From: Taxawa tesnikishii (nom. ined.)
Taxonomy: Eukaryota > Ascomycota > Dothideomycetes > Dothideales
DNA length: 64,000 bases
NCBI GenBank assembly: GCA_030247885.1
Contig: JAPDRO010000004.1
Coordinates: forward strand, 1,054,001 to 1,118,000
Direction: 5' to 3'
The translations under genes and the position numbers were made by a program. Below the pieces are notes generated by a model, which saw only the letters and a list, made by a program, of their open reading frames with translations, was not told the origin of the DNA and did not search any database. Positions 1-64,000 of the stretch are shown one piece after another. Numbering within the stretch: the stretch's first letter is position 1; the number at the start of each line of letters is the position of its first letter.

Positions 1-250
1 TATCGCCCAGATCCACAGCCTCGTGGAAGTAGCGCAGGAACTGCTCTCTGCCATGATCCGACCTGGCACCAACTGCAGCACCGAAGTTGCAAGTGCGAGG
101 ATAGCCTCCAAGATAAGCCTCTGGGAACAGGAGCAGATCGATCCCTTGCTGTGCGGCTTGACGCGTCGTCTGAGCTAAGGACTCGAGAGTTGCTGAGAGG
201 GTTGGCAGGGTGCGCGACTGCGACACTGCGAGCTTGAGAATCTTCGGCAT
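1..250 (-). CDS. Nitrilase-family carbon-nitrogen hydrolase, N-terminal part
   Basis: The start codon is at 250-248 and the gene runs off the left edge of the window, so only about 83 residues are visible. The protein starts [12 protein letters not shown], the usual first beta strand of the CN-hydrolase fold. It continues with a helix and the block [14 protein letters not shown] at about residues 39-52, which contains the conserved catalytic glutamate of nitrilases and cyanide hydratases. This family hydrolyses nitriles, or hydrates cyanide, through a Glu-Lys-Cys triad; the Lys and Cys regions lie outside the window. No signal peptide is visible, so it is probably cytosolic. The family assignment rests on this motif and the N-terminal context. 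Nitrilase, cyanide hydratase and a related amidase cannot be told apart from this fragment. Confidence 0.8.
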
Positions 251-934
251 GCTGACGACGTTACAGTGTTGGGATAGTCTTTGGCTGTCTGAACACCCTC
301 CAGGTTGGAGAGGAATCAATGACAGCAATGCGTCTGAATCGAATACGAACCATGAACTCCATCCCCACACCGACATCGTCGCCAAGTCCGTGCCGCGAGC
401 GGGGCAGACAGTCGAGGCGGGTATCACAACCATCGAGTATTAGAACCAATTATTGAACAAAGTGGTAGGGACGTGTAACAATTCTGTTGGTTCACCACCT
501 GCAAGTTGGTTTCAAGAGCCATTGTTGAAGCACACAATTTACAATCAACCTTCATCATCGTACGTACCTTTGGTTAAAGCTGGTATGAAGTACCTCGATC
601 GCAACGTGCCAATGACTCCAACTAGAGAGAAGTACAGTATGTCGCTGCGACCTTTGCCCATTACTTGACATAGCGATTCAGGTCGTTTTAACGCGCGAAC
701 TCTCTGTCACACGAATACGGACATTGGACTCGAATTGTCTGGACGTTCGAGTCATCCGCTCTCTATTCTTGAAACGCCGTCCTCGTGTACGTATGCTAAG
801 CCCAAGAAGCGGTAGGCCACGGACGTGGTGTCGGCTGTGTCTAGAGGCACATCGCCACTACCGTTGTCGTCCTGTGCTCCTTGGGAAGGTGTCACGTTCC
901 CAGGAGGTGGAACATAGGGCCGGAGTATGTATAG

Positions 935-1454
935 CACTTCGACTCCGTCCGACATGCAGACGAAGTCGCATACCCGTATAAATGGTGGCTACGGCACGCA
1001 AAAGACGCTATGGAGAATATTGCCGACGATTTTGATCTGGCCAGCGCTTTCTGGGAAGCTTCATCAAGTCTTCGGAACAATTGGTGGGAAGCGTACAAGA
1101 GGACCTCGACTGAATACGAAGCTCTCGAAAACCTCACGTCTTTACATATCGCCGCATTTTCCGGGTTTCTCCCTCTTATACATGGATTGCTAGAGACTGG
1201 ACACGCTGGCAAGGTCAACGAACGGGACTCTTTGGAACATCAGCCAGTGAGTATTTTAAACGCATGGTTGCGATAACTCGGATGCCTTCCCCAAATCGCT
1301 TGCATGACACTGAGTGACAAGCACTAATGCCGGCGGATGTCGCTTGCAAAGCAACTCATGATAAACACTCTGTGGAACTGAAGATAATAAATCTTCTCCT
1401 TCCATCTTGCGAAACCAACGTTACCGAGTTCTATCTGGAACGCGTCCCTTGACC
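935..1454 (+). pseudogene. Decayed ankyrin-repeat (NACHT/ANK-type) gene fragment
   Basis: From 935 an open frame follows a TATAG that could be a splice acceptor. It encodes a stretch rich in W, Y and acidic residues, then a recognisable ankyrin unit near 1137-1190 (LTSLHIAAFSGFLPLIHGLL), and then a linker (NERDSLEHQP). A GTGAGT donor follows at about 1246. A second open piece near 1328-1451 (PADVACKATHDK, then ELKIINLLLP) would add half of another repeat before a stop codon. No start codon, NACHT domain or longer repeat array can be joined to it. The order W-rich linker then ankyrin repeats is familiar from fungal NACHT-ankyrin proteins of the incompatibility/NLR class. I infer a truncated, dead copy of such a gene. 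Confidence 0.5.
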
Positions 1455-2707
1455 TCTTCGGCAAGCAGGTGGTTTGCAGCACCAGTGGTCCGATCATGCC
1501 CGTTCATCCGGAGGTCAATCAAAGCGATTGGGATTATCGTGGAGTGTTATGGAAGAGTGATTCTGTGGCGGCAAACGTGCTCAACCACACCACAGCCAGC
1601 CAAGAGAAAGTCAACAGCCGATGGAAACATGACCACTGCGCTCTGCTACACAAGTTGCCTGCGCATTACCATCATCACAACAAGTACCTGTCACATGCTA
1701 CTGCCAAAAGCGTACCAGGACGCCTTTCTGTTCTGAGGCTTGCAACGGTCGCACGACTACGGTTTCACATACGGCTCGTGTGTAGTCAAAGCCTTTCAGG
1801 CTTCAGGCCCCGAAGAGGAAGGTCGGGTCGTTCACAGTTCGATGTGGAGCTATCAACGCCCCTGCAAGCCCCGCCCCGCTCTGTCACTATCACTGTCACT
1901 GTCATGTCTCGGTTTCATCGGCAGAAGCCGGTACCTGTCGGACTTGCCCTCCGTTGTTGTATTCTCATTTGTTAACACTCGACTCGACGTCATTGTTACA
2001 TACGGTCAGACCGTTGTTGTTTCGAGAACGACCAGCGTCTTACTGCAACCCGAAGCGCAGAAAGTGACTCGATATCCAGTTGTGGCGCACACCAGCGGAG
2101 CGGAACTCTTTCCTCCTGCCCTTTCAGGACTGGAAACCGAGGGGCTGGAGGGGTTTCCTATGTTGCAGGCGTTGGATTGGCCCGCCCATCGCTTAACGTC
2201 AGCTAGCCGAGGATCATGCTTGGCACTGGCGTTGTCGAACCCCTGGTGTGCTGTGCCCTTGCATAGCTCTGCAATAGCGCTGTCGATCCCACAACGACAA
2301 CCAAAAGTCAGAGAAATTACTCCACCTGCCAGTGTCTGAGCGTAGCGAAACCCTCCGTTCACTCGCCCACGAGAATGCTACTACGGGAGTCTGAGTACCG
2401 GGTGCTGGCCCGTCTTACTCGCTCCTCTCACCCATGGTGATCCCTCAACAAGCTCCGCAGGTTACATAGGGTCGGGCCTCTCCCTTCATCAATACAGGGC
2501 TGTGACCACGCGACCTGATCGTTCCCACGATCCAGAACTGTTGTGGCTAAGGTAGCGTTACCCCCAGGCTGGCACCTGGAGACCCTGTCGTTTGCATAGA
2601 GTACACAGGCATTGTCAATCTTTTCCCGTCTGTCTCTCATCCACTCATTGTGTTTGCTCTCCATCTTCTTTAATATACACATATTGTGCTTTCGAGTAAC
2701 CGACGCG
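1455..2707. other. Gene-poor stretch upstream of the rhodopsin-like gene
   Basis: Open frames here are short, overlap on both strands and show no recognisable domain. The last 100 bases before 2708 include a possible upstream in-frame ATG at 2612, which would add a hydrophobic 32-residue extension to the next gene. I see no RNA gene or repeat. Confidence 0.4.
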
Positions 2708-3912
2708 ATGGCGAGCGCAGCCGTGTCGAGCGCGAGCGACCTCAGCCAGGCTCTACCGACTGTAAACCCACATTCCACCGCTCCGGACAGGTTCATCAAT
2801 CTCGGTATAGCTTTCCTATGCATCACCTGGATCGCAGTCACCATGCGCGTCAGCGTCCGCGCGGTTATGATTCGATCATTCGGAATAGACGACTGGTTCA
2901 TGCTGTTGACGATGGTATGTCGACTCGAACCTAGTGGAGCAGGGGACAAAGGCTGAACATAACAGGGCACCTTCACAACCGCCTGTATATTCATGGTAGT
3001 CATGGGCATGTTCGAAAAAGACCCACATGTCAACACTCTACCGAACATAGAAAGACTCGTATCAGTATGCTCATGTTTACCATCTTCGCGCATCAGTCGC
3101 TGACCTAGGCGAAGTACATTATCGGCTTCAGCGGCTTCTACTGTATCTCCACGGTCTTTCTGAAGATCTCACTCGCCCTGTTCCTGTTACGCGTAGTCAT
3201 TCAGGGCTGGCAACGCTACACAATCTACATCATTCTCGTAGTCTACACCATCATCGGCACCTTCTACACTTTCATAGTCGTCTTCAGGTGCGGTGATCCC
3301 GCTCAATACCTCATCCACCAGGCCACAGGCAAATGCTTGGACGAAGATGTCATTCAGAGTCTGGCATACTTCCAAACTTCTACCAACGCAGTCACCGACC
3401 TGATTTACGCCATTCTTCCCATCTTCATCATCCGAGAATCGAAGTTGCCGCCTATCGCCAAGATTTCGTCTTGTCTGCTGCTTGCATTGGGCACTGTGGG
3501 CGGCATCGCAAGCGTGGTTCGTCTGAAGTACATCAAAGGCTTGCAACCGGGGCCAGACTTCTTCAACTCCTCAGTCAACATCGCAATCTGGTCGCTCATC
3601 GAACCCGGCCTAGGCATAACCGCCGCATCTCTCGCGACACTGCGCCCACTGCTGAAAGCATGCGGAGAGAAGACGCGCTCTATGACCCCTGGACTGCCTA
3701 CATTGGGTAGCGGCAGCGGCCACGGCATCGGAAGCCAACTCCGTCCTAAGATCCGTCGGCCGACCTTCAGCGAACATGGTAGCATTCAGATGATGGCCAT
3801 GGGCATGAACCAGAAGACAGAGCGCGCTGGCTTCCAGAGATTCGATTATGACAATTACGGAAAAGGCAGAACCGCTACAACAGTCTCGACTACTCATGAA
3901 GACGTCGTCTGA
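2708..3912 (+). CDS. Fungal rhodopsin-like 7TM integral membrane protein (SAT4/PF20684 type)
   Basis: Three exons (2708-2914, 2966-3064, 3109-3912) give a 369-residue protein. Both introns are short with GTATG donors and phase 0. The start MASAAVSSAS fits the family better than the in-frame ATG at 2612. The protein shows the typical pattern of this large Pezizomycotina family. A first helix (about 35-55) is followed by RAVMIRSFGIDDWFML. Several further hydrophobic helices follow, including FYCISTVFLKISLALFLLRV and a segment ending in the pair FRCGDP ... GKCLDE. The core closes with PILPIF-like and GGIASVVRLKYI blocks and a W(S)LIEPGLGI motif near residue 260. The last 85 residues are a hydrophilic, Gly/Ser-rich cytosolic tail. 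Family members are plasma-membrane proteins of unknown ligand, some G-protein-coupled-receptor-like. No substrate can be inferred here. Confidence 0.85.
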
Positions 3913-5015
3913 TCCGGTTCACTGATGACACGGTGGCAGGGCAGGCGCCTTTGGTACAACTAAAAAATGGAAGACTGCTGGTCTGTCCCATTAGTTTTCA
4001 TCTTTACAGATCTCCAGCCTTGACAGACAGAGATATAACAGGGCATCAAGCCGCTTGCAGTTTCTTGAGCTGCCGAAGACGACAAACTCATTGACCGGTG
4101 TATCCTGTCTCTGGAGTCACGAACGCCATCTGAGACAGATCACAGTCGATCTTCCGCAATCGTCTCGTTGACCAAAGCCTAAAGGCTGCATAGCAGAAGC
4201 TCAGATTTTGTGGACGAGACAGACAGCCTTATCAACTGTTTCGGCAATCGTGCTTCACAGAAGAGTCATCGGAAGCCGAAAAGGGAGCGCGTCAGGAGAA
4301 TTACGAAGTGGAAATTACAATGCTTACGCTAAGCATGAGATGGGATTCAGGGGAAAGTAGTTACCTGATTCGCCGGAACAGAGTGCAGGTCAGTGATAGG
4401 GAGGAGAAATCTCGTTCAACAGGATGACAGACCCTTCCACAGAGACAAAATCATGTTGTACTGTTCAAGGGCTGAGACTCGCCGGCGCATACCGAGAGAA
4501 TGGCCGCGTCGTTCGTGGTGGAGGTCTTGATCCGGATTGGCTGTCGTTCAATTGTGGATGTGTAGGATAGGCATTGGATGTACAATACACACTCAATAGA
4601 ACAATAGGCTTCCAGTCGAAACAAGGTGCAGAACGTTCAATAAAGGATTCCAGATCACAAGCAAAACACGGATGTGGCGCATACCTCCTTTCTCCTCCGC
4701 GTGACGACTCGACTCGTTCTTGGCTCGCGTCTCGCGCATCTGCCCCAAAATAGCACAACCAACATCCCAACTTCCATTCTTTTGATTCGCCGTCCATCAT
4801 GAACACGCTTGAGTGCATACCCCATATTCAACGCCACCGACACTGCGTCCGGGCTAATATTTCAGCTACCGCCGGCGGTATAGCTCCATTCTCGAGTCCG
4901 TCTCCATGCTATGCAATATGATACCGCCTATTGACTCGACTTCCGCCACCTCCTCCTGAGATCTGTATTTCTGTAACAGAGGTCCAGTTTTGGTGTTAGA
5001 GCACGCCGCTGCAAG
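3913..5015. other. Intergenic region, about 1.1 kb
   Basis: Contains the 3' region of the rhodopsin-like gene and the upstream region of the HET gene. Open frames, the longest on the minus strand at 4465-4818, have no domain and no credible start. Nothing else is supported. Confidence 0.5.
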
Positions 5016-7831
5016 ATGAGCATCTGCACGGAGTTTTGCAGTCAGCTGCGGGCGATCAAACTAGAGGATGGCGTCCTCCTGTCGCACGACGAGCTAGTAG
5101 AGCAGCTTCAATTCACTGACGATGATCTGGAGCAGGGACGACATCTGGGCACGTGGCAGGAACTGCAGCAGCGAACGCTGTGCGCCTTTTGTCAACTGGT
5201 GGTCATCGCCACCTCTGACAGCGTGGGAGCAAACCAAAGCGCAGCCATCCGCCCTGATCAGGCCATTGGCGTCTTGATCTTCCCAGGCGAGCAATCTTTC
5301 CGATTGTCTTATCCTTCGCGCTTAGGCATTCGGCTTGCTTTTCTGGCCGAAGGTGGCACTTTTGCCAGCGGGCCAGACTCTGCCAGATTGGTTCGCGGGC
5401 CCCGGGTACCGGTGTCGAGGATCCAGAGCTGGCTGCAAGCCTGCGATCAGAAGCATGAGGCATGTTCACCTGAGGAGGTTAAGGATAGATCAGTTCGTTG
5501 TGTCGGCCCGAATCTATTTGTGCATCGAAACATTGACGGGCAGACAGGACACTAAAACATCAATAGGGCGAAGGGACTTTAACGAGGCTGCGACTTCCAA
5601 CTTCCGCGTCATTGATCTCAAGCTCGGCTGCGTAAGGCGTGTTGCTTTGAACACCAGATACGTGACATTGAGCTATGTCTGGGGGCAATCGCCAATGTTT
5701 AGATTGCAGTTGGAGAACTTTGAGCGCCTATCAAAGGAAGGCAGTCTGGATACCATCCGAGCACAACTGCCCAAGACAGTCAACGACGCCATCGACCTGG
5801 TCAAGGCCATGGACGAACGGTTTCTCTGGGTTGACGGCCTTTGTCTCGTACAAGACAGCGAGGATGACGTGACTTTGGGTATCGAAATGATGCACTCAAT
5901 TTACCGAGGCTCCTATTTCACGATTGTCGCAGGTTCTGGGCGCGATGCAAATGCAGGTTTGGAAGGGATGGGTGAAACTGTTCAGGGCTATCGAAATCAC
6001 CAAATCATCAAAGAAATCGCTCTCGGTATCAGGATGACAGTGCTTCGTAGCATTGATTGGTATCTCAGCAGGTCTACCTACAACAGGAGAGGCTGGACCT
6101 TACAGGAACTTGTCTTGCCCCGTCGAACAGTAATCTTCATAAACGGACAGGTCTACTTTCGATGTCAGGAAGCAAATTGGAGCGAAGATTCGTGGGCCGA
6201 TCACTGGACGAGGTGGCTGGACGCGGATGACAGCAACATCTCCCGGCTTCCGGAGCCCGGAGACGGGTTTCTGCCCTCGTTGTGGGCATATCAGAAGTTA
6301 TGTGAGGATTTCTCCCGCCGCAAGCTCCGGAGCGACGGCGATGCCCTCCGCGCTCTTGCAGGGGTTACACGCCCTATGGCATCCGGCATGGAGACATGCA
6401 TGGTCGAGGGTCTCCCGGTTACTACCTCAACCACTTCCTGTTCTTCATGTCTTCGAAAGGCGATTTGCGAAGGCGCTCCGAGTTCGCAAGTTTCTCCTGG
6501 GCCGGCTGGGAGGGCCAGATCATGTGGCCACGGGAGAACTTCTTGTGGTACGACAACATAGACGGCATCGCACAGCCGACATGGGAGACAGCAAATATTC
6601 TGCAATACTTCAGGCATATGAGGGTTGTGGATTGGAAAGCCCTGGATTCAAAAGGTTATCTTCAATCCTTGAGTTCCCGGATGTGGGAATTGCCCTCTCT
6701 GCTATCCGAGCTTATACGCGAGCACCCACGCACCTTTTCTGCAGTCGACATGGATCCTGGACGACAGCGTGATGAGTGGCAGTATCACAGCATCTCCGGA
6801 AGCAGTGGCGACATGCCTTACTGGGACCGATCTGATGACTCCGTCGCTGACAACGAGGGAGAAGAAGACTATGAGATGAAAAGGAGGATTGGACCCAGAC
6901 GAGGATTCTCGATCCGTGGTTTTGAACTGGCTAACGGAGAAGCGGAATTCGAAAGGCTTGTGCAGCGACTCGAAGATCCACTCGAAAGATTAACGCTTCG
7001 CAACTGGATAGCACAGCGTCGTTCCCGTAAAGATATACAATCGATCATGGGGATCACTCTGACAAGTGTTCGCAGGTGCTAATAGGGCTCTCCGGCGAAT
7101 GTCCGCTATAGGTCCTCGGCCGACCTCTACATACGGTGACGAAGTCTCTTCCAATCAATACGGGTTCCGACAACCGCGATCACCTGCCTTCCAGGACAAA
7201 TCACAAGTAGAGGATAAACGGGCAGAGAATGGGAGGCGCTGGGTGGAAATGCAGAAAAGGAAAGATGGTGAAATTCCTCAGGATGGCTTCAGGATTCCGT
7301 AATTTCTCCATACACCTTTCCGGTAACCGAGAGCGGCGCCGCTGACCTCGACATAGGAAGTTTCCTCCATACACAGTCCTTCAGTTCAAGACCATATCCA
7401 TGCATCTCATTCTGGGATCCGCTCCTGTGCGGGGTGAGCAAGGAGAGCACTCGCAATCCCGGCTCCACACGCCGAGCGACGATGAAACCCCATCGCAATC
7501 GCCTTTCGCTCGCATTCCCGGTGTTCCTCTTCTGTCCGCGCATGGCCAGCTCGTCGGCTCACTTCATCCTGACAACGTTGACATACTAGGGGCGCCAGGA
7601 ACGAAGGTCGAATGTCTCGTCATATGCCGCTGCAACACCCCAACTGTTGCCTCCGCTCTTCTTGCTTTGGGTGGTGCTGACACAGAGCGGCCTTGGGACC
7701 TCCTTTGGATACTTCATGTGATCTGGAAAGACGGAATTGCAGAGCGTCGCGGTGTCGGACAGGTGATGAGTTCAGCCATTGATACTGCCGTTGAGCCCAA
7801 ACCGGAGGTTAAGGATGTTCTCCTCGGTTGA
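5016..7831 (+). CDS. HET-domain (heterokaryon incompatibility) protein
   Basis: A HET protein of about 890 residues. Exon 1 starts at 5016 and contains TLCAFCQLV and an RIQSWLQAC...HEAC block, as in other HET proteins. An intron ends at 5566; the donor near 5493-5502 is uncertain. Exon 2 carries the HET core: RYVTLSYVWG, then LPKTVNDAIDLV, FLWVDGLCLVQD, IYRGSYFTIVA and NRRGWTLQELVL. It continues with the post-HET block LRRRSEFASFSWAGWEG. Further introns are supported at 7027-7075 (GTAAAG..CAG) and 7299-7356 (GTAATT..TAG). The last exon has LQFKTISM, GSLHPDNVD, WILHVIWKDGIAERRGVGQ and ends KDVLLG, a normal HET C-terminus. The reading frame breaks once near 6.4 kb, within conserved sequence and without a usable intron; see the finding on homopolymers. 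HET proteins trigger cell death on non-self recognition. The partner specificity of this one is unknown. Confidence 0.85.
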
Positions 7832-8168
7832 TGTTGAGTAACGGTACCGGGACATCCTTCGCCCAACCTTTCTTCTATCTCAATCATCCAGTTTTGCGTC
7901 ATTACAACAGATGTAGTGAGGATGTACGGAAGTTAACACGGACCAATCTACCATCTGGAGAGCTGCAGATGGTTTCGAAGTTCAAATTGAGAACTCGTCT
8001 TGATACCTGAACTGACTCATCCAGATCCGATCGAAGGGGATTTATGGTTGTCTGTTTTGAAGCTTGCTTGCACGGAGATCGCGTGAAGACTTTGCATCAA
8101 AGACTTGCTTTATTCACCCGGGAAAGTCACCTTCCTGAGTCGAACTCTATCATGATACGGTCGAGCTT
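7832..8168. other. Intergenic region downstream of the HET gene
   Basis: About 340 bases with no recognisable coding or RNA feature. It is likely the 3' flank of the HET gene. Confidence 0.4.
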
Positions 8169-8393
8169 ATGGATACTACCGACACGGCTCCCTCCAGACT
8201 CACGGACCTCCCTCCCGAGCTACGTAAGGTGATCTACGCTCAGGACAGATCTGACAGCACAGTCGGATACATGGATGTGTTCCCACTACACGGTTCAAGT
8301 CAGCCCCGTGCCATCACCGGAGTCCCAAGGCAGATACACCAAGAGAATCTCGCAGTCTGTGGTTCTTCGCTTATGCATCATTGTGTGTTGTAG
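8169..8393 (+). pseudogene. Short F-box-like / 2EXR-type fragment
   Basis: A 74-codon open frame begins MDTTDTAPSRLTDLPPELRK and continues with PRAITGVPRQIHQENL and a VCGSSLMHH end. That order, DLPPELRxxIY then AxTxVxRQIxxExLxVxYGSN, is the usual N-terminus of fungal F-box-like and 2EXR proteins. In those proteins it precedes 100-300 more residues. Here the region between the two blocks is shortened and a stop follows at once, with no further homologous sequence downstream. I read it as a truncated relic. A very short functional gene cannot be excluded. Confidence 0.45.
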
Positions 8394-9171
8394 AAGTCAA
8401 TGGAATTTCTTATACATCTTGAAACAAACTGTCGCCTCTAGATGCAGGCTTGACAAGAGCAAGGATCACCTACCCGATGAACGATAATAGTAACCTGTGA
8501 CCAAGCCAAGCTGGTTCCCAGATTCGTTGCATCTGACTGCGCCGGGTTCGAATGCGTCGGCGTGATCGACACATTGACAACCTCTCTCTTTTTGATGAGT
8601 GATTCAGCGGTGAGAGTGATAGCATGCTGTTCTATCACTGCCGTGACTGTAGCTACACGAGCATGGGTATCGCTGCAGGTTCTTCCGACCATGAGGTAGA
8701 TAGCCCGCAGCAGTCATCACTTTGAACCGTGACATCTCAATGAGTAGTTGCTCGGTTAAAGTGATATATGTATGGATCTGTAGCTGTCATCAGGCCCCGT
8801 GCCAAATCGGTAAGTTTTGTAACACCTTGGTGTTTAAGGGCTGCAGGGGCAAGTTACAGTGAGACATGAATAAAAAGCTAATGACCACTGCCTTGTATAT
8901 CCGTTTGAGAACCACTGCCGCCAAGCTACGCCGGGATTCGCTGCAAACAATGTTGTCGGAGGTCCACGCATGCCACGAATGTTTGCTTCTCTTACACCAA
9001 CAACAACTTTCCAATAGTAGTGAATCTACAACATAACAGCCTCAAATATTCACTCCGCGACAGCAGGGATATCGTGCAACTCGAGCATCCAGGCTGTAAT
9101 CTTAAAACTCTCGGAGCAGCGGCTTGTTGCCAAGGCAAAGTCATTTGTGGCAACACCACTTCTACAAAACG
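8394..9171. other. Intergenic region
   Basis: About 780 bases without a recognisable gene. A GGTTCGAATGC string at about 8543 resembles a Pol III B box but has no tRNA fold around it. Confidence 0.4.
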
Positions 9172-10005
9172 ATGGCGAAGCGACCCCGCTCTCCCAGCCC
9201 TGCAGCGTTTACCAAAGCAGTCGATGACCCTTCCAGAGTGTGGATATCGGAAACCATCGAAGACCGCTCATCAATTTTCGTAGCATACTTCTCGCCCACC
9301 ATGCCGGCGAAGGAATTGCAGAAGCACAAGGACTTGAAGAGCGCATCCCATCGAATGTTTGGCTATCGACGACCATCGGCGCAGCGCACTATCGGCACCA
9401 ACTTGCCGATCATGGAGACGGGCCTTGATGATGACGGGGAGAAGTACGGTGGCAAGCGCGTGCTCAAGGTCCTGGAAGATATGAATGCGGAGGGCTCGCT
9501 TGTCGTCGCGCGATGGTATGGCGGCGTGATGCTGGGACCCGTGCGATTCACGCATATTGAGAATTGTGCGCGAGACGCGGTGCGTGCGTGGAAGCAGGGG
9601 TGGGAGACGGAGGTACAGAAGAAGCGGAAAGTGGAGGAAGAGGAGAAGGAGAAGGAGGAGCTGGTGAGAGATTTGTTGGAGCGTGATCAGAGCGTTCGTG
9701 TGTTGAGGGGGTTGCTGGAGCAGAAGTCGGATCCGAGCGCGTCGCAGAAAGAGCAACCGGTTGGTGTGGAGATGCGGGATGTGGATTATAAGGCTTTAAG
9801 CTTGGAGAGGTTGAGAGTTATGGATAAGGCGCGGGATGGGACGATAGCTTTCTTGCTAAAGAGGATCGATGCAGCGGAGAAGCAGAGTGCAGAACCTGAA
9901 GTCAAGCCGGCGCCAGCAGAAATCACAAAAGATGGCACGAAGCAAGACGTGACCACGAAGGAGGACCCGACGAACACCGAGCAGCCGAATGACACACCTG
10001 ACTGA
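9172..10005 (+). CDS. IMPACT-family (UPF0029/YIH1 N-terminal domain) protein
   Basis: An intronless gene of 277 residues starting MAKRPRSPSPAAFTKAVDD. The first half is an Impact_N domain. SIFVAYFSP at about 36-44 opens it. TGLDDDGEKYGGKRVLKVL follows at about 83-101. The signature ARWYGGVMLGPVRFTHIENCARDAV is at about 112-136. The second half is a highly charged, Lys/Glu-rich predicted coiled coil followed by a low-complexity acidic tail. Full YIH1/IMPACT proteins carry an N-terminal RWD domain that blocks Gcn2 activation by Gcn1; that domain is absent here. The gene therefore belongs to the Impact_N-plus-coiled-coil type common in moulds, whose role is not established. The start is the first ATG giving the family-like basic N-terminus. 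Confidence 0.85.
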   Translation: MAKRPRSPSPAAFTKAVDDPSRVWISETIEDRSSIFVAYFSPTMPAKELQKHKDLKSASHRMFGYRRPSAQRTIGTNLPIMETGLDDDGEKYGGKRVLKVLEDMNAEGSLVVARWYGGVMLGPVRFTHIENCARDAVRAWKQGWETEVQKKRKVEEEEKEKEELVRDLLERDQSVRVLRGLLEQKSDPSASQKEQPVGVEMRDVDYKALSLERLRVMDKARDGTIAFLLKRIDAAEKQSAEPEVKPAPAEITKDGTKQDVTTKEDPTNTEQPNDTPD

Positions 10006-11134
10006 AAGCGGGAGAATATGCATGGTCTGTGTCTTAACGGAGAGCGGCACTCCGTCGCAGAAGCTCTCGGATGGGATAGTGGAGGAATTTGTCAAGACCT
10101 TGGTATGTGGGTTTAGGTAAGAGAAGCAGAGAGGCAGCTGAGGCAACGCAGAGGTCTCTCCTGGTGATACGCAGATGATACCCAAAACCGGCATGAGTGC
10201 AGTCCAGGAATGTAAAGTTTACTGTATGTACAATCAAGACTGCTTAAATCCATGCTTGCATTTGGCATTCTTAACAGGTAAGTTAGAACACAGATGCCAA
10301 AGATCGTAAGATCACAAGATCAAAGACAATAGAATGCGATACCGTTGTCAAAGAGCGAAATTGCCGTTCACGTCTATATCGATTAACGAAACCCTTTCGA
10401 AGACCAGCAGTGAACTGATGTTGTTTGATAGGGACACATGATCAGGTCCGTACTCCTCCCCCATGGACATCTGATATGTGCTCTGATGTTGTGAATTTTC
10501 AGGGAGAGGAGCGCGATATATACGTCTACTCCAGCTACACTAAGGTAGGCGGTGAAGCTAGCGTACTGGTAAACCACTGCTATGCCCGTCTTTGTGCAGG
10601 AAACCTCTTACAGGTTGGCTGGTCGTGGCTTCGTCCGGTATCCTCAGGGTAGTCGTAAAACCCTGATCTGCCTCGTCGAAGAAATTCGGCGCGCTTCATC
10701 ATATGCCTACGGGGCTTCCTGAGAATCCGTATATGTGTCGCAGATGTACAAGAGTACACGTTGCTCGGATGGATCTGATGGATGTATTCGCGCATGCCTA
10801 GCGAAGGGCACTGGAAGACGTGGTCATCCGGGAGACATAAGTGGATGGAACACTGCTGTCAAATGCAATTGTACGTCAGTCACAGATCCCTCCAGCAGCC
10901 TTAAAAACCTGCTGTGTATTACCGAATGTCGAAAGAAGTAGAGAGTAGAAAGAGCTTCGGTTGTTTTGGAGGTGGAACTCGAAAACGCCAAGCCGAGATG
11001 GGACGCTTGTCTGAATCGAGACTAGCGAAAGGACGCCAAGCTCCGCGCACTCAGAATCACGAATTTCATTGCGACGTTCCTCTCTTCTCGAAGAGACAAC
11101 ATCCATCGACCACCGACCAACCAACACCGTCAGG
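10006..11134. other. Intergenic region / RPS18 upstream region
   Basis: About 1.1 kb containing the 3' flank of the IMPACT-type gene and the promoter of the S18 ribosomal protein gene. No open frame has a recognisable domain and I see no RNA gene. Confidence 0.5.
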
Positions 11135-11716
11135 ATGTCGCTCGTCTCGGGAGAGAAGACGAACTTCCAGTACATCTTGCGTCTGCTCAACACCAACGTA
11201 CGGAAACTCTGATGGCCCCGGATGCATACAGCAGCAGGAGATTGACGGGTTTTTGCAGGTTGACGGCAAGCAGAAGATCATGTACGCCTTGACCCAGATC
11301 AAGGGTGTCGGCCGTCGTTACTCCAACTTGGTTTGCAAGAAGGCCGATGTCGACCTCAACAAGCGGTACAGCGCCCTGCACCAGTCTCCATTCCCACTCA
11401 GGTTCTAACACATTGCAGCGCTGGTGAGCTCACCACCGAAGAACTCGAGCGTATCGTCACCATCCTCCAGAACCCCACCCAGTACAAGATCCCCACCTGG
11501 TTCCTCAACAGACAGCGCGATATCGTCGATGGCAAGGACTCCCAGGTTCTGTCCAACGGTCTGGACAGCAAGCTCCGTGAGGATCTTGAGCGCCTGAAGA
11601 AGATCCGCTCCCACCGTGGTCTGCGTCACTACTGGGGTCTCCGTGTCCGTGGTCAGCACACCAAGACTACTGGCCGCCGCGGACGCACCGTCGGTGTCAG
11701 CAAGAAGAAGGGTTAG
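11135..11716 (+). CDS. rps18: 40S ribosomal protein S18 (uS13)
   Basis: Three exons (11135-11197, 11259-11365, 11419-11716) give 155 residues, the normal length. The protein starts [21 protein letters not shown] and contains [14 protein letters not shown], the helix-two-turns-helix of the uS13 family. It ends with the basic tail [19 protein letters not shown] and SKKKG that binds 18S rRNA in the head of the small subunit. Splice sites are clean: donors GTACGG and GTACAG, acceptors TTTTTGCAG and CATTGCAG. The junctions restore LNTN-VDGK and NKR-AGEL exactly as in other fungi. Both introns are about 50-60 nt, too small to host a snoRNA. The reading frame is fully intact. Confidence 0.98.
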
Positions 11717-12143
11717 TGGTATGCTGGGATTTGGTGTGGTCTGGGAGAAATGGTCGGTTGCTTCATGGATATGGCGCACTATTGGCTGCTGTAGTCTACA
11801 AACAAAATGACAAATGCGGCAATGAATTCCTTCTACGGTTCCATGGAATCTTCGGTGTTATACGTTCAAAGACCATTACTCGTTGTCTCTGTTTACATGG
11901 GATATCCACCGCACAGTTGAGGTTTTTGATGGTAAACCGTCGAGATATCAACACATACCGGCAGCTTTACTCATGGAAAGACGGACTCCTTCGTCTGCAA
12001 AAGACTACCAGATGTTTGCCACTTGAGTATCCTCTCTTGTTCATGACACTGCATCCTCAGGACGCGAGCAAGAACTTCAAAACCAGCTCCTGCTCATCTC
12101 CAGTGCAGTTGCTCTATTTGCATTTCAAGGTGACCTATGGATC
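11717..12143. other. Convergent intergenic region
   Basis: The 3' flanks of RPS18 (+) and SDO1 (-) meet here in about 430 bases. No feature beyond presumed transcript ends. Confidence 0.5.
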
Positions 12144-13192
12144 TCAATCACCCTCGTGCACAACCGCCATGTCCAACACTTCCGCTCTCGCCCGTCCCTT
12201 TGTCTGCCCTCCTATAAAGTCGCTGAGCTGCTTGAAACTGCCTGGTTCCACGAATCCAACAACCTCCCATTCGTCGCCCTCGACGTCCTGCGACTCGACT
12301 TGTTCCACGTAACCCAATATCCGATCCTTGACTGTGCCCGTCGCCTTCTCTCCTTCGGCCTCGTCTCCTGCCTTGGGCGCACTCTTGACTGCCTGTTTCA
12401 GCACCGAAGTGGGGCAAGTAATCCTCAACCTCATCCTTGCTCGGGCAACAGGTATGGGTTGGTGTGCGATCAGAGCCTTCATCGCATCCAGCGCTTGCGA
12501 CTTCGCCGACCTCGTCGTCACCACACCAGTCCACTTGGGCTTTGCTTCCAACCCATTTGCGGCACCCTCTCCCTCCGTAGGCGTAGCGGTGCCGCTCGCG
12601 CTCTGCTGGGCTCCCGCATTGCTTCCCTGACTGCTCAACTGATCCAACGCCTTCTCAATCATACCCGTCGTGTACACCCGCTTCGTCTTCGGATCGACCA
12701 GTTTCCCCGCCACGATGTCGATGACTTCATTGTGGACGCGCTCCAGCTGTGCGTGCCGCTCCTTCTCGCCGACCTGCAGTTCGCCCTTGTTCAGGATCTC
12801 GAGGATGATGTCGTTGAGGGATGTCTTTGCGCCGAAGGACTTTTGAAGGTCGGCGTGGGGTGCGACGGCGCCTTTGGATACGTTTATGAAGACGTTGGGG
12901 ATTTGGAGGACGTTGTCAAGATCGGTTTCGACGCCGGAGCGCCATTCGAGGACTTTGTTTTTGTAGCAGGCTATCTCGTAGCGTTTCTTGCCTGAACATC
13001 GTTGTTAGTTTCACACGCTTGATGTGGAAGGCTCGGACAAGGTGTGGGAGAGCGGGCTTTTGCGTGGGCACGAAGACTCATGTTCTGCCCCTCTCTTCTG
13101 TTTCTCTCTGAACGTACCTTTTTCATGCGCACGAGGGACACATTCGTGAGCTTGATTTGGTTAGACGGCTGGTTTATCTGTGCGCTCGGCAT
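12144..13192 (-). CDS. sdo1: Ribosome maturation protein SDO1 (SBDS family)
   Basis: Exon 1 is 13192-13118 and encodes MPSAQINQPSNQIKLTNVSLV then RMKK, the invariant start of SBDS proteins. The main exon runs from about 12986/12991 to the stop at 12144. It carries RYEIACYKNKVLEWRSGVE, VFINVSKGAVA and NKGELQVGEKER of domain I, MIEKALDQL of domain II, and PVARARMRLRITCP leading into domain III. With the GTPase EFL1, SDO1 removes Tif6 from the nascent 60S subunit. Two oddities are visible. First, a low-complexity Ser/Ala/Gly/Thr insert of about 40 residues sits between MIEKALDQL and SQALDAMKAL. Second, the donor (AAG then GTACGT) and the acceptor (CAG then GCAAGAAACGC) are out of phase by one base. 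The family sequence at that point is KKGKKR, so one G is probably missing at the donor. Otherwise the downstream CAAG acceptor at 12987 would give KKKRYEI. Confidence 0.93.
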
Positions 13193-13703
13193 CTTAACGC
13201 TGTCGTCTTTCCAAACGTATGCGGGTTTGTTGTATGAGTGTCAGCAGTATTGATTGGTATTGCCGTTGTAAAATTGCAAGTCAAACGTGCTTCTCCAGAT
13301 GCGTCATGTACGGAGATCGGATTCCACTTTGCACGCGCCCGCCCAAACGCCGCTAGCATCAGATAAGACGCGGCTCTAGGCTACTTTCGGTAGGTAGACC
13401 GTCGATAGTCCCTGGCAACGTGGAGCTTGGACGCGCGCCTGCGTGACTTGGCCATACCCATATGATGCCTGCTCCGCCTCCGTCTCCTACTCTACCTCTC
13501 CCATCTCCCTCTCTCCTCCTCCTCTCGATCAGTGAATCCATCATCGCGACGGGCTCCTGATTTTCTACCCCTTCGTCTCTCCACTAACCTGTTGTGTTCG
13601 CTTGTTTAAGCTACTACTGCCCGTCATTGACTGACTAGGCACCACTACTACTACTACCACCACCGCCACCCGGTAGCTGCGTGACCACGCATCTTCCATC
13701 ATC
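13193..13703. promoter_or_regulatory. Bidirectional promoter, SDO1 / carboxypeptidase Y
   Basis: 511 bases lie between the divergent starts of SDO1 (-) and carboxypeptidase Y (+). The half next to carboxypeptidase Y is pyrimidine-rich (13490-13620), as is common in fungal leaders. No specific factor site is claimed. Confidence 0.5.
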
Positions 13704-15437
13704 ATGAAGGTCGCGGCATCAGCACTGCTCTTCGGAGCAGCTTCTGCCGCCATCACTCCCCAGCAGCAGATCTTCAAGGCTCCCCAGCAGCTCTCCGAGG
13801 CGTGGTCGAAGCCTCTCCACAACCTGCAGGAGTCTCTCAAGTCTCTCACAGGCGAGGCTCGTCAACTCTGGGACGAGATGGCTCTCATGTTCCCCGAGTC
13901 GATGGACCAGGCGAGTTTCTTCTCCCTGCCGAAGCCACACACTCGCAAGCACGACAGCGAGTGGGACCACATCATGGAGGGCAAGGACGTCCAGAGCGTC
14001 TGGGTTGAGAACGCGAAGGGCGAGAAGGAGAGGGATGTCGAGGGCAAGCTTGAGAACTACAGGCTGAGGACGAAGAAGGTTGACCCTTCTTCCCTCGGCG
14101 TCGACAAGGTCAAGCAGTACAGTGGATACCTCGACGACGATGAGACGGACAAGCATCTGTTCTACTGTAAGCGACTACGTGGATGGTTGTAAAGTATTTG
14201 CTCACCATTCAACTAGGGTTCTTCGAGTCTCGTAATGACCCCAAGAACGACCCCGTTGTTCTGTGGCTCAATGGTGGCCCTGGCTGTTCTTCTCTGACTG
14301 GTCTTTTCATGGAGCTTGGCCCTTCGTCCGTTGACAAGAACGGCAAGCTTGTGTACAACCCATCGTCGTGGAACTCGAACGCTTCCGTTATCTTCCTTGA
14401 CCAGCCAGTCAACGTGGGCTACTCCTACTCTGGCAGCTCCGTCAGCAACACCGTCGCCGCTGGCAAGGATGTCTACGCCCTCCTTACCCTTTTCTTCAAG
14501 CAATTCCCCGAATATGCCAAGCAGGACTTCCACATTGCTGGAGAGTCGTACGCTGGTCACTACATCCCGGTATTTGCCTCTGAGATTCTGTCCCACAAGA
14601 AGCGCAACATCAACCTGCAATCTGTCCTGATCGGAAACGGTCTCACTGATGGCTACACCCAATACGACTACTACCGTCCAATGGCTTGTGGTGAGGGTGG
14701 CTGGCCCGCTGTGCTCGATGCCGGAGAGTGCGCATCCATGGACAACGCGTAAGTTGATGTCGCTTGAAACCGTCAAGTATTTGAAAAACTAACAACTGGT
14801 TAGTCTCCCACGCTGCAAGTCTCTCATCGAGAGCTGCTACAACAGCGAGTCTGTCTGGTCTTGCGTCCCTGCTTCGATCTACTGCAACAACGCGCTCCTT
14901 GGTCCTTACCAGCGCAGCGGCGCCAACCCATACGATGTCCGCAAGAAGTGCAAGGGCAGCAACCTTTGCTACGACGAGCTGGATTGGATCCAAAACTACC
15001 TGAACAAGAAGGATGTCATGAAGGCTCTTGGTGCTGAGGTCAGCAAGTATGACAGCTGCAACTTTGACATCAACCGCAACTTCCTCTTCCACGGTGATTG
15101 GATGAAGCCCTACCACCGCCTGGTTCCTGGCCTCCTTGAGCAGATTCCCGTCCTGATTTACGCCGGCGATGCGGACTTCATCTGCAACTGGCTTGGCAAC
15201 CTTGCTTGGACTACCGCCCTTGACTGGCCAGGAAAGAAGGCCTACGGTCAGGCTCCCATGGAGGACTTCAAGCTCCTGGATGACGGCACCAAGATTGGTT
15301 CCGTGAAGAGCAGTGGCAATTTCACCTACATGAGACTCCATGCAGGTGGTCACATGGTCCCATACGACCAGCCAGTGGCCAGCTTGGAGATGCTGAACAG
15401 GTGGATCGGTGGCGAATGGTTCGGCCAGAAATCTTAG
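13704..15437 (+). CDS. cpyA: Vacuolar carboxypeptidase Y (serine carboxypeptidase, S10)
   Basis: Three exons (13704-14166, 14217-14748, 14804-15437) give 542 residues, close to the usual 540-550. A signal peptide ([15 protein letters not shown]) is followed by a propeptide of about 110 residues. Mature-type sequence begins near [20 protein letters not shown]. The catalytic triad is visible: Ser265 in GESYAGHY, Asp456 in the [10 protein letters not shown] motif, and His515 in [12 protein letters not shown]. The oxyanion segment [13 protein letters not shown] is at about 172-184, and several conserved disulfide cysteines and N-glycosylation sites are present. It removes C-terminal amino acids from peptides in the vacuole and is matured there by other vacuolar proteases. 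Both splice junctions restore conserved sequence (FYWFFESR and DNALPRCK). The frame is intact. Confidence 0.97.
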
Positions 15438-15848
15438 AGAGCTTGGTATGGGAACAATTTGGATATCCTAAGGGCAAGAGACCAGGTTGTGAGACCAGAT
15501 TGCTGCGCGGCTCAATCCGCCTGGCGTTGGAGGAGATGTCTGTGTGAATGTTCTTTCTTATGTCCAACAAACAGTGTACAAGATAACCTCACCGTATCTG
15601 TGTCATTTCTGAAATTTATCTCACAGCGGCCATTGAGTAGAGATGCGAACGACTGCCGGTATCCTGTGCCCTGTCGATCTACACCTATGATCCAATGACG
15701 CAATGCAATACGCACCTGGTAGCCGTCCAGATCCGTCATCAACAACTCCTAGGTAATGAAACGAGCGCTGTTTTCTCCATTTGCTCGTCTTTCCTCTTTG
15801 CTCCCTTTCCCTTCCTCTGCTAAATCATCCTAATAAAATCGCGGCAGA
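15438..15848. other. Intergenic region
   Basis: About 410 bases: 3' flank of carboxypeptidase Y and leader of the monooxygenase. The last 70 bases are pyrimidine-rich. Nothing else seen. Confidence 0.5.
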
Positions 15849-17102
15849 ATGACGTTCCCCAAAGTGGACAACGTTCTCATCATCGGAGGCTCACTGTCGG
15901 GTCTCATGCATGCCCTCGTCTTCCTGACACACACATCGGCACGGGTCACGATACTGGAGAGGTCGCCGACGGCACTGCTGCACCACCAAGGCGCAGGCGT
16001 AGTCGCCGGGGCGGAAACCCAGCACTTCTTTTCGAGATATGTCAGTCCCGGTCGCGACATCGCCGTCACGAGCAAGCAGCGCTTGTACCTGGACAGGCAG
16101 GGCAAGGTGGTGGACGGGAGCGTGGACGATCGCGAGCAACGCATGACGAGTTGGGATGTCCTGTACCGGCTACTGCGATGGAGAGTCGATGGGATGGGTG
16201 CGGATGAGTATCTATCCGGAGCTGCGACCCCGGACTCGGGAAACGAAGTCAGTCAGAACGTGCCGTTCGGCACGGCGGACTATGAGTACGGGTCTACGGT
16301 GACCTCGGTCGAGGATCGAGGAAGCGAGGGTGTGCGAGTGCAGTGGAAGGACAGGAGCGGCGAAACGCGGTCCTCGACCGCGTCTCTGGCCGTCGCGGCC
16401 GATGGCGCGAGTTCGACGGTCCGCCGTCTGCTGCTGCCCTCTGTTCAGCGCAGGTACGCTGGCTACGTCGCCTTCCGTGGCACGGTGCTCGAGACCGCCA
16501 TCTCGGATTCCGCCAAGGAGGCGTTCGTGGAGAAGTTCGCCTTCTTCCATACGACGGGCATTCAGATCCTGGCGTACCTCATACCGGGCGAGAACGGTGC
16601 GCTGGAAGCTGGAAAACGACTCGTGAACTGGGTCTGGTACTGCAACTACGAGGAAGGCAGCCGGGAACACACAGACCTGATGACGGATCGGGAAGGCAAG
16701 CAGCATGCTGTCACTCTGCCGGTGGGCGGCATGCGCGAGGTCGTGTGGCAGAAGCAGAGGAGTTACGCGAAGGAGGTTCTGCCGCCGCAGTTCGCGGAGT
16801 TGGTGCAGAGGACTGAGCATCCGTTCGTGCAAGCTATTACAGACAACATCGCGGAAGAGAACATGTTTATGGATGGCAAGCTCATGCTTGTGGGCGACTC
16901 GCTGGCTGGGTTCCGTCCGCATACGGCGGCGAGCACGAGTCAGGCAGCGTTCGATGCGCTCATGTTGGCCAAGTGGATCGAGGGTGAGTGTGGGAAGGAT
17001 GAGTACAGAGAGCAGTGCTTGGGGTTCGCGAAGGAAGTTCAGGCGCACGGGGTCAAGCTGGGGGAGAGGAGCCAGTTTGGGCGACACCCGTTCGCGGGGT
17101 GA
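15849..17102 (+). CDS. FAD-dependent monooxygenase (2,6-dihydroxypyridine 3-hydroxylase-like)
   Basis: A single-exon gene of 417 residues. The Rossmann motif VLIIGGSLSGLMHA at about 9-22 binds the ADP of FAD, and RVTILERSP follows as the second strand. An ADGASSTVRR block near 190 and LMLVGDSLAGFRPHTAAST near 345-363 are the DG and GD motifs of the PHBH-type flavin hydroxylases. The RPHTAAST variant and the overall arrangement resemble bacterial and fungal 2,6-dihydroxypyridine 3-monooxygenases rather than salicylate hydroxylases. The substrate is inferred only and could be another aromatic or N-heterocycle. No membrane anchor or signal peptide is seen. The neighbours (carboxypeptidase Y and a small unknown protein) do not suggest a pathway. 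High GC in third positions supports the plus-strand frame over a long antisense open frame. Confidence 0.85.
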   Translation: MTFPKVDNVLIIGGSLSGLMHALVFLTHTSARVTILERSPTALLHHQGAGVVAGAETQHFFSRYVSPGRDIAVTSKQRLYLDRQGKVVDGSVDDREQRMTSWDVLYRLLRWRVDGMGADEYLSGAATPDSGNEVSQNVPFGTADYEYGSTVTSVEDRGSEGVRVQWKDRSGETRSSTASLAVAADGASSTVRRLLLPSVQRRYAGYVAFRGTVLETAISDSAKEAFVEKFAFFHTTGIQILAYLIPGENGALEAGKRLVNWVWYCNYEEGSREHTDLMTDREGKQHAVTLPVGGMREVVWQKQRSYAKEVLPPQFAELVQRTEHPFVQAITDNIAEENMFMDGKLMLVGDSLAGFRPHTAASTSQAAFDALMLAKWIEGECGKDEYREQCLGFAKEVQAHGVKLGERSQFGRHPFAG

Positions 17103-17970
17103 GTGACTGCCTGACAGTTGGATTGACTGCACGACATTGCGATGCGCGATGCGCGATATATCGGTCATGTGTGTGTTAGACATGGATGTAATGTGTTGCC
17201 GCAAACGACGGTTCCTGTTATGAGGGATAAACAGCAGCCAACACACACACACATAAACATAAACAGACAGATGTCCGAGACAAAACAACAGGTACCCCTG
17301 TACTCGGCTACGGCCTCGCTACAACTCACTCCGCTCGTCCGATATCATAGCAATGGATAGCTAGCCGGCAGAAACGGAGTGAGGTGCCGGTAGTTGATGA
17401 AGTGGGCGGATGGTCGCAAACGCGTGTCGCGTGCCATCTTGGCTGATAAACGACTTGGCTGGAAGGTCGAAGTGGCATAGCGAGAGACACACGAAGGAGT
17501 CGGAAAGACAAGCATACGTCCCGTCAAACGCGTCCGAAACGGCTGCCATTGGACATCTGGGCCAGATACGGCAAGCAGCGTGCACGCATTCAGCGCTGGC
17601 GCAATCTAGCCCCGCGCCGTCGCACCGGGTCACTGCGTGCTCACCTAAGCGGGGCATATGTGGGGGTCATTGTATCATTCTCATTGGGGGAATTCCAAGG
17701 CACATGTGATGCACGACCAGGCACTGCCTGCAGTACATCGAGCACACAGCCACGCCTAGACGGAGCAAGCTGCACGCTCTCTCTCTCTCTCTCTCGCTTC
17801 ACCCTCCAAGTCACCATCTACCCCTACCCTACTTAAACCCGTCGTGCGCCGTACGCGCCCAAGCTGTCTGTGCCCAGCCTAAGACCGTCCGTCACTCAGC
17901 TTAGCTTTCTGTACAAAAGACAAGACAAAGACAATACATATTCTCCAAGAGTGTTATCCCAGCCGTCGCC
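17103..17970. other. Intergenic region with simple repeats
   Basis: About 870 bases. Contains a short CA tract at about 17240-17252 and a perfect CT tract at about 17777-17795 that lies in the presumed leader of the next gene. No recognisable gene. Confidence 0.5.
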
Positions 17971-18500
17971 ATGTTGTTCCGCATCACCGCCAAGATGTCG
18001 CGCAAGCAGCGCCAGAAGTCCTCAGCACCAGCCCAGCAGCAACACCGCGCCGCGGCCAGCAGCAGCAGCAGCAGCAGCACCCAAGCGGCACCATCCTCGA
18101 CAGCGTCCACGCCTCCGCCCACAAGCATCGTCCCCACCACCGAACGACCACCCTCCTTCGCTCCCCACCCTCTCCCCACCTCCCCGCCCTCCCGGACTAC
18201 GACGAGCTGAGCATCGACCTCGAACCACCGCCCTACAGCCGTTACGCCTCCTCCGTGCGCAGCCGTCGCGCACGACGCAACAGCGTCTCCTCCAGCATGC
18301 GACGGGTCCCTTACGGCAGCACCGCCGGTCCCGCCCGCCCACGCCCAAGGACGCGGCCCATTACCCAGAACCGACGGGTCACGGCCGACCACCCGGTGTG
18401 GGAGATGACGGTGGACGAGCAGGTGCGCCTGCGCAGGATGGGCATCGACCCCGTCATCAAGGCCGAGTTCATGCAGATGCGGAGGGGGAGCCCTGCGTAA
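17971..18500 (+). CDS. Small basic Ser/Pro/Arg-rich protein of unknown function
   Basis: The ATG at 17971 opens MLFRITAKMSRKQRQKSS, followed by a serine run encoded by AGC repeats and a Pro/Thr-rich stretch. That frame ends at about 18210. The adjacent frame carries the part that looks conserved: PDYDELSIDLEPPPYSRYAS, then SVRSRRARRNSVSSSMRR, and RVTADHPVWEMTVDEQVRL near the C-terminus, ending at 18500. The composition, the PPPYS motif and the compact C-terminal block suggest one small protein of about 175 residues. The change of frame falls in C-rich sequence at about 18160-18195, again by one missing base, with no usable intron. The function is unknown. It could alternatively be a shorter protein starting within the second frame. 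Moderate confidence that the gene is real, low for its exact structure. Confidence 0.5.
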
Positions 18501-19198
18501 AAGGGGTTCAGGAAGCTGGGGGCCGGCCAAGGCCGGAACTCTTGCAAGACGTGCTTGCTTTGCATGCAGGCAACATGAGACCGAATGTGACGGCGGTGGG
18601 GGCGCGAAGCCTCTGGGAAGGGCCTTGTGGAGCCAATGGCGAATGTACGACGCCCCCTCCCCCTCCCCCTCTGCGAGCAGGGGAGAGCGGGACGATTCGC
18701 GGCCGGAGGAGACAGATGACGAAGTATGAGATACGGTCGTTTTGGCGTGTGGGACGCAGGTTACCTACCTTCTACGACGGAGATGGAAGTGATTTAGGGA
18801 CGGAAAGGACGTTTTGACGAGGGAGATACGAACGTCGGGACTTGAGGAGGGAAGTCCAGAGGGGATATCCGGTTGGTGGGTTCCTGCCCGCTTCGGCCAG
18901 GTCTTTTCGAGGAAGATGGACCAAGGGGTTTGCATTGGTCGAAGCAGTTCCAACAACCTCGGGGTTGTTCAAACATCGGGGGGTTTTTTTGCATCTACTG
19001 TCTTGTTTCGTAGCTCAAGATATCTTCGTGTTATGTTTGTGCCAAATTTGCACGCAACACACCTTGATGGATTCGGCACGGGGAATGTCCGACGTGAACG
19101 GTGGCTTTTTACTTTTCAGCCCAGTGAATTCGCATGCGCGGAAGTTGGTTCCATTGAGTTTTGAGTTTGTTCAGAAGTCCGGTTTGGCCTTTGTTTTG

Positions 19199-19278
19199 GT
19201 GAAAGTGAGTGAATGAACGTTTTCATTCATTCAATTTCACTCAGTTTCACTTAGTTTCACTTAGTTTCACTCACTTTC
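19199..19278. repeat. Hairpin plus tandem GTTTCACTYA repeat
   Basis: GTGAGTGAATGAA at about 19204-19216 is separated by four bases from TTCATTCATTC, so the two can pair into a stem. About five imperfect copies of a ten-base unit (AGTTTCACTT / AGTTTCACTC) follow directly. The last copy (TTTCACTCACTTTC) is again complementary to the first arm. No coding potential. Confidence 0.75.
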
Positions 19279-19455
19279 AAAGGTTGACGATGGCTGTCAA
19301 GCTGTCCGAGCGCGTAAAAGATGAGAAGTGTATATGTATTATCAAGTTTCCGGCGAGCCAACAATGACTGGTCAAATGGCCTGAGAGTCAATCACTTTTC
19401 TATCGGCCCGGCTGGTAAGGCTACTCCGCCAACTTTGCACCAAACTAGTCCTAAT

Positions 19456-19554
19456 CCTTCCCAGGCGCAATGGTAGCGCGCCAGACTTCTACTGGTGTTC
19501 CTACTCAGCACACGCGAAATCTGGAGGCTGTGGGTGTAAGTCACACGCATGAAC
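19456..19554 (+). pseudogene. tRNA-Arg(UCU)-like relic with intron
   Basis: A D-arm (GCGC-AATGGTA-GCGC) starts at 19465 and is followed by an anticodon arm (CCAGA / TCTGG) with loop CTTCTAA. The anticodon would be UCU (Arg). The loop is interrupted after position 37 by about 27 bases, the canonical place and size of a fungal tRNA intron. A five-base variable region and a T-arm-like stem follow. The T-loop lacks TTCRA, so the B box is lost, and the two ends do not form an acceptor stem. Sequence and spacing are close to fungal tRNA-Arg(UCU), but it is unlikely to be functional. Confidence 0.6.
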
Positions 19555-19951
19555 GAACCCTCCTCAACTCGAGCTTTCATTGACATATCCTCAGTCGAGT
19601 CCCACGTCGGGTGCTTTTTTTTGCCTTTGCATTCTACTTGTTGTGGACATGCTCTTTTGCTCTTCCCGACACCGTGTACATGTATGCTCTTTTGACCCGC
19701 CCGAATCGGAATATGCCAACATGTCCTATGATGGAGTTTATTCCAGAAATCGTCCCAAGCTATCCTCCGAGCGTTGCCGAACATGGGTTGTCCCACGTGC
19801 CGATCACTACGACATGCGTAACAGCATCATGTTGACATCTTCCATTTGATTAAAGCACGCGCATTGTACAAACAGACCGTAGAGCTCAGAATGCATTCTT
19901 CACACCAACGCTTTACTACATTGAAGACTGCGAACCGTGACAATAGCTGAA

Positions 19952-21150
19952 ATGAACGCAATCGTCGTCGAGAAGTATGGCGGAATCGAGAACCTGGTAC
20001 ACAAGAAGGTGCCGAAACCGAAGCTCCAAGAGGAATATGACCTTTTGATCCGGTATGTTTATCAACTGTCCGGTGCCGACTTGAGCTGAATGTTTGGCCA
20101 GAGTCAAAGCATGTTCGGTCAATCCCATCGACATGAAGGTAAGAAACGGTCCAGAGTCGGATCATGGGTACGATGACTATCCGGACTACTACGACCACGT
20201 TCCCAAACCACGGCCTGGAGAAGGCGGCTACCAGATCCTGGGCTACGATGGGTCTGGTGTCGTCGAAGAGGTCGGCTCGGCTGTGAAGGGGTTCAAGCCC
20301 GGCGACGAAGTGTTCTATTCCGGCTCTCCCATTCGCCACGGAAGCAATGCGGAGTTTGAGCTAGTCGACAGTAGAGCCGTAGGCAGAAAGCCCAAGAACT
20401 TGAGCTTCGTGGAGGCTGCTGCTATGCCGTTGACCTGGATCACGGCGTACGAAGCATTGGTGGAGAGGATGGAGATCAAGAAGGGAGAAGAGGCCGGCAT
20501 ACTCATCGTCAACGGGTCAGGAGGTGAGTTTTGGCATACAGAAATTCCCTTTGGGAATGATCATGTCTGACAACAAACTACAAGGCGTTGGCTCCGTGGC
20601 GAGTCAAATAGCGAGACAGGTGCTCAAGCTACCCGTCGTCGTCACAACGACCTCTCGACCGGAGACAACCGAGTTTTCAAAATCAATGGGCGCTACACAC
20701 ACCGTCAATCACCGCGAAGACCTCCCGTCTCAGGTGGCCAAACTCGATCTCAAGGTCCCCATCAAATACATCTTCATCACACACTCGACAGCTCCATACA
20801 TCGCGCCTGCAGCAGCCATCTGCGCACCTTTCGGCCGAATATGCTCCATCGTCCAAACCAAGGAGATGCCAATGTACGGCACCGAGTTCATGGCCAAGTC
20901 GCTAACCTTCGTCTGGGAGCTCCTGGGCACAAAGCCGTGGTACAAGGTCGACCTGGACAGCCACGGCAAGATCCTGGAAGAACTGCGGGAATTGCTCGAG
21001 AACGGCGAGGTCAGGACGCACCTGCAACAGACGCTGAGGCTGGACGTCGCCGGACTGAGGAAAGGGCATGAGAACATCGAGGGCGGGAGCAGCATGGGGA
21101 AGAATGGATTGAGTGTGGATTTTGGGGAGGGGAACGCTCCTTTCACATGA
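19952..21150 (+). CDS. Zinc-type alcohol dehydrogenase / quinone oxidoreductase-like (MDR family)
   Basis: Three exons (19952-20052, 20102-20523, 20585-21150) give 362 residues. The N-terminal GroES-like fold has VKACSVNPIDMKVRNG and the signature GYDGSGVVEEVGSAV at about 70-85, then FKPGDEVFY. AAAMPLTWITAYEAL begins the cofactor half. The NAD(P)H-binding glycine motif reads NGSGGVGSVASQIAR and is assembled exactly across intron 2. Metal-ligand cysteines of true alcohol dehydrogenases are not evident, so this is a zinc-free quinone oxidoreductase (ZADH/YogA-type) that reduces quinones or enones with NADPH. The C-terminal VEGGSSMGKNG-like end (IEGGSSMGKNGLSVDF) is usual for this subgroup. Probably cytosolic. 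The frame is intact. Confidence 0.93.
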
Positions 21151-21421
21151 ACTACGATAGCAAAGACGGCCCTACTGCCGTATGCGAGTTTACTCGTCAA
21201 ACAAGGCAAGCGAAAGAGAAAAAAAGTGGTGGTTTCCTGCCTGCTTCGGCCAACTCGTTCAAACTTTCCACCGCTAAACAAGGGACACTACTGCCTAAAG
21301 TTTCAACATGACAAGTACTTAACAAACATTTTTCATTCTCTCAGTTCTTCTCTTTAACAACAACATTCAAACTTGTTTACACGGCACGACTACTATCCAA
21401 ATCGATTACCATATCCACATT

Positions 21422-21855
21422 ATGGCTTCTTCCTCAAACTACGTTGCCGTAGAGGAGTACAATGCTCTCTTGAAACTCCTCAATACCCAGTTTACCAACA
21501 TGATGGGTCGTTTTGACGAGATCGACAAACAGTTCAGCAACATCGACAAACGCCTCGAGCGTCTCGATACTATCGAAGAGCGTCTCAACATCATCGAGAG
21601 CCACCTGACAACCATTGATAATCGCCTCTCACACTTAGAGACCAACACGGTACTTCCTTTCCTCTTAGTTTTCCTTCACTTCCGCTTACTTCTCTCTTAT
21701 AGTCTAACTGCGATTCCGCGTTCTATCGACTACAAACAGACTTCGAGCAAACCCGCAATACACGGATCGCCGCCCTTCGACAGCAGCAGAATGCGATGGC
21801 TCAGGAGTTAGTCGAACTGCAGCGCTCAGTCTCACAACAAAGACGACCACAGTAG
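21422..21855 (+). CDS. Small coiled-coil protein
   Basis: Two exons (21422-21649, 21703-21855) give 126 residues. The intron has a GTACTT donor, a pyrimidine-rich body and a CTTATAG acceptor. Exon 1 encodes a clear heptad pattern, FDEIDKQFSNIDKRLERLD followed by IEERLNIIESHLTTIDNRL. Exon 2 continues with an acidic/glutamine-rich helix (LVELQRSVSQQRRPQ) to the stop. This is a short alpha-helical oligomerisation protein resembling many small fungal coiled-coil proteins of unknown role. The start follows a pyrimidine- and A-rich leader and gives MASSSNYVAVEEYNALLKL. No function can be assigned. Confidence 0.7.
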
Positions 21856-22009
21856 CTGGTTGGACAGAGCAGCGGTGGCAGTCGGAAGGTCTGGAGACAG
21901 ACGGGAAGGGATGACGTGGAGGGCAGGAACGAGGCCCTGAGTTGCAACAGCCTGTAAATATCAAACCATGCACCGTTTGTACAACAACTCGTACAAGCTC
22001 GCCCTTCCC

Positions 22010-25006
22010 TCAGTTGTTTCTCTTCGACTTCCCGGGCTTCTGCTTCTTTTCTTTGTTCTTGGCGTTCCCACCGCCAGCTGCAGCGGCATCCGCCTCAACA
22101 TCCTTCTCCTCCGCAGCGAACAGCTTCAGCAGCGCCGGCGTGAACTTCTCCAACTGCGCGATCTCGCCTACCTTGACGCGCATGTAATCGAAGGCCACAC
22201 AGACCTTCATATCCGTGCCGGACATGAGCTTCACAGTCGTCGCGGCACTGCTGGCCTCGGCGGGTAATAAAGGGCGATAGTTGTCGGACGCAGTGGCTGG
22301 TGGGCCGGCAGAAGAAGCGGCGGTCGCGGCAAGGTCGCTGATGGGGCCGTCCATTGCGTCGTCCGGTGCGTCGTCCGGGTTGGCCGAAACCGCTTCGTCG
22401 ACGATCATGGCTTCGGCAGCATTGTCATCGCGATCCGTGTACTCCATGACGGGCACCTTCTGGTAACGCTGACTGAAGTGGGTCAGCAGCGCAGCCTTCG
22501 CGTTCATGCCTGCTGCGACACCTAGTGCTTCGCTGGTCGTAGAGTGACTCTTCGCTTGCGCATCGCCGCGCAGTTCGTCGTCGAACGTCGCTTCGTGGAT
22601 GCAGACAGTGCTGCCCTTTCCGATTTGCATAAAGGCTTTGGAAGGGCGGCAATCGCCCGAGTAAGAGACCTTGAACCCCGAAAGAAACGTGAGGCTGACA
22701 GCACGGGCTCCGTGGCAGTGATAGACGGCGACGGACTGAATATCAGCAAGGTTGATGGCGGATGCTGGAACCTTGGATCGGGTAAGTTTGTCCAACCACG
22801 CTTCATGAGTGGTGAGAGGGTTGTAGTCCTCCGTGGATGGAGGGATGAACCAATTCAGGGAGGAGGTATTGTTGTAGCTCGAGGAGGCATTTGAAATGCA
22901 CAAAGGTGCGAGACGGGTGAAACCGTAATCTTCAACATGACTGTATTCGTATAGCCAATGTAGCATGGCCGGTTCTGCAATCACGGACAGCCGCGTGCCA
23001 TACTTCATGTGCTCATGCGCCCGGAAACTGGGAGATTGAGGGTTTGGATCGAGACCCGGACGCATGTTGTGTTCTGCCTGATACCATGCCTTGATTACCG
23101 AGACGGTGCCCAAATGATGGTCTGCGTGCATATGGCTGATCCAGATGATTCTTAGCTCTTTGAGGATCTCTTGGAGCTCATCTGCAGGAAAGACACGCTT
23201 CAGCTGTCCGAGAGTGTTCTCACCACAATCGAAGAGCATGGAGCCCCAGCCGGGCACCCGTAGCAAAGTAGCAGAGACGTTGCGATACTTCGACGGGATC
23301 GAGGACCCAGTTCCCAAAGTGACAATCTCCGCGTCTTTGCTAGGTAAACTGTTGGCCCAGACATCTAGGGCACTGTCGTTCTTGATGTCTTCTTGCGCCT
23401 GTCTAGCCAGTTCCAGCACTTCGGGTGAGGCCTTTTTCAAGACTTGGTCCATGTCGAGTATTGGTGAGGTTTTGTCCTGTTGCAGTTGTATCGAGGGCTC
23501 AAGGTGGAGTTCCATCCCACGATCAGCGACAAGATCGAAGTCGTTCGATGTCATGGCTTCTGTCACATTGCTGTCATGCACAGGCACCCCATAGCGTGCA
23601 GGATCAACTTGCTTCAAGCGTAGCGTAGCAGCCGCCGCCGAATCCATGGACAGTCTATTTGTGCAAGCCTCAGGCGAAGACAGGATATGCTTCATGTTCT
23701 TGCGCTCTTGGATGAACTGCTTCAGCAAAGAATGCTCCAGGACTCCGGGTCCCAAAATCCAGAAGAAGGCACCGACGCCCGTCATTACTTCTTCGGATCT
23801 CCATTCAGGCCGATTGATGAACGCTTCCACATAGTCCGAAGATGGCAGATCGACAACTGCGACCCCTCTACCTTCTCTGCCTTCTTCTAGAACCATATCA
23901 GGCGTGATAGTCTCCCCTTTGCGTTTTCGACGCTCTCTCCATCGCTCAGTCTAGTCCACTTGATTCCCTTCTCCACTCCCAGTTCTAAGGCGCGCTCGGG
24001 CCTGAATTTCCCTCGCTGGTAATGGTTGCGGAAAATGTAAGACACCGCTTCAGTCGCCGGCTCCGTAGATGGTAGCGTCTCAACCAATGCTCCGGGCCAG
24101 GGGCGTCGAACCAACACGTTAATGTCAGGAACTTCTCGCGAGCCGTCAGGCATCGGCCCTTCATACTTTTCGATCTTGTTCGTGTCGGGGTTACGAACGA
24201 ATAGGGTGGCTGGTAGCTTGACCTGGTTGATTGGAGTCTCGAACAGAGCATCCAGACGCCAAGCAGAATCGAACATTTCGGAAACCACGGCCTTCGCCGT
24301 CATCACGGTTTTGTCCTTTTCTGTGAGATCCTGTGCTGGTACAACTTCCGCAGTTGCTGTGGGTGTCTTGCCATTGAGCTCATCAAACCCCGCTTTCGGG
24401 GACTGACGGTACCACTGCTTGTGAGCTCCATCTTTCTGCCCGGTGCTGGCTGAATTGGCATAGCCCAGACTTTGATATTGTCATCCATCCAAGTCGGCGG
24501 CATCTCCATGCCATTTTCCCTCTCCTTGCCCTCCATTCCTAGCTCATGCACCTCAAGCGGCATGCCCTTCCTGAACACAAATCTTCTTGCCGTTGCCAGA
24601 GTGTAGTTAAGATTACTTGGGCCGAATATAGACAATCGTACCCTTTCTTTCGCTTCCTTCTCCACCTGAGCATTGATGTCTTCCTTAGCAAGCTCTTTTT
24701 CTGCCTTCGGGCCTTGATGATAATCTTCTTCCTCAGCTCGTCCTTTGCAGCTGCTGAGCTGGCAGATGCAGCGTCCGCCAGTGTTAAGATCATGCCGATC
24801 AACCCGCCATTTTTGTCCCATTCTGTCCTGCCTGTGAGGAAGATCCCAGAGACCTTGAGTAACCGCGCACCCTGCTGCACTGCCGCCCGCTGAGTGCCTT
24901 CCGACACGTTGCCGATCAAGTACCGCTTGTTGTCGAAGTGCAGCAGCAGAGTAGTGCCTGGCGTATCCGCCGTAGGTGTGGTCAAAACCTGGATGTAACA
25001 ACGCAT
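22010..25006 (-). CDS. trz1: tRNase Z, long form (3' tRNA processing endonuclease)
   Basis: The start ATG at 25006-25004 opens MRCYIQVLTTPTADTPGTT, the usual N-terminus of fungal long tRNase Z. With about 1000 codons the length is normal. N-half features: LLHFDNKRYLIGNVSEGTQR, FLTGRTEWDKNGGLIGMI and LSIFGPSNL. The middle block VVSEMFDSAW leads to VRRPWPGALVETLP. The C-half has the PxKxRN loop (IPSKYRNVSATLL) and the metallo-beta-lactamase motif SHMHADHHLGT at about 23100-23140. Later zinc-ligand blocks (YSGDCRPS, HEATFDD, THFSQRY) and a Lys-rich tail follow. The enzyme cleaves the 3' trailer from pre-tRNAs in nucleus and mitochondria. The reading frame shifts three times, each by one missing base in a homopolymer: T run at 24696-24700, TTT at 24433-24435, CCCC at 23914-23917 (plus-strand bases). 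Conserved sequence continues across each, so I treat the gene as whole and the breaks as likely assembly errors. No intron is needed. Confidence 0.92.
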
Positions 25007-25714
25007 TTTTGTGAGCAAGTCCTGGGCAAGCTCTTCGCTGCGGTCCTGGACGGATGGTGGAGGGTGGTAGTTCTCAAATAAACTCGTTGAGGAAGGATAA
25101 ACCACTTGATACCGTCTGATGTAGTTGTCAAACCTCGTAGGCTCGTACTGTGTGCCCACGTCTATCCTCCGAAAAAAGCAGAACGATCTGACCGCCTTAT
25201 CCCATCCCCGTAATGATCATTTGACAGTCGCGGTTTTGTAGCACTCGTGAAGCGCCTCAGGGAGCGAATCGAAGCCAATGCGATGGTGTGTAGAGCCTGG
25301 TGATGGAAAGTGTTCGAGCACCTGTACGTCTAAAGTCATCCGGGCAGTACTCGGAAAGGATGTACAACGAGTGGAAAAAAGGTGACAGCTTCAATGATTC
25401 ATGACGCCGAGTTTCGCGCTCGACTGTCGCGGTGGCACGTGAGCGTCTTCAATCCCAAATCATCAGCTGAAGGGACGACTGCTCGGACGTATACAAAACA
25501 ACTGTGCATTCCGCTGGAGGCAAGGCTAATGTGTCTATCGATGAAGTATATACAGTGTCTCAATCCAACTCCCAATGTCCCAAACGCCATACCAGAACGG
25601 AAGGTTCGCGCCGGAACTCATCTGACCCAATAGATAACCCTAACAGAACCAGACACAAAGCAAAGAAACTCGTAGAGCGCCGTCTCAAATAGGGATAAGA
25701 GGGATGCAAACTAA
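25007..25714. other. Intergenic region
   Basis: About 700 bases between the tRNase Z start and the bZIP gene's stop, both on the minus strand. The frame of tRNase Z stays open upstream to 25159 but without an ATG. No other feature. Confidence 0.5.
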
Positions 25715-27521
25715 TCAACCAAACATGGCCCGCATGCTGTTCGTCGATCCCTCCGTTGAATCGCAAAGGCGATCCAGGGAGTCTTCGAACACGGCTGTAG
25801 ACGGCTGAGACGGAGTTGAAAAAGAGATCGCAGATGTGACGGCGGAGTTGGCGTACAGAGGGAATTCGTTCTCGTCGAAGTCGGTGCATTCGGAGGTGGC
25901 AGACGGCGCAACCTTGGCCTCTCGAATAACCGGCAATGGCTCGTAGACGGGATAGTCAACCTTGTCCCCACAAACAGCAGACTTCTTGACCATGTCCATG
26001 GCGAGCTCAAAGGGCGAAGGCCCTTGTGGAACCTCCGTAACCGAGAAAACCTGTGGTTGTCGGTAATTGAAGTTCATGTTGCTTGACGCAGAGAAGTTGT
26101 TGTTGAGGTTGAGCATAGAAAGATCAACGGGGGCTTCTGGGATCATGGCCATGCCGACGTGCTCATCCTGCTGCTGAGGGATCTGGAGTTGGGATGCATC
26201 AAAATCAGGGTAAGGCTTGACGTCTTGTGGTTGGGAAGGCTGAGTGGATGGAGTGGGCGCCATGGAGACCTGTTGCTTCTGCTTTGGTGCTTGTGATGGA
26301 GGAGCGATCACGTTTGGATCATTGCTGATGTCGTTGATGTAAGGCGTGAATGCTGGGTGGCGCAGCATGTGCTGAATGAGTCCGCGGTAGCGGTTGTTCT
26401 CTTCCATCAGGGAAGCGTTCTCGTTCTTCAAGTTGTTGCATTCTTGCGTCTTCATGGCAACCTCGCCCTCAAGCTGGCCAATGTATTCTAGAAATATGTC
26501 AGTTTAAGCTCAGCATGGGTAATGTGAGACGATACATACCCTTTCTGCGAGAGCGGAAAGCGCGAGCAGAGACCTTGTTACGAAGCTGACGGCGTTCCTT
26601 GCTGCTGAGCTTTTTGCCCTCTTCACTTGCAAGCAGTCTCTCGTCCTCATCCATATCATCTTCTTCCTTCCTCATACGAGCAATGTGGGGAAGGACACCA
26701 TTATTGCCGCCGTTCTCTTCATCAGCGACCGAAGACACGGCACTGTTCTGACGCATCTGGTTCAGCAGACGCGAGATGCTTTCCTCGGTGTGTGAATCAT
26801 TCTGGTAAGAAGAAGCACGGCTTCTTCCAGCGGACGGCTTGGAAGGCTGTGGCTGGGGAGTAAGGTACTTCTGTTGCTGTTGCTGCATAGCAACTTGTCT
26901 CTGTTGCTGAGCCTGTGCGTGCGCCTTTGCCATGGCGGCTTGCTGTGCTTGTTGCGAGTGCATGCCCGGATAGACACGGCCGACATTGCTGGGCGGCGCT
27001 TCTTGTCCTCCAATCGACGTAGGATCCACGAAGTCGTCCGACCTCTTCTGGGAAGGAGGAAAGAACATGGCAGGGAGGCCTTGCTGGTTGTTCAAGTCCA
27101 TGCCCATGTCACCATCCATGTCGATACCGGTAGACCAGGACGAATCGAATCCGGAGTTGAACCCCATGTCATCAATGCCAGAGTTGTATCCGCTGTACAC
27201 CTGACCGCCATTGAAAGAGCTAGGCATTGGCTGGTTCAAATGAGCCAGGTTTGCCATGGTGCCAACAGGCAAACCAGTCTGCTGACGGAAGCGATCATAT
27301 TCATGGCTGGGTCCAGCGAAGACTTGACGGTCATCGGTCTGATCGAATGGTGAAAGAGCGTTGTTGTAAAAGTCTTGTTGTTGCTGTCTCGACGATGGAC
27401 CAGGTTGCGACGAGGAGGCTGATGGTGAGTTGCCTTGGCTGAAGTCGAAGAAAGAGTCCATTTCAAAGTCGGTTTTGATGACAGGTACACTTCCCATAGA
27501 GGCAACCCGTTCTATTGCCAT
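25715..27521 (-). CDS. bZIP transcription factor
   Basis: Two exons (27521-26540, 26487-25715) give 584 residues. The N-terminal 300 residues are Gln/Ser/Gly-rich with polyglutamine tracts and an acidic FDFSQGN start, typical of activation regions. KKLSSKERRQLRNKVSARAF leads to RSRRKEYIGQLEGEVA. This is the basic region with the N-x-x-S-A-R-A-F-R-S-R-R-K signature and the first zipper heptads, and it is split by the intron exactly at RRK/EYI. LKNENASLMEENNRYRGLI continues the zipper. The C-terminal half is low-complexity, with hydrophobic patches and a conserved-looking end (DSLDRLCDSTEG). This NKVSARAFRSRRK class is widely conserved in Pezizomycotina with roles in development; I do not assign a name. 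The start at 27521 (MAIERVASMGS) is the first ATG in the frame; a second candidate is 27497. The gene acts in the nucleus as a dimer. Confidence 0.9.
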
Positions 27522-29020
27522 GCACTTATCGACAGTCGACAATGACAACGGTGTTACTGTTGCTGTTTGATGCCTCAGAGCGGGACAGGTATGGATATGG
27601 GCTGTCTGGTGGTTCTGTCGGGTCGCTGGGGTAGAGTCTTGGTAGAGTCCCAGGCTTACGCGGCCCCCTCTCTGACCCGCGATCCTTCACCAAGAACAAG
27701 CGGCTACGATGAGAGCTCTCGAGCGAGTGACAAGGACGCTGACAAGGACGGTTTAAAGTGATGAGAAAGATGGTAAAGAGCTTGCAGATGATTTCGGTGT
27801 CGTATCTCACAGCAGTTGTGGAAAATGGGTGAGAAGAGGAAGTGTCGGGTCTTCCTGGGGCATGGCACCATCAAGACACAGGATCATAGATCGCCGCAGT
27901 GCCCGGCTAAGCCACTCTCCTTGCCCTAACGCCTAACGGAAGAAACTCCCTCCACAGTCGGCTAGTCGCACCCCGATGCTCCGTGGTCAGCACAACTCTG
28001 CACAAATAGTAGCACAGATAGCACAAATCTCGCCAGCAGCGCAGTCTCGCCGAACCTAACTCAAGCCTGGGACGTCATGCTGGTCCCGCTGACGGCTACA
28101 TTTGCCAGCGGTATTCTCCGTTCACTACTCAATCCGTTGCGCTTGTCGCAGAGCACAACCCAACTGCTCCTGTTCGGTAAATGAGACCTCACCTGGTTAA
28201 ACTCCGGTCATCAACGGCCCATGCAAAGGCATGAAACAACCTCAAGAGTTCGGCGCTATGAGCGCTACTCGCACGTTTTGAGCCACAGGGGAGACGTCAC
28301 GCCAGACGCGCGGCAAGGTTGAGCATATACATAAACCTGCAAAAAGAGAAAAAGTCTAACCTGTAGTATCGGATGAACCTGAAACTAGGAACGATTGGGA
28401 TTTGAACGAATAGAAGCGCCTATGTAAGTACCGGGAAGTGAAGGTCAGAGTGAGAGTGTGGAAGCTCTGCTGTCCTGCAAGTCACGGAAGATGCAATCCT
28501 GGTGTAGCTAGTCAGGGAATAACGATCTTTGTTGCGTTGCCGCGTGGGCCTTCGAGAGCAGCCCGGTGCTTCCGAGAACTGATCCCCGGTACACGCTTTT
28601 GGTCCAAGGCTGGCAGACTATACCGACCACTGGGTACTACTACAGGCCTGCAGACGAGGAAATGCTGTTCTATGTCCGTAGATCAGGGACTCGAAGTGGA
28701 TTAATTGAAGGAGCCCTGCCATGCCAGGACATAACGGTATCAGCCTGAAGGGGCCATCAGGGGCAGCATCGAGTCTCGACGTCTCGACTCATCGCACATG
28801 TCTGGCTTGTGCACCTTCATGAGAAACGTCGGCTTGTTCGGCTGGCACGTCACAGATGATACACGCGTCGTGTGACAGGCCGGATAAGGGCGCAGCTCTG
28901 CCAGGCGCACAACCAAGATGCTTTTTCGTGCATGCTTCAGTCGACGTTTTTAGGTAGCTCACCAGCCCATCAGGGGATGTCCCCTGTATCTGCCTCTGTG
29001 GCCTCGAACATGGTTGTTGT
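27522..29020. other. Intergenic region, bZIP promoter
   Basis: About 1.5 kb upstream of the bZIP gene and downstream of prefoldin 4. A long upstream region is common for fungal transcription-factor genes. Short open frames (for example 28438-28704 +) have no domain. No RNA gene or repeat recognised. Confidence 0.5.
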
Positions 29021-29620
29021 TTAGGCCTCAAGATTGATTTGTTTCCCGAACCGGGAATAAAGAGATGCCTTCAACTGTTGCATTTCTTCGTGCAGATTGT
29101 TGATCTTCTCCTCGACGGCAGAGACTTGGGCATCGATTTTCTCGACAGATGCTGAGAGATGCTCCTGTACTTCGGACACTGGAAGTGAAACGAATGAATC
29201 GCCAATCTTGTAGCTGTACATATTGTCAGAGTTTACGGTTTGCCTTGACACTGATCCGCGCAAAACTTACGGGACTTTTTCATCTTCGTCTGCAAGCTCC
29301 AACTCTGTGGATATCTCTTCCAAATCCTCCTTTTCCTTCTACGATGCAACTGTCAATAGCCGCTATGAAGGATTGAGAGACTTTTTGCGACAAAGGTGAA
29401 ACAATTTACCTGCTTGGTCTTCAAATCCTCTTCCAAAGCTTTCTCCTTGCGATGCAATGTGCTGAAACGGTTGATTTTGTCCTGGTCTTCGCGGCGAACC
29501 TCAACCTCTTCACCAGCGGCTGCTTCTTCCTCGCGGCTCAGCTACAAATCAACCGTCAGCGTTTTAATTACAACCAATAGCAAACAGCCATACCATGCGT
29601 CTCTGCATCATTGCGGCCAT
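29021..29620 (-). CDS. Prefoldin subunit 4 (Gim3)
   Basis: Four exons (29620-29594, 29541-29410, 29338-29271, 29213-29021) give 139 residues, the normal size. All three introns have standard GT..AG ends with donors GTATGG, GTAAAT and GTAAGT. The spliced protein has an N-terminal helix (MQRRMLSREEEAA, REDQDKINRFSTLHRKEKAL), the central beta-hairpin region DEDEKVPYKIGDSFVSLP, and a C-terminal helix (EEKINNLHEEMQQLKASLY) ending INLEA. Two coiled-coil helices around a hairpin are diagnostic of a beta-type prefoldin. The subunit is part of the cytosolic heterohexamer that hands nascent actin and tubulin to the chaperonin CCT. The first ATG gives MAAMMQRRM; the next ATGs would shorten it by three or four residues. 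The gene is divergent from the permease gene. Confidence 0.95.
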
Positions 29621-30170
29621 GACGGTCAGTTGCAAAGGGTTTTGAAGTCGGCGGTGCAGACAGGCTTCTCGGCTTGTCCATGGAGAACGCCTTTGACATG
29701 CGGGCCCGTGCCCCGCCAAGACAAGAGGAGAATGCGATGCGCTGCGATCTCTTCCCTCTCCACTTTCTGTGACTGATGTTGCACCCTTGGCCGAAGAGAC
29801 CACCGAATCTAATAGCACTCACACTTGATGCTCACGGCGCATTATGGTTACAGCGCTCATGGAGTCACGAGTCCCCTGCTTACTGTTACCCACCGTCACA
29901 AATGCCGTTTCGGATGTATTTCCCGGATCGAGTATGGTCAACACTTGGAGCGACGCCCTGAAGGAGGAGTCTGCCTGCGCCTATCTGTGATATGCGGGCA
30001 GGCCGACCAATCATTGTGTACATTCTATAATACTTGCAGCATGCTAGCAGGGAACGGGGAGAGTACCTGGAAGGGGGCAGCAACATAAGACAGCCAAGTC
30101 CCGGTCTACGTTGTGCTTTCACTTTCATATTCAGGATATACCATACCACCAATATAAGTAAGACATAGCA
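29621..30170. promoter_or_regulatory. Bidirectional promoter, prefoldin 4 / permease
   Basis: 550 bases separate the divergent start codons. No specific regulatory motif is claimed. Confidence 0.4.
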
Positions 30171-32403
30171 ATGGCGGATCATAAGGCGCCTGGCGAAGCA
30201 ACAGCCCGTCGTTCCTCTCAGATGGCTGCAACTGAAGGGCTGGCTCGAGACGATGACGCTGCTTATCTTGCGAAGATGGGATACAAACAGGAGCTCAGAC
30301 GCAACTTTACCATGATCGAAGTGTTTGGTATGGAAGAGTGATCCGAAGCTGTGACGGCCATAGCTGATTTGGGCAGGTATTGCATTCTCCATCATGGGCC
30401 TGCTTCCTTCGATTGCCAGCACACTAGCTTACTCCGTATGTATTTCGATCTCCATATCCACATTGTCTGTATCTGGCACGGAAACCCGGTGGATATGGTC
30501 GGTCTACTTCCCTTAGCAGTGAGAACTATCCTCCTTGAGGAACTCAACCAATCCAGAGAGACGGATGGGTGGGCGGCGAGAAGAATGCGCACAGATGCTC
30601 ACGAGGAAAGCAGATTCCCGCCGGGCCCGTCGGACTAGTCTGGTAATCGTTTCATGTGCTCGCAGTCCGACCTCATGTGCTAATGGATGAAGGGGCTGGT
30701 TCGTAGCAAGTGGATTCATATTCATCGTCGGCCTCGCCATGGCGGATCTAGGATCAGCAATGCCTACATCGGGTGGTCTGTACTGGTGGACTCACTTCTT
30801 CTCTTCGCCCAAAACCCGGGATGCGCTTTCCTTTCTGGTCGGGTACAGTAACACGCTCGGTCTTGTGGGCGGTCTCTGCTCGATCGACTATGGCTTCTCC
30901 TTGATGTTCCTATCCGTCATCGTGATTGCCAGAGATGGAAACTGGACGCCGAGCAACGGCGTCATATATGCGGTCTTTCTGGCCTGTGTGCTATGTCACG
31001 GTGTCCTTGCGAGCACGCTGAGTAGGATTATGGGGAAGTTGGTATGCGCAATCCGTTTCGTTTGTTGCGGTGTGTTCTAACACGTGCAACCAGCAAACCG
31101 CTTTTGTGATTCTCAACTTTGTCCTGATCCTCGCGACAATCATAGCTCTACCTGTCGGGAAAGCTTCTGAGCGCAATTCGGGCGGTTACATCTTCGGCGA
31201 TGTTGAAAACCTCACTACATGGCCCGCAGGCTGGGCTCACATGCTCAGCTGGCTGTCGCCGATATGGACCATAGGTACAACGCTCCTGTCTTGTGCCTTG
31301 TGAGCTCTGTGAATGTCTTCTGACCGGTTTTAGGTGCATTCGATTCCTGCGTGCACATGTCAGAGGAGGCAACAAACGCAAAGTGGGCAGTTCCAATGGG
31401 CATCCTTATGTCTATCGGAAGCTGCTGGCTGTTTGGCTGGGTTATATGTATTGTGATAGCAGCCACTATGTCGCGGGATCTCGAATCTCTGTTATCATCC
31501 TCCTACGGGCAACCTATGGCTCAGATCTACTACGATGCGCTTGGAAAGAATGGAACGCTAGGTAAGAGTCCAATGCTTACATTCCATGCCATAAGAACTC
31601 TTCGCTTAACATCTGCAACCTCCCCAGGTTTGATGAGCTTGCTCTTCATCACGCAGTTTATGATGGGGTTGAGCATTACAGTCGCGGCCAGCAGACAAAG
31701 CTGGGCCTTTTCACGGGATGGTGCACTGCCTTTCAGCAATTTCTTTCGAGTCATTTCTCAGCGATTCGGATACATCCCACTCCGCGCCCTCTGGGGCTGC
31801 GTGCTGCTTGCCGCTGTTCTTGGTTTACTCTCCCTCATTGCGCCAGCCGCAGCGCAAGCTTTGTTCTCCCTTGCCGTTGCAGGTAACAACGTCGCTTGGG
31901 GTACTCCGATTCTCGCCCGCGTCGTTTGGGGCCAGAAGAAGTTCAAGCCGGGTCCATTCTACACGGGCAGGTTTAGTGTCCCCATTGCCTGGACAGCGGT
32001 TGTCTTTCTGGCCTTCGGCATCGTATTGAGTATGTTCCCAGTTGGCGGACCGAATCCTACACCGCAGGATATGAACTACACCGTAGTCATCAACAGTGCG
32101 GTGTGGGGCGGTGCTTTGTTGTATTACTTTATTGATGCCCGCAAATGGTATGTGCACGGCAACGTTTTGAAGGCGTGCAAAGCTGATTGGTACAGGTTCA
32201 CGGGGCCAAAGATGACTCTTGATCTTGATGATTTGAGTGAGAGCCAAGAGAGAGCGATTGCGGAGGAAGGCCTTAACGTCGAAACCGTGCAGGTCATTCG
32301 GGGCAGAAGTGTCGGCGGGGAGATGCGCCGAAAGCTGATGCTGATGCTGCAGCCGCTAAACAAGATGCTCAAGTATAAGCCGTGCTTGATGTGTGCGAGC
32401 TGA
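30171..32403 (+). CDS. Amino-acid/GABA-type permease (APC superfamily)
   Basis: Seven exons: 30171-30327, 30377-30435, 30614-30642, 30693-31041, 31094-31274, 31334-31561 and 31628-32403. They give 592 residues. The N-terminal cytosolic part (YLAKMGYKQELRRNFTMIEVF) and the first helix (GIAFSIMGLLPSIASTLAYS) match fungal GABA/choline-type transporters. The third exon is only 29 nt and encodes IPAGPVGLVW; it joins exactly to GWFVASGFIFIVGLAMADLGS. MPTSGGLYWW follows. Further helices include ALSFLVGYSNTLG, AFVILNFVLILATIIAL and LFITQFMMGLSITVAASRQ. The C-terminal part has PFYTGRFSVPIAWTAVVFL and a hydrophilic tail. The family is a 12-TM plasma-membrane importer driven by protons; the substrate (GABA, other amino acids, choline or polyamine) is not determined. 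Intron 2 is unusually long (178 nt). The frame is intact. Confidence 0.93.
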
Positions 32404-32749
32404 AGAACGCCGTGCTGTCGTCAGGTGGTAGTGATGGTGGATTGCATGATCTTTATCATGCCACTCGTACATGTACATTTGCGCGAAAACTGTTTCAACA
32501 CATCCCGCTCTGAGTTGTACCATGGTGTAATGTGTATCTCCTGAGCAGCAAAGAACGTGCGTGCAGATACAGATGGCTGCCAGAAGCGAGAGTTCAGCTG
32601 GGGTTGGAGCTGATCACCGGCACAGAAACAGAGCAGCCAAGGCCAATCGGGAGCTTAGCTGTCAGTCATCGTCCGCCTTTCCAGAAAGACGGCGCCTCCT
32701 TCTGTTCAATACTGGCACATTGCACTGCCGGCCTCAGGCCTACCATCTC

Positions 32750-33110
32750 ACTTGATATCTCCACCGCCTCCACAATTGTAACTATTAATGCGCGCACCAA
32801 ACACATTAATTGCGTTATGCATATAACGCATCGCATGCATATATAACGCTTCGTAAACTTCGTATAACGCTTTGTTATATTGCTTGCTAACCAACCTATC
32901 AGTCAGATCCATCAATCAAATTCGTTAATTAAACTGGCAAATTGGATTTGCTAATCAGATTCGTTGGTAATCAACTGCTCTACCTATTGATGCTGTTACT
33001 TAAAGGGGCCCTATCCCCTTCTTCTCTTCTAACGCGTCTCGAAGGCGCTTGTTAAGGAAATTATATTAAGTTGCTCGCCGCTTAGTAAGTATCAACCTTT
33101 ACACATAACG
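32750..33110. repeat. AT-rich island with short palindromes
   Basis: Base composition shifts to strongly AT-rich over about 350 bases. Repeated words such as ATAACGC (four times between 32810 and 32870) and near-palindromes such as GCGTTATGCATATAACGC at about 32813-32830 occur. ATTCGTT recurs at about 32930-32965. It may be a decayed repeat fragment, but no family, terminal repeat or target duplication is visible. Confidence 0.4.
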
Positions 33111-33454
33111 TTTTGCACGCGTAAAGTCTTGTGCATATACACCATGCGTGTGTAGCGTGTCATACTCGTGTTGCGCACCCACAGGGCGGTAGATGGGTTA
33201 CCAGAGGGGCAGTAGAAGTACCAAGTCAAGGCCCACCATCCACTGGAAGAGACCGCATCACGCTCCCGGCCTGTAGCAGAATTCAGACTGCCAATCGTTG
33301 GTTCTCCCGCCCCCACACACACGAGCGGCACGGGCCATGTGCTATATGCAGCTTCCCTCCTCCTGATCTCAGTCTCAGTCCAGCCTCAGCCTCAACTGAG
33401 CCCGTTCGACGCCTTGTTCTGCCTAGTAACCCAAGGCAGTCCTTAAGGCCGTCT

Positions 33455-33463
33455 GTATATATA
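33455..33463 (+). promoter_or_regulatory. TATA-like box
   Basis: TATATATAG about 240 bases upstream of the DUF2235 start codon (33702). Position and sequence fit a TATA element with a leader of about 200 bases. Inferred only. Confidence 0.4.
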
Positions 33464-33701
33464 GAGCTCTGACCTGTCCAGTACCAGTGCTTCATAGAGC
33501 ACTATTTGTATCCAATATTGAGTCTTGACAACTTTGACATCTTACCAAAGGCAGTCTGGCTTCCCTTGTGCAACCACGTCTCCGACCTGTGCTTTGTGTT
33601 TTCCGCATCTGTGCACCCACAGCCCGCTTCATCATACGTCCGACTTTTTGTTTCTTTCCGATACGCCTATACAGCTTTCATCAAGGTCGAGTTGCGCTTT
33701 C

Positions 33702-35867
33702 ATGGCTTCCACATCACCTAGGCATACCCCAAGAGGTAGCGAAGACCTGGAGTTTAGGGATGAAAGGTATGTGGGCCCCTTAAAACACATCCAGATGCCG
33801 GTGTTTTTGTCAGGCTGTCATGTCGAGTGCTCTGCTGCCGAAATGCAAGGATTTAGCGGTCGTCTTAGGCACCGAGCAAACTTCTACGTGGCAGACTGCG
33901 CGTATATCGGCCTCCTCCTCAGAAGGGTTCTCCGCCTGATAGACGGCCTATGTCGAATACCGGCATCTAACTTGCTTTCCTACCATGCCGGGAATTCAAA
34001 CAACGTTCTGACTCTACCAGGTATATGGACAAGATCAGGCATCCCAAAAAGCTCATTCTGTGCTGCGATGGTTAGTCTGGACCGTATATTCGTGGGAGCT
34101 CCCATGCTAACTGCTGGTGCAGGCACGTGGATGGTACGCTACCAAGATTTCAACGCCTTGCGGCCTTGGCAAGCTACGTAACTAACACTTCCAGGATGCC
34201 GACAATGGCTGGGTCGAAGGACAGAACGGCAAGAAAGGCCACGTGCAGACCCCGACAAATGTAACCCGAATTGCGCGAGCCGTAGCGAACACGGACACCC
34301 AGAACCATGCACAAATCGTCTACTACCAGGCTGGGGTGGGAACCGGTAATGGAGTTATCAACCACTTGCTGGGCGGCGGAACCGGTCTTGGGATATCCGA
34401 GAACATCCGAGAAGCATACGCTTTCCTGGCAAGCAACTACACCGCCAACGACTCCGTCTTCCTCATCGGTTTCTCTCGGGGCGCCTTTACAGTCAGAAGC
34501 ATTGGCGGCATTATCGGCCAACTTGGTCTTCTCAAAAGGAGTGCATGCAATACTTTCGATACGTCTTCCACGACTGGGAGACAGCAGGTGATCCGAAGAA
34601 TGATACCACAAAGGAACCTTCTTTCATAGACGAGTACCCCGAGATCAGGAAGCACCCAAAATACAAGAAACTCGTGAAGCCAGCCAATCAATTCAATGGC
34701 ATCGACGAGTGGCTGGCAGAGTACAAGAAACTGCTCTATGACCTGGAGTTGACGCATCCCGTCCCAGTCAAGATCAAAGCCATCGGTGTCTGGGACACCG
34801 TGGGTGCTCTGGGTATCCCAGTCAATCCTCGTCTGGTGAAGATCTTCAAAACGAAGTGGATTAAGGAGTATTCGTGGTTCGATACTACCATCGGAAATCA
34901 CGTTGACTATGCCTTCCACGCTTTAGCACTCGATGAGAAGCGTGCGCCGTACCAGCCTGCCATCTGGGAGAGGCCTGAGGGCTGCAAAACCCACTTGAAA
35001 CAGGTTTGGTTTCCGGGAGCCCATTCAAATGTGGGCGGGAGCTACGAAGACACTGCTTCAGCCGACATCACATTGGCATGGATGATGGATCAGCTGTCAG
35101 GAGATGCTCTTCACGTGGACAAGCCAGATCTTTGGCGTCCAGTCGACTGGATTCAATTCGATGAACAGTACGTTCTCGATCAGTACAGCCGGTACAAACG
35201 CCCCCACAGAGATTGGAAAGCCTCGAACATCTGGGCGATGGGAAGGTTGATCGACTCTTTCAACGGCATACAAATGCTCGCTAGCCATCGGGATCGCGCT
35301 CCCGGCCGTTACCGTAAGATGAACTACGAGACCGGGATTGAGTATGGACCCGACTACGAACCTAACAAGTATCCGCACAACATGCTCCGCGACACTAACG
35401 AGCTCGTACACGCCTCGGTTCGCTTGCGTATCGATCTGGAAGGCAGAAGTCCCGAGGCTGAGCCGGGCCAACACGAACCCTGGTATACCAAGTTATACAA
35501 GAAGCTCAGAAAGCTCGCCTTCCTCGGCCCGTACGAGCCACGTGCACTGGATGGCTGGAGTCTACAGGACGGCCACGAACATAAGCAAAAGCAGATGAGG
35601 GATTCGACATCTGTCGATGGCTGGAACGTTGCCGATATCCAGTCGCGAATCGGGCAAGGCGTTCAAGGAAAAGCTCCTGTGTGGGTCTGGAAAGGGAAGC
35701 TGGACTACGCCGACGTACCCAGGGATTGGTCGCCGAAGTCTATGGAGGAGGACCGCCTCGGCAAGTTCGAACTGGAACTGCTGAGGGCGTTCGATACCGA
35801 AGATAGAAAGATTGCGGAGTGGGTTGAGAGGACTAATAGAGGGCTCACTCCCTTGAGGGAGGACTGA
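33702..35867 (+). CDS. DUF2235 alpha/beta-hydrolase-fold protein
   Basis: Four exons: 33702-33766, 34021-34070, 34123-34133 and 34195-35867. The joined sequence reads IRHPKKLILCCDGTWMDADN across three splice junctions, the canonical start of DUF2235 (CDGTW). PTNVTRIARAV, YYQAGVGTGNG and the nucleophile elbow FLIGFSRGAFTVRSIGG follow. Later blocks are IGVWDTVGALGIP (with the family Asp), FHALALDEKR and QVWFPGAHSNVGGSY (with the His region). Exon 3 is an 11-nt microexon encoding only part of GTWM. Intron 1 is long (254 nt). The frame breaks once near 34.53 kb, by a missing base in a four-A run, between GQLGLLK and CMQYFRYVFHDWE. DUF2235 proteins are predicted serine hydrolases; fungal members are numerous and uncharacterised. 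About 620 residues, no signal peptide. Confidence 0.9.
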
Positions 35868-36461
35868 GGGTCATCGAATCGGTAAAGAGGAAGTCGGTGA
35901 CCATGCCCATTTGAAATGGTATCGGGAAAGGGAAAGGGAAAGGGCTGGGTTGGTATTTAGCGAAGGCGTTACGGCATGGGATTGCGGTGTTCCGGGCGGT
36001 TTCTGTACGCTGATATAACAACGAAGCTGTCACGGTTCTGTACTGTACCACACACGTCACACACACATGCGTAGTACCGGTGTTCGGCGGAGACCATACA
36101 AGGCTACACAAAGGGCCTCTACAGATTCCGGACCATAGCCGCAGCCCTGATGTCTGAGCTCGTCCCATGACACCATTCTCTGAATAGAGCGTTGGGCTCT
36201 ACATACGTGCATATATCCGAACAGCTGGCAGCCTGGGGCACTCCGGAAGGACTGACAGTAATTATGGGCCGCATAGACACGCCACAACGCCTTCGCTAAG
36301 TATTAATTGAGCCTGACAATACACTTGATCAATGTTCTTTTAACCCAGCTGCTTGTTGAGCAAGCCCTTCCTGTCGAAGTGACAACATGCTGGAAAGATG
36401 CCTGGAGCGAAATGGCGTGTTTGTTTGTTAAGATATTACCTCGCTGTAACTTTACCACACA
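35868..36461. other. Convergent intergenic region
   Basis: About 590 bases between two convergent genes. It contains a GGGAAA tandem at about 35923-35943. Nothing else seen. Confidence 0.5.
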
Positions 36462-37681
36462 TTAAGCAGTAAAAACCTTGCCTGCCCGAATCTCTTCGAA
36501 GGCCTGCATCGTATGTTCCCACACCTCGTCCCCAAACCCTTTCTTCCTCAATTCCTCGTACTTCGCATTGACGTCGAGAGCCCCACTGTTGTCCGCGACA
36601 GCATATGCACCACTTCCTCGATCTCCGTCGGTGCCCAACGCCACCTCATCGCCCAGTTTCCTGGTCTCTGCACCATCTCCCGCCGGTGGGAATCTTCTAT
36701 TATTGGCAAGATATATCGTCCTTGCTGCGCTTTCCGCCGCGGGAAGAGCACACCATCTACTCAGCGCCGGTCCAACTATGGCCCACATCAAGCGGAACCA
36801 CCATGGCATAGTCGAAGCATAGAAAGCCGGAGTGATAACCAGTCCTGGATAGACGTGCACCAGGCTCAATCCTTGATGCTGTCTAGCGAGATGCTCGAAG
36901 GCCATGGTCTTCATATGAACGACATGGGAGCGGGCCTGGTGGAACCCGTAGTTCTTCGGCGAGCGGAGAGACAGGTCGTCGGGAATAAGTTTCCCTTCCA
37001 AGCCAGCAGCATAGACCGAGATGACGTGCGTATGGGAAGCGGATACTGAAGGAGCGAGGAGTGGGAGGAGGTTCTGGATGAATAGAATGCGGGAGTAATA
37101 GAGGAGTGACATGGTCCGATCGAGCCCTTCGGGAGTTTCTGGAAAATCTGGGTTTAGAGCTGTGTTCGGCCTGTGGCAACGCACGGCATCGTTGGATCCA
37201 TGACCACAACGTCGGAGAAATGACGGACAAGGGCGATGAGACGGATGAGGACATACCGTGTCTTGGACCAAAACGCACCTGGCCTTGCGACATGACTAAG
37301 AGATCAATCTTCGCTTCCCTCTGCACGCCTCCTCTCTCTCTCTCGTCTTCTCACTCTGCAGGATCTTTTCGCACGCCGAATCCACATCCTTCAACAAAGC
37401 AAGATCGTTAGCCTTCACAAAGATTGGCTCGAACTTGCTCTTGTCGGAGTATAAATCAGAGCAATGAGAGAACGTCTCCATGGCAGCGGAACCATTGCGG
37501 CCAACAATGTACATACGAAGGCCACAGGAGTTGTGCTTGGAATTCAAATCGGCGAGGAGACGAGCAGCATATTCCCTATGCCTGATGTACCGCCGACTAA
37601 GACAACAACGTAAGGTTCGGATGATGAATGAGAGGAAAAGAGCTCCGCATTGACTTGCTTGACATCAGGGAGTGCAACCAT
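36462..37681 (-). CDS. Short-chain dehydrogenase/reductase
   Basis: Start at 37681 gives MVALPDVKQVNAELFSS. The last exon is 37138-36462, after an intron at 37256-37139 (GTATGT..CCAG). The protein has VVVLVGGTSGIG, the NAD(P)-binding TGxxxGIG-type motif. LRMYIVGRNGSAAM is the second strand, followed by KIDLLVMSQG (the NNAG-equivalent). The last exon has LDRTMSLLYYSRILFIQNLLPLL, then a GFHQARSHVVHMKTM stretch at the place of the YxxxK catalytic pair, and HVYPGLVITPAF. It matches a fungal SDR subgroup of unknown substrate. Two frame changes are needed: one at a CCC run (37574-37576), where one G is missing after GTSGIG, and one in a GA-repeat region (about 37320-37345). An upstream ATG at 37816 would add a 45-residue hydrophobic N-terminus and a possible membrane anchor. 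Total about 345 residues. Confidence 0.8.
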
Positions 37682-38323
37682 CGTTTCACTAGACAACAGG
37701 CTTCGAGAGTGGTGAGACAACAGAAAGATGCGGAGGGTAGCGAAGACTGATGTAATGAAATCAATCAGAGGAAGCAGGGAAATGTTATATAACCTTGCGG
37801 CCGTAAGAGCAGCCATGGCTTATCTGCGATGCACGGGTGTGGATGAAGGCCGCAAAGATCGAAGTTCGAGAGCGTTTCTTTCCTGTACGTGTGTTTCACA
37901 AAGTAGAAGAGCCAATCGAAATGGTTGTCGAGAAGAGAGTTGGGAGGATGCAATGTGGAGTTAGGAGGGTCGGAACGGAGGGTGATAGACGGAGACCGTG
38001 TTTTGCCTCCTATAGCATATCCTCACGGCAAGCGGCGTTCCCTTCCACCGACCGTGCAAAGAGGGTTGGAATATAGATTGAGATGCAGGTAGAGGCGCAG
38101 CAGAGAGGGAGGGGAGATATCGGAGATGGTATAGGCATGTGTAGTTCCATCTCATCTAATCGGTGCGTGCCGGAATCGGGGCGATATCGCTGCATCGGCG
38201 GCACTTTAGGAACCCCTCCAACCAACCCCACATCTTGAACATTTCACTCTCGCAACCTCTACAACTTGTAAACAGCTTCCACGATACACGAATTCCTGAG
38301 ACACCCTTGGTTAGGCAGCAATC
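37682..38323. promoter_or_regulatory. Bidirectional promoter, dehydrogenase / LEU2
   Basis: About 640 bases between divergent genes. It includes the Leu3-type element at 38170-38179. Confidence 0.5.
38170..38179. promoter_or_regulatory. Leu3-type binding site (CCG-N4-CGG)
   Basis: CCGGAATCGG lies 145 bases upstream of the LEU2 start codon. Leu3, a zinc-cluster factor, binds everted CCG-N4-CGG elements such as CCGGAACCGG in yeast LEU2, and its activity depends on alpha-isopropylmalate. Motif, spacing and target gene all agree. Confidence 0.6.
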
Positions 38324-39695
38324 ATGCCAGAGTTCAACATTGTCGTCTTTGAAGGTAAGACGATACACCCCGTGGTTCCGAGCTGGCACTAACATTCCCA
38401 TCTCCAGGCGACCACTGCGGTCCGGAAGTAAGCTATGTGACTTGGAACACGCGCGAATGGCTGTACTTACGCTTCACAGGTCATGGCCGAGGGTGTCAAG
38501 GTAGCCATACACTCAATTGATATACATGGAGCTCAGAAACTTACCATGAGTGGTTAGATCCTCAAGGTCATTGAAAGAGAAGGCAAGGACATCAAGTTCA
38601 ACCTCAACAACCAGCCGCTTGGTGGTGTACGTCATATCGTTTCGCTGAGAAGAAAAGCGTCTTGCTGAGACACAACAGGCTTCTATTGACGCTCATGGAG
38701 AGCCTCTCGCCGACACCGCTCTCAGTGCAGCTAAGGGCGCCGATGCCGTTCTGCTTGGTGCCATCGGTGGTCCAGTAAGCTTACCGCAGCGTTACGCATG
38801 ATTTCCAAGCTCACAGGGAACACAGAAATGGGGTACGGGCAAGGTCCGCCCAGAACAAGGTCTCCTGAAGCTCCGGAAAGAGATGGGCACCTTCGGCAAC
38901 CTTCGTCCATGCTTCTTCGCCTCCGAATCCCTCGTCGACTCCTCGCCGCTCAAGGCCGAGGTCTGCCGTGGCACAAACTTCAACATCATCCGTGAGCTGA
39001 CTGGCGGTATCTACTTTGGTGACCGCAAGGAAGACGATGGATCTGGATTCGCCATGGACACGGAACCATACTCGCGAGCGGAGATTGAGAGGATCACAAG
39101 ATTGGGAGCACACCTGGCTCTTGCGGAAAACCCACCGCTTCCAGTCTGGAGTTTGGACAAGGCCAATGTGCTTGCGACGAGTAGACTGTGGAGGAAGGTG
39201 GTCACGGAGACCATGGAGAAGGAGTTCCCACAACTGAAGCTGGGTCACCAGCTTATCGACAGTGCCGCCATGATCATGGTCAAGAACCCAACCGCGCTGA
39301 ACGGAATCGTCATCACCAGTAATCTTTTCGGCGATATCATCAGCGATGAGGCTAGCGTTATTCCCGGAAGTCTGGGCCTGCTGCCCAGTGCAAGCTTGAG
39401 CGGTATTCCAGATGGCAAGAGCAGGTGTAACGGCATCTACGAGCCCATTCACGGCTCCGCACCAGATATCTCCGGAAAGGGACTCGTGAACCCTGTCGCC
39501 ATGATCCTGTCCATTGGCATGATGCTCAAGTATTCTTTGCAAGAGCCGGAGCTGGCCAAGGCGATCGACGAGGCTGTCAAGGTCACCATCGAGAAGGGCA
39601 TCAAGACTGCCGATATTGGTGGCAAGTCCAGCACCAAGGATGTCGGTGATGCTATTGCGAGCGAGCTTGCCAGCATTCTGAGTGGAAGGAAGTAA
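38324..39695 (+). CDS. LEU2: 3-isopropylmalate dehydrogenase (leucine biosynthesis)
   Basis: Six exons: 38324-38354, 38408-38427, 38480-38500, 38558-38626, 38679-38774 and 38826-39695. They give 368 residues, the normal length. The protein begins [22 protein letters not shown]. It contains [20 protein letters not shown], the substrate-binding [10 protein letters not shown] and the Tyr/Lys region [14 protein letters not shown]. The metal-binding [13 protein letters not shown] follows, then the NAD-binding [17 protein letters not shown]. It oxidises and decarboxylates 3-isopropylmalate to 2-oxoisocaproate, the third step of leucine synthesis, usually in the cytosol. Exons 2 and 3 are only 20 and 21 nt. 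Five introns crowd the first 500 bases, which is unusual for this gene in moulds. The frame is intact and the promoter carries a Leu3-type site. Confidence 0.97.
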
Positions 39696-40032
39696 GTGCA
39701 TAGACAAAAGCAATGACATCCCTTTTTTTGGTCTGGGCTTCTTGTGTCCCCTTACCTGTCACCAATAGATAAACCCAGCAGGCTGGATCTAACGTGTTCG
39801 AGGGCTGTTAGCCCGCGCTGCAATACGCTCTTCAAGTGGAGGCCACGCCGCACCCGCACGTATCTGAGGATTGCTGATGATTAGAAAACCCGTTTGTCGG
39901 ATCAGCCATTGGCCTATGGTTCTAAGCTAGGCTATTTCTGAGCTACAGCATCGACTTCTTTTACTTGATCAATCTTGCATGGAACGAGACTTCGTGCAGC
40001 ACTGAATGAGTATCCACCAACTACCTTGCATC
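39696..40032. other. Convergent intergenic region
   Basis: About 340 bases of 3' flank of LEU2 (+) and of the membrane protein gene (-). Nothing recognised. Confidence 0.5.
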
Positions 40033-40940
40033 TTAACCTTCCGTAATCAAACATCTCCAGGCGAGCGCTGCCGCAACGCCTCCCTGCACCTTCGCCACGC
40101 AATGCATGTCGTACTGGACAGTACATTCCGTCACATGCTCCCGCAAGAACCTATTCTTCCCGGCCGGAGATCTGGACGCTGTGCTTGACGCTGCGCTCGC
40201 TCCCATCATACGGTGCGTCAATCGACTCAAGCTCTTCCCCTTCCCGTGTACACTCCTCGTGATGCGCGTCCGCAGCGTCTGCACGGCGAGGCCGAGCAGC
40301 AGGAGCTGTACGATAAAGACCGGTACCGTGGTGAAGTATGCGAAGCGCTAAGGGCACGTCAGCAAGAGGATCAAAGGCTATATAGGTAGCCAAGGTTCGG
40401 ACTCACACTCTCACGGCACAGTGGCCCGAAGTTGCCAGGCGTGTCTGGGGAGAGGGAGGAGGAGCTCCACCGACATGTCCAAGTCTGCATGGTGTCCCTG
40501 CCCGGCGCGGCGTTGTTGACGACGGCGGGGAAGATGATGGCGAAGAGGGCGAGGAAGGCGGTCAGAGAAGCGCATGCTGGTGGGGCGAATCTGGCCACCG
40601 TCTACACATCCCATCTAGTCAGTCTTGTTCCTTACCCTGGTAGGGAAGGAGGGTAGAGGTGGATGAGGTGGCATACCGCAGGGCCGAAGGTAGCGGCCAA
40701 AGCGACAATGTTGAATATGAAGATGGGCACGGATGTCCCGATCAATGCCTTCAGACCCCGTGTGTCGAAGTGCTGTGGCCAGACGGGCAGCCACCATGGG
40801 TTCGTCGTCTGCTCCGACGTGAAGGTCTGCAGAACGTGGCCAGCGCATGCTGTGATGGCAATGGACAGGATGATGGACAGAACCGTCAAGGCGAGTGCTG
40901 GCGCCTTGCCCACTACGCTCACATTGCTGAACCAAGCCAT
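40033..40940 (-). CDS. Four-helix integral membrane protein, unknown function
   Basis: Three exons (40940-40677, 40601-40407, 40347-40033), all phase 0, give 257 residues. Start MAWFSNVSVVGK. Four hydrophobic segments are clear: ALALTVLSIILSIAITACAG (about 13-32), SVPIFIFNIVALAATFGPA (about 70-88), CASLTAFLALFAIIFPAVV (about 97-115) and TTVPVFIVQLLLLGLAV (about 159-175). A loop with Trp and two Cys (MQTWTCRW and FGPLCRES) lies between helices 3 and 4. The last 80 residues are basic and cytosolic. Four helices with a cysteine-containing loop before the last helix recall MARVEL-like proteins, but I cannot confirm the family. The pattern fits a plasma-membrane or vesicle protein. The upstream frame is open beyond 40940, but the chosen ATG directly precedes the first helix. 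Confidence 0.7.
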
Positions 40941-43176
40941 GACCGACAAAGGGAACTGTGTATATTCTTGAAGGAGAGACTGGGAAGGAAAGGGAACTCT
41001 AGAGGGGGAAACTTGAGGAAACGGAGCAAACTCAGCCTTGTGCTGGGAGGAGTGCGACAACAGCGAGATGCGGAACTACACTCATCTATATTCAAGTTTG
41101 AGAGACAAAGATGGCCACCCATTTACTGTGGTCCACCACCCCCCCCCCCCCCAGCGCGTAAATAGAAACGGGATATGCTTGTACCCGCATCCCGGGCCGT
41201 ACGTAGCACAGGGTCAGATTCGACGTTCTGGCCAGTCACGAACTGCCAAGTGCTCCCTTTAACACGCCCACTTGGCCCCCTCCGCGCTTACTCGCAGATG
41301 GTGTTATTCTGGGGCTGTGTGAGGTCGTCTCGTGGGCGGCCTTGGAGGATGAGGTCGGCGAATGAGCGGCAAAAGATGGGCGATTACGGATTTCGGGATG
41401 GACACCACGCTTACGAGATGCACACATGAAACAATGACCGAAACGGGATCTGTTACACGGCGGCTACAGTTGACCTGATGGGGGATGTGAGCGCAAAAGA
41501 TGGTGATTCGTTCAAGCGCCCAGCGGTTAAACAAACAATAGGTCAGAGCGTTGCAGCAAGATCTTATCACGGAGCGAAGATCTAATCGGATCTTTTGCTA
41601 CCTTCCTCCTCTTTCTCGTCCTCGACTCCCCGCTGCACTTCTAGCCTGTGTGTTTCTTGCAACCTACTTGAGCCAGGCTCGTTAGCGCACTGAAGACGGC
41701 CGGATGATGCGCAGCGTAGCCGCAAAACCGCATCTCCTTGCTGTTCGACTGCGTCTATACTACCCCCACCTTCCGGCAAGAGTAACAAACTACATGCTTC
41801 GGCAGTAAAGGTGCACAATTTGGATATCAAATACACCGGTCTGCATAGCTCGGAGCTCTACCTGACCTTTTTGTGTATCGCAACGCAGCATGCTCTGTGA
41901 ATAAATGTCTTGACCTATTTTTCTCCGAGGGAAATCTCCACAGGACAATGACCTAGACGGCATCCGTTATCCGTCACGGACCGCATTTAAAGAAGCTGCA
42001 GACAAGGGGCTGTACAACAAGTGAACAGCTAAAAGCGGATTGCGTTCGTTTGGGAGGCGAATAGAGAGCGAACGAGCCGCCAGCCTACAATTACTACATT
42101 TCCAAGGGGAAGATTCTCTGTGGAGATCGATCATCTCTTCTGTATCGCCTTTTTCCTCAACACATACGCGAGACCGTGTTGATTGGGGGGAAAGAAAAAC
42201 ATCAAAGATGCCGTTCACAACAAGTTTGAGAGTGTAGCTACTGTACGGGAAAGCTAGATCATCACCCTTCTGCAACCCAGGCAGTGGCCGTCGAAAGCCT
42301 TCGTGCCTTGATATCGACGCGGAGGGTAGAGTTGAGCTGGGTCTGGATGAGAACGATGGACGACGATGGTTATGACGGATGTACGGGTCTGGTACAATTT
42401 CTTCCATCTGACGTTGTTCTACCTGCATTGTTGCCCGAGGCGACGGCAGGTCGCAACAACAATCCTGTCTGAGAAAAAGATAAAAGATATTTGCAACTAG
42501 CACACGACATTATACTCGTACGTTCAATCCGGAAAAGTGGCTCAAGGCAACGAAGCCCAACCACAACGCACAGTAAACTCAGGCTCAGAATCATAATCAG
42601 AATGAAGAGAACTTGTCTTCGTCTTCATTCGAGCGCTAACAGAATCCATTCCCGCCCATCCGTAATGCAATCACATGTCATCCATCCAAAGCGCCGATGC
42701 CGAATGATCCTGTCATACTCTGTTCTGTTCCTTGTACGCCTCGATCCTGTGACATCCTTGCTTTGAAGACCCAGATAATGTACAATAACCCCTTCCCAAA
42801 CCGTAACTGAAGCACCAAGGCACTGGGTGTGCGAGAACCGAGTTTTGAAGGTTCCGATGCCATGAACTGGAAAAACGCCATTGATGAAAGCGAGTAGACC
42901 CATAAATCTGTAACCGAATGTCTTGGTCAACGTCGGTTTGGTCGTGTTGGCCGTGCCGTCCTAGGGACTGTGGCAAAGGTTAGTCAATGGGCCAACGGTA
43001 AACATGAAAGGGGCGGGAAAAGTAGGCGGCAAAGGCCAACATGTGAATGTCCAGAGCATGTCTAGGATGTGTACGTGGGAAGATAGGTCTGAGGACAGAC
43101 CTTCGAGGTCATTTGCAGCAAGTAAAGAGTTAGGCGAATGAGATATCAACGTACCATGAAGCAATAGGCGTCGTAC
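40941..43176. other. Gene-poor region, about 2.2 kb
   Basis: Several open frames of 60-180 codons on both strands have no recognisable domain (for example 41967-42503 -). A perfect run of 14 C occurs at 41139-41152 in the upstream region of the membrane-protein gene. At the right end, a GTACGT donor (43154-43149, minus strand) and a CCTAG acceptor (42961) downstream of the Ies4 stop suggest a 3'-UTR intron. Confidence 0.4.
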
Positions 43177-44127
43177 TCATGCAGCAACAGCCGGTGCTGG
43201 CGAGCTCTCAATCCCATTGGCTTGTTTCGCACCCTCAGCATCCACACCACTGTTACTCGGTTCGCTCGGAACAGCGCTGCTCTCCATGTGTGCCTTTACA
43301 TCCTCAGAAGTAGAAGTGTCGCTCTTCGCGTCTCCGCTGAACGTCGAACTATCCCTCGTAGGCGCAGACCACGACCCAACAGACCAGGAAACACCCGTAA
43401 AGCTCTTAACCTGGAAGCCCTTGCGCTGCCATTTCCGACAAGGCTTGCCCGTCCTGTCGAGGGCACGCAGACCGGCGTTGATGGCACCGGTGTTGGCCTT
43501 TGGCCCGAGTTTGTGGGTGCTGATGGGGGCCACGCCGCCGAATGGGCCCTTTTTGGTCACTTCTGCGGATCTATCGATGGTGCCGTCAGCGCTGTGGTGA
43601 TGGCGTCAGCATGCTTCGAAGATGGGATTTCTTGACGAAGTAGCGTATGCACGAGGTTGGAGTATCGACAGCCAATAGCCAATAGCGGCGGTGAGATATG
43701 TGTAATCTACTTACAGTCTGGGCTTCTTCTTTGGACCTGGCTTCCCTCGAGGCTTGGTTTGTCCATCGGCTGGTGTTGTTTGTCCCAATGACCTCTTTGA
43801 CCCCGGCTTTGGTCCTGGTACAGCCTTGTTCTTGCCGCCGTCCACGCGTGGTGGTGCGAGGGAGTTGCTGTCGGTGGGGACGACGTCGGTCGCAGGCGCA
43901 GGAGTGTCGTTGGACTCGGACTTTTCGATAGTAGGAGGCTGGATGATGGGCGTCGCGGCGGGTTGCGAGGACGACTCTGGTGTTGACTGCTTCTGCGACG
44001 GCGAGTCTGACGGGAAGCGGGAGAGGCTGTCTGGTTTCAACCGCAGGATGATGGTCTTGGACTGCTTTGCTGATTTCGCTGCGGTCTTGGCAGGAGTCGC
44101 CGATGATGGTGTGTTGGCGGCCGACAT
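43177..44127 (-). CDS. INO80 chromatin-remodelling complex subunit Ies4
   Basis: Two exons (44127-43715, 43591-43177) give 275 residues. The first exon is Ser/Thr/Pro-rich and opens MSAANTPSSATPAKTAAK, with SKTIILRLKPDSLSRFP, the conserved N-terminal block of Ies4. It ends in a basic GPKPGSKR...KPGPKKKPR region. The second exon carries the family core: GPFGGVAPISTHKLGPKA, NTGAINAGLRALDRTGKPCR and KWQRKGFQVKSFTGVSW. A disordered acidic tail ends at 43177. Ies4 is a nuclear, fungal-specific INO80 subunit and a Mec1/Tel1 phosphorylation target in yeast. The intron (GTAAGT..CACAG) restores PRLADGTIDRSAEV. A 3'-UTR intron may follow the stop. The frame is intact. Confidence 0.9.
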
Positions 44128-45321
44128 TGTAGTATGTGAGAGTGGTTAGAAGGTATGGGGGAAGAAAGGGTTTGCGTGATGAGGTTGCGCCCGTTGTCCT
44201 TGGCTTTCTTTGTCAAGCGACCAGTGGCACAGCTTGCACCAAGTAAACGAGGGCCAGTCAGCCTTACAGGTGACGGCAGAGAGGCGGAATGTAGTGTTTG
44301 TATACAGAAGGATGGTGGTGATGGTGGGTGGTCGGTTAGCGTGTGTTATTTCGGTTTGTGTTTGATTGTGTGAAGGCGATGTTTGAAATGGGAAGCTTGC
44401 CTTCCGGGCGGCTTCGTATGGGCCATCTGTTCAGCCATGGGGGTGGGCGTGGGCTCATGATAGCGATGCGCTTGTTCTTCCGAGCACTTTGTTCTGAGCG
44501 ACGCTTGAGCCACCAAGAACGCTTGCTTTCTCTAAACGGGGCTTCCCGCTAGCACGTGACCCATGGGATCCTATACCGTCCGCCTGTCTGTCTGTCGCTG
44601 CATCGTGTCATTCTCGTTCCCTCTACTGTATGTTCTGTCGTGTTGTTCTATATAGGACCTCACAGTCGGGTTTGTTCCCGGACCATATACGTCCCTGGGC
44701 CTCAAGCAAGGTACTCTGTACATACGTGTACAAGGCGTCGCATGCGGCATCAGCTTCGTTCAATCAGGGTCTTCGACGGCCTAGTCTTTCCTGCTTCCAC
44801 CTCTCCGAGCCCGAGGCCTAGATGGGATGCCGGCCGCGTCATGACACACAGCTCCGACAACTCTCCGTTCTCACACCGTTTGGCCAGCCATGAAAGAAGG
44901 AATACTGATACCATAGCGATCAAGATCCGCACGACGAATATGAAGTCGCGGTATAGCAAACAGCGCGTTCAGGAGCGTGTCCTCCGCCTCACAAGTAGCA
45001 TTCACAACACACCGTTCTGCTCCGACCACAAAGAGAAACCCAACATTTCTGCACGGGTGTCGCGTTTTCAGTCGCTACATTTGGTCGATCTCGTTATTTT
45101 CGCAATTGATAGGCCTTGAGCCAACAAAGTAATCGCTTATGAGCAATCACACCTCTCCGTCCTACTGCCGTTGCCAAGCATCCGCATGTGAACCTCAAGG
45201 GTGGTGTCATTCAGCTTTGCCCCTTCGAAGGCCAGCTGCAACACACCTCGCAGAAGCCATCGCATCCTATCTTACCCTTCCCTCACGTTGTTCATGACTA
45301 GCATTGACAAAATCGGGTTCT
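44128..45321. other. Intergenic region
   Basis: About 1.2 kb: upstream region of Ies4 and downstream region of the GFA-like gene. No recognisable gene. A 187-codon plus-strand frame at 44556-45119 has no domain. Confidence 0.4.
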
Positions 45322-46031
45322 TCAGGACTCCAGTTTTCGTCTCTTAGCCCCACCCACAGGCAGCTCAATTGCCTCCTCCTCATCATCATCGTTGCCGTCG
45401 ATCCACTCTTCGACCTCCCACTGCTCTGTCCTTGAACCGTCCTGCGACATATAACCTCCCCTCAACCGTTTCAGGTGGCTGCCCTCCACGATGCTCTCGA
45501 ACCAGGGTATTCCGCGATTGCTCAGGTTGTGTCGGGTTGCCGTGACCTGGCGTGCACTAACATCGCGTCCTGCCAGCCTCGGTTGTGTGGCCGCGCCAGT
45601 ATCCTTCGTATCTCCGTGTTCTGTTTCCGTCTCAGGTTCCACCTCTTCTTCCTCGTCCTCGTCCTCGTCCTCATATTCAGTTGGTAGCACGCCCAGTCGC
45701 TCCAAGACGTCATTACTCTCCTCAAGCAAGCTACCCAGCGTGACAGAGATATAATCCGAGTCGCCGGTTCTGTGCTCGCCCCAGGATGTCAAGTGGGTCC
45801 CGCAGTAACCGCAGAACTGGCGCTGAGTTGATGCTTCGGAGTGGAAGACCTTGCGAATAGAAATCTGAGTCTCATCCGGGAAGAAGGCATATGTAGTGCT
45901 GTGATACCAATTCAGAGGGACGCGGAGCCAGGCGGTGACAGGAGCAGCTGAGAAGCGGCCTAGGTACAGTATATGTCAATCAGTTCCGTTGAGCACCATG
46001 AAGTGTTCGGCAAGCTTGAAGGTTTGTGTGT

Positions 46032-46076
<45 letters not shown>

Positions 46077-46248
46077 TAAGCCAGAATAGGTATACTTGGA
46101 CGATGTTGAGATGCAAACCACGAGACTTACGATTGGCGGCACTGTTGTCAAGGGACACACGGATCTGGTCGGTGGATGAGGGAGGCACTTCAACCTGGTA
46201 GAGAAACCGCCCGCAGGCGCAGCCGCCGTGCAGGAGCGTGTCGCTCAT
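45322..46248 (-). CDS. CENP-V/GFA-domain (Mss4-like) zinc protein
   Basis: Two exons (46248-46131, 45959-45322) give 251 residues. The start MSDTLLHGGCACGRFLYQVE has the first zinc-binding CxC of the glutathione-dependent formaldehyde-activating enzyme fold. WLRVPLNWYHSTTYAFFPDE and RQFCGYCGTHLTSWG follow, the latter being the second CxxC pair. Classical enzymes of this fold have a middle C-H-C-x-x-C catalytic block; here the equivalent stretch (SLDNSAANR) has no cysteine. The protein probably keeps the structural zinc but not the catalytic one. The C-terminal half is very acidic (EDEDEDEEEE) with a basic KRRK end. The 171-nt intron contains a (GT)n microsatellite of about 50 bases. Function unknown; formaldehyde or glutathione chemistry should not be assumed. 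Confidence 0.85.
46023..46076. repeat. (GT)n microsatellite
   Basis: About 27 GT units with one TA interruption near the start, inside the intron of the GFA-like gene. Confidence 0.95.
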
Positions 46249-46844
46249 TGTGCGATGCGGTCAGCGAGGAGCTTGTCTCCTCTGCACTAGAACGGTGACA
46301 GGTGTACAAGATAAGTCGGAAAGTGAACACTGTAGCTGAAATCGGAAGCAAGACGACTGCGGACAACTTGTTGCGTCATTTTGATCGCATATCGATACAG
46401 CAGTCGCGGCAAAGAGAGCCTCTTCTCTACTCAATGCGAATCATTGGCCAACCGCAATGGAAAGGTACCTGAGATCTGTTGTTCAGGGACTGACAAAGGA
46501 CATACGAAGCCAATTCACGAAGCAGAGGAGAGGGTTCAAGGTTCAAGTGCGGCGAAAGGATTTCCCACTACAGGCTAGGGCTGGCTGGGCGTCAAGCAGA
46601 GACAATGAACCAATTGCTCCATGTCTGTTTTACTTGTCAGAACACCATATTGTATATGTGCTGATATAGTTCGACAGCTACACACAACATGCCGGTACAG
46701 TCTGTACAAAAGATCTTTGATATACAAGATGATAGTAATGACAACGAGATGAACGTATCCTCATCTCGCTCCGTCCCAAAGCCGGCTGTGGAAGCCTCGC
46801 GATGTACGTACGTCCTCACGGACGAATTCTACACGGTTCCTGGA
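46249..46844. other. Intergenic region
   Basis: About 600 bases between the GFA-like start and the stop of the DUF1479 gene, both minus strand. Nothing recognised. Confidence 0.5.
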
Positions 46845-48592
46845 TTAGTCGTAGAATCCGAGAATCTTGTTTGCTCGGTCCATGACCTCCCGCTGCCCGG
46901 ATGTCAGGCCTGCCTCGTCAGAGTCCCAAGCCGCAAGCCCAAATGCCCGCATCCCTTCATCCCCTCCACTTGCGGTCTGCACGTCCTCAACGCCAGGCCG
47001 GCCAGCATGCTTCGATTCGCCAATGCCCCCGCCAAAGTCCGGAGACGGTGTTCCCTCGAGGAAGGCTTCCCGCTGGCGCAACAGATACTGCGCGTTATTG
47101 ACCGTGAGCGGACACGTAGGTATGTAAAGGACAGATGAGTCGCTGGTACCCGCATGGATGCGATCTACAGCGTGAATGGAGTCGCAGTGCCACGCCACGT
47201 AGTCACCAGGCCGCACTCTTGGCACGTGGGTCATACTCTTTGGCAACTGCAAATGTGGATGAAGCGCGTTGTTCAGCTCCTGTCCTCTGCCAGGCGTCGC
47301 GCCCTGCAGCCAAGAATCCTGCGGCGAATTCAGGAGCCAGTTGTTGTCCGCGAGGAAAGCCTCGTCAAACGTTTCCGCTGTGGGATCGGCGGCTGAGCGT
47401 TTTGGACTGAAGAACGGACGCAGGAGATAGTAGGCCGTTGCCCGGCTTAGTAGTGGATTTACGAGCAGTGTTCCCTCAAATGGTCCTGTTTCTGATATGG
47501 ACAACCAGCCTTGAGACATGCGGAACATGGAACATGCGCCAACTCCTTGGTATAGATCAGAAACGACGGGGAGCCGGCAGGAACTCTCCCAGGGATCGTA
47601 CTCTTCCCAACGTCTGTGAATCGTGTTAGCGTGTCATTTTTGTCTAACAAGCAAGAAATTCAGAGACAGAAAGTATCGCTGTTTCGATTGGAACGCATGC
47701 CTCTACCATGAATGGCAAGTTAGCTGGCGCTGGGGAACACGTATTGTTGACCCAGAGGTGTGGCCATAGTGAGCGTGTTTCTGGCTCTCTTCGCTAGACC
47801 GCTACCTTCTTCAAGCGCAATGACGCTCTGGTGATGATGTACATACCCCTCGAAGATAGACTTATACACTTCACCCCTGCCATAACCTCCTATCTCCCAG
47901 CGTTCACAAGATCCACCATCAACGTGTGGACCTAAAGCAAACCTGTTGTCACCTGGTGTTCGCAGGCGCAGACGGTCCGCATACATGGTCGGATGACTTG
48001 CAGATATCAGCGCATTAGGATCCCTTGAGTGCCAAAACTCCATCAAGAAACGCTGCGCTTTGAGTAGATTCGGATGAGACCGTGCACGTATCTGCGCCGG
48101 AGACCAATACAGCTCGTAAACTTGCGGGTTCTCTGCGGGAAACGCCTTGGTCTGCGGGTTGGCTTTGATGTATTCCAGCAGGTCCTGTTTCATGGACAGG
48201 ACTTCACGCTCTGGGATGACGTTCCTGACCACCGCCACACCGCGCTTCTTGTGTTCGTCGACGAACTCAGGACTCGGCTTTTCAATGTCCTTGAAATCAA
48301 TCTCCGGGACTACCTTGGGGCCCAGCGCTGTAATAGTGGGAATTTCTTCTCGAAGCGAGGCGAGCAAGCGCTTCCAAGACTCTCTAATAGCATCCTCATG
48401 GCCTGCGATCAGATGATCCTTTAGCTGTGCAAAGCGCGGTTCCAAAGGCTCGAACGTCAACCCCGAGAGTGAGGCGAAAGCGTCAGAGATATCGCCTTCA
48501 CGCTTCTGACCTTGTGCGGTTGTCGCTACGCTGCGGACGGATCGCAATCTCCGTAGAGGAGCAACAAACGATCTGACTTGGGCCGGAAACAT
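46845..48592 (-). CDS. DUF1479 family protein (putative Fe(II)/2-oxoglutarate-type oxygenase)
   Basis: Two exons (48592-47847, 47613-46845) give 504 residues. The first 30 residues (MFPAQVRSFVAPLRRLRSVR) are basic without acids, like a mitochondrial presequence. The core has KKRGVAVVRNVIPEREV, WSPAQIRARSHPNL and ALGPHVDGGSCERWEIGGYG. The H-x-D in the last block is the likely iron-binding pair. The second exon starts RWEEYDPWESSCR and continues GVGACSMFRMSQGWLSISE and VRPGDYVAWHCDSIHAVDR, which would supply the distal His. The 233-nt intron is longer than most here (GTATGT..CACAG) and joins FEG to RWEEYD in phase. DUF1479 members are cupin-fold oxygenase-like proteins of unknown substrate, common in moulds. 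The gene shares its promoter with the beta-glucosidase. Confidence 0.9.
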
Positions 48593-49291
48593 TGCAGTTC
48601 GCTCCGCAGTAGCCTGCGCAGGTCTCTGGGCCTCTTTGCTAAGCTCCGGACACGTCGCTCAACGCTTCACGCGCGTGAATGCTTTCTCGCGTGCCGACGA
48701 GCCACGAGCCCGACGGGTCGTTGGATTGTCGTCCGCTGGTCAATTGCTGAAGCAAGTCTCGGGAAGTAAATCACTCTTCTTGGTACTCCTTGGCTCGTTG
48801 CCGGTGCGGCGATGGTCGAGCCCTTTCGTGTTGACTGTCAGCTGCTCAAAGGAAGGGCGAAGACGTTGGCCACCCAGATCTCGGCATGCTGCTTGGCTGT
48901 ACGGAGAGCAGGCACGAACTTCCGTCCACCGCCAACGGTTCGTGCCGCGGTTGTTCAATGCCCCACCATCTCACTACTCCATCTGGCAGAATCGACTTGC
49001 CCCGCGCCGGTTGCCTTTTGCCTGATTCCAGCTGGAGAAATCAGCTGCCATTGAAGACACCTTTTCAGTAATACTGAAGCGCTTGGATCTAGCTTACTTT
49101 CATGTCGAGGCCCGAGGTGCCGGAGCTTTCTCCTCCGTGCTAGTAGTGTATAAAACAGGCATTGACTCGTGCCTTTCTTTCCGTCATCTTGTTGTTTTGC
49201 TTTGTGAGCTCTGCTGTGCACGATAAATACAAGCGATTGCTGCTACATCGACAATCCCCTACACGTCTGCTGCCGATCTTGAGAATCCACA
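48593..49291. promoter_or_regulatory. Bidirectional promoter, DUF1479 / beta-glucosidase
   Basis: About 700 bases between divergent starts. A TATAAAA box at 49149-49155 lies 137 bases upstream of the beta-glucosidase ATG. Confidence 0.55.
49149..49155 (+). promoter_or_regulatory. TATA box of the beta-glucosidase gene
   Basis: TATAAAA, 137 bases before the start codon at 49292, in a normal position for a fungal Pol II promoter. Inferred from sequence and spacing. Confidence 0.5.
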
Positions 49292-50949
<1,658 letters not shown>

Positions 50950-53900
50950 TGATTCGGAATCGCCGTCAACGATATCGTGTTTCCTTTCGGGGCTACTTGT
51001 ACATGTTAAAAGACAGACGTGCGTTCACTTGTCACACTCAGAGCAAGTTCCCCGTTAGTAAGACGATCACATCCTAATATGTCCCGTGTCTTCAAGGTCG
51101 CTGTGGTCACAGAACAGGATCAGAGGTCTCGATCGTCCAAAGATCCTACAGGTTCCTTGTTCTTGAAGAGGGCTTTCTCAGGATTGGTCGATGGAAGTGT
51201 TAACGGCTGTCTCTCTCTTTTTCTTCTAGAGCATCATCCCTGCTTTGCCACCAATTCATATATGTTGGCCTTGAACTACGGCGTCGCCGACGTGATCTTG
51301 TGCTGACTTGTTGGTAGTACTCACCCTCGCGCAATGTTGATCAACAGTTGTCAACGTTTTGCCCGGGGTTTTGCCGACAGCTGTTGGTAAAGACGGCGCG
51401 AAGGCAAAGTAGAAGCGGCCGATCTCAGCCCAATTCCGCGCTGAGGCTATATCAGGCTTGATAAGTTAGCAAGACCCCTCGGGTGAAACCGAGGGCATTT
51501 CGGGCTCGAGCATCCTATGCAATAAGGAATGAGACATGGTTGCTATATGACGCCGAGACGTATCACTCGAAATTGCAACGGTGTTTGTGCCGCATCCTGT
51601 CTGTGATCGCGTGGGACTTCTCGACGTCTCTCGAGCAAAATCTCAACGGACGCGTATGTTTTCTTGGCAAAGGGTATTCGGAACCGGATGATCGTCAAGC
51701 ACTCGCATCGAGGTTGGTGCCAGTCACGCAACTATCCGGTTTGTTTGGGTTTGGTAAAGGTTGGGTGCTATCCTGCGCCGGTTCCTGAACCAAGAGTCGG
51801 TGAAGCTGCGAGGGTGACGCTTGATCTTCTGAGACATTGTGCTGTCGTTCGAGGCGATGTGGAGTGAGAATCCTGCTGCTACTGCGGAAGCTCGCCGAGA
51901 TTGTCCAGCGGCATTGTGTTGCCTAGCGTCCGCTCGCTGCACTGTACGCCATGGTGGCTCTGCGTCGTTAACCAGGGATAGGTGCATTGTGGTGCATGTG
52001 CGTCTTCCTCGAGAGCAAGGCGAGCAGGACGCTATGTCATCTCTTCTATGCTCCGTGTTGCACGCTTGTCCAGCGTGGGGGCTGCACAAAGGGCCAAAGG
52101 GTAAAGCCAAGAACAACGTTGCTTTTCTCAAACATCCCGAAACAAGCGCGACCAGTTCTGCATTGAGCCGAACACCGAAAGAAGAAGAGCTGACGCGCAG
52201 AATGGTGATGGCAGTACAAGCCGAGCACTCGGCATGAACCGGGCTTTCAACAGCCAGACAATCGTCGTTCTATACACAATGCACAATCGTGTGCGCAGCG
52301 GTATGCAAGCCCTCATACAGTCAGCCTCGAACATCTGTTGCTCTCTGAAGAATGCGCATAACAACGGTGCCCCCAAATCGTCTCGCTATCTATGCTATCG
52401 GAAGTGACCCGTTGGTGAGCAGTGGAAACACGGACAAAGCAAAATACGTGACCGCTGGTGCTGATCGTCCGTCCGCCCGTGCAAAAGCCGGCGCTGGGAT
52501 GTGACTTTGATTGATGTTTTGGCAGGTCTCATGTCGACCAAGCACATCGCGCTCCGCCTTCCGACACTCAACAGTAATTGCCGGATGGGGCGTGCAGCGG
52601 TAGAGAGCGTTGCGGCCTCATCCTCATCCTCAATCAGGCAGCAAAGACGACATTGAAAGAACTACCAACGCCCCTCTTCTCCACTACATCACACGACATC
52701 AGAACGTGTTCCACCACCGTGCCCTGCAGCTAATAAACGCAGTGAGCCGACTCTCTCCTCCCGAGGAGTGCAAACTCTATCTATAAACTGACGCGGCACC
52801 AAGTACCGGATGCTGGCTAACAACGCCCGACTAACCAACGGTAGTCATGCCCTAAAACATGCATCTTTCAAGGACAACCACAACAACAAACCTGCAGCAG
52901 AGCACGCGCAATCTACGCCCTCTATACAGTCTAAAGAACTTCGTCCTCGGGACGAAGCGGAATTCTTCCATGTCAATTGGTGCGCATACGCGGCATCCGC
53001 CCGTCCTCTGCCGCGGTCTGTATGGCGTAAAGCCCATTGGATCGGGTTTCGATTCACGTTCTGGCGTTGGAAAATGACGCTAGACCTGACATCCTGCTCG
53101 CGGTGCATTCCATGGCCGCCATGGCTAACGCCACATGCTGGGCGTTCGGCCTCCGGAAACGTTCTCGAAACGTTATTCCCAGCGTCCCGCATCAAAGAGT
53201 CGATGAACTACGGTGCTTGGCTCACATGACTCACTGGAGGAAAGCAGACAATTCGTCAGGGTGCAGCTCTGACAGCGCCACAAGCCGCTCACCTACGTAT
53301 GTACGATGCGCTTGCGCATGCCGTCAATTGGAGAAAGCGAAGCCAGTGGGCTCTCTGCCCCGATATAGGGGTCTCACTCTCCCAATCGTATTCAATTGCA
53401 CATTGTTACAATCGCGCAGAGAAGCAGCGCGTTCGTTAGAACGAAACCGCCAAGGGCTGTTCCGTGCGTAAGACCGAACCGTTGTAAGGTGACCTAGCTC
53501 TCTTGAAACAGTGCTCGAGTGCAAGATCTCGAACAGCCGCACGCGCTCGGCGACCACTGCACTTTCGAATCTCTAGACAGTCGGTGCATCATTCTTCAGC
53601 CTACTAACCACGTGGGAATGATCTATGCTTCGGCCCAAACCCTAAATATACGCCCCGTCACCAAGGAGCGGACTGTCGGTATGATAAGCGTCGCCATCGC
53701 GCGGAGTTTGGCACCTCCAGCTCAGGGATCTGCGCAGCGATTCACACCTAGTGCCAACAATTCAAGAGCACCAAGGTGGAATCTGTGGATGCCCTGCTTT
53801 CGTTTCATTGGCGGACACGGTCTCTTGCGGAAAGCTGTCTGTGCAGTTCTCAGAAACGCCTCAAGGCGCAAATGGCTGCAGGGGAGCCATACTAACCAAC

Positions 53901-54311
53901 AGACTAGAGGGTCGGTCTGTCGTCACACTTGGTGGGTGAAGATGCCTGTTTTGAAGCCCCTCAGCCTCTCCGACTTCCTTCCCAAAGGACGGTGAGGCTT
54001 GCAATCTCCCTCTGATTAGAAACACCCGTTTTTCAGAAGATTGCGCCATGCAACGGCTGGATCACCGTCTCCGTTTCCGTCTTCGTTGCTCTACCGTTCT
54101 TGTACGCGCCTCGATCCGCCTACTTCCAAGATCGCAAGCCTCTCGGTTTTCTTTTCATGAGATAGATGCTCCAGCTTTCACAGCCCGTGGTCCTTGAGCA
54201 CCGTTTCTCCTCGCTTAGTTCCCCACTCTTAATTCCTACCCAATCACGCGTTCCAACCCGTCTTGTCTGGATTCCTGCACTATTGGTCTGCGCATCCCAT
54301 GTTATGATTCC
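50950..54311. other. Gene-poor region, about 3.4 kb
   Basis: The longest stretch without a recognisable gene. Open frames up to 158 codons occur on both strands (51483-51788 +, 52810-53229 +, 53519-53995 +) but none shows a domain, biased codon use or convincing splice structure. It may hold a long leader of the downstream bZIP gene, non-coding transcripts or decayed genes. A short ATG-ATT-CCA-TGA upstream frame sits just before the bZIP start at about 54304. Confidence 0.4.
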
Positions 54312-54371
54312 ATGACTTGTCTAATAACACAACCTTTCCAACCTCCCATCGACTCTTTGCGTTGGCAGGCA

Positions 54372-55711
54372 ATGAATCCAGAGAGCTCCTCAACTTCACA
54401 ACGGGAGCAAAGCTCCTCGAAGGGCTACGCATCTTCAGAATCAGAGTCAAAAGCACAAGGAACAGCTGGGCCAGCCAAGAAACGACCTTCGAGAGCCGGA
54501 ACCAGAAGCGTATCGACGCTTTCAGCAGCACAACTTGAGAGGAAACGCGCAAACGACCGTGAAGCGCAAAGGGCGATTCGACAGCGTACCAAGGATCACA
54601 TTGAGACCCTTGAACGGCGCATTGGTGAACTTACTGTCGCTCAAGATGCAAACGAAAAGTTGATTGCGGCTACTCAACAGCGCAACCGAGAGCTCGAAGA
54701 GGAGAACGCCTATCTTCGGAGCAGAGCCGGTGGCGACACGTTCACGTTAAATGTCAACGAACCTGAATGTAAGAAGCTTTCGCTTGTAGCCGCCAAATAT
54801 ATACGATCCAGACCCTTAAAAGATACTTGGTACGTCCGAGTTCATTTGCTGATACCATTGAAGCCAAGGATACCGACCCCAATTTGGCAGCAGCTCCAGC
54901 GTCATCACCCAGGGCAACGCGTCTACCAGCTGGAGCAAGCATACCTCGACCTTCTTCGACATCCACTCATCGCAGTCACTCAATCCAGTCGCACAGTTCC
55001 GGGCAGTATCCTGAGCCATGGCGACCACATGGCGTGTATAGCCCATCCGGATCATCCACCTCAGTAACCGTACCAGTTCCGGAATCAGCCCAGCCAGGGT
55101 CTTTGTCTACTTCTGGGAACTGGAGAGCTCAACAAGGCGCAGCCACGTTACCAATGCCCGTCAGCCACCCTGAAACAAACAGAAGTTACCCTGCGGGTCC
55201 AATGCAAGAGAGACCTTCGTGGTCGAGCACGTCGTCAGGTTACAGCTACGTCACAGACCCTAACGAGCGTCAACCAAACTATCAATCGACACCCCAGCCT
55301 ATGGGCTATCCTGACGCTTCTCAAGGATCGAGCTACCAATCTATGCCCGCGCCTCCACCTCAACCTTCGACGTCCACGTACCACACGCCAGTTCTGACAC
55401 CTCACAGTGAGTTCCAGAACTTGTCTGTAGGCAGCCCGAGCACATATCCAGCTCCGCCAGCACCAAGCTTTCACAACCAGCAGACGCCTCATCCGAGTTA
55501 TCAGGTACCGCCAAGCCAAGTTACATCGGCTACTGAATTCCACGGTCCTCCTCAGCATGGACAGAACATTGCGCCATCGACGTACCCACAACAGGCGACC
55601 AATCCAGGTTACGGACAACAGTCCTTGCACTCCGGACAGAATATGCCAGTAGGGTATAGGGGAGACCAGAACCAGCAAAGCTATTCCTACGGAACATACC
55701 ACAACGGGTGA
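54372..55711 (+). CDS. bZIP transcription factor (second gene)
   Basis: The start chosen is MNPESSSTSQ at 54372; an in-frame ATG at 54312 would add 20 residues. The basic region and zipper read QLERKRANDREAQRAIRQR then TKDHIETLERRIGELTVAQD, the signature of a fungal bZIP class (RANDREAQRAIRQRTK). The zipper continues into RNRELEEENAYLRS. From about 54827 the reading frame differs by one missing base, best placed at the AAAA run 54818-54821. No intron phase solves it: donors GTAAG at 54769 and GTACG at 54830 give no in-frame acceptor. After the break comes a long Ser/Pro/Gln/Tyr-rich, disordered tail ending SYSYGTYHNG. The DUF3425 domain often found in this class is absent. About 445 residues. 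Nuclear, DNA-binding; target genes unknown. Confidence 0.8.
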
Positions 55712-57553
55712 GGACGTGGCCGAGAACAGCATCACGGTACCCAGATTGGCGCATGCATCACCGCCTGTTGTACCGGAGCAGCTCTGCGTGGACACAACCA
55801 TCAAGGAACGGCACCAGAAGCTCACAAGAACGGGTTTTCGTGCCGCTGAAGCGTGGACCACAGCACTGTACGCATTTCTTCCGGATTCTCCGAACCCACG
55901 AACTTTTCTTCTGGGCATAACTGCGCCCTTTCGGTGTCCCACCAATGCTTTCGTAGAGCTTCTCCAGCCATTGATTGCGTAATTCAATCGCTAGCATCGC
56001 CAGAGGTCATTCTGGAATAATGCAGAAGGAAACGCCAGAAAAATAGATACAGGGCCTTGCGGGACGATACATCCTGTGAAAGGGCACAATAGCACACATG
56101 TTTTTCGCCATGTAATCATGGGCGACTGCGCCATGTTGTTCATCTCCAACACTTTCCCAATACGGTATTTTACGCTGATCGCTCTGGATTGGACACGGAC
56201 GAAGCCGTTGCGGCACAGCAGATGCGACGATATCGGGAGAAATGGGCCTCGAAAACGCCCAGAGGCCGATTTTCTTGGCGAAGGGAGGAATTGCGTGGAT
56301 CGGTTGAAGTAATCTCACAGCGGCGACTCGAAAGCGCTAGACCGACCAACCCTCTCGCCTCGCGCTGAGAAAAGAAACGCACTTCCAGGACCAGGTCGAT
56401 AGGGGCGGGAGGATCGCACGCGTGAGGAAATGGGGTGATTGGCCGCTTTGGATATTGAGAGAATATGGGGAGAGCCCTAATCGCTTTGATACTTTGACGT
56501 ATCTCTCCACTGTGGAGACTCGTTCAGTCGGCGGCGACGCTGACTGTTTGCAAGTGCAGAATGCGATATTGGTGTCAAAGGTCGGTGCAGCGCACTAATT
56601 CCGGCACGGCGACTCTGTGCCACAAGGCGAGTCATTCAGCTGCGCTTCAGCGGCAGGCGAGGTCGCGGCCGCCCCTCCCCCGTGTGCTGCCCTTCGGACT
56701 CCTCTCTCCCTTTCGACTTGGCGATCAGCACGGAGCTCGGGTTATCCCCCTCGTATCACGTCCAGCGCCATGAGATTCCTGGTCCTGTGTTGGAGCGCCT
56801 GACGGAAATTTGGTGTTTAGATAGTCACGTTTTGCTAGAACGCGCCCGCAGTCTGCGGCACATACCGTCTGCCTCAATGGAAAAAAACAGTACATACAAT
56901 GTGGCTCTGCAAGACGGTTGGGTCCAGGAGTCTAGAGGTTATCCAGGCATCGAGCCAAGGGACCGCAAGCTGGGCATTGAGACGAGATATACGAGGAGAA
57001 CAGCTGCTAGTTAGTATTAGTCGTTGTACTTCTCCACAACCATCGCGTAGCATCTAATCTGCGGTTGAACGCGGGAGTCCGATAGGTATCCGGATTGCTA
57101 AGCAAGGGAGCAAAGAGCACGAGAGGAGGTTGGGGTGTCTTCCAGCACAGAGAAAGGACAACTGCCCAGTCGATATGTGTCCTCTTCCCAAAACATGAGT
57201 TGTCCCGCAGGAGGCAGCACCTAGTGCTGGCAGTCAGCAGCGGGATATGATCTACACGTCGCGCAAACGGTCCTACTGCGGTCCAGCATAACGGCTTTTT
57301 CTTCTCCAGCCAAAACAAAATGACAAAACGACAAGTCTGATCTGCAAAGCACCTTTCATGCACAACAGGACTACATACGTACGTGCATACTTGCTCATCG
57401 ATGACAAGGACGGACTGATGGTATGTATCGGTCCGAATTGCCCATACCGACTTGGTTCCTCGACCTCTAACTCGGATCATTGCGGCTGTATGGTTTCGGA
57501 CAAGCAAAGAGATCATTGCCTACACGTCGGATACACCTCTTTCCGCATTTCGG
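55712..57553. other. Intergenic region, about 1.8 kb
   Basis: Convergent flanks of the second bZIP gene (+) and the oxygenase gene (-). Open frames are short and without domains. Nothing else recognised. Confidence 0.5.
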
Positions 57554-59000
57554 TTAACGTGCTTCGACAGTCGCCGGGCCAGGACTGAGTTTCTCAGTGC
57601 CCTGTGATGCGGGTTCTGAATCCTTTCCCTGCTGCGCCAGCAGCTGGTCGAAAGGCGCGCTCCTGCCGCGAACAGCACGTTTGGCGCCCCAGCCGTGACT
57701 CTTGCACGTCAAGGCCTTAGCACACTGTCCACCCTGAGGCAGTTCGACACCACACTGGTTCTCCACGTCCACGGAGGCCTTTGATCGCGCATCGGCAGCC
57801 TGTTGGTTCCTGATCTGTGCCAACAGTTCCGGATACCACCTCTCACCCACATCCTGGTGGCTCTTGATCCTATTCATCAGGGTAGCCTCGCCCAGGTGGC
57901 CCCATCTGCCCTTCACAAATGTGAACTCGACGTCGTCGATTCTCCCTCCGCTCCTCTCGAGCACTTGTTTCCGTAACTCACGCACGCTCTCGGGCACATC
58001 CATACTCTCGAACTGCGCATCGTAGCTCACGCCCTGGAAGAACGGGATACTGAAGCGTGCACCCTCGCCTTGGGCGGGACTCAGCACGCGATGCGTGGTC
58101 GATGCGCACACACCGCCCGTCAGCGCCTCGAGGCCCTGTCCGATCGCCACGACCAGCGTACCCCGGATAGGCGGACAGTCGATCCATTCGCCGCGAGTGT
58201 TCTGCGCTTGCAGTCCCTTGTGCGGCGAGGCTTGCAGCAGGTAGCTCGTCAGCATGCTGTCCTTGTGCGGGCCCACGCCCTGTCCAACTCCGGTGCCGGA
58301 ATCGGGATATTTGACTATCTGGTGGGGGTGAGAGGGATTAACGTGCTGTAGAGCCAAGGACAACGACGTGATTTGCTCACCTTGAGCTTATGCTGTTGGT
58401 CAGCGTCGAAGAAGCGGTCGAAAGCTGTGCTCGGAAGGCCGATGGCTTCGGCGATGAGAGACGTGAAGAAGGTGGACACAGACGACATGCGTCGCATATA
58501 CGTTTCGAACACGGGTTGGAAGTCAGGAAGGTGAGTGGCGGATGGCCATTGGTTTGGCGCCAGTAAGTTATGGTACAATGGAGACTCTCCAGGTTTGGGC
58601 AGTGGGTGTGGTGTGCTCAGGTCTAACTGCTCCCTCCAGTCGGCCTTGTGGGCTGTGATCTCGTTACCCAGCTGCATGGCGGCGATCGGATTAGCATTAG
58701 AGTATGTCCACGGATCACTACATGTGAGGATTGGAAGATTGGCAGGCTCACCCTACTGTAGCCGAGGAAACTGGGCTGGTTCTTCATCTCAATCTTCAAT
58801 TTTTCCTCCTCGGGAAGGTCAAAGAAGGATATGGCTTCCTTGCAAACCTCGTCATAGAGGGACTGCTCGATGCCCGTGTTCTTGAGATACAGGAACCCAA
58901 CGTTCAACAGAGCATCTCGAAGAGACGTCAGGAACTCCTGTTTCGTGCCATCGGCCCGTGCGAGCGAGAGATCGAGGATGGGGATTTCGGTGAATGACAT
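57554..59000 (-). CDS. 2-oxoglutarate/Fe(II) oxygenase, isopenicillin-N-synthase-like (1)
   Basis: Three exons (59000-58752, 58671-58381, 58318-57554), all phase 0, give 434 residues. The DIOX_N part starts MSFTEIPILDLSLARADG and has LRDALLNVGFLYLKNTGI and FFDLPEEEKLKIEMKN. The jelly-roll core has VGPHKDSMLTSYLLQ (His and Asp iron ligands), STTHRVLSP (distal His) and ARFSIPFF (RxS motif for 2-oxoglutarate). All catalytic elements are present. The C-terminal 100 residues are a low-complexity extension not usual in the family. Such enzymes hydroxylate or desaturate small molecules; the substrate is unknown. A second related gene lies 304 bases upstream on the same strand. Cytosolic by lack of signals. 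Confidence 0.93.
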
Positions 59001-59303
59001 CGTGGGAAAGCGCTAAGTGGCGCAGGTATACAGCAGCACAGCACTTATGGCGACGGTCTTTGTGACGAGAAGGGTCAGGATCAGTGCTGTCAGTAAGAGA
59101 GCCATCACATCTTCGTTTGGAGGTCGTCTCGTAGTGGTGCACGTTTCATGTGGGCAAGGTTGGATGTATGGCGATATCGTGCGGGGTACTGAGGATGGCG
59201 CAAATCCGCGCAATACACATGTGACCTTGTGCAACAGAAGTCGCAAACACTCGATACTCTCTGCTATTCTATTCCTCACACCACCTGTTACTTTCGTTTT
59301 CGT
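59001..59303. other. Spacer between the two oxygenase genes
   Basis: 303 bases forming the promoter of oxygenase 1 and the 3' flank of oxygenase 2. No feature identified. Confidence 0.5.
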
Positions 59304-60455
59304 CTAGTGATTCCTCTCTACAATCTCCTTTGCGAAAGTAGCAAAATCCCGCTTCTCGTCCACCATCTCCCACAGATTTGGCTGCGTGAAGACGGCCAAA
59401 GTGTTCCGAGCTACCTTCCCGCCCTTTCCGGGCGCAGCGCCGCGCACAAAATGCGGCACGGCCCTGAATTTGCCTTTCGTAATCACCTCCAACGCTTCGC
59501 CTGTCTGAAATGCTAGGCAGTCTTTCGGTATGCCAACCTTGGTCACCTGACCCGAGCGCGAGTGGATATATAGACCTGCGCGAGAATCCGGAGTGGCCTG
59601 CAGCTCCGGAAGGGGCGAATGATCCGTCTTCTGCGAGGGCGGGTGTGCCGCTTCGTCAACAAAGGCAGCAGATGTGAGACCTGTGAGGCAGCCGTGGTCA
59701 AGGTGGGTAGCACACCAGTCGTCCGAATCGCTATCTGCTGCCTCCGCTTGCGATCCATCCGCTTCTGGAGACGGGAAGTAGTGCAGCAAGCGCGCTTTTG
59801 TGGAAACGCTCGTCTTGACCACATGTTCTAAGTAGCCCTGCTGATAGCCCTCGACGTTCTTCTGCGCGTAGCGATCGCATGCTTGGGCAACGAGCACAGC
59901 GGTGTCGATGATCATGTCGCACAGGCTTTGGAACGTCTCACGAAAACCGGGGAGGACGCTCTCATCGGGCCAGACATTGGGTGCAGTGTATTCCGGTAGG
60001 TTTGGGTATTTCTTCTGAGCTAGTTGCTGCGTCTCGGGGTCGTGCACTGGGTTCACGTAGTAGCTCCCCTTGAGCGTGTCGTAGCGCCCATCTTTGAGTG
60101 TTTCCTTGCCGCACGACCAGCCAACGAGGAAGTGGGATCCGGGCGATTCCAACTTGGCTTGGTAAGACGTAAGCAAACGATAAGAAATTGCAGATGATCA
60201 ATGTTACCTAGCTCGGACTCTGGCAGGTTTGCTAGATAAGAGGAGTACGAGAGTAGCTTTGCTCTCAACGTGACAAATTTGGAAGGCAGGTCGCGAACAA
60301 TGACTATACCCAAAGACGATGGGCCAAACGCGTTCTCCAAGGACTCAAAGGGAACAGAACCTACTTCGATGAGACTGTTGCTCCTATCCAGACACAGAGT
60401 TGAGTGTACCTGCGCGCAGCTCTTCTAAGCTGACCGAAACTGGGGATGCCATCAT
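59304..60455 (-). CDS. 2-oxoglutarate/Fe(II) oxygenase, clavaminate/IPNS-like (2)
   Basis: Three exons (60455-60410, 60360-60208, 60157-59304) give 350 residues. The start MMASPVSVSLEELRAGS joins across intron 1 to VPFESLENAFGPSSLGIVIV, the DIOX_N start of a distinct fungal subgroup. HFLVGWSCGKE and GSYYVNP follow. The iron site is CATHLDHGCLTGL (His and Asp) and RAVPHFVRG (distal His). RNTLAVFTQP holds an R-x-T in place of the usual R-x-S. The Glu/Asp/Ser-rich loop near residue 195 is typical of the subgroup. Its substrate is unknown. It is only distantly similar to the neighbouring oxygenase, so a recent tandem duplication is unlikely. Introns: GTACAC..GTAG and GTAACA..CCAAG. The frame is intact. 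Cytosolic. Confidence 0.92.
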
Positions 60456-60651
60456 GCGTTTTGATTCACAGTCACCCTTGCTAGATTTTCCGGTCGCTTT
60501 CAGATCGCCCTCTATCAAGTTGAATAGTATAGTGGAGGAAACAGTTCTGAGGAAAGCTTCACGACCTTCGCGAAGATAACAGACTCACAAACCTCGGCAT
60601 TCCCCGAGCTCCACCACTATTCTTCCGCACCACATCCCACATCCTCCTACT

Positions 60652-61526
60652 ATGGTCAAAGCGCTCAGCTTCAAAGGCGACCCGAAGAAACCCAAGAAGC
60701 GCAAGCGCGCCGTTCAGGAAGAGGATGAACCCGCCGGCTCATCTTCCATAGCAGCGGATGCCGCGCCAGCAGACGAACAGAACTGGGTCTCCGCCGACGC
60801 CGTGACAGACATCACTGGCCCCATCATCGTCGTCCTACCTACACAACCGGTAACATGTCTCGCGTGCGACGCGAATGGCAAGGTCTTCGCCAGCAAGATC
60901 GAGAATATGGTTGAAGACGAACCCAACACTGCCGAACCGCATGATACGAGACAAGTTTGGATCGCGAATCGCATCGCGGGGACTGAGAGCTTGAGTTTCA
61001 AGAGCGGGCACAACCAGAAGTGAGTCGGCATTTCATGGGCGAGGAAGCTCAAGAGTGCACTGACTGATGCGGTTCAATCAGATACCTTGGATGCGACAAG
61101 TTCGGCATCCTAGGCGCCACGACCGAAGCCGTATCACCAGAGGAGCAATTCACCATCCTCCCCTCCGCCGAAGGCAGCGGCATCGGCGCGCAATTCTGTC
61201 TCCAGACTACCATGCGCTCGAAATACATCACCATCTCAGATTCCAACGCTGACACCGCAGCCACCGAAATCCGTGGCGACGGTGAATCTGCAAGCCCGGA
61301 GACGACCTTCCGGATCCGAATGCAAGCGAAGTACAAGCCGAAGCTGAAGGCGGAGAAGGTGGAGAAGGCCAGGGAAAAGGTCACGCGCTTGCAGCTGGAG
61401 ACGGAGGTGGGGAGACGGTTGGACGATGATGAGGTTAAGAAGTTGAAGAGGGCGAGGAAGGAGGGGACGTATCATGAGGCGCTGCTGGATGTTAAGGTCA
61501 AGGGGAAACATGACAAGTTTGCTTGA
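60652..61526 (+). CDS. FRG1-like protein
   Basis: Two exons (60652-61019, 61082-61526) give 270 residues. The N-terminus is basic (KKPKKRKR), likely a nuclear localisation signal. NWVSADAVTDITGPIIV opens the FRG1 beta-trefoil domain. TRQVWIANRIAGTESLSFKS and KYLGCDKFGILGATTEAVS, the latter assembled across the intron, are family signatures. The C-terminus is highly charged (KPKLKAEKVEKAREKV) and ends KHDKFA. FRG1 proteins are nuclear/nucleolar, bind RNA and actin, and associate with spliceosomal particles. The start follows a short leader and is the first ATG in the frame. The frame is intact. Confidence 0.93.
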
Positions 61527-62612
61527 ATAGTGGATCTGCGAGTAAGCTAAGATTACTTGGACAATGAGGGTATGGAGATGTCCCTGCGGAGATGTGGATT
61601 GTCGAGGGAATCGACGGAATGAGCGTCCTTGGAATTTAGAAAACTCCATGCGGAGCAGAACTAGCTCCGAGCAACTGTAATGGGGGCATCCAAAATGGAA
61701 CGCGAAACCTCACGCCACGGAACTTTGTTAAACCAGGCTCATGTTGTCTACCAAAGACACGGATTTCATCAGACCTTGTCTATGCAATACCTGATGTAAA
61801 AGCATATACAAGGAAGCCGTATGTATGAATTGCTTTGACGCAGCATAGGTTGGATGCTCTCATTGAACTGTACCTCCCTGTCAAAGACTAGCTCACTGCT
61901 GGTTGCAGTCAATGGGGCCCACTAATTTATAGCAACCTGTTCCTCAGAGACCTTCCGTATCCACCGTCAATGTATGCCCTGCGCCGATGTCCTGCTGATT
62001 TGAGCAGCTCGCTATCAAGGACACCGTTCAAGGCTGAAGCGAAGAGGGCCCAAATCAAGTCGACGGCTTGGACGCTCAGTGCGATCAGCGACGGGCTACT
62101 GGGCAGACCAGATCATACTAGGAATCCTCTTGTCACGCTATTTCCCACCCACCGCCTTCGCGCTCGTACGATGGAATAGGCCGTGGCGATCCTGCACTGG
62201 CAAGCCCAGAGTCGACGGCTCATGACGAAAAGATCGGTCCTCGAGACGATTCCACCGATTTGATAAAAGCCTTTGGGTTTTGTCTTCAGAGGGGCGGGAA
62301 AACATCTTGACGGGCAGATGTTCACTCAAAACAGATGAGACATGAAAGGAGTATCGAACAAACACGTATTACGGCATATACAGAACCTCTCCTCTTCATC
62401 TACAGACAAAGCCCAACCTACGCACAGATTCGCATATATATCCCCCACCCGGCTGTCCTGATCAAGAATGGCACCTAATCCGCCTAAAACCCCTCGCTAA
62501 TGTAGAAGCAAAATAGATTTATCAAACTCCGAAGGCAAGAATTTCCTCTTTTCGTAACGTCATATCCGAATATCGAATAACCCTTAAGATCCCATATCCA
62601 AAAGCTCCGCGC
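61527..62612. other. Convergent intergenic region
   Basis: About 1.1 kb between FRG1-like (+) and the SYLF gene (-). No recognisable feature. Confidence 0.5.
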
Positions 62613-64000
62613 TCACGCTTTGGCGTCCTTGGGATCCTCATCCGGCGTAGGCGGCAGCGAGTGGAAGCTACCGGGCATATCCGCGGAATCGGGAGAGCCC
62701 TGCCTAGATCTCCTCTCCATGATCTTGGCCCAGGGGTTCCTTTCCTCAGCACCGGCGTCGCTGTCGGATGTGATATCCGAAGGTGTGACGCCGTCACCGA
62801 TGCTCTTTACCGGGGATGCGGGGTTCGACCACCCTCCTCTGACAGTAGTGGGGCTGCGAGACCTAGGCGTCATGGGCGAGGCAGTAGCGGATGTAGGTGT
62901 AACCTCTGCAGAATCCGCATTGATGACGAGGGGACCGCGCCTGTTGGGGTTTCGTGGCGGGAGTCTGGGAGGAGCGCGCTTGGCTACGGTGACCAGACGC
63001 GCTTTGGAGATTACCTGTGGAGCTGCTGCTTTCTGAATAGAATGCACAGTGGGTTCCTCGATGTGGACGTCAGTATCGTCTGCTGATTCTTCTACGTCCG
63101 CATCGTGCTCTTGTTCGGGTCGGCCGATGGAAGTTCTGGGCGAGCGCGACTTCGGAGGCGTGTTTGACCGCGAGGAAGACGACCTCTGGTGGCCATTGAC
63201 GCGACGTGGTGGGGAAGGCGACTTGCGCACCGGAGTCTGAGTGGCTACGCCGTCTTCAGGTATATCATCCATTGCGGTGCTTGAGGTGCGTCGCGGGCTA
63301 CTGCGAGTGCTGCTCCGGCTCGGACTAGGCGGTTCCGAGAAATCCGTCTGAGTAGACATCTCCCTCATCACCACCGGTCGCTTCTCCTTCTCGCCGTCCA
63401 CTGTGGTCACGCCGCTCAGCCTGCTGCCTGCATGACTGTTTGCCGAGTCCCGCTTCCAGCTGCTTTGTCTGCTAAGAGTCATGATGCTCCTGCTGTCCCT
63501 GTCCTGGCTCTTGCCACTATATGTGCTGTATATCGGGCTGGTAGGCGAAGGCTGGAAAGTGAATTGTTCCCAGCTCGCCCTCTTTTGTGATCCCGCCTCT
63601 CTGATTCCGAAGCCTTCTTTTTCAAGCGCCAAAACTCCGTAAGGATCGGGATCCTCTTTATCCGGTATGCCAAACATGTGATTGTCTTCGATCTCAAAGT
63701 CTCCCGGGGCGGTTCTGAAGGTACAAAGCTTTCATCGACATCCTTATCACCTTGTGCTGCTTTGATGGTTTCAAGAAGCTTCCGTGTCTCGTAGGGAGCA
63801 TGCCGCACTTTCCCCGCCAGAATGTCGCCTACAGATAACTTTTCGCCGTAGAAACGCTCGTTCTCATCGGTCCGCTCGATGACTACTGTGCCATCGATCT
63901 GAATGCCGGCATAGAAGCCCCGCGACTTCAGGTATGTAAATACCGGCGCCTGCCGTTTGTGTATTTCCGTCTCGAGTATGCCTCCGGCTCCCACCGGTCC
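62613..64000 (-). CDS. SYLF-domain (Ysc84/DUF500) actin/lipid-binding protein, C-terminal part
   Basis: The gene enters from beyond the right edge. The visible N-side is the end of a SYLF domain: GAGGILETEIHKRQAPVFTY, then RGFYAGIQIDGTVVIERTDE and FYGEKLSVGDILAGKV. It continues with PYETRKLLETIKAAQGD and then DNHMFGIPDKEDPDPYGV, a fungal-specific extension. After this comes a long Ser/Pro/Arg-rich disordered tail with phosphorylation-like RSxS motifs, ending at 62613. There is no SH3 domain at the C-terminus, unlike yeast Ysc84. The frame changes once near 63706-63709: conserved sequence reads PSEPP before and GDFEIEDN after, consistent with one C missing from a four-C run (minus strand). SYLF proteins bind phosphoinositides and actin at endocytic sites. 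Confidence 0.88.

What the first reader, a model, noticed from the sequence alone, without database searches (positions are those of the whole stretch)
6400..63710. At least ten frame breaks, all one missing base and nearly all in homopolymers: an assembly signature
Apparent breaks occur in tRNase Z (24696-24700, 24433-24435, 23914-23917), the SDO1 donor (13117), the dehydrogenase (37574-37576 and the GA tract near 37330), the SYLF gene (63706-63709), the second bZIP gene (54818-54821), DUF2235 (34534-34537), the HET gene (near 6.4 kb) and probably the 18 kb small protein. In every case the frame moves the same way (one base short). Nearly all fall on a run of two to five identical bases, and conserved sequence resumes immediately. 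Random decay would give both directions plus stops. tRNase Z and SDO1 are normally essential. I infer systematic homopolymer under-calling, and these genes should not be annotated as pseudogenes.
Basis: partly seen in the sequence, partly recalled or inferred. Interest (0 to 1): 0.75.

Follow-up and report, generated by a model that had tools for sequence, protein, structure and literature searches.

The report
Missing bases in a fungal assembly
The broken reading frames in this stretch of fungal DNA are almost certainly a sequencing artefact, seen across the same assembly, that drops one base from runs of identical letters, so the genes are probably intact in the living fungus.

Summary
The finding holds up as an assembly artefact. 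A gene-model scan with equal penalties for one-base losses and gains, on the window plus 26 other stretches of the same 29.4 Mb fungal assembly (317 kb), called 25 losses and 1 gain at a middle setting, and 12:0, 19:1, 37:3 and 43:5 at the others. The detector is near-symmetric: planted losses 71/126 and gains 63/130 recovered; finished E. coli gave 12:7 to 15:12, p 0.36 to 0.70. Breaks follow homopolymer length: estimated rate per run about 34-38-fold at length 3 and 212-313-fold at 4, relative to single bases. Coding runs of six are scarce: A/T 4 against 26.8 expected, G/C 0 against 41.2. In-frame stops are rare: 2 against 38 losses. The tRNase Z N-domain has one match in the genome; SDO1 has one full-length locus plus a partial relative. 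Corrections: the bZIP break is not supported, one dehydrogenase break lies in a GA tract, and runs of two carry no signal. The platform, probably nanopore, is inferred; no reads or relatives were available.

The parts
22010..25216 (-). tRNase Z gene, three apparent frame breaks (about 24709-24696, 24434-24398, 23921-23914), all in the one-base-short direction
   Evidence: First and last fragments match 5mtz in order, 41-118 then 273 onward; the third fragment matches RNase_Z 139-188 weakly; 24398 and 23921 called by the scan at 1e-3, 24709 only at 1e-2; sole Lactamase_B_4 match in the genome
12144..13192 (-). SDO1/SBDS gene; exon 1 and exon 2 frames disagree by one base at the intron (donor near 13117)
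   Evidence: Exon 2 matches SBDS; sequence and frames read by eye
   Evidence: Local frame test; no significant Pfam, NCBIfam or PDB match for the pieces given
62613..64000 (-). SYLF (Ysc84) gene, break near 63713-63706
   Evidence: Ysc84 match in the upstream frame; scan call at 1e-3
34186..35867 (+). DUF2235 / Tle1-like_cat gene, break near 34536
   Evidence: Profile 14-133 in one frame, 128-287 in the next, overlapping on the DNA; the scan itself bridged it with an intron
5326..7082 (+). HET gene, break near 6414 and possibly 6880
   Evidence: HET domain; 6414 called at every prior tried; 6880 at 3e-3 and 1e-2
17837..18817 (+). small unnamed protein near 18 kb, break near 17996, loosely placed
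   Evidence: Called at every prior tried; 90% set spans 52 bases with no run of four or more
54219..55711 (+). second bZIP gene; the claimed break at 54818-54821 is NOT supported, introns are an equal or better reading
   Evidence: bZIP_1 in the upstream ORF, below the family cut-off; intron path; weak local test

Best explanation
The breaks are consensus errors of a long-read fungal assembly in which homopolymers of about four or more bases are under-called by one base, with a chance that rises steeply with run length. Each missed base shifts the frame in a gene that is intact in the organism. Shown: the direction, the spread over the assembly and the dependence on homopolymer length. Inferred: that the cause is sequencing and not biology, and that the platform was nanopore without enough accurate polishing.
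For: Losses to gains 12:0, 19:1, 25:1, 37:3 and 43:5 at five priors on 27 stretches, 317 kb (p values). Detector recovered 71/126 planted losses and 63/130 planted gains and gave 12:7 to 15:12 on E. coli K-12 with introns switched off. Break rate per run relative to single bases 34-38-fold at length 3 and 212-313-fold at length 4; likelihood ratios 18.8, 23.1, 31.8 at three priors, 4 df. Rough under-call rates 2.3%, 19%, 64% for true lengths 4, 5, 6. Coding runs of six: A/T 4 against 26.8 expected by codon shuffling, G/C 0 against 41.2; E. coli 70 against 72.7 and 4 against 17.7. In-frame stops crossed 2, against 38 losses. One Lactamase_B_4 match. Nanopore-only fungal assemblies are reported to have frame-shifting homopolymer errors (PMC7500977, passages; PMC9453082, passages).
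Against: No reads and no relative's DNA were available. The model gives zero rate to runs of two and 13-16% of breaks to runs of one, with wide intervals. A simpler position weighting showed only mild enrichment, 4.6 against 2.7 expected locally for runs of four or more. A/T runs of exactly six number 3,839 genome-wide and runs of nine or more exist, so truncation is partial. Part of the run shortage can be natural: E. coli G/C runs of six are at 0.23 of expectation. PMC7500977 found polishing adding more insertions than deletions. Dispersed 5S genes gave no clear case. Among kinase fragment pairs too close for an intron between them, 4 of 9 are gain-type, though all 4 leave room for a read-through intron.
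Confidence: 0.95

Rival explanations
1. Real gene decay: the genes are pseudogenes that lost single bases.
For: Single-base losses in homopolymers also arise by replication slippage (recalled). Five of the 11 listed sites are in genes not known to be essential, such as HET and DUF2235 (inference from family names).
Against: One-sided direction on 27 stretches; in-frame stops 2 against 38 losses; the gene with the only Lactamase_B_4 match carries three breaks, and tRNase Z and SDO1 are needed for normal growth in yeast (recalled).
Confidence: 0.03
2. Pervasive programmed -1 ribosomal frameshifting at slippery runs.
For: The direction fits -1 frameshifting. An in-frame slippery heptamer lies in 5 of 43 credible sets, against 2.8% at random coding positions, p = 0.007, and 4.4% near length-matched runs, p = 0.04.
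Against: 38 of 43 sets have no such heptamer. Sense A against T and G against C runs do not differ significantly, p = 0.10, though C runs take more than G (9.5 against 3.2). The SDO1 disagreement lies at a splice junction. Runs of six G/C are also short outside genes, which translation cannot cause.
Confidence: 0.01
3. Unrecognised introns account for the frame changes.
For: The model sometimes bridges a break with an intron; for the bZIP gene that reading is as good or better. Of 9 kinase fragment pairs less than 40 bases apart, 7 leave 55-112 bases spare, enough for an intron, and these are 3 loss-type and 4 gain-type.
Against: DUF2235 and the third tRNase Z break are continuous by homology (23, 29). 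The 2 of 9 kinase pairs with no room for an intron are both loss-type, one of them with stops inside its first piece. Introns would not be one-directional or follow run length.
Confidence: 0.01

Closest known systems
Homopolymer-length errors in nanopore-only assemblies of the fungus Drechmeria coniospora (PMC7500977)
   Same: Frame shifts in conserved genes, most errors in homopolymers, corrected with short reads (passages seen)
   Different: There the polished assemblies had more insertions than deletions; here losses dominate
Homopolymer indels in nanopore assemblies of filamentous ascomycetes (PMC9453082)
   Same: Small indels in homopolymers that break predicted proteins (passages seen)
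   Different: There no homopolymer indels were seen in three test genes at 100x coverage; here about 0.45 losses per coding kb are estimated

Membership tests
Systematic homopolymer under-calling in a long-read assembly | Errors are losses, not gains | tested here: met
   25:1 and four other priors; controls
Systematic homopolymer under-calling in a long-read assembly | Error chance rises with run length | tested here: met
   runs of two are an exception with zero estimated rate
Systematic homopolymer under-calling in a long-read assembly | Errors spread over the assembly | tested here: met
   18 of 27 stretches at 1e-3, 20 of 27 at 3e-3; about 1% of the genome was examined
Systematic homopolymer under-calling in a long-read assembly | Long runs fall short of expectation | tested here: met
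   In coding DNA by codon shuffle; only partial genome-wide, stronger for G/C than A/T
Systematic homopolymer under-calling in a long-read assembly | Accurate reads show longer runs | not testable with these tools
   No reads held
Pseudogene decay | In-frame stops alongside shifts in both directions | tested here: not met
Programmed -1 frameshifting | Slippery heptamer in frame at the site | tested here: not met
   Present in 5 of 43 sets, a slight excess over the matched control of 4.4%, p = 0.04; absent from 38

The most novel reading that the evidence does not exclude
The fungus really has shortened runs in its genes and reads through them by -1 frameshifting or by transcript slippage at short homopolymers.
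Probability: 0.01. Interest if true: 0.95.

Novelty: not a real feature. Interest (0 to 1): 0.12.

Why it matters
If this assembly is public and annotated as it stands, roughly 0.45 false one-base losses per coding kb (a rough estimate) would break a large share of its genes and create false pseudogenes, false short introns and false gene losses, including in genes needed for growth such as tRNase Z and SDO1.

Tried and rejected
Dispersed 5S rRNA genes as an untranslated control: 47 matches (46 over the cut-off), 20 fetched; 44 matches span exactly 120 bases, and the 119-base copy is a diverged variant, so it shows nothing. Kinase census: 141 matches, 9 close same-strand pairs, only 2 of them decisive. 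Sugar transporter, MFS and AMP-binding searches: only 9, 9 and 14 candidates scored, biased to intact copies, not counted. PDB search of the 24303-25073 minus-strand ORF gave no tRNase Z hit; it is mostly a wrong frame upstream of the first break. PDB search of a dehydrogenase piece gave nothing. Organism: paper searches by assembly size found 0 papers and none with that size among 10 listed of 1,598. A search on mononucleotide repeats listed 10 of 56 papers; I read parts 1 and 2 of 3 of PMC2621210, whose figure of 72-97% of genes with 5-base repeats does not discriminate. Another search listed 10 of 11 papers, none read. The first paper search listed 6, one read in passages. Runs of two as a signal: rejected.

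Full report
Setting. The window is G000:C29:1054001-1118000 of a 29,367,862-base assembly in 34 contigs with no relatives held. The gene content and introns point to an ascomycete fungus (inference). I fetched 25 stretches of 10 kb from 23 contigs and used them with the window and the 3.1 kb locus L002: 27 stretches, 317,138 bases, about 1% of the genome.

The listed breaks. Three-frame translation shows open sequence moving to the one-base-short frame at the listed genes (read by eye). Independent support varies. The unselected scan calls 6414, 17996, 63713, 24398 and 23921 at prior 1e-3, and 24709 only at 1e-2. The third tRNase Z break is continuous by homology: the frame before it matches RNase_Z profile positions 139-188 (E 6e-5, below that model's cut-off) down to about base 23908, and the frame after it matches 5mtz from about base 23917. 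DUF2235 is continuous in the same way. In SDO1, exon 2 matches SBDS from its KRYE stretch, while the exon 1 frame ends one base out at the only good donor seen by eye. The dehydrogenase sites rest on the local test alone, and the second is in a GA tract. The bZIP site is not supported.

Direction over the assembly. I wrote a gene-model scan with coding, intron and non-coding states and equal penalties for a missing and an extra base, trained on the same sequence. Losses to gains were 12:0, 19:1, 25:1 and 37:3 at priors 3e-5, 1e-4, 3e-4 and 1e-3 and 43:5 at 3e-3; two-sided p values run from 5e-4 to 1e-8. At prior 1e-2, tried on the window only, there were 9 losses and 2 gains. Losses fall on 14, 18 and 20 of 27 stretches at 3e-4, 1e-3 and 3e-3.

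Controls. Planted losses were recovered in 71 of 126 cases and gains in 63 of 130, with one gain called as a loss. On 150 kb of finished E. coli K-12, with introns switched off and a higher start rate, the scan gave 12:7, 12:7, 14:10 and 15:12 (p 0.36 to 0.70). Of the 12 places printed there for prior 1e-4, 9 lie at or near junctions of neighbouring genes and 3 inside genes (read). So the scan has false calls in a genome with overlapping genes, but not the one-sidedness seen here.

Homopolymers. A first weighting by position showed only mild enrichment: 4.6 breaks on runs of four or more against 2.7 expected locally and 1.3 from all coding positions. A likelihood model over runs gave, relative to runs of one, 0 at length two, 34-38-fold at three and 212-313-fold at four; five or more is unstable. 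Likelihood ratios against no length effect were 18.8, 23.1 and 31.8 with 4 degrees of freedom. Runs of one took 13-16% of breaks, with 5-95% intervals reaching 0.5. Dividing by the simulated sensitivity gives rough under-call rates of 2.3%, 19% and 64% for true lengths four, five and six, and 0.45 losses per coding kb. A model free to differ between A and T and between G and C runs was not significantly better (p = 0.10), though C took 9.5 and G 3.2.

Run-length spectrum. In coding DNA, A/T runs of six were 4 against 26.8 expected from codon shuffling and G/C 0 against 41.2; E. coli gave 70 against 72.7 and 4 against 17.7. The whole assembly has 3,839 A/T runs of exactly six, 747 G/C runs of exactly six and 764 overlapping matches of nine A or T. 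Scaled from the sample's counts of length five (223 A/T and 159 G/C), the ratio from five to six is 0.19 for A/T and 0.05 for G/C. So G/C runs are clearly short and A/T runs only mildly so genome-wide; part of this can be natural.

Homology check elsewhere. Among 141 kinase matches, 9 same-strand neighbour pairs lie less than 40 bases apart. Seven leave 55-112 bases spare, enough for an intron that the alignment reads through; 3 of these are loss-type and 4 gain-type. Two leave no such room, on C7 and C14, and both are loss-type; the first piece of the C14 pair has stops inside.

Against decay and against programmed frameshifting. With in-frame stops allowed as a competing event, 2 stops were crossed against 38 losses and 3 gains, and 4 against 44 and 5 at a looser prior. 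Lactamase_B_4, the N-terminal tRNase Z domain, has one match in the genome, in this window. SBDS_N has two over the cut-off; the second covers only positions 41-83 and is probably a different short SBDS-like protein (inference). In-frame slippery heptamers occur in 5 of 43 credible sets, above random coding positions (2.8%, p = 0.007) and slightly above run-matched ones (4.4%, p = 0.04); 38 of 43 lack one.

Literature. PMC7500977 (passages) reports that nanopore-only assemblies of a fungus had most errors in homopolymers, with altered reading frames corrected by short reads; there polishing brought more insertions than deletions. PMC9453082 (passages) names homopolymer indels as the main accuracy problem of nanopore ascomycete assemblies.

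Verdict. The breaks are an assembly artefact with high confidence; the sequencing platform is an inference. These genes should not be annotated as pseudogenes on this evidence.

Noticed in passing
G000:C2 (413883, 810272 and 878577; 446460 and 965342; 91522 and 543198): Contig C2 holds sets of kinase matches with the same profile span and near-equal scores, as if parts of it were duplicated; it also lists few long A or C runs for its 1.16 Mb.
   Followed up: no
G000, many contigs: 47 dispersed 5S rRNA matches, a few clearly diverged (C33:370879, C7:164756, C15:542712).
   Followed up: partly
G000:C10:190577-199414: Three AMP-binding domains within 9 kb, one in an open frame of 2,757 codons: a probable non-ribosomal peptide synthetase region.
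   Followed up: no
G000:C3:334062-334085: An unbroken run of 24 A/T bases, showing that not every long run is shortened.
   Followed up: no
   Followed up: partly
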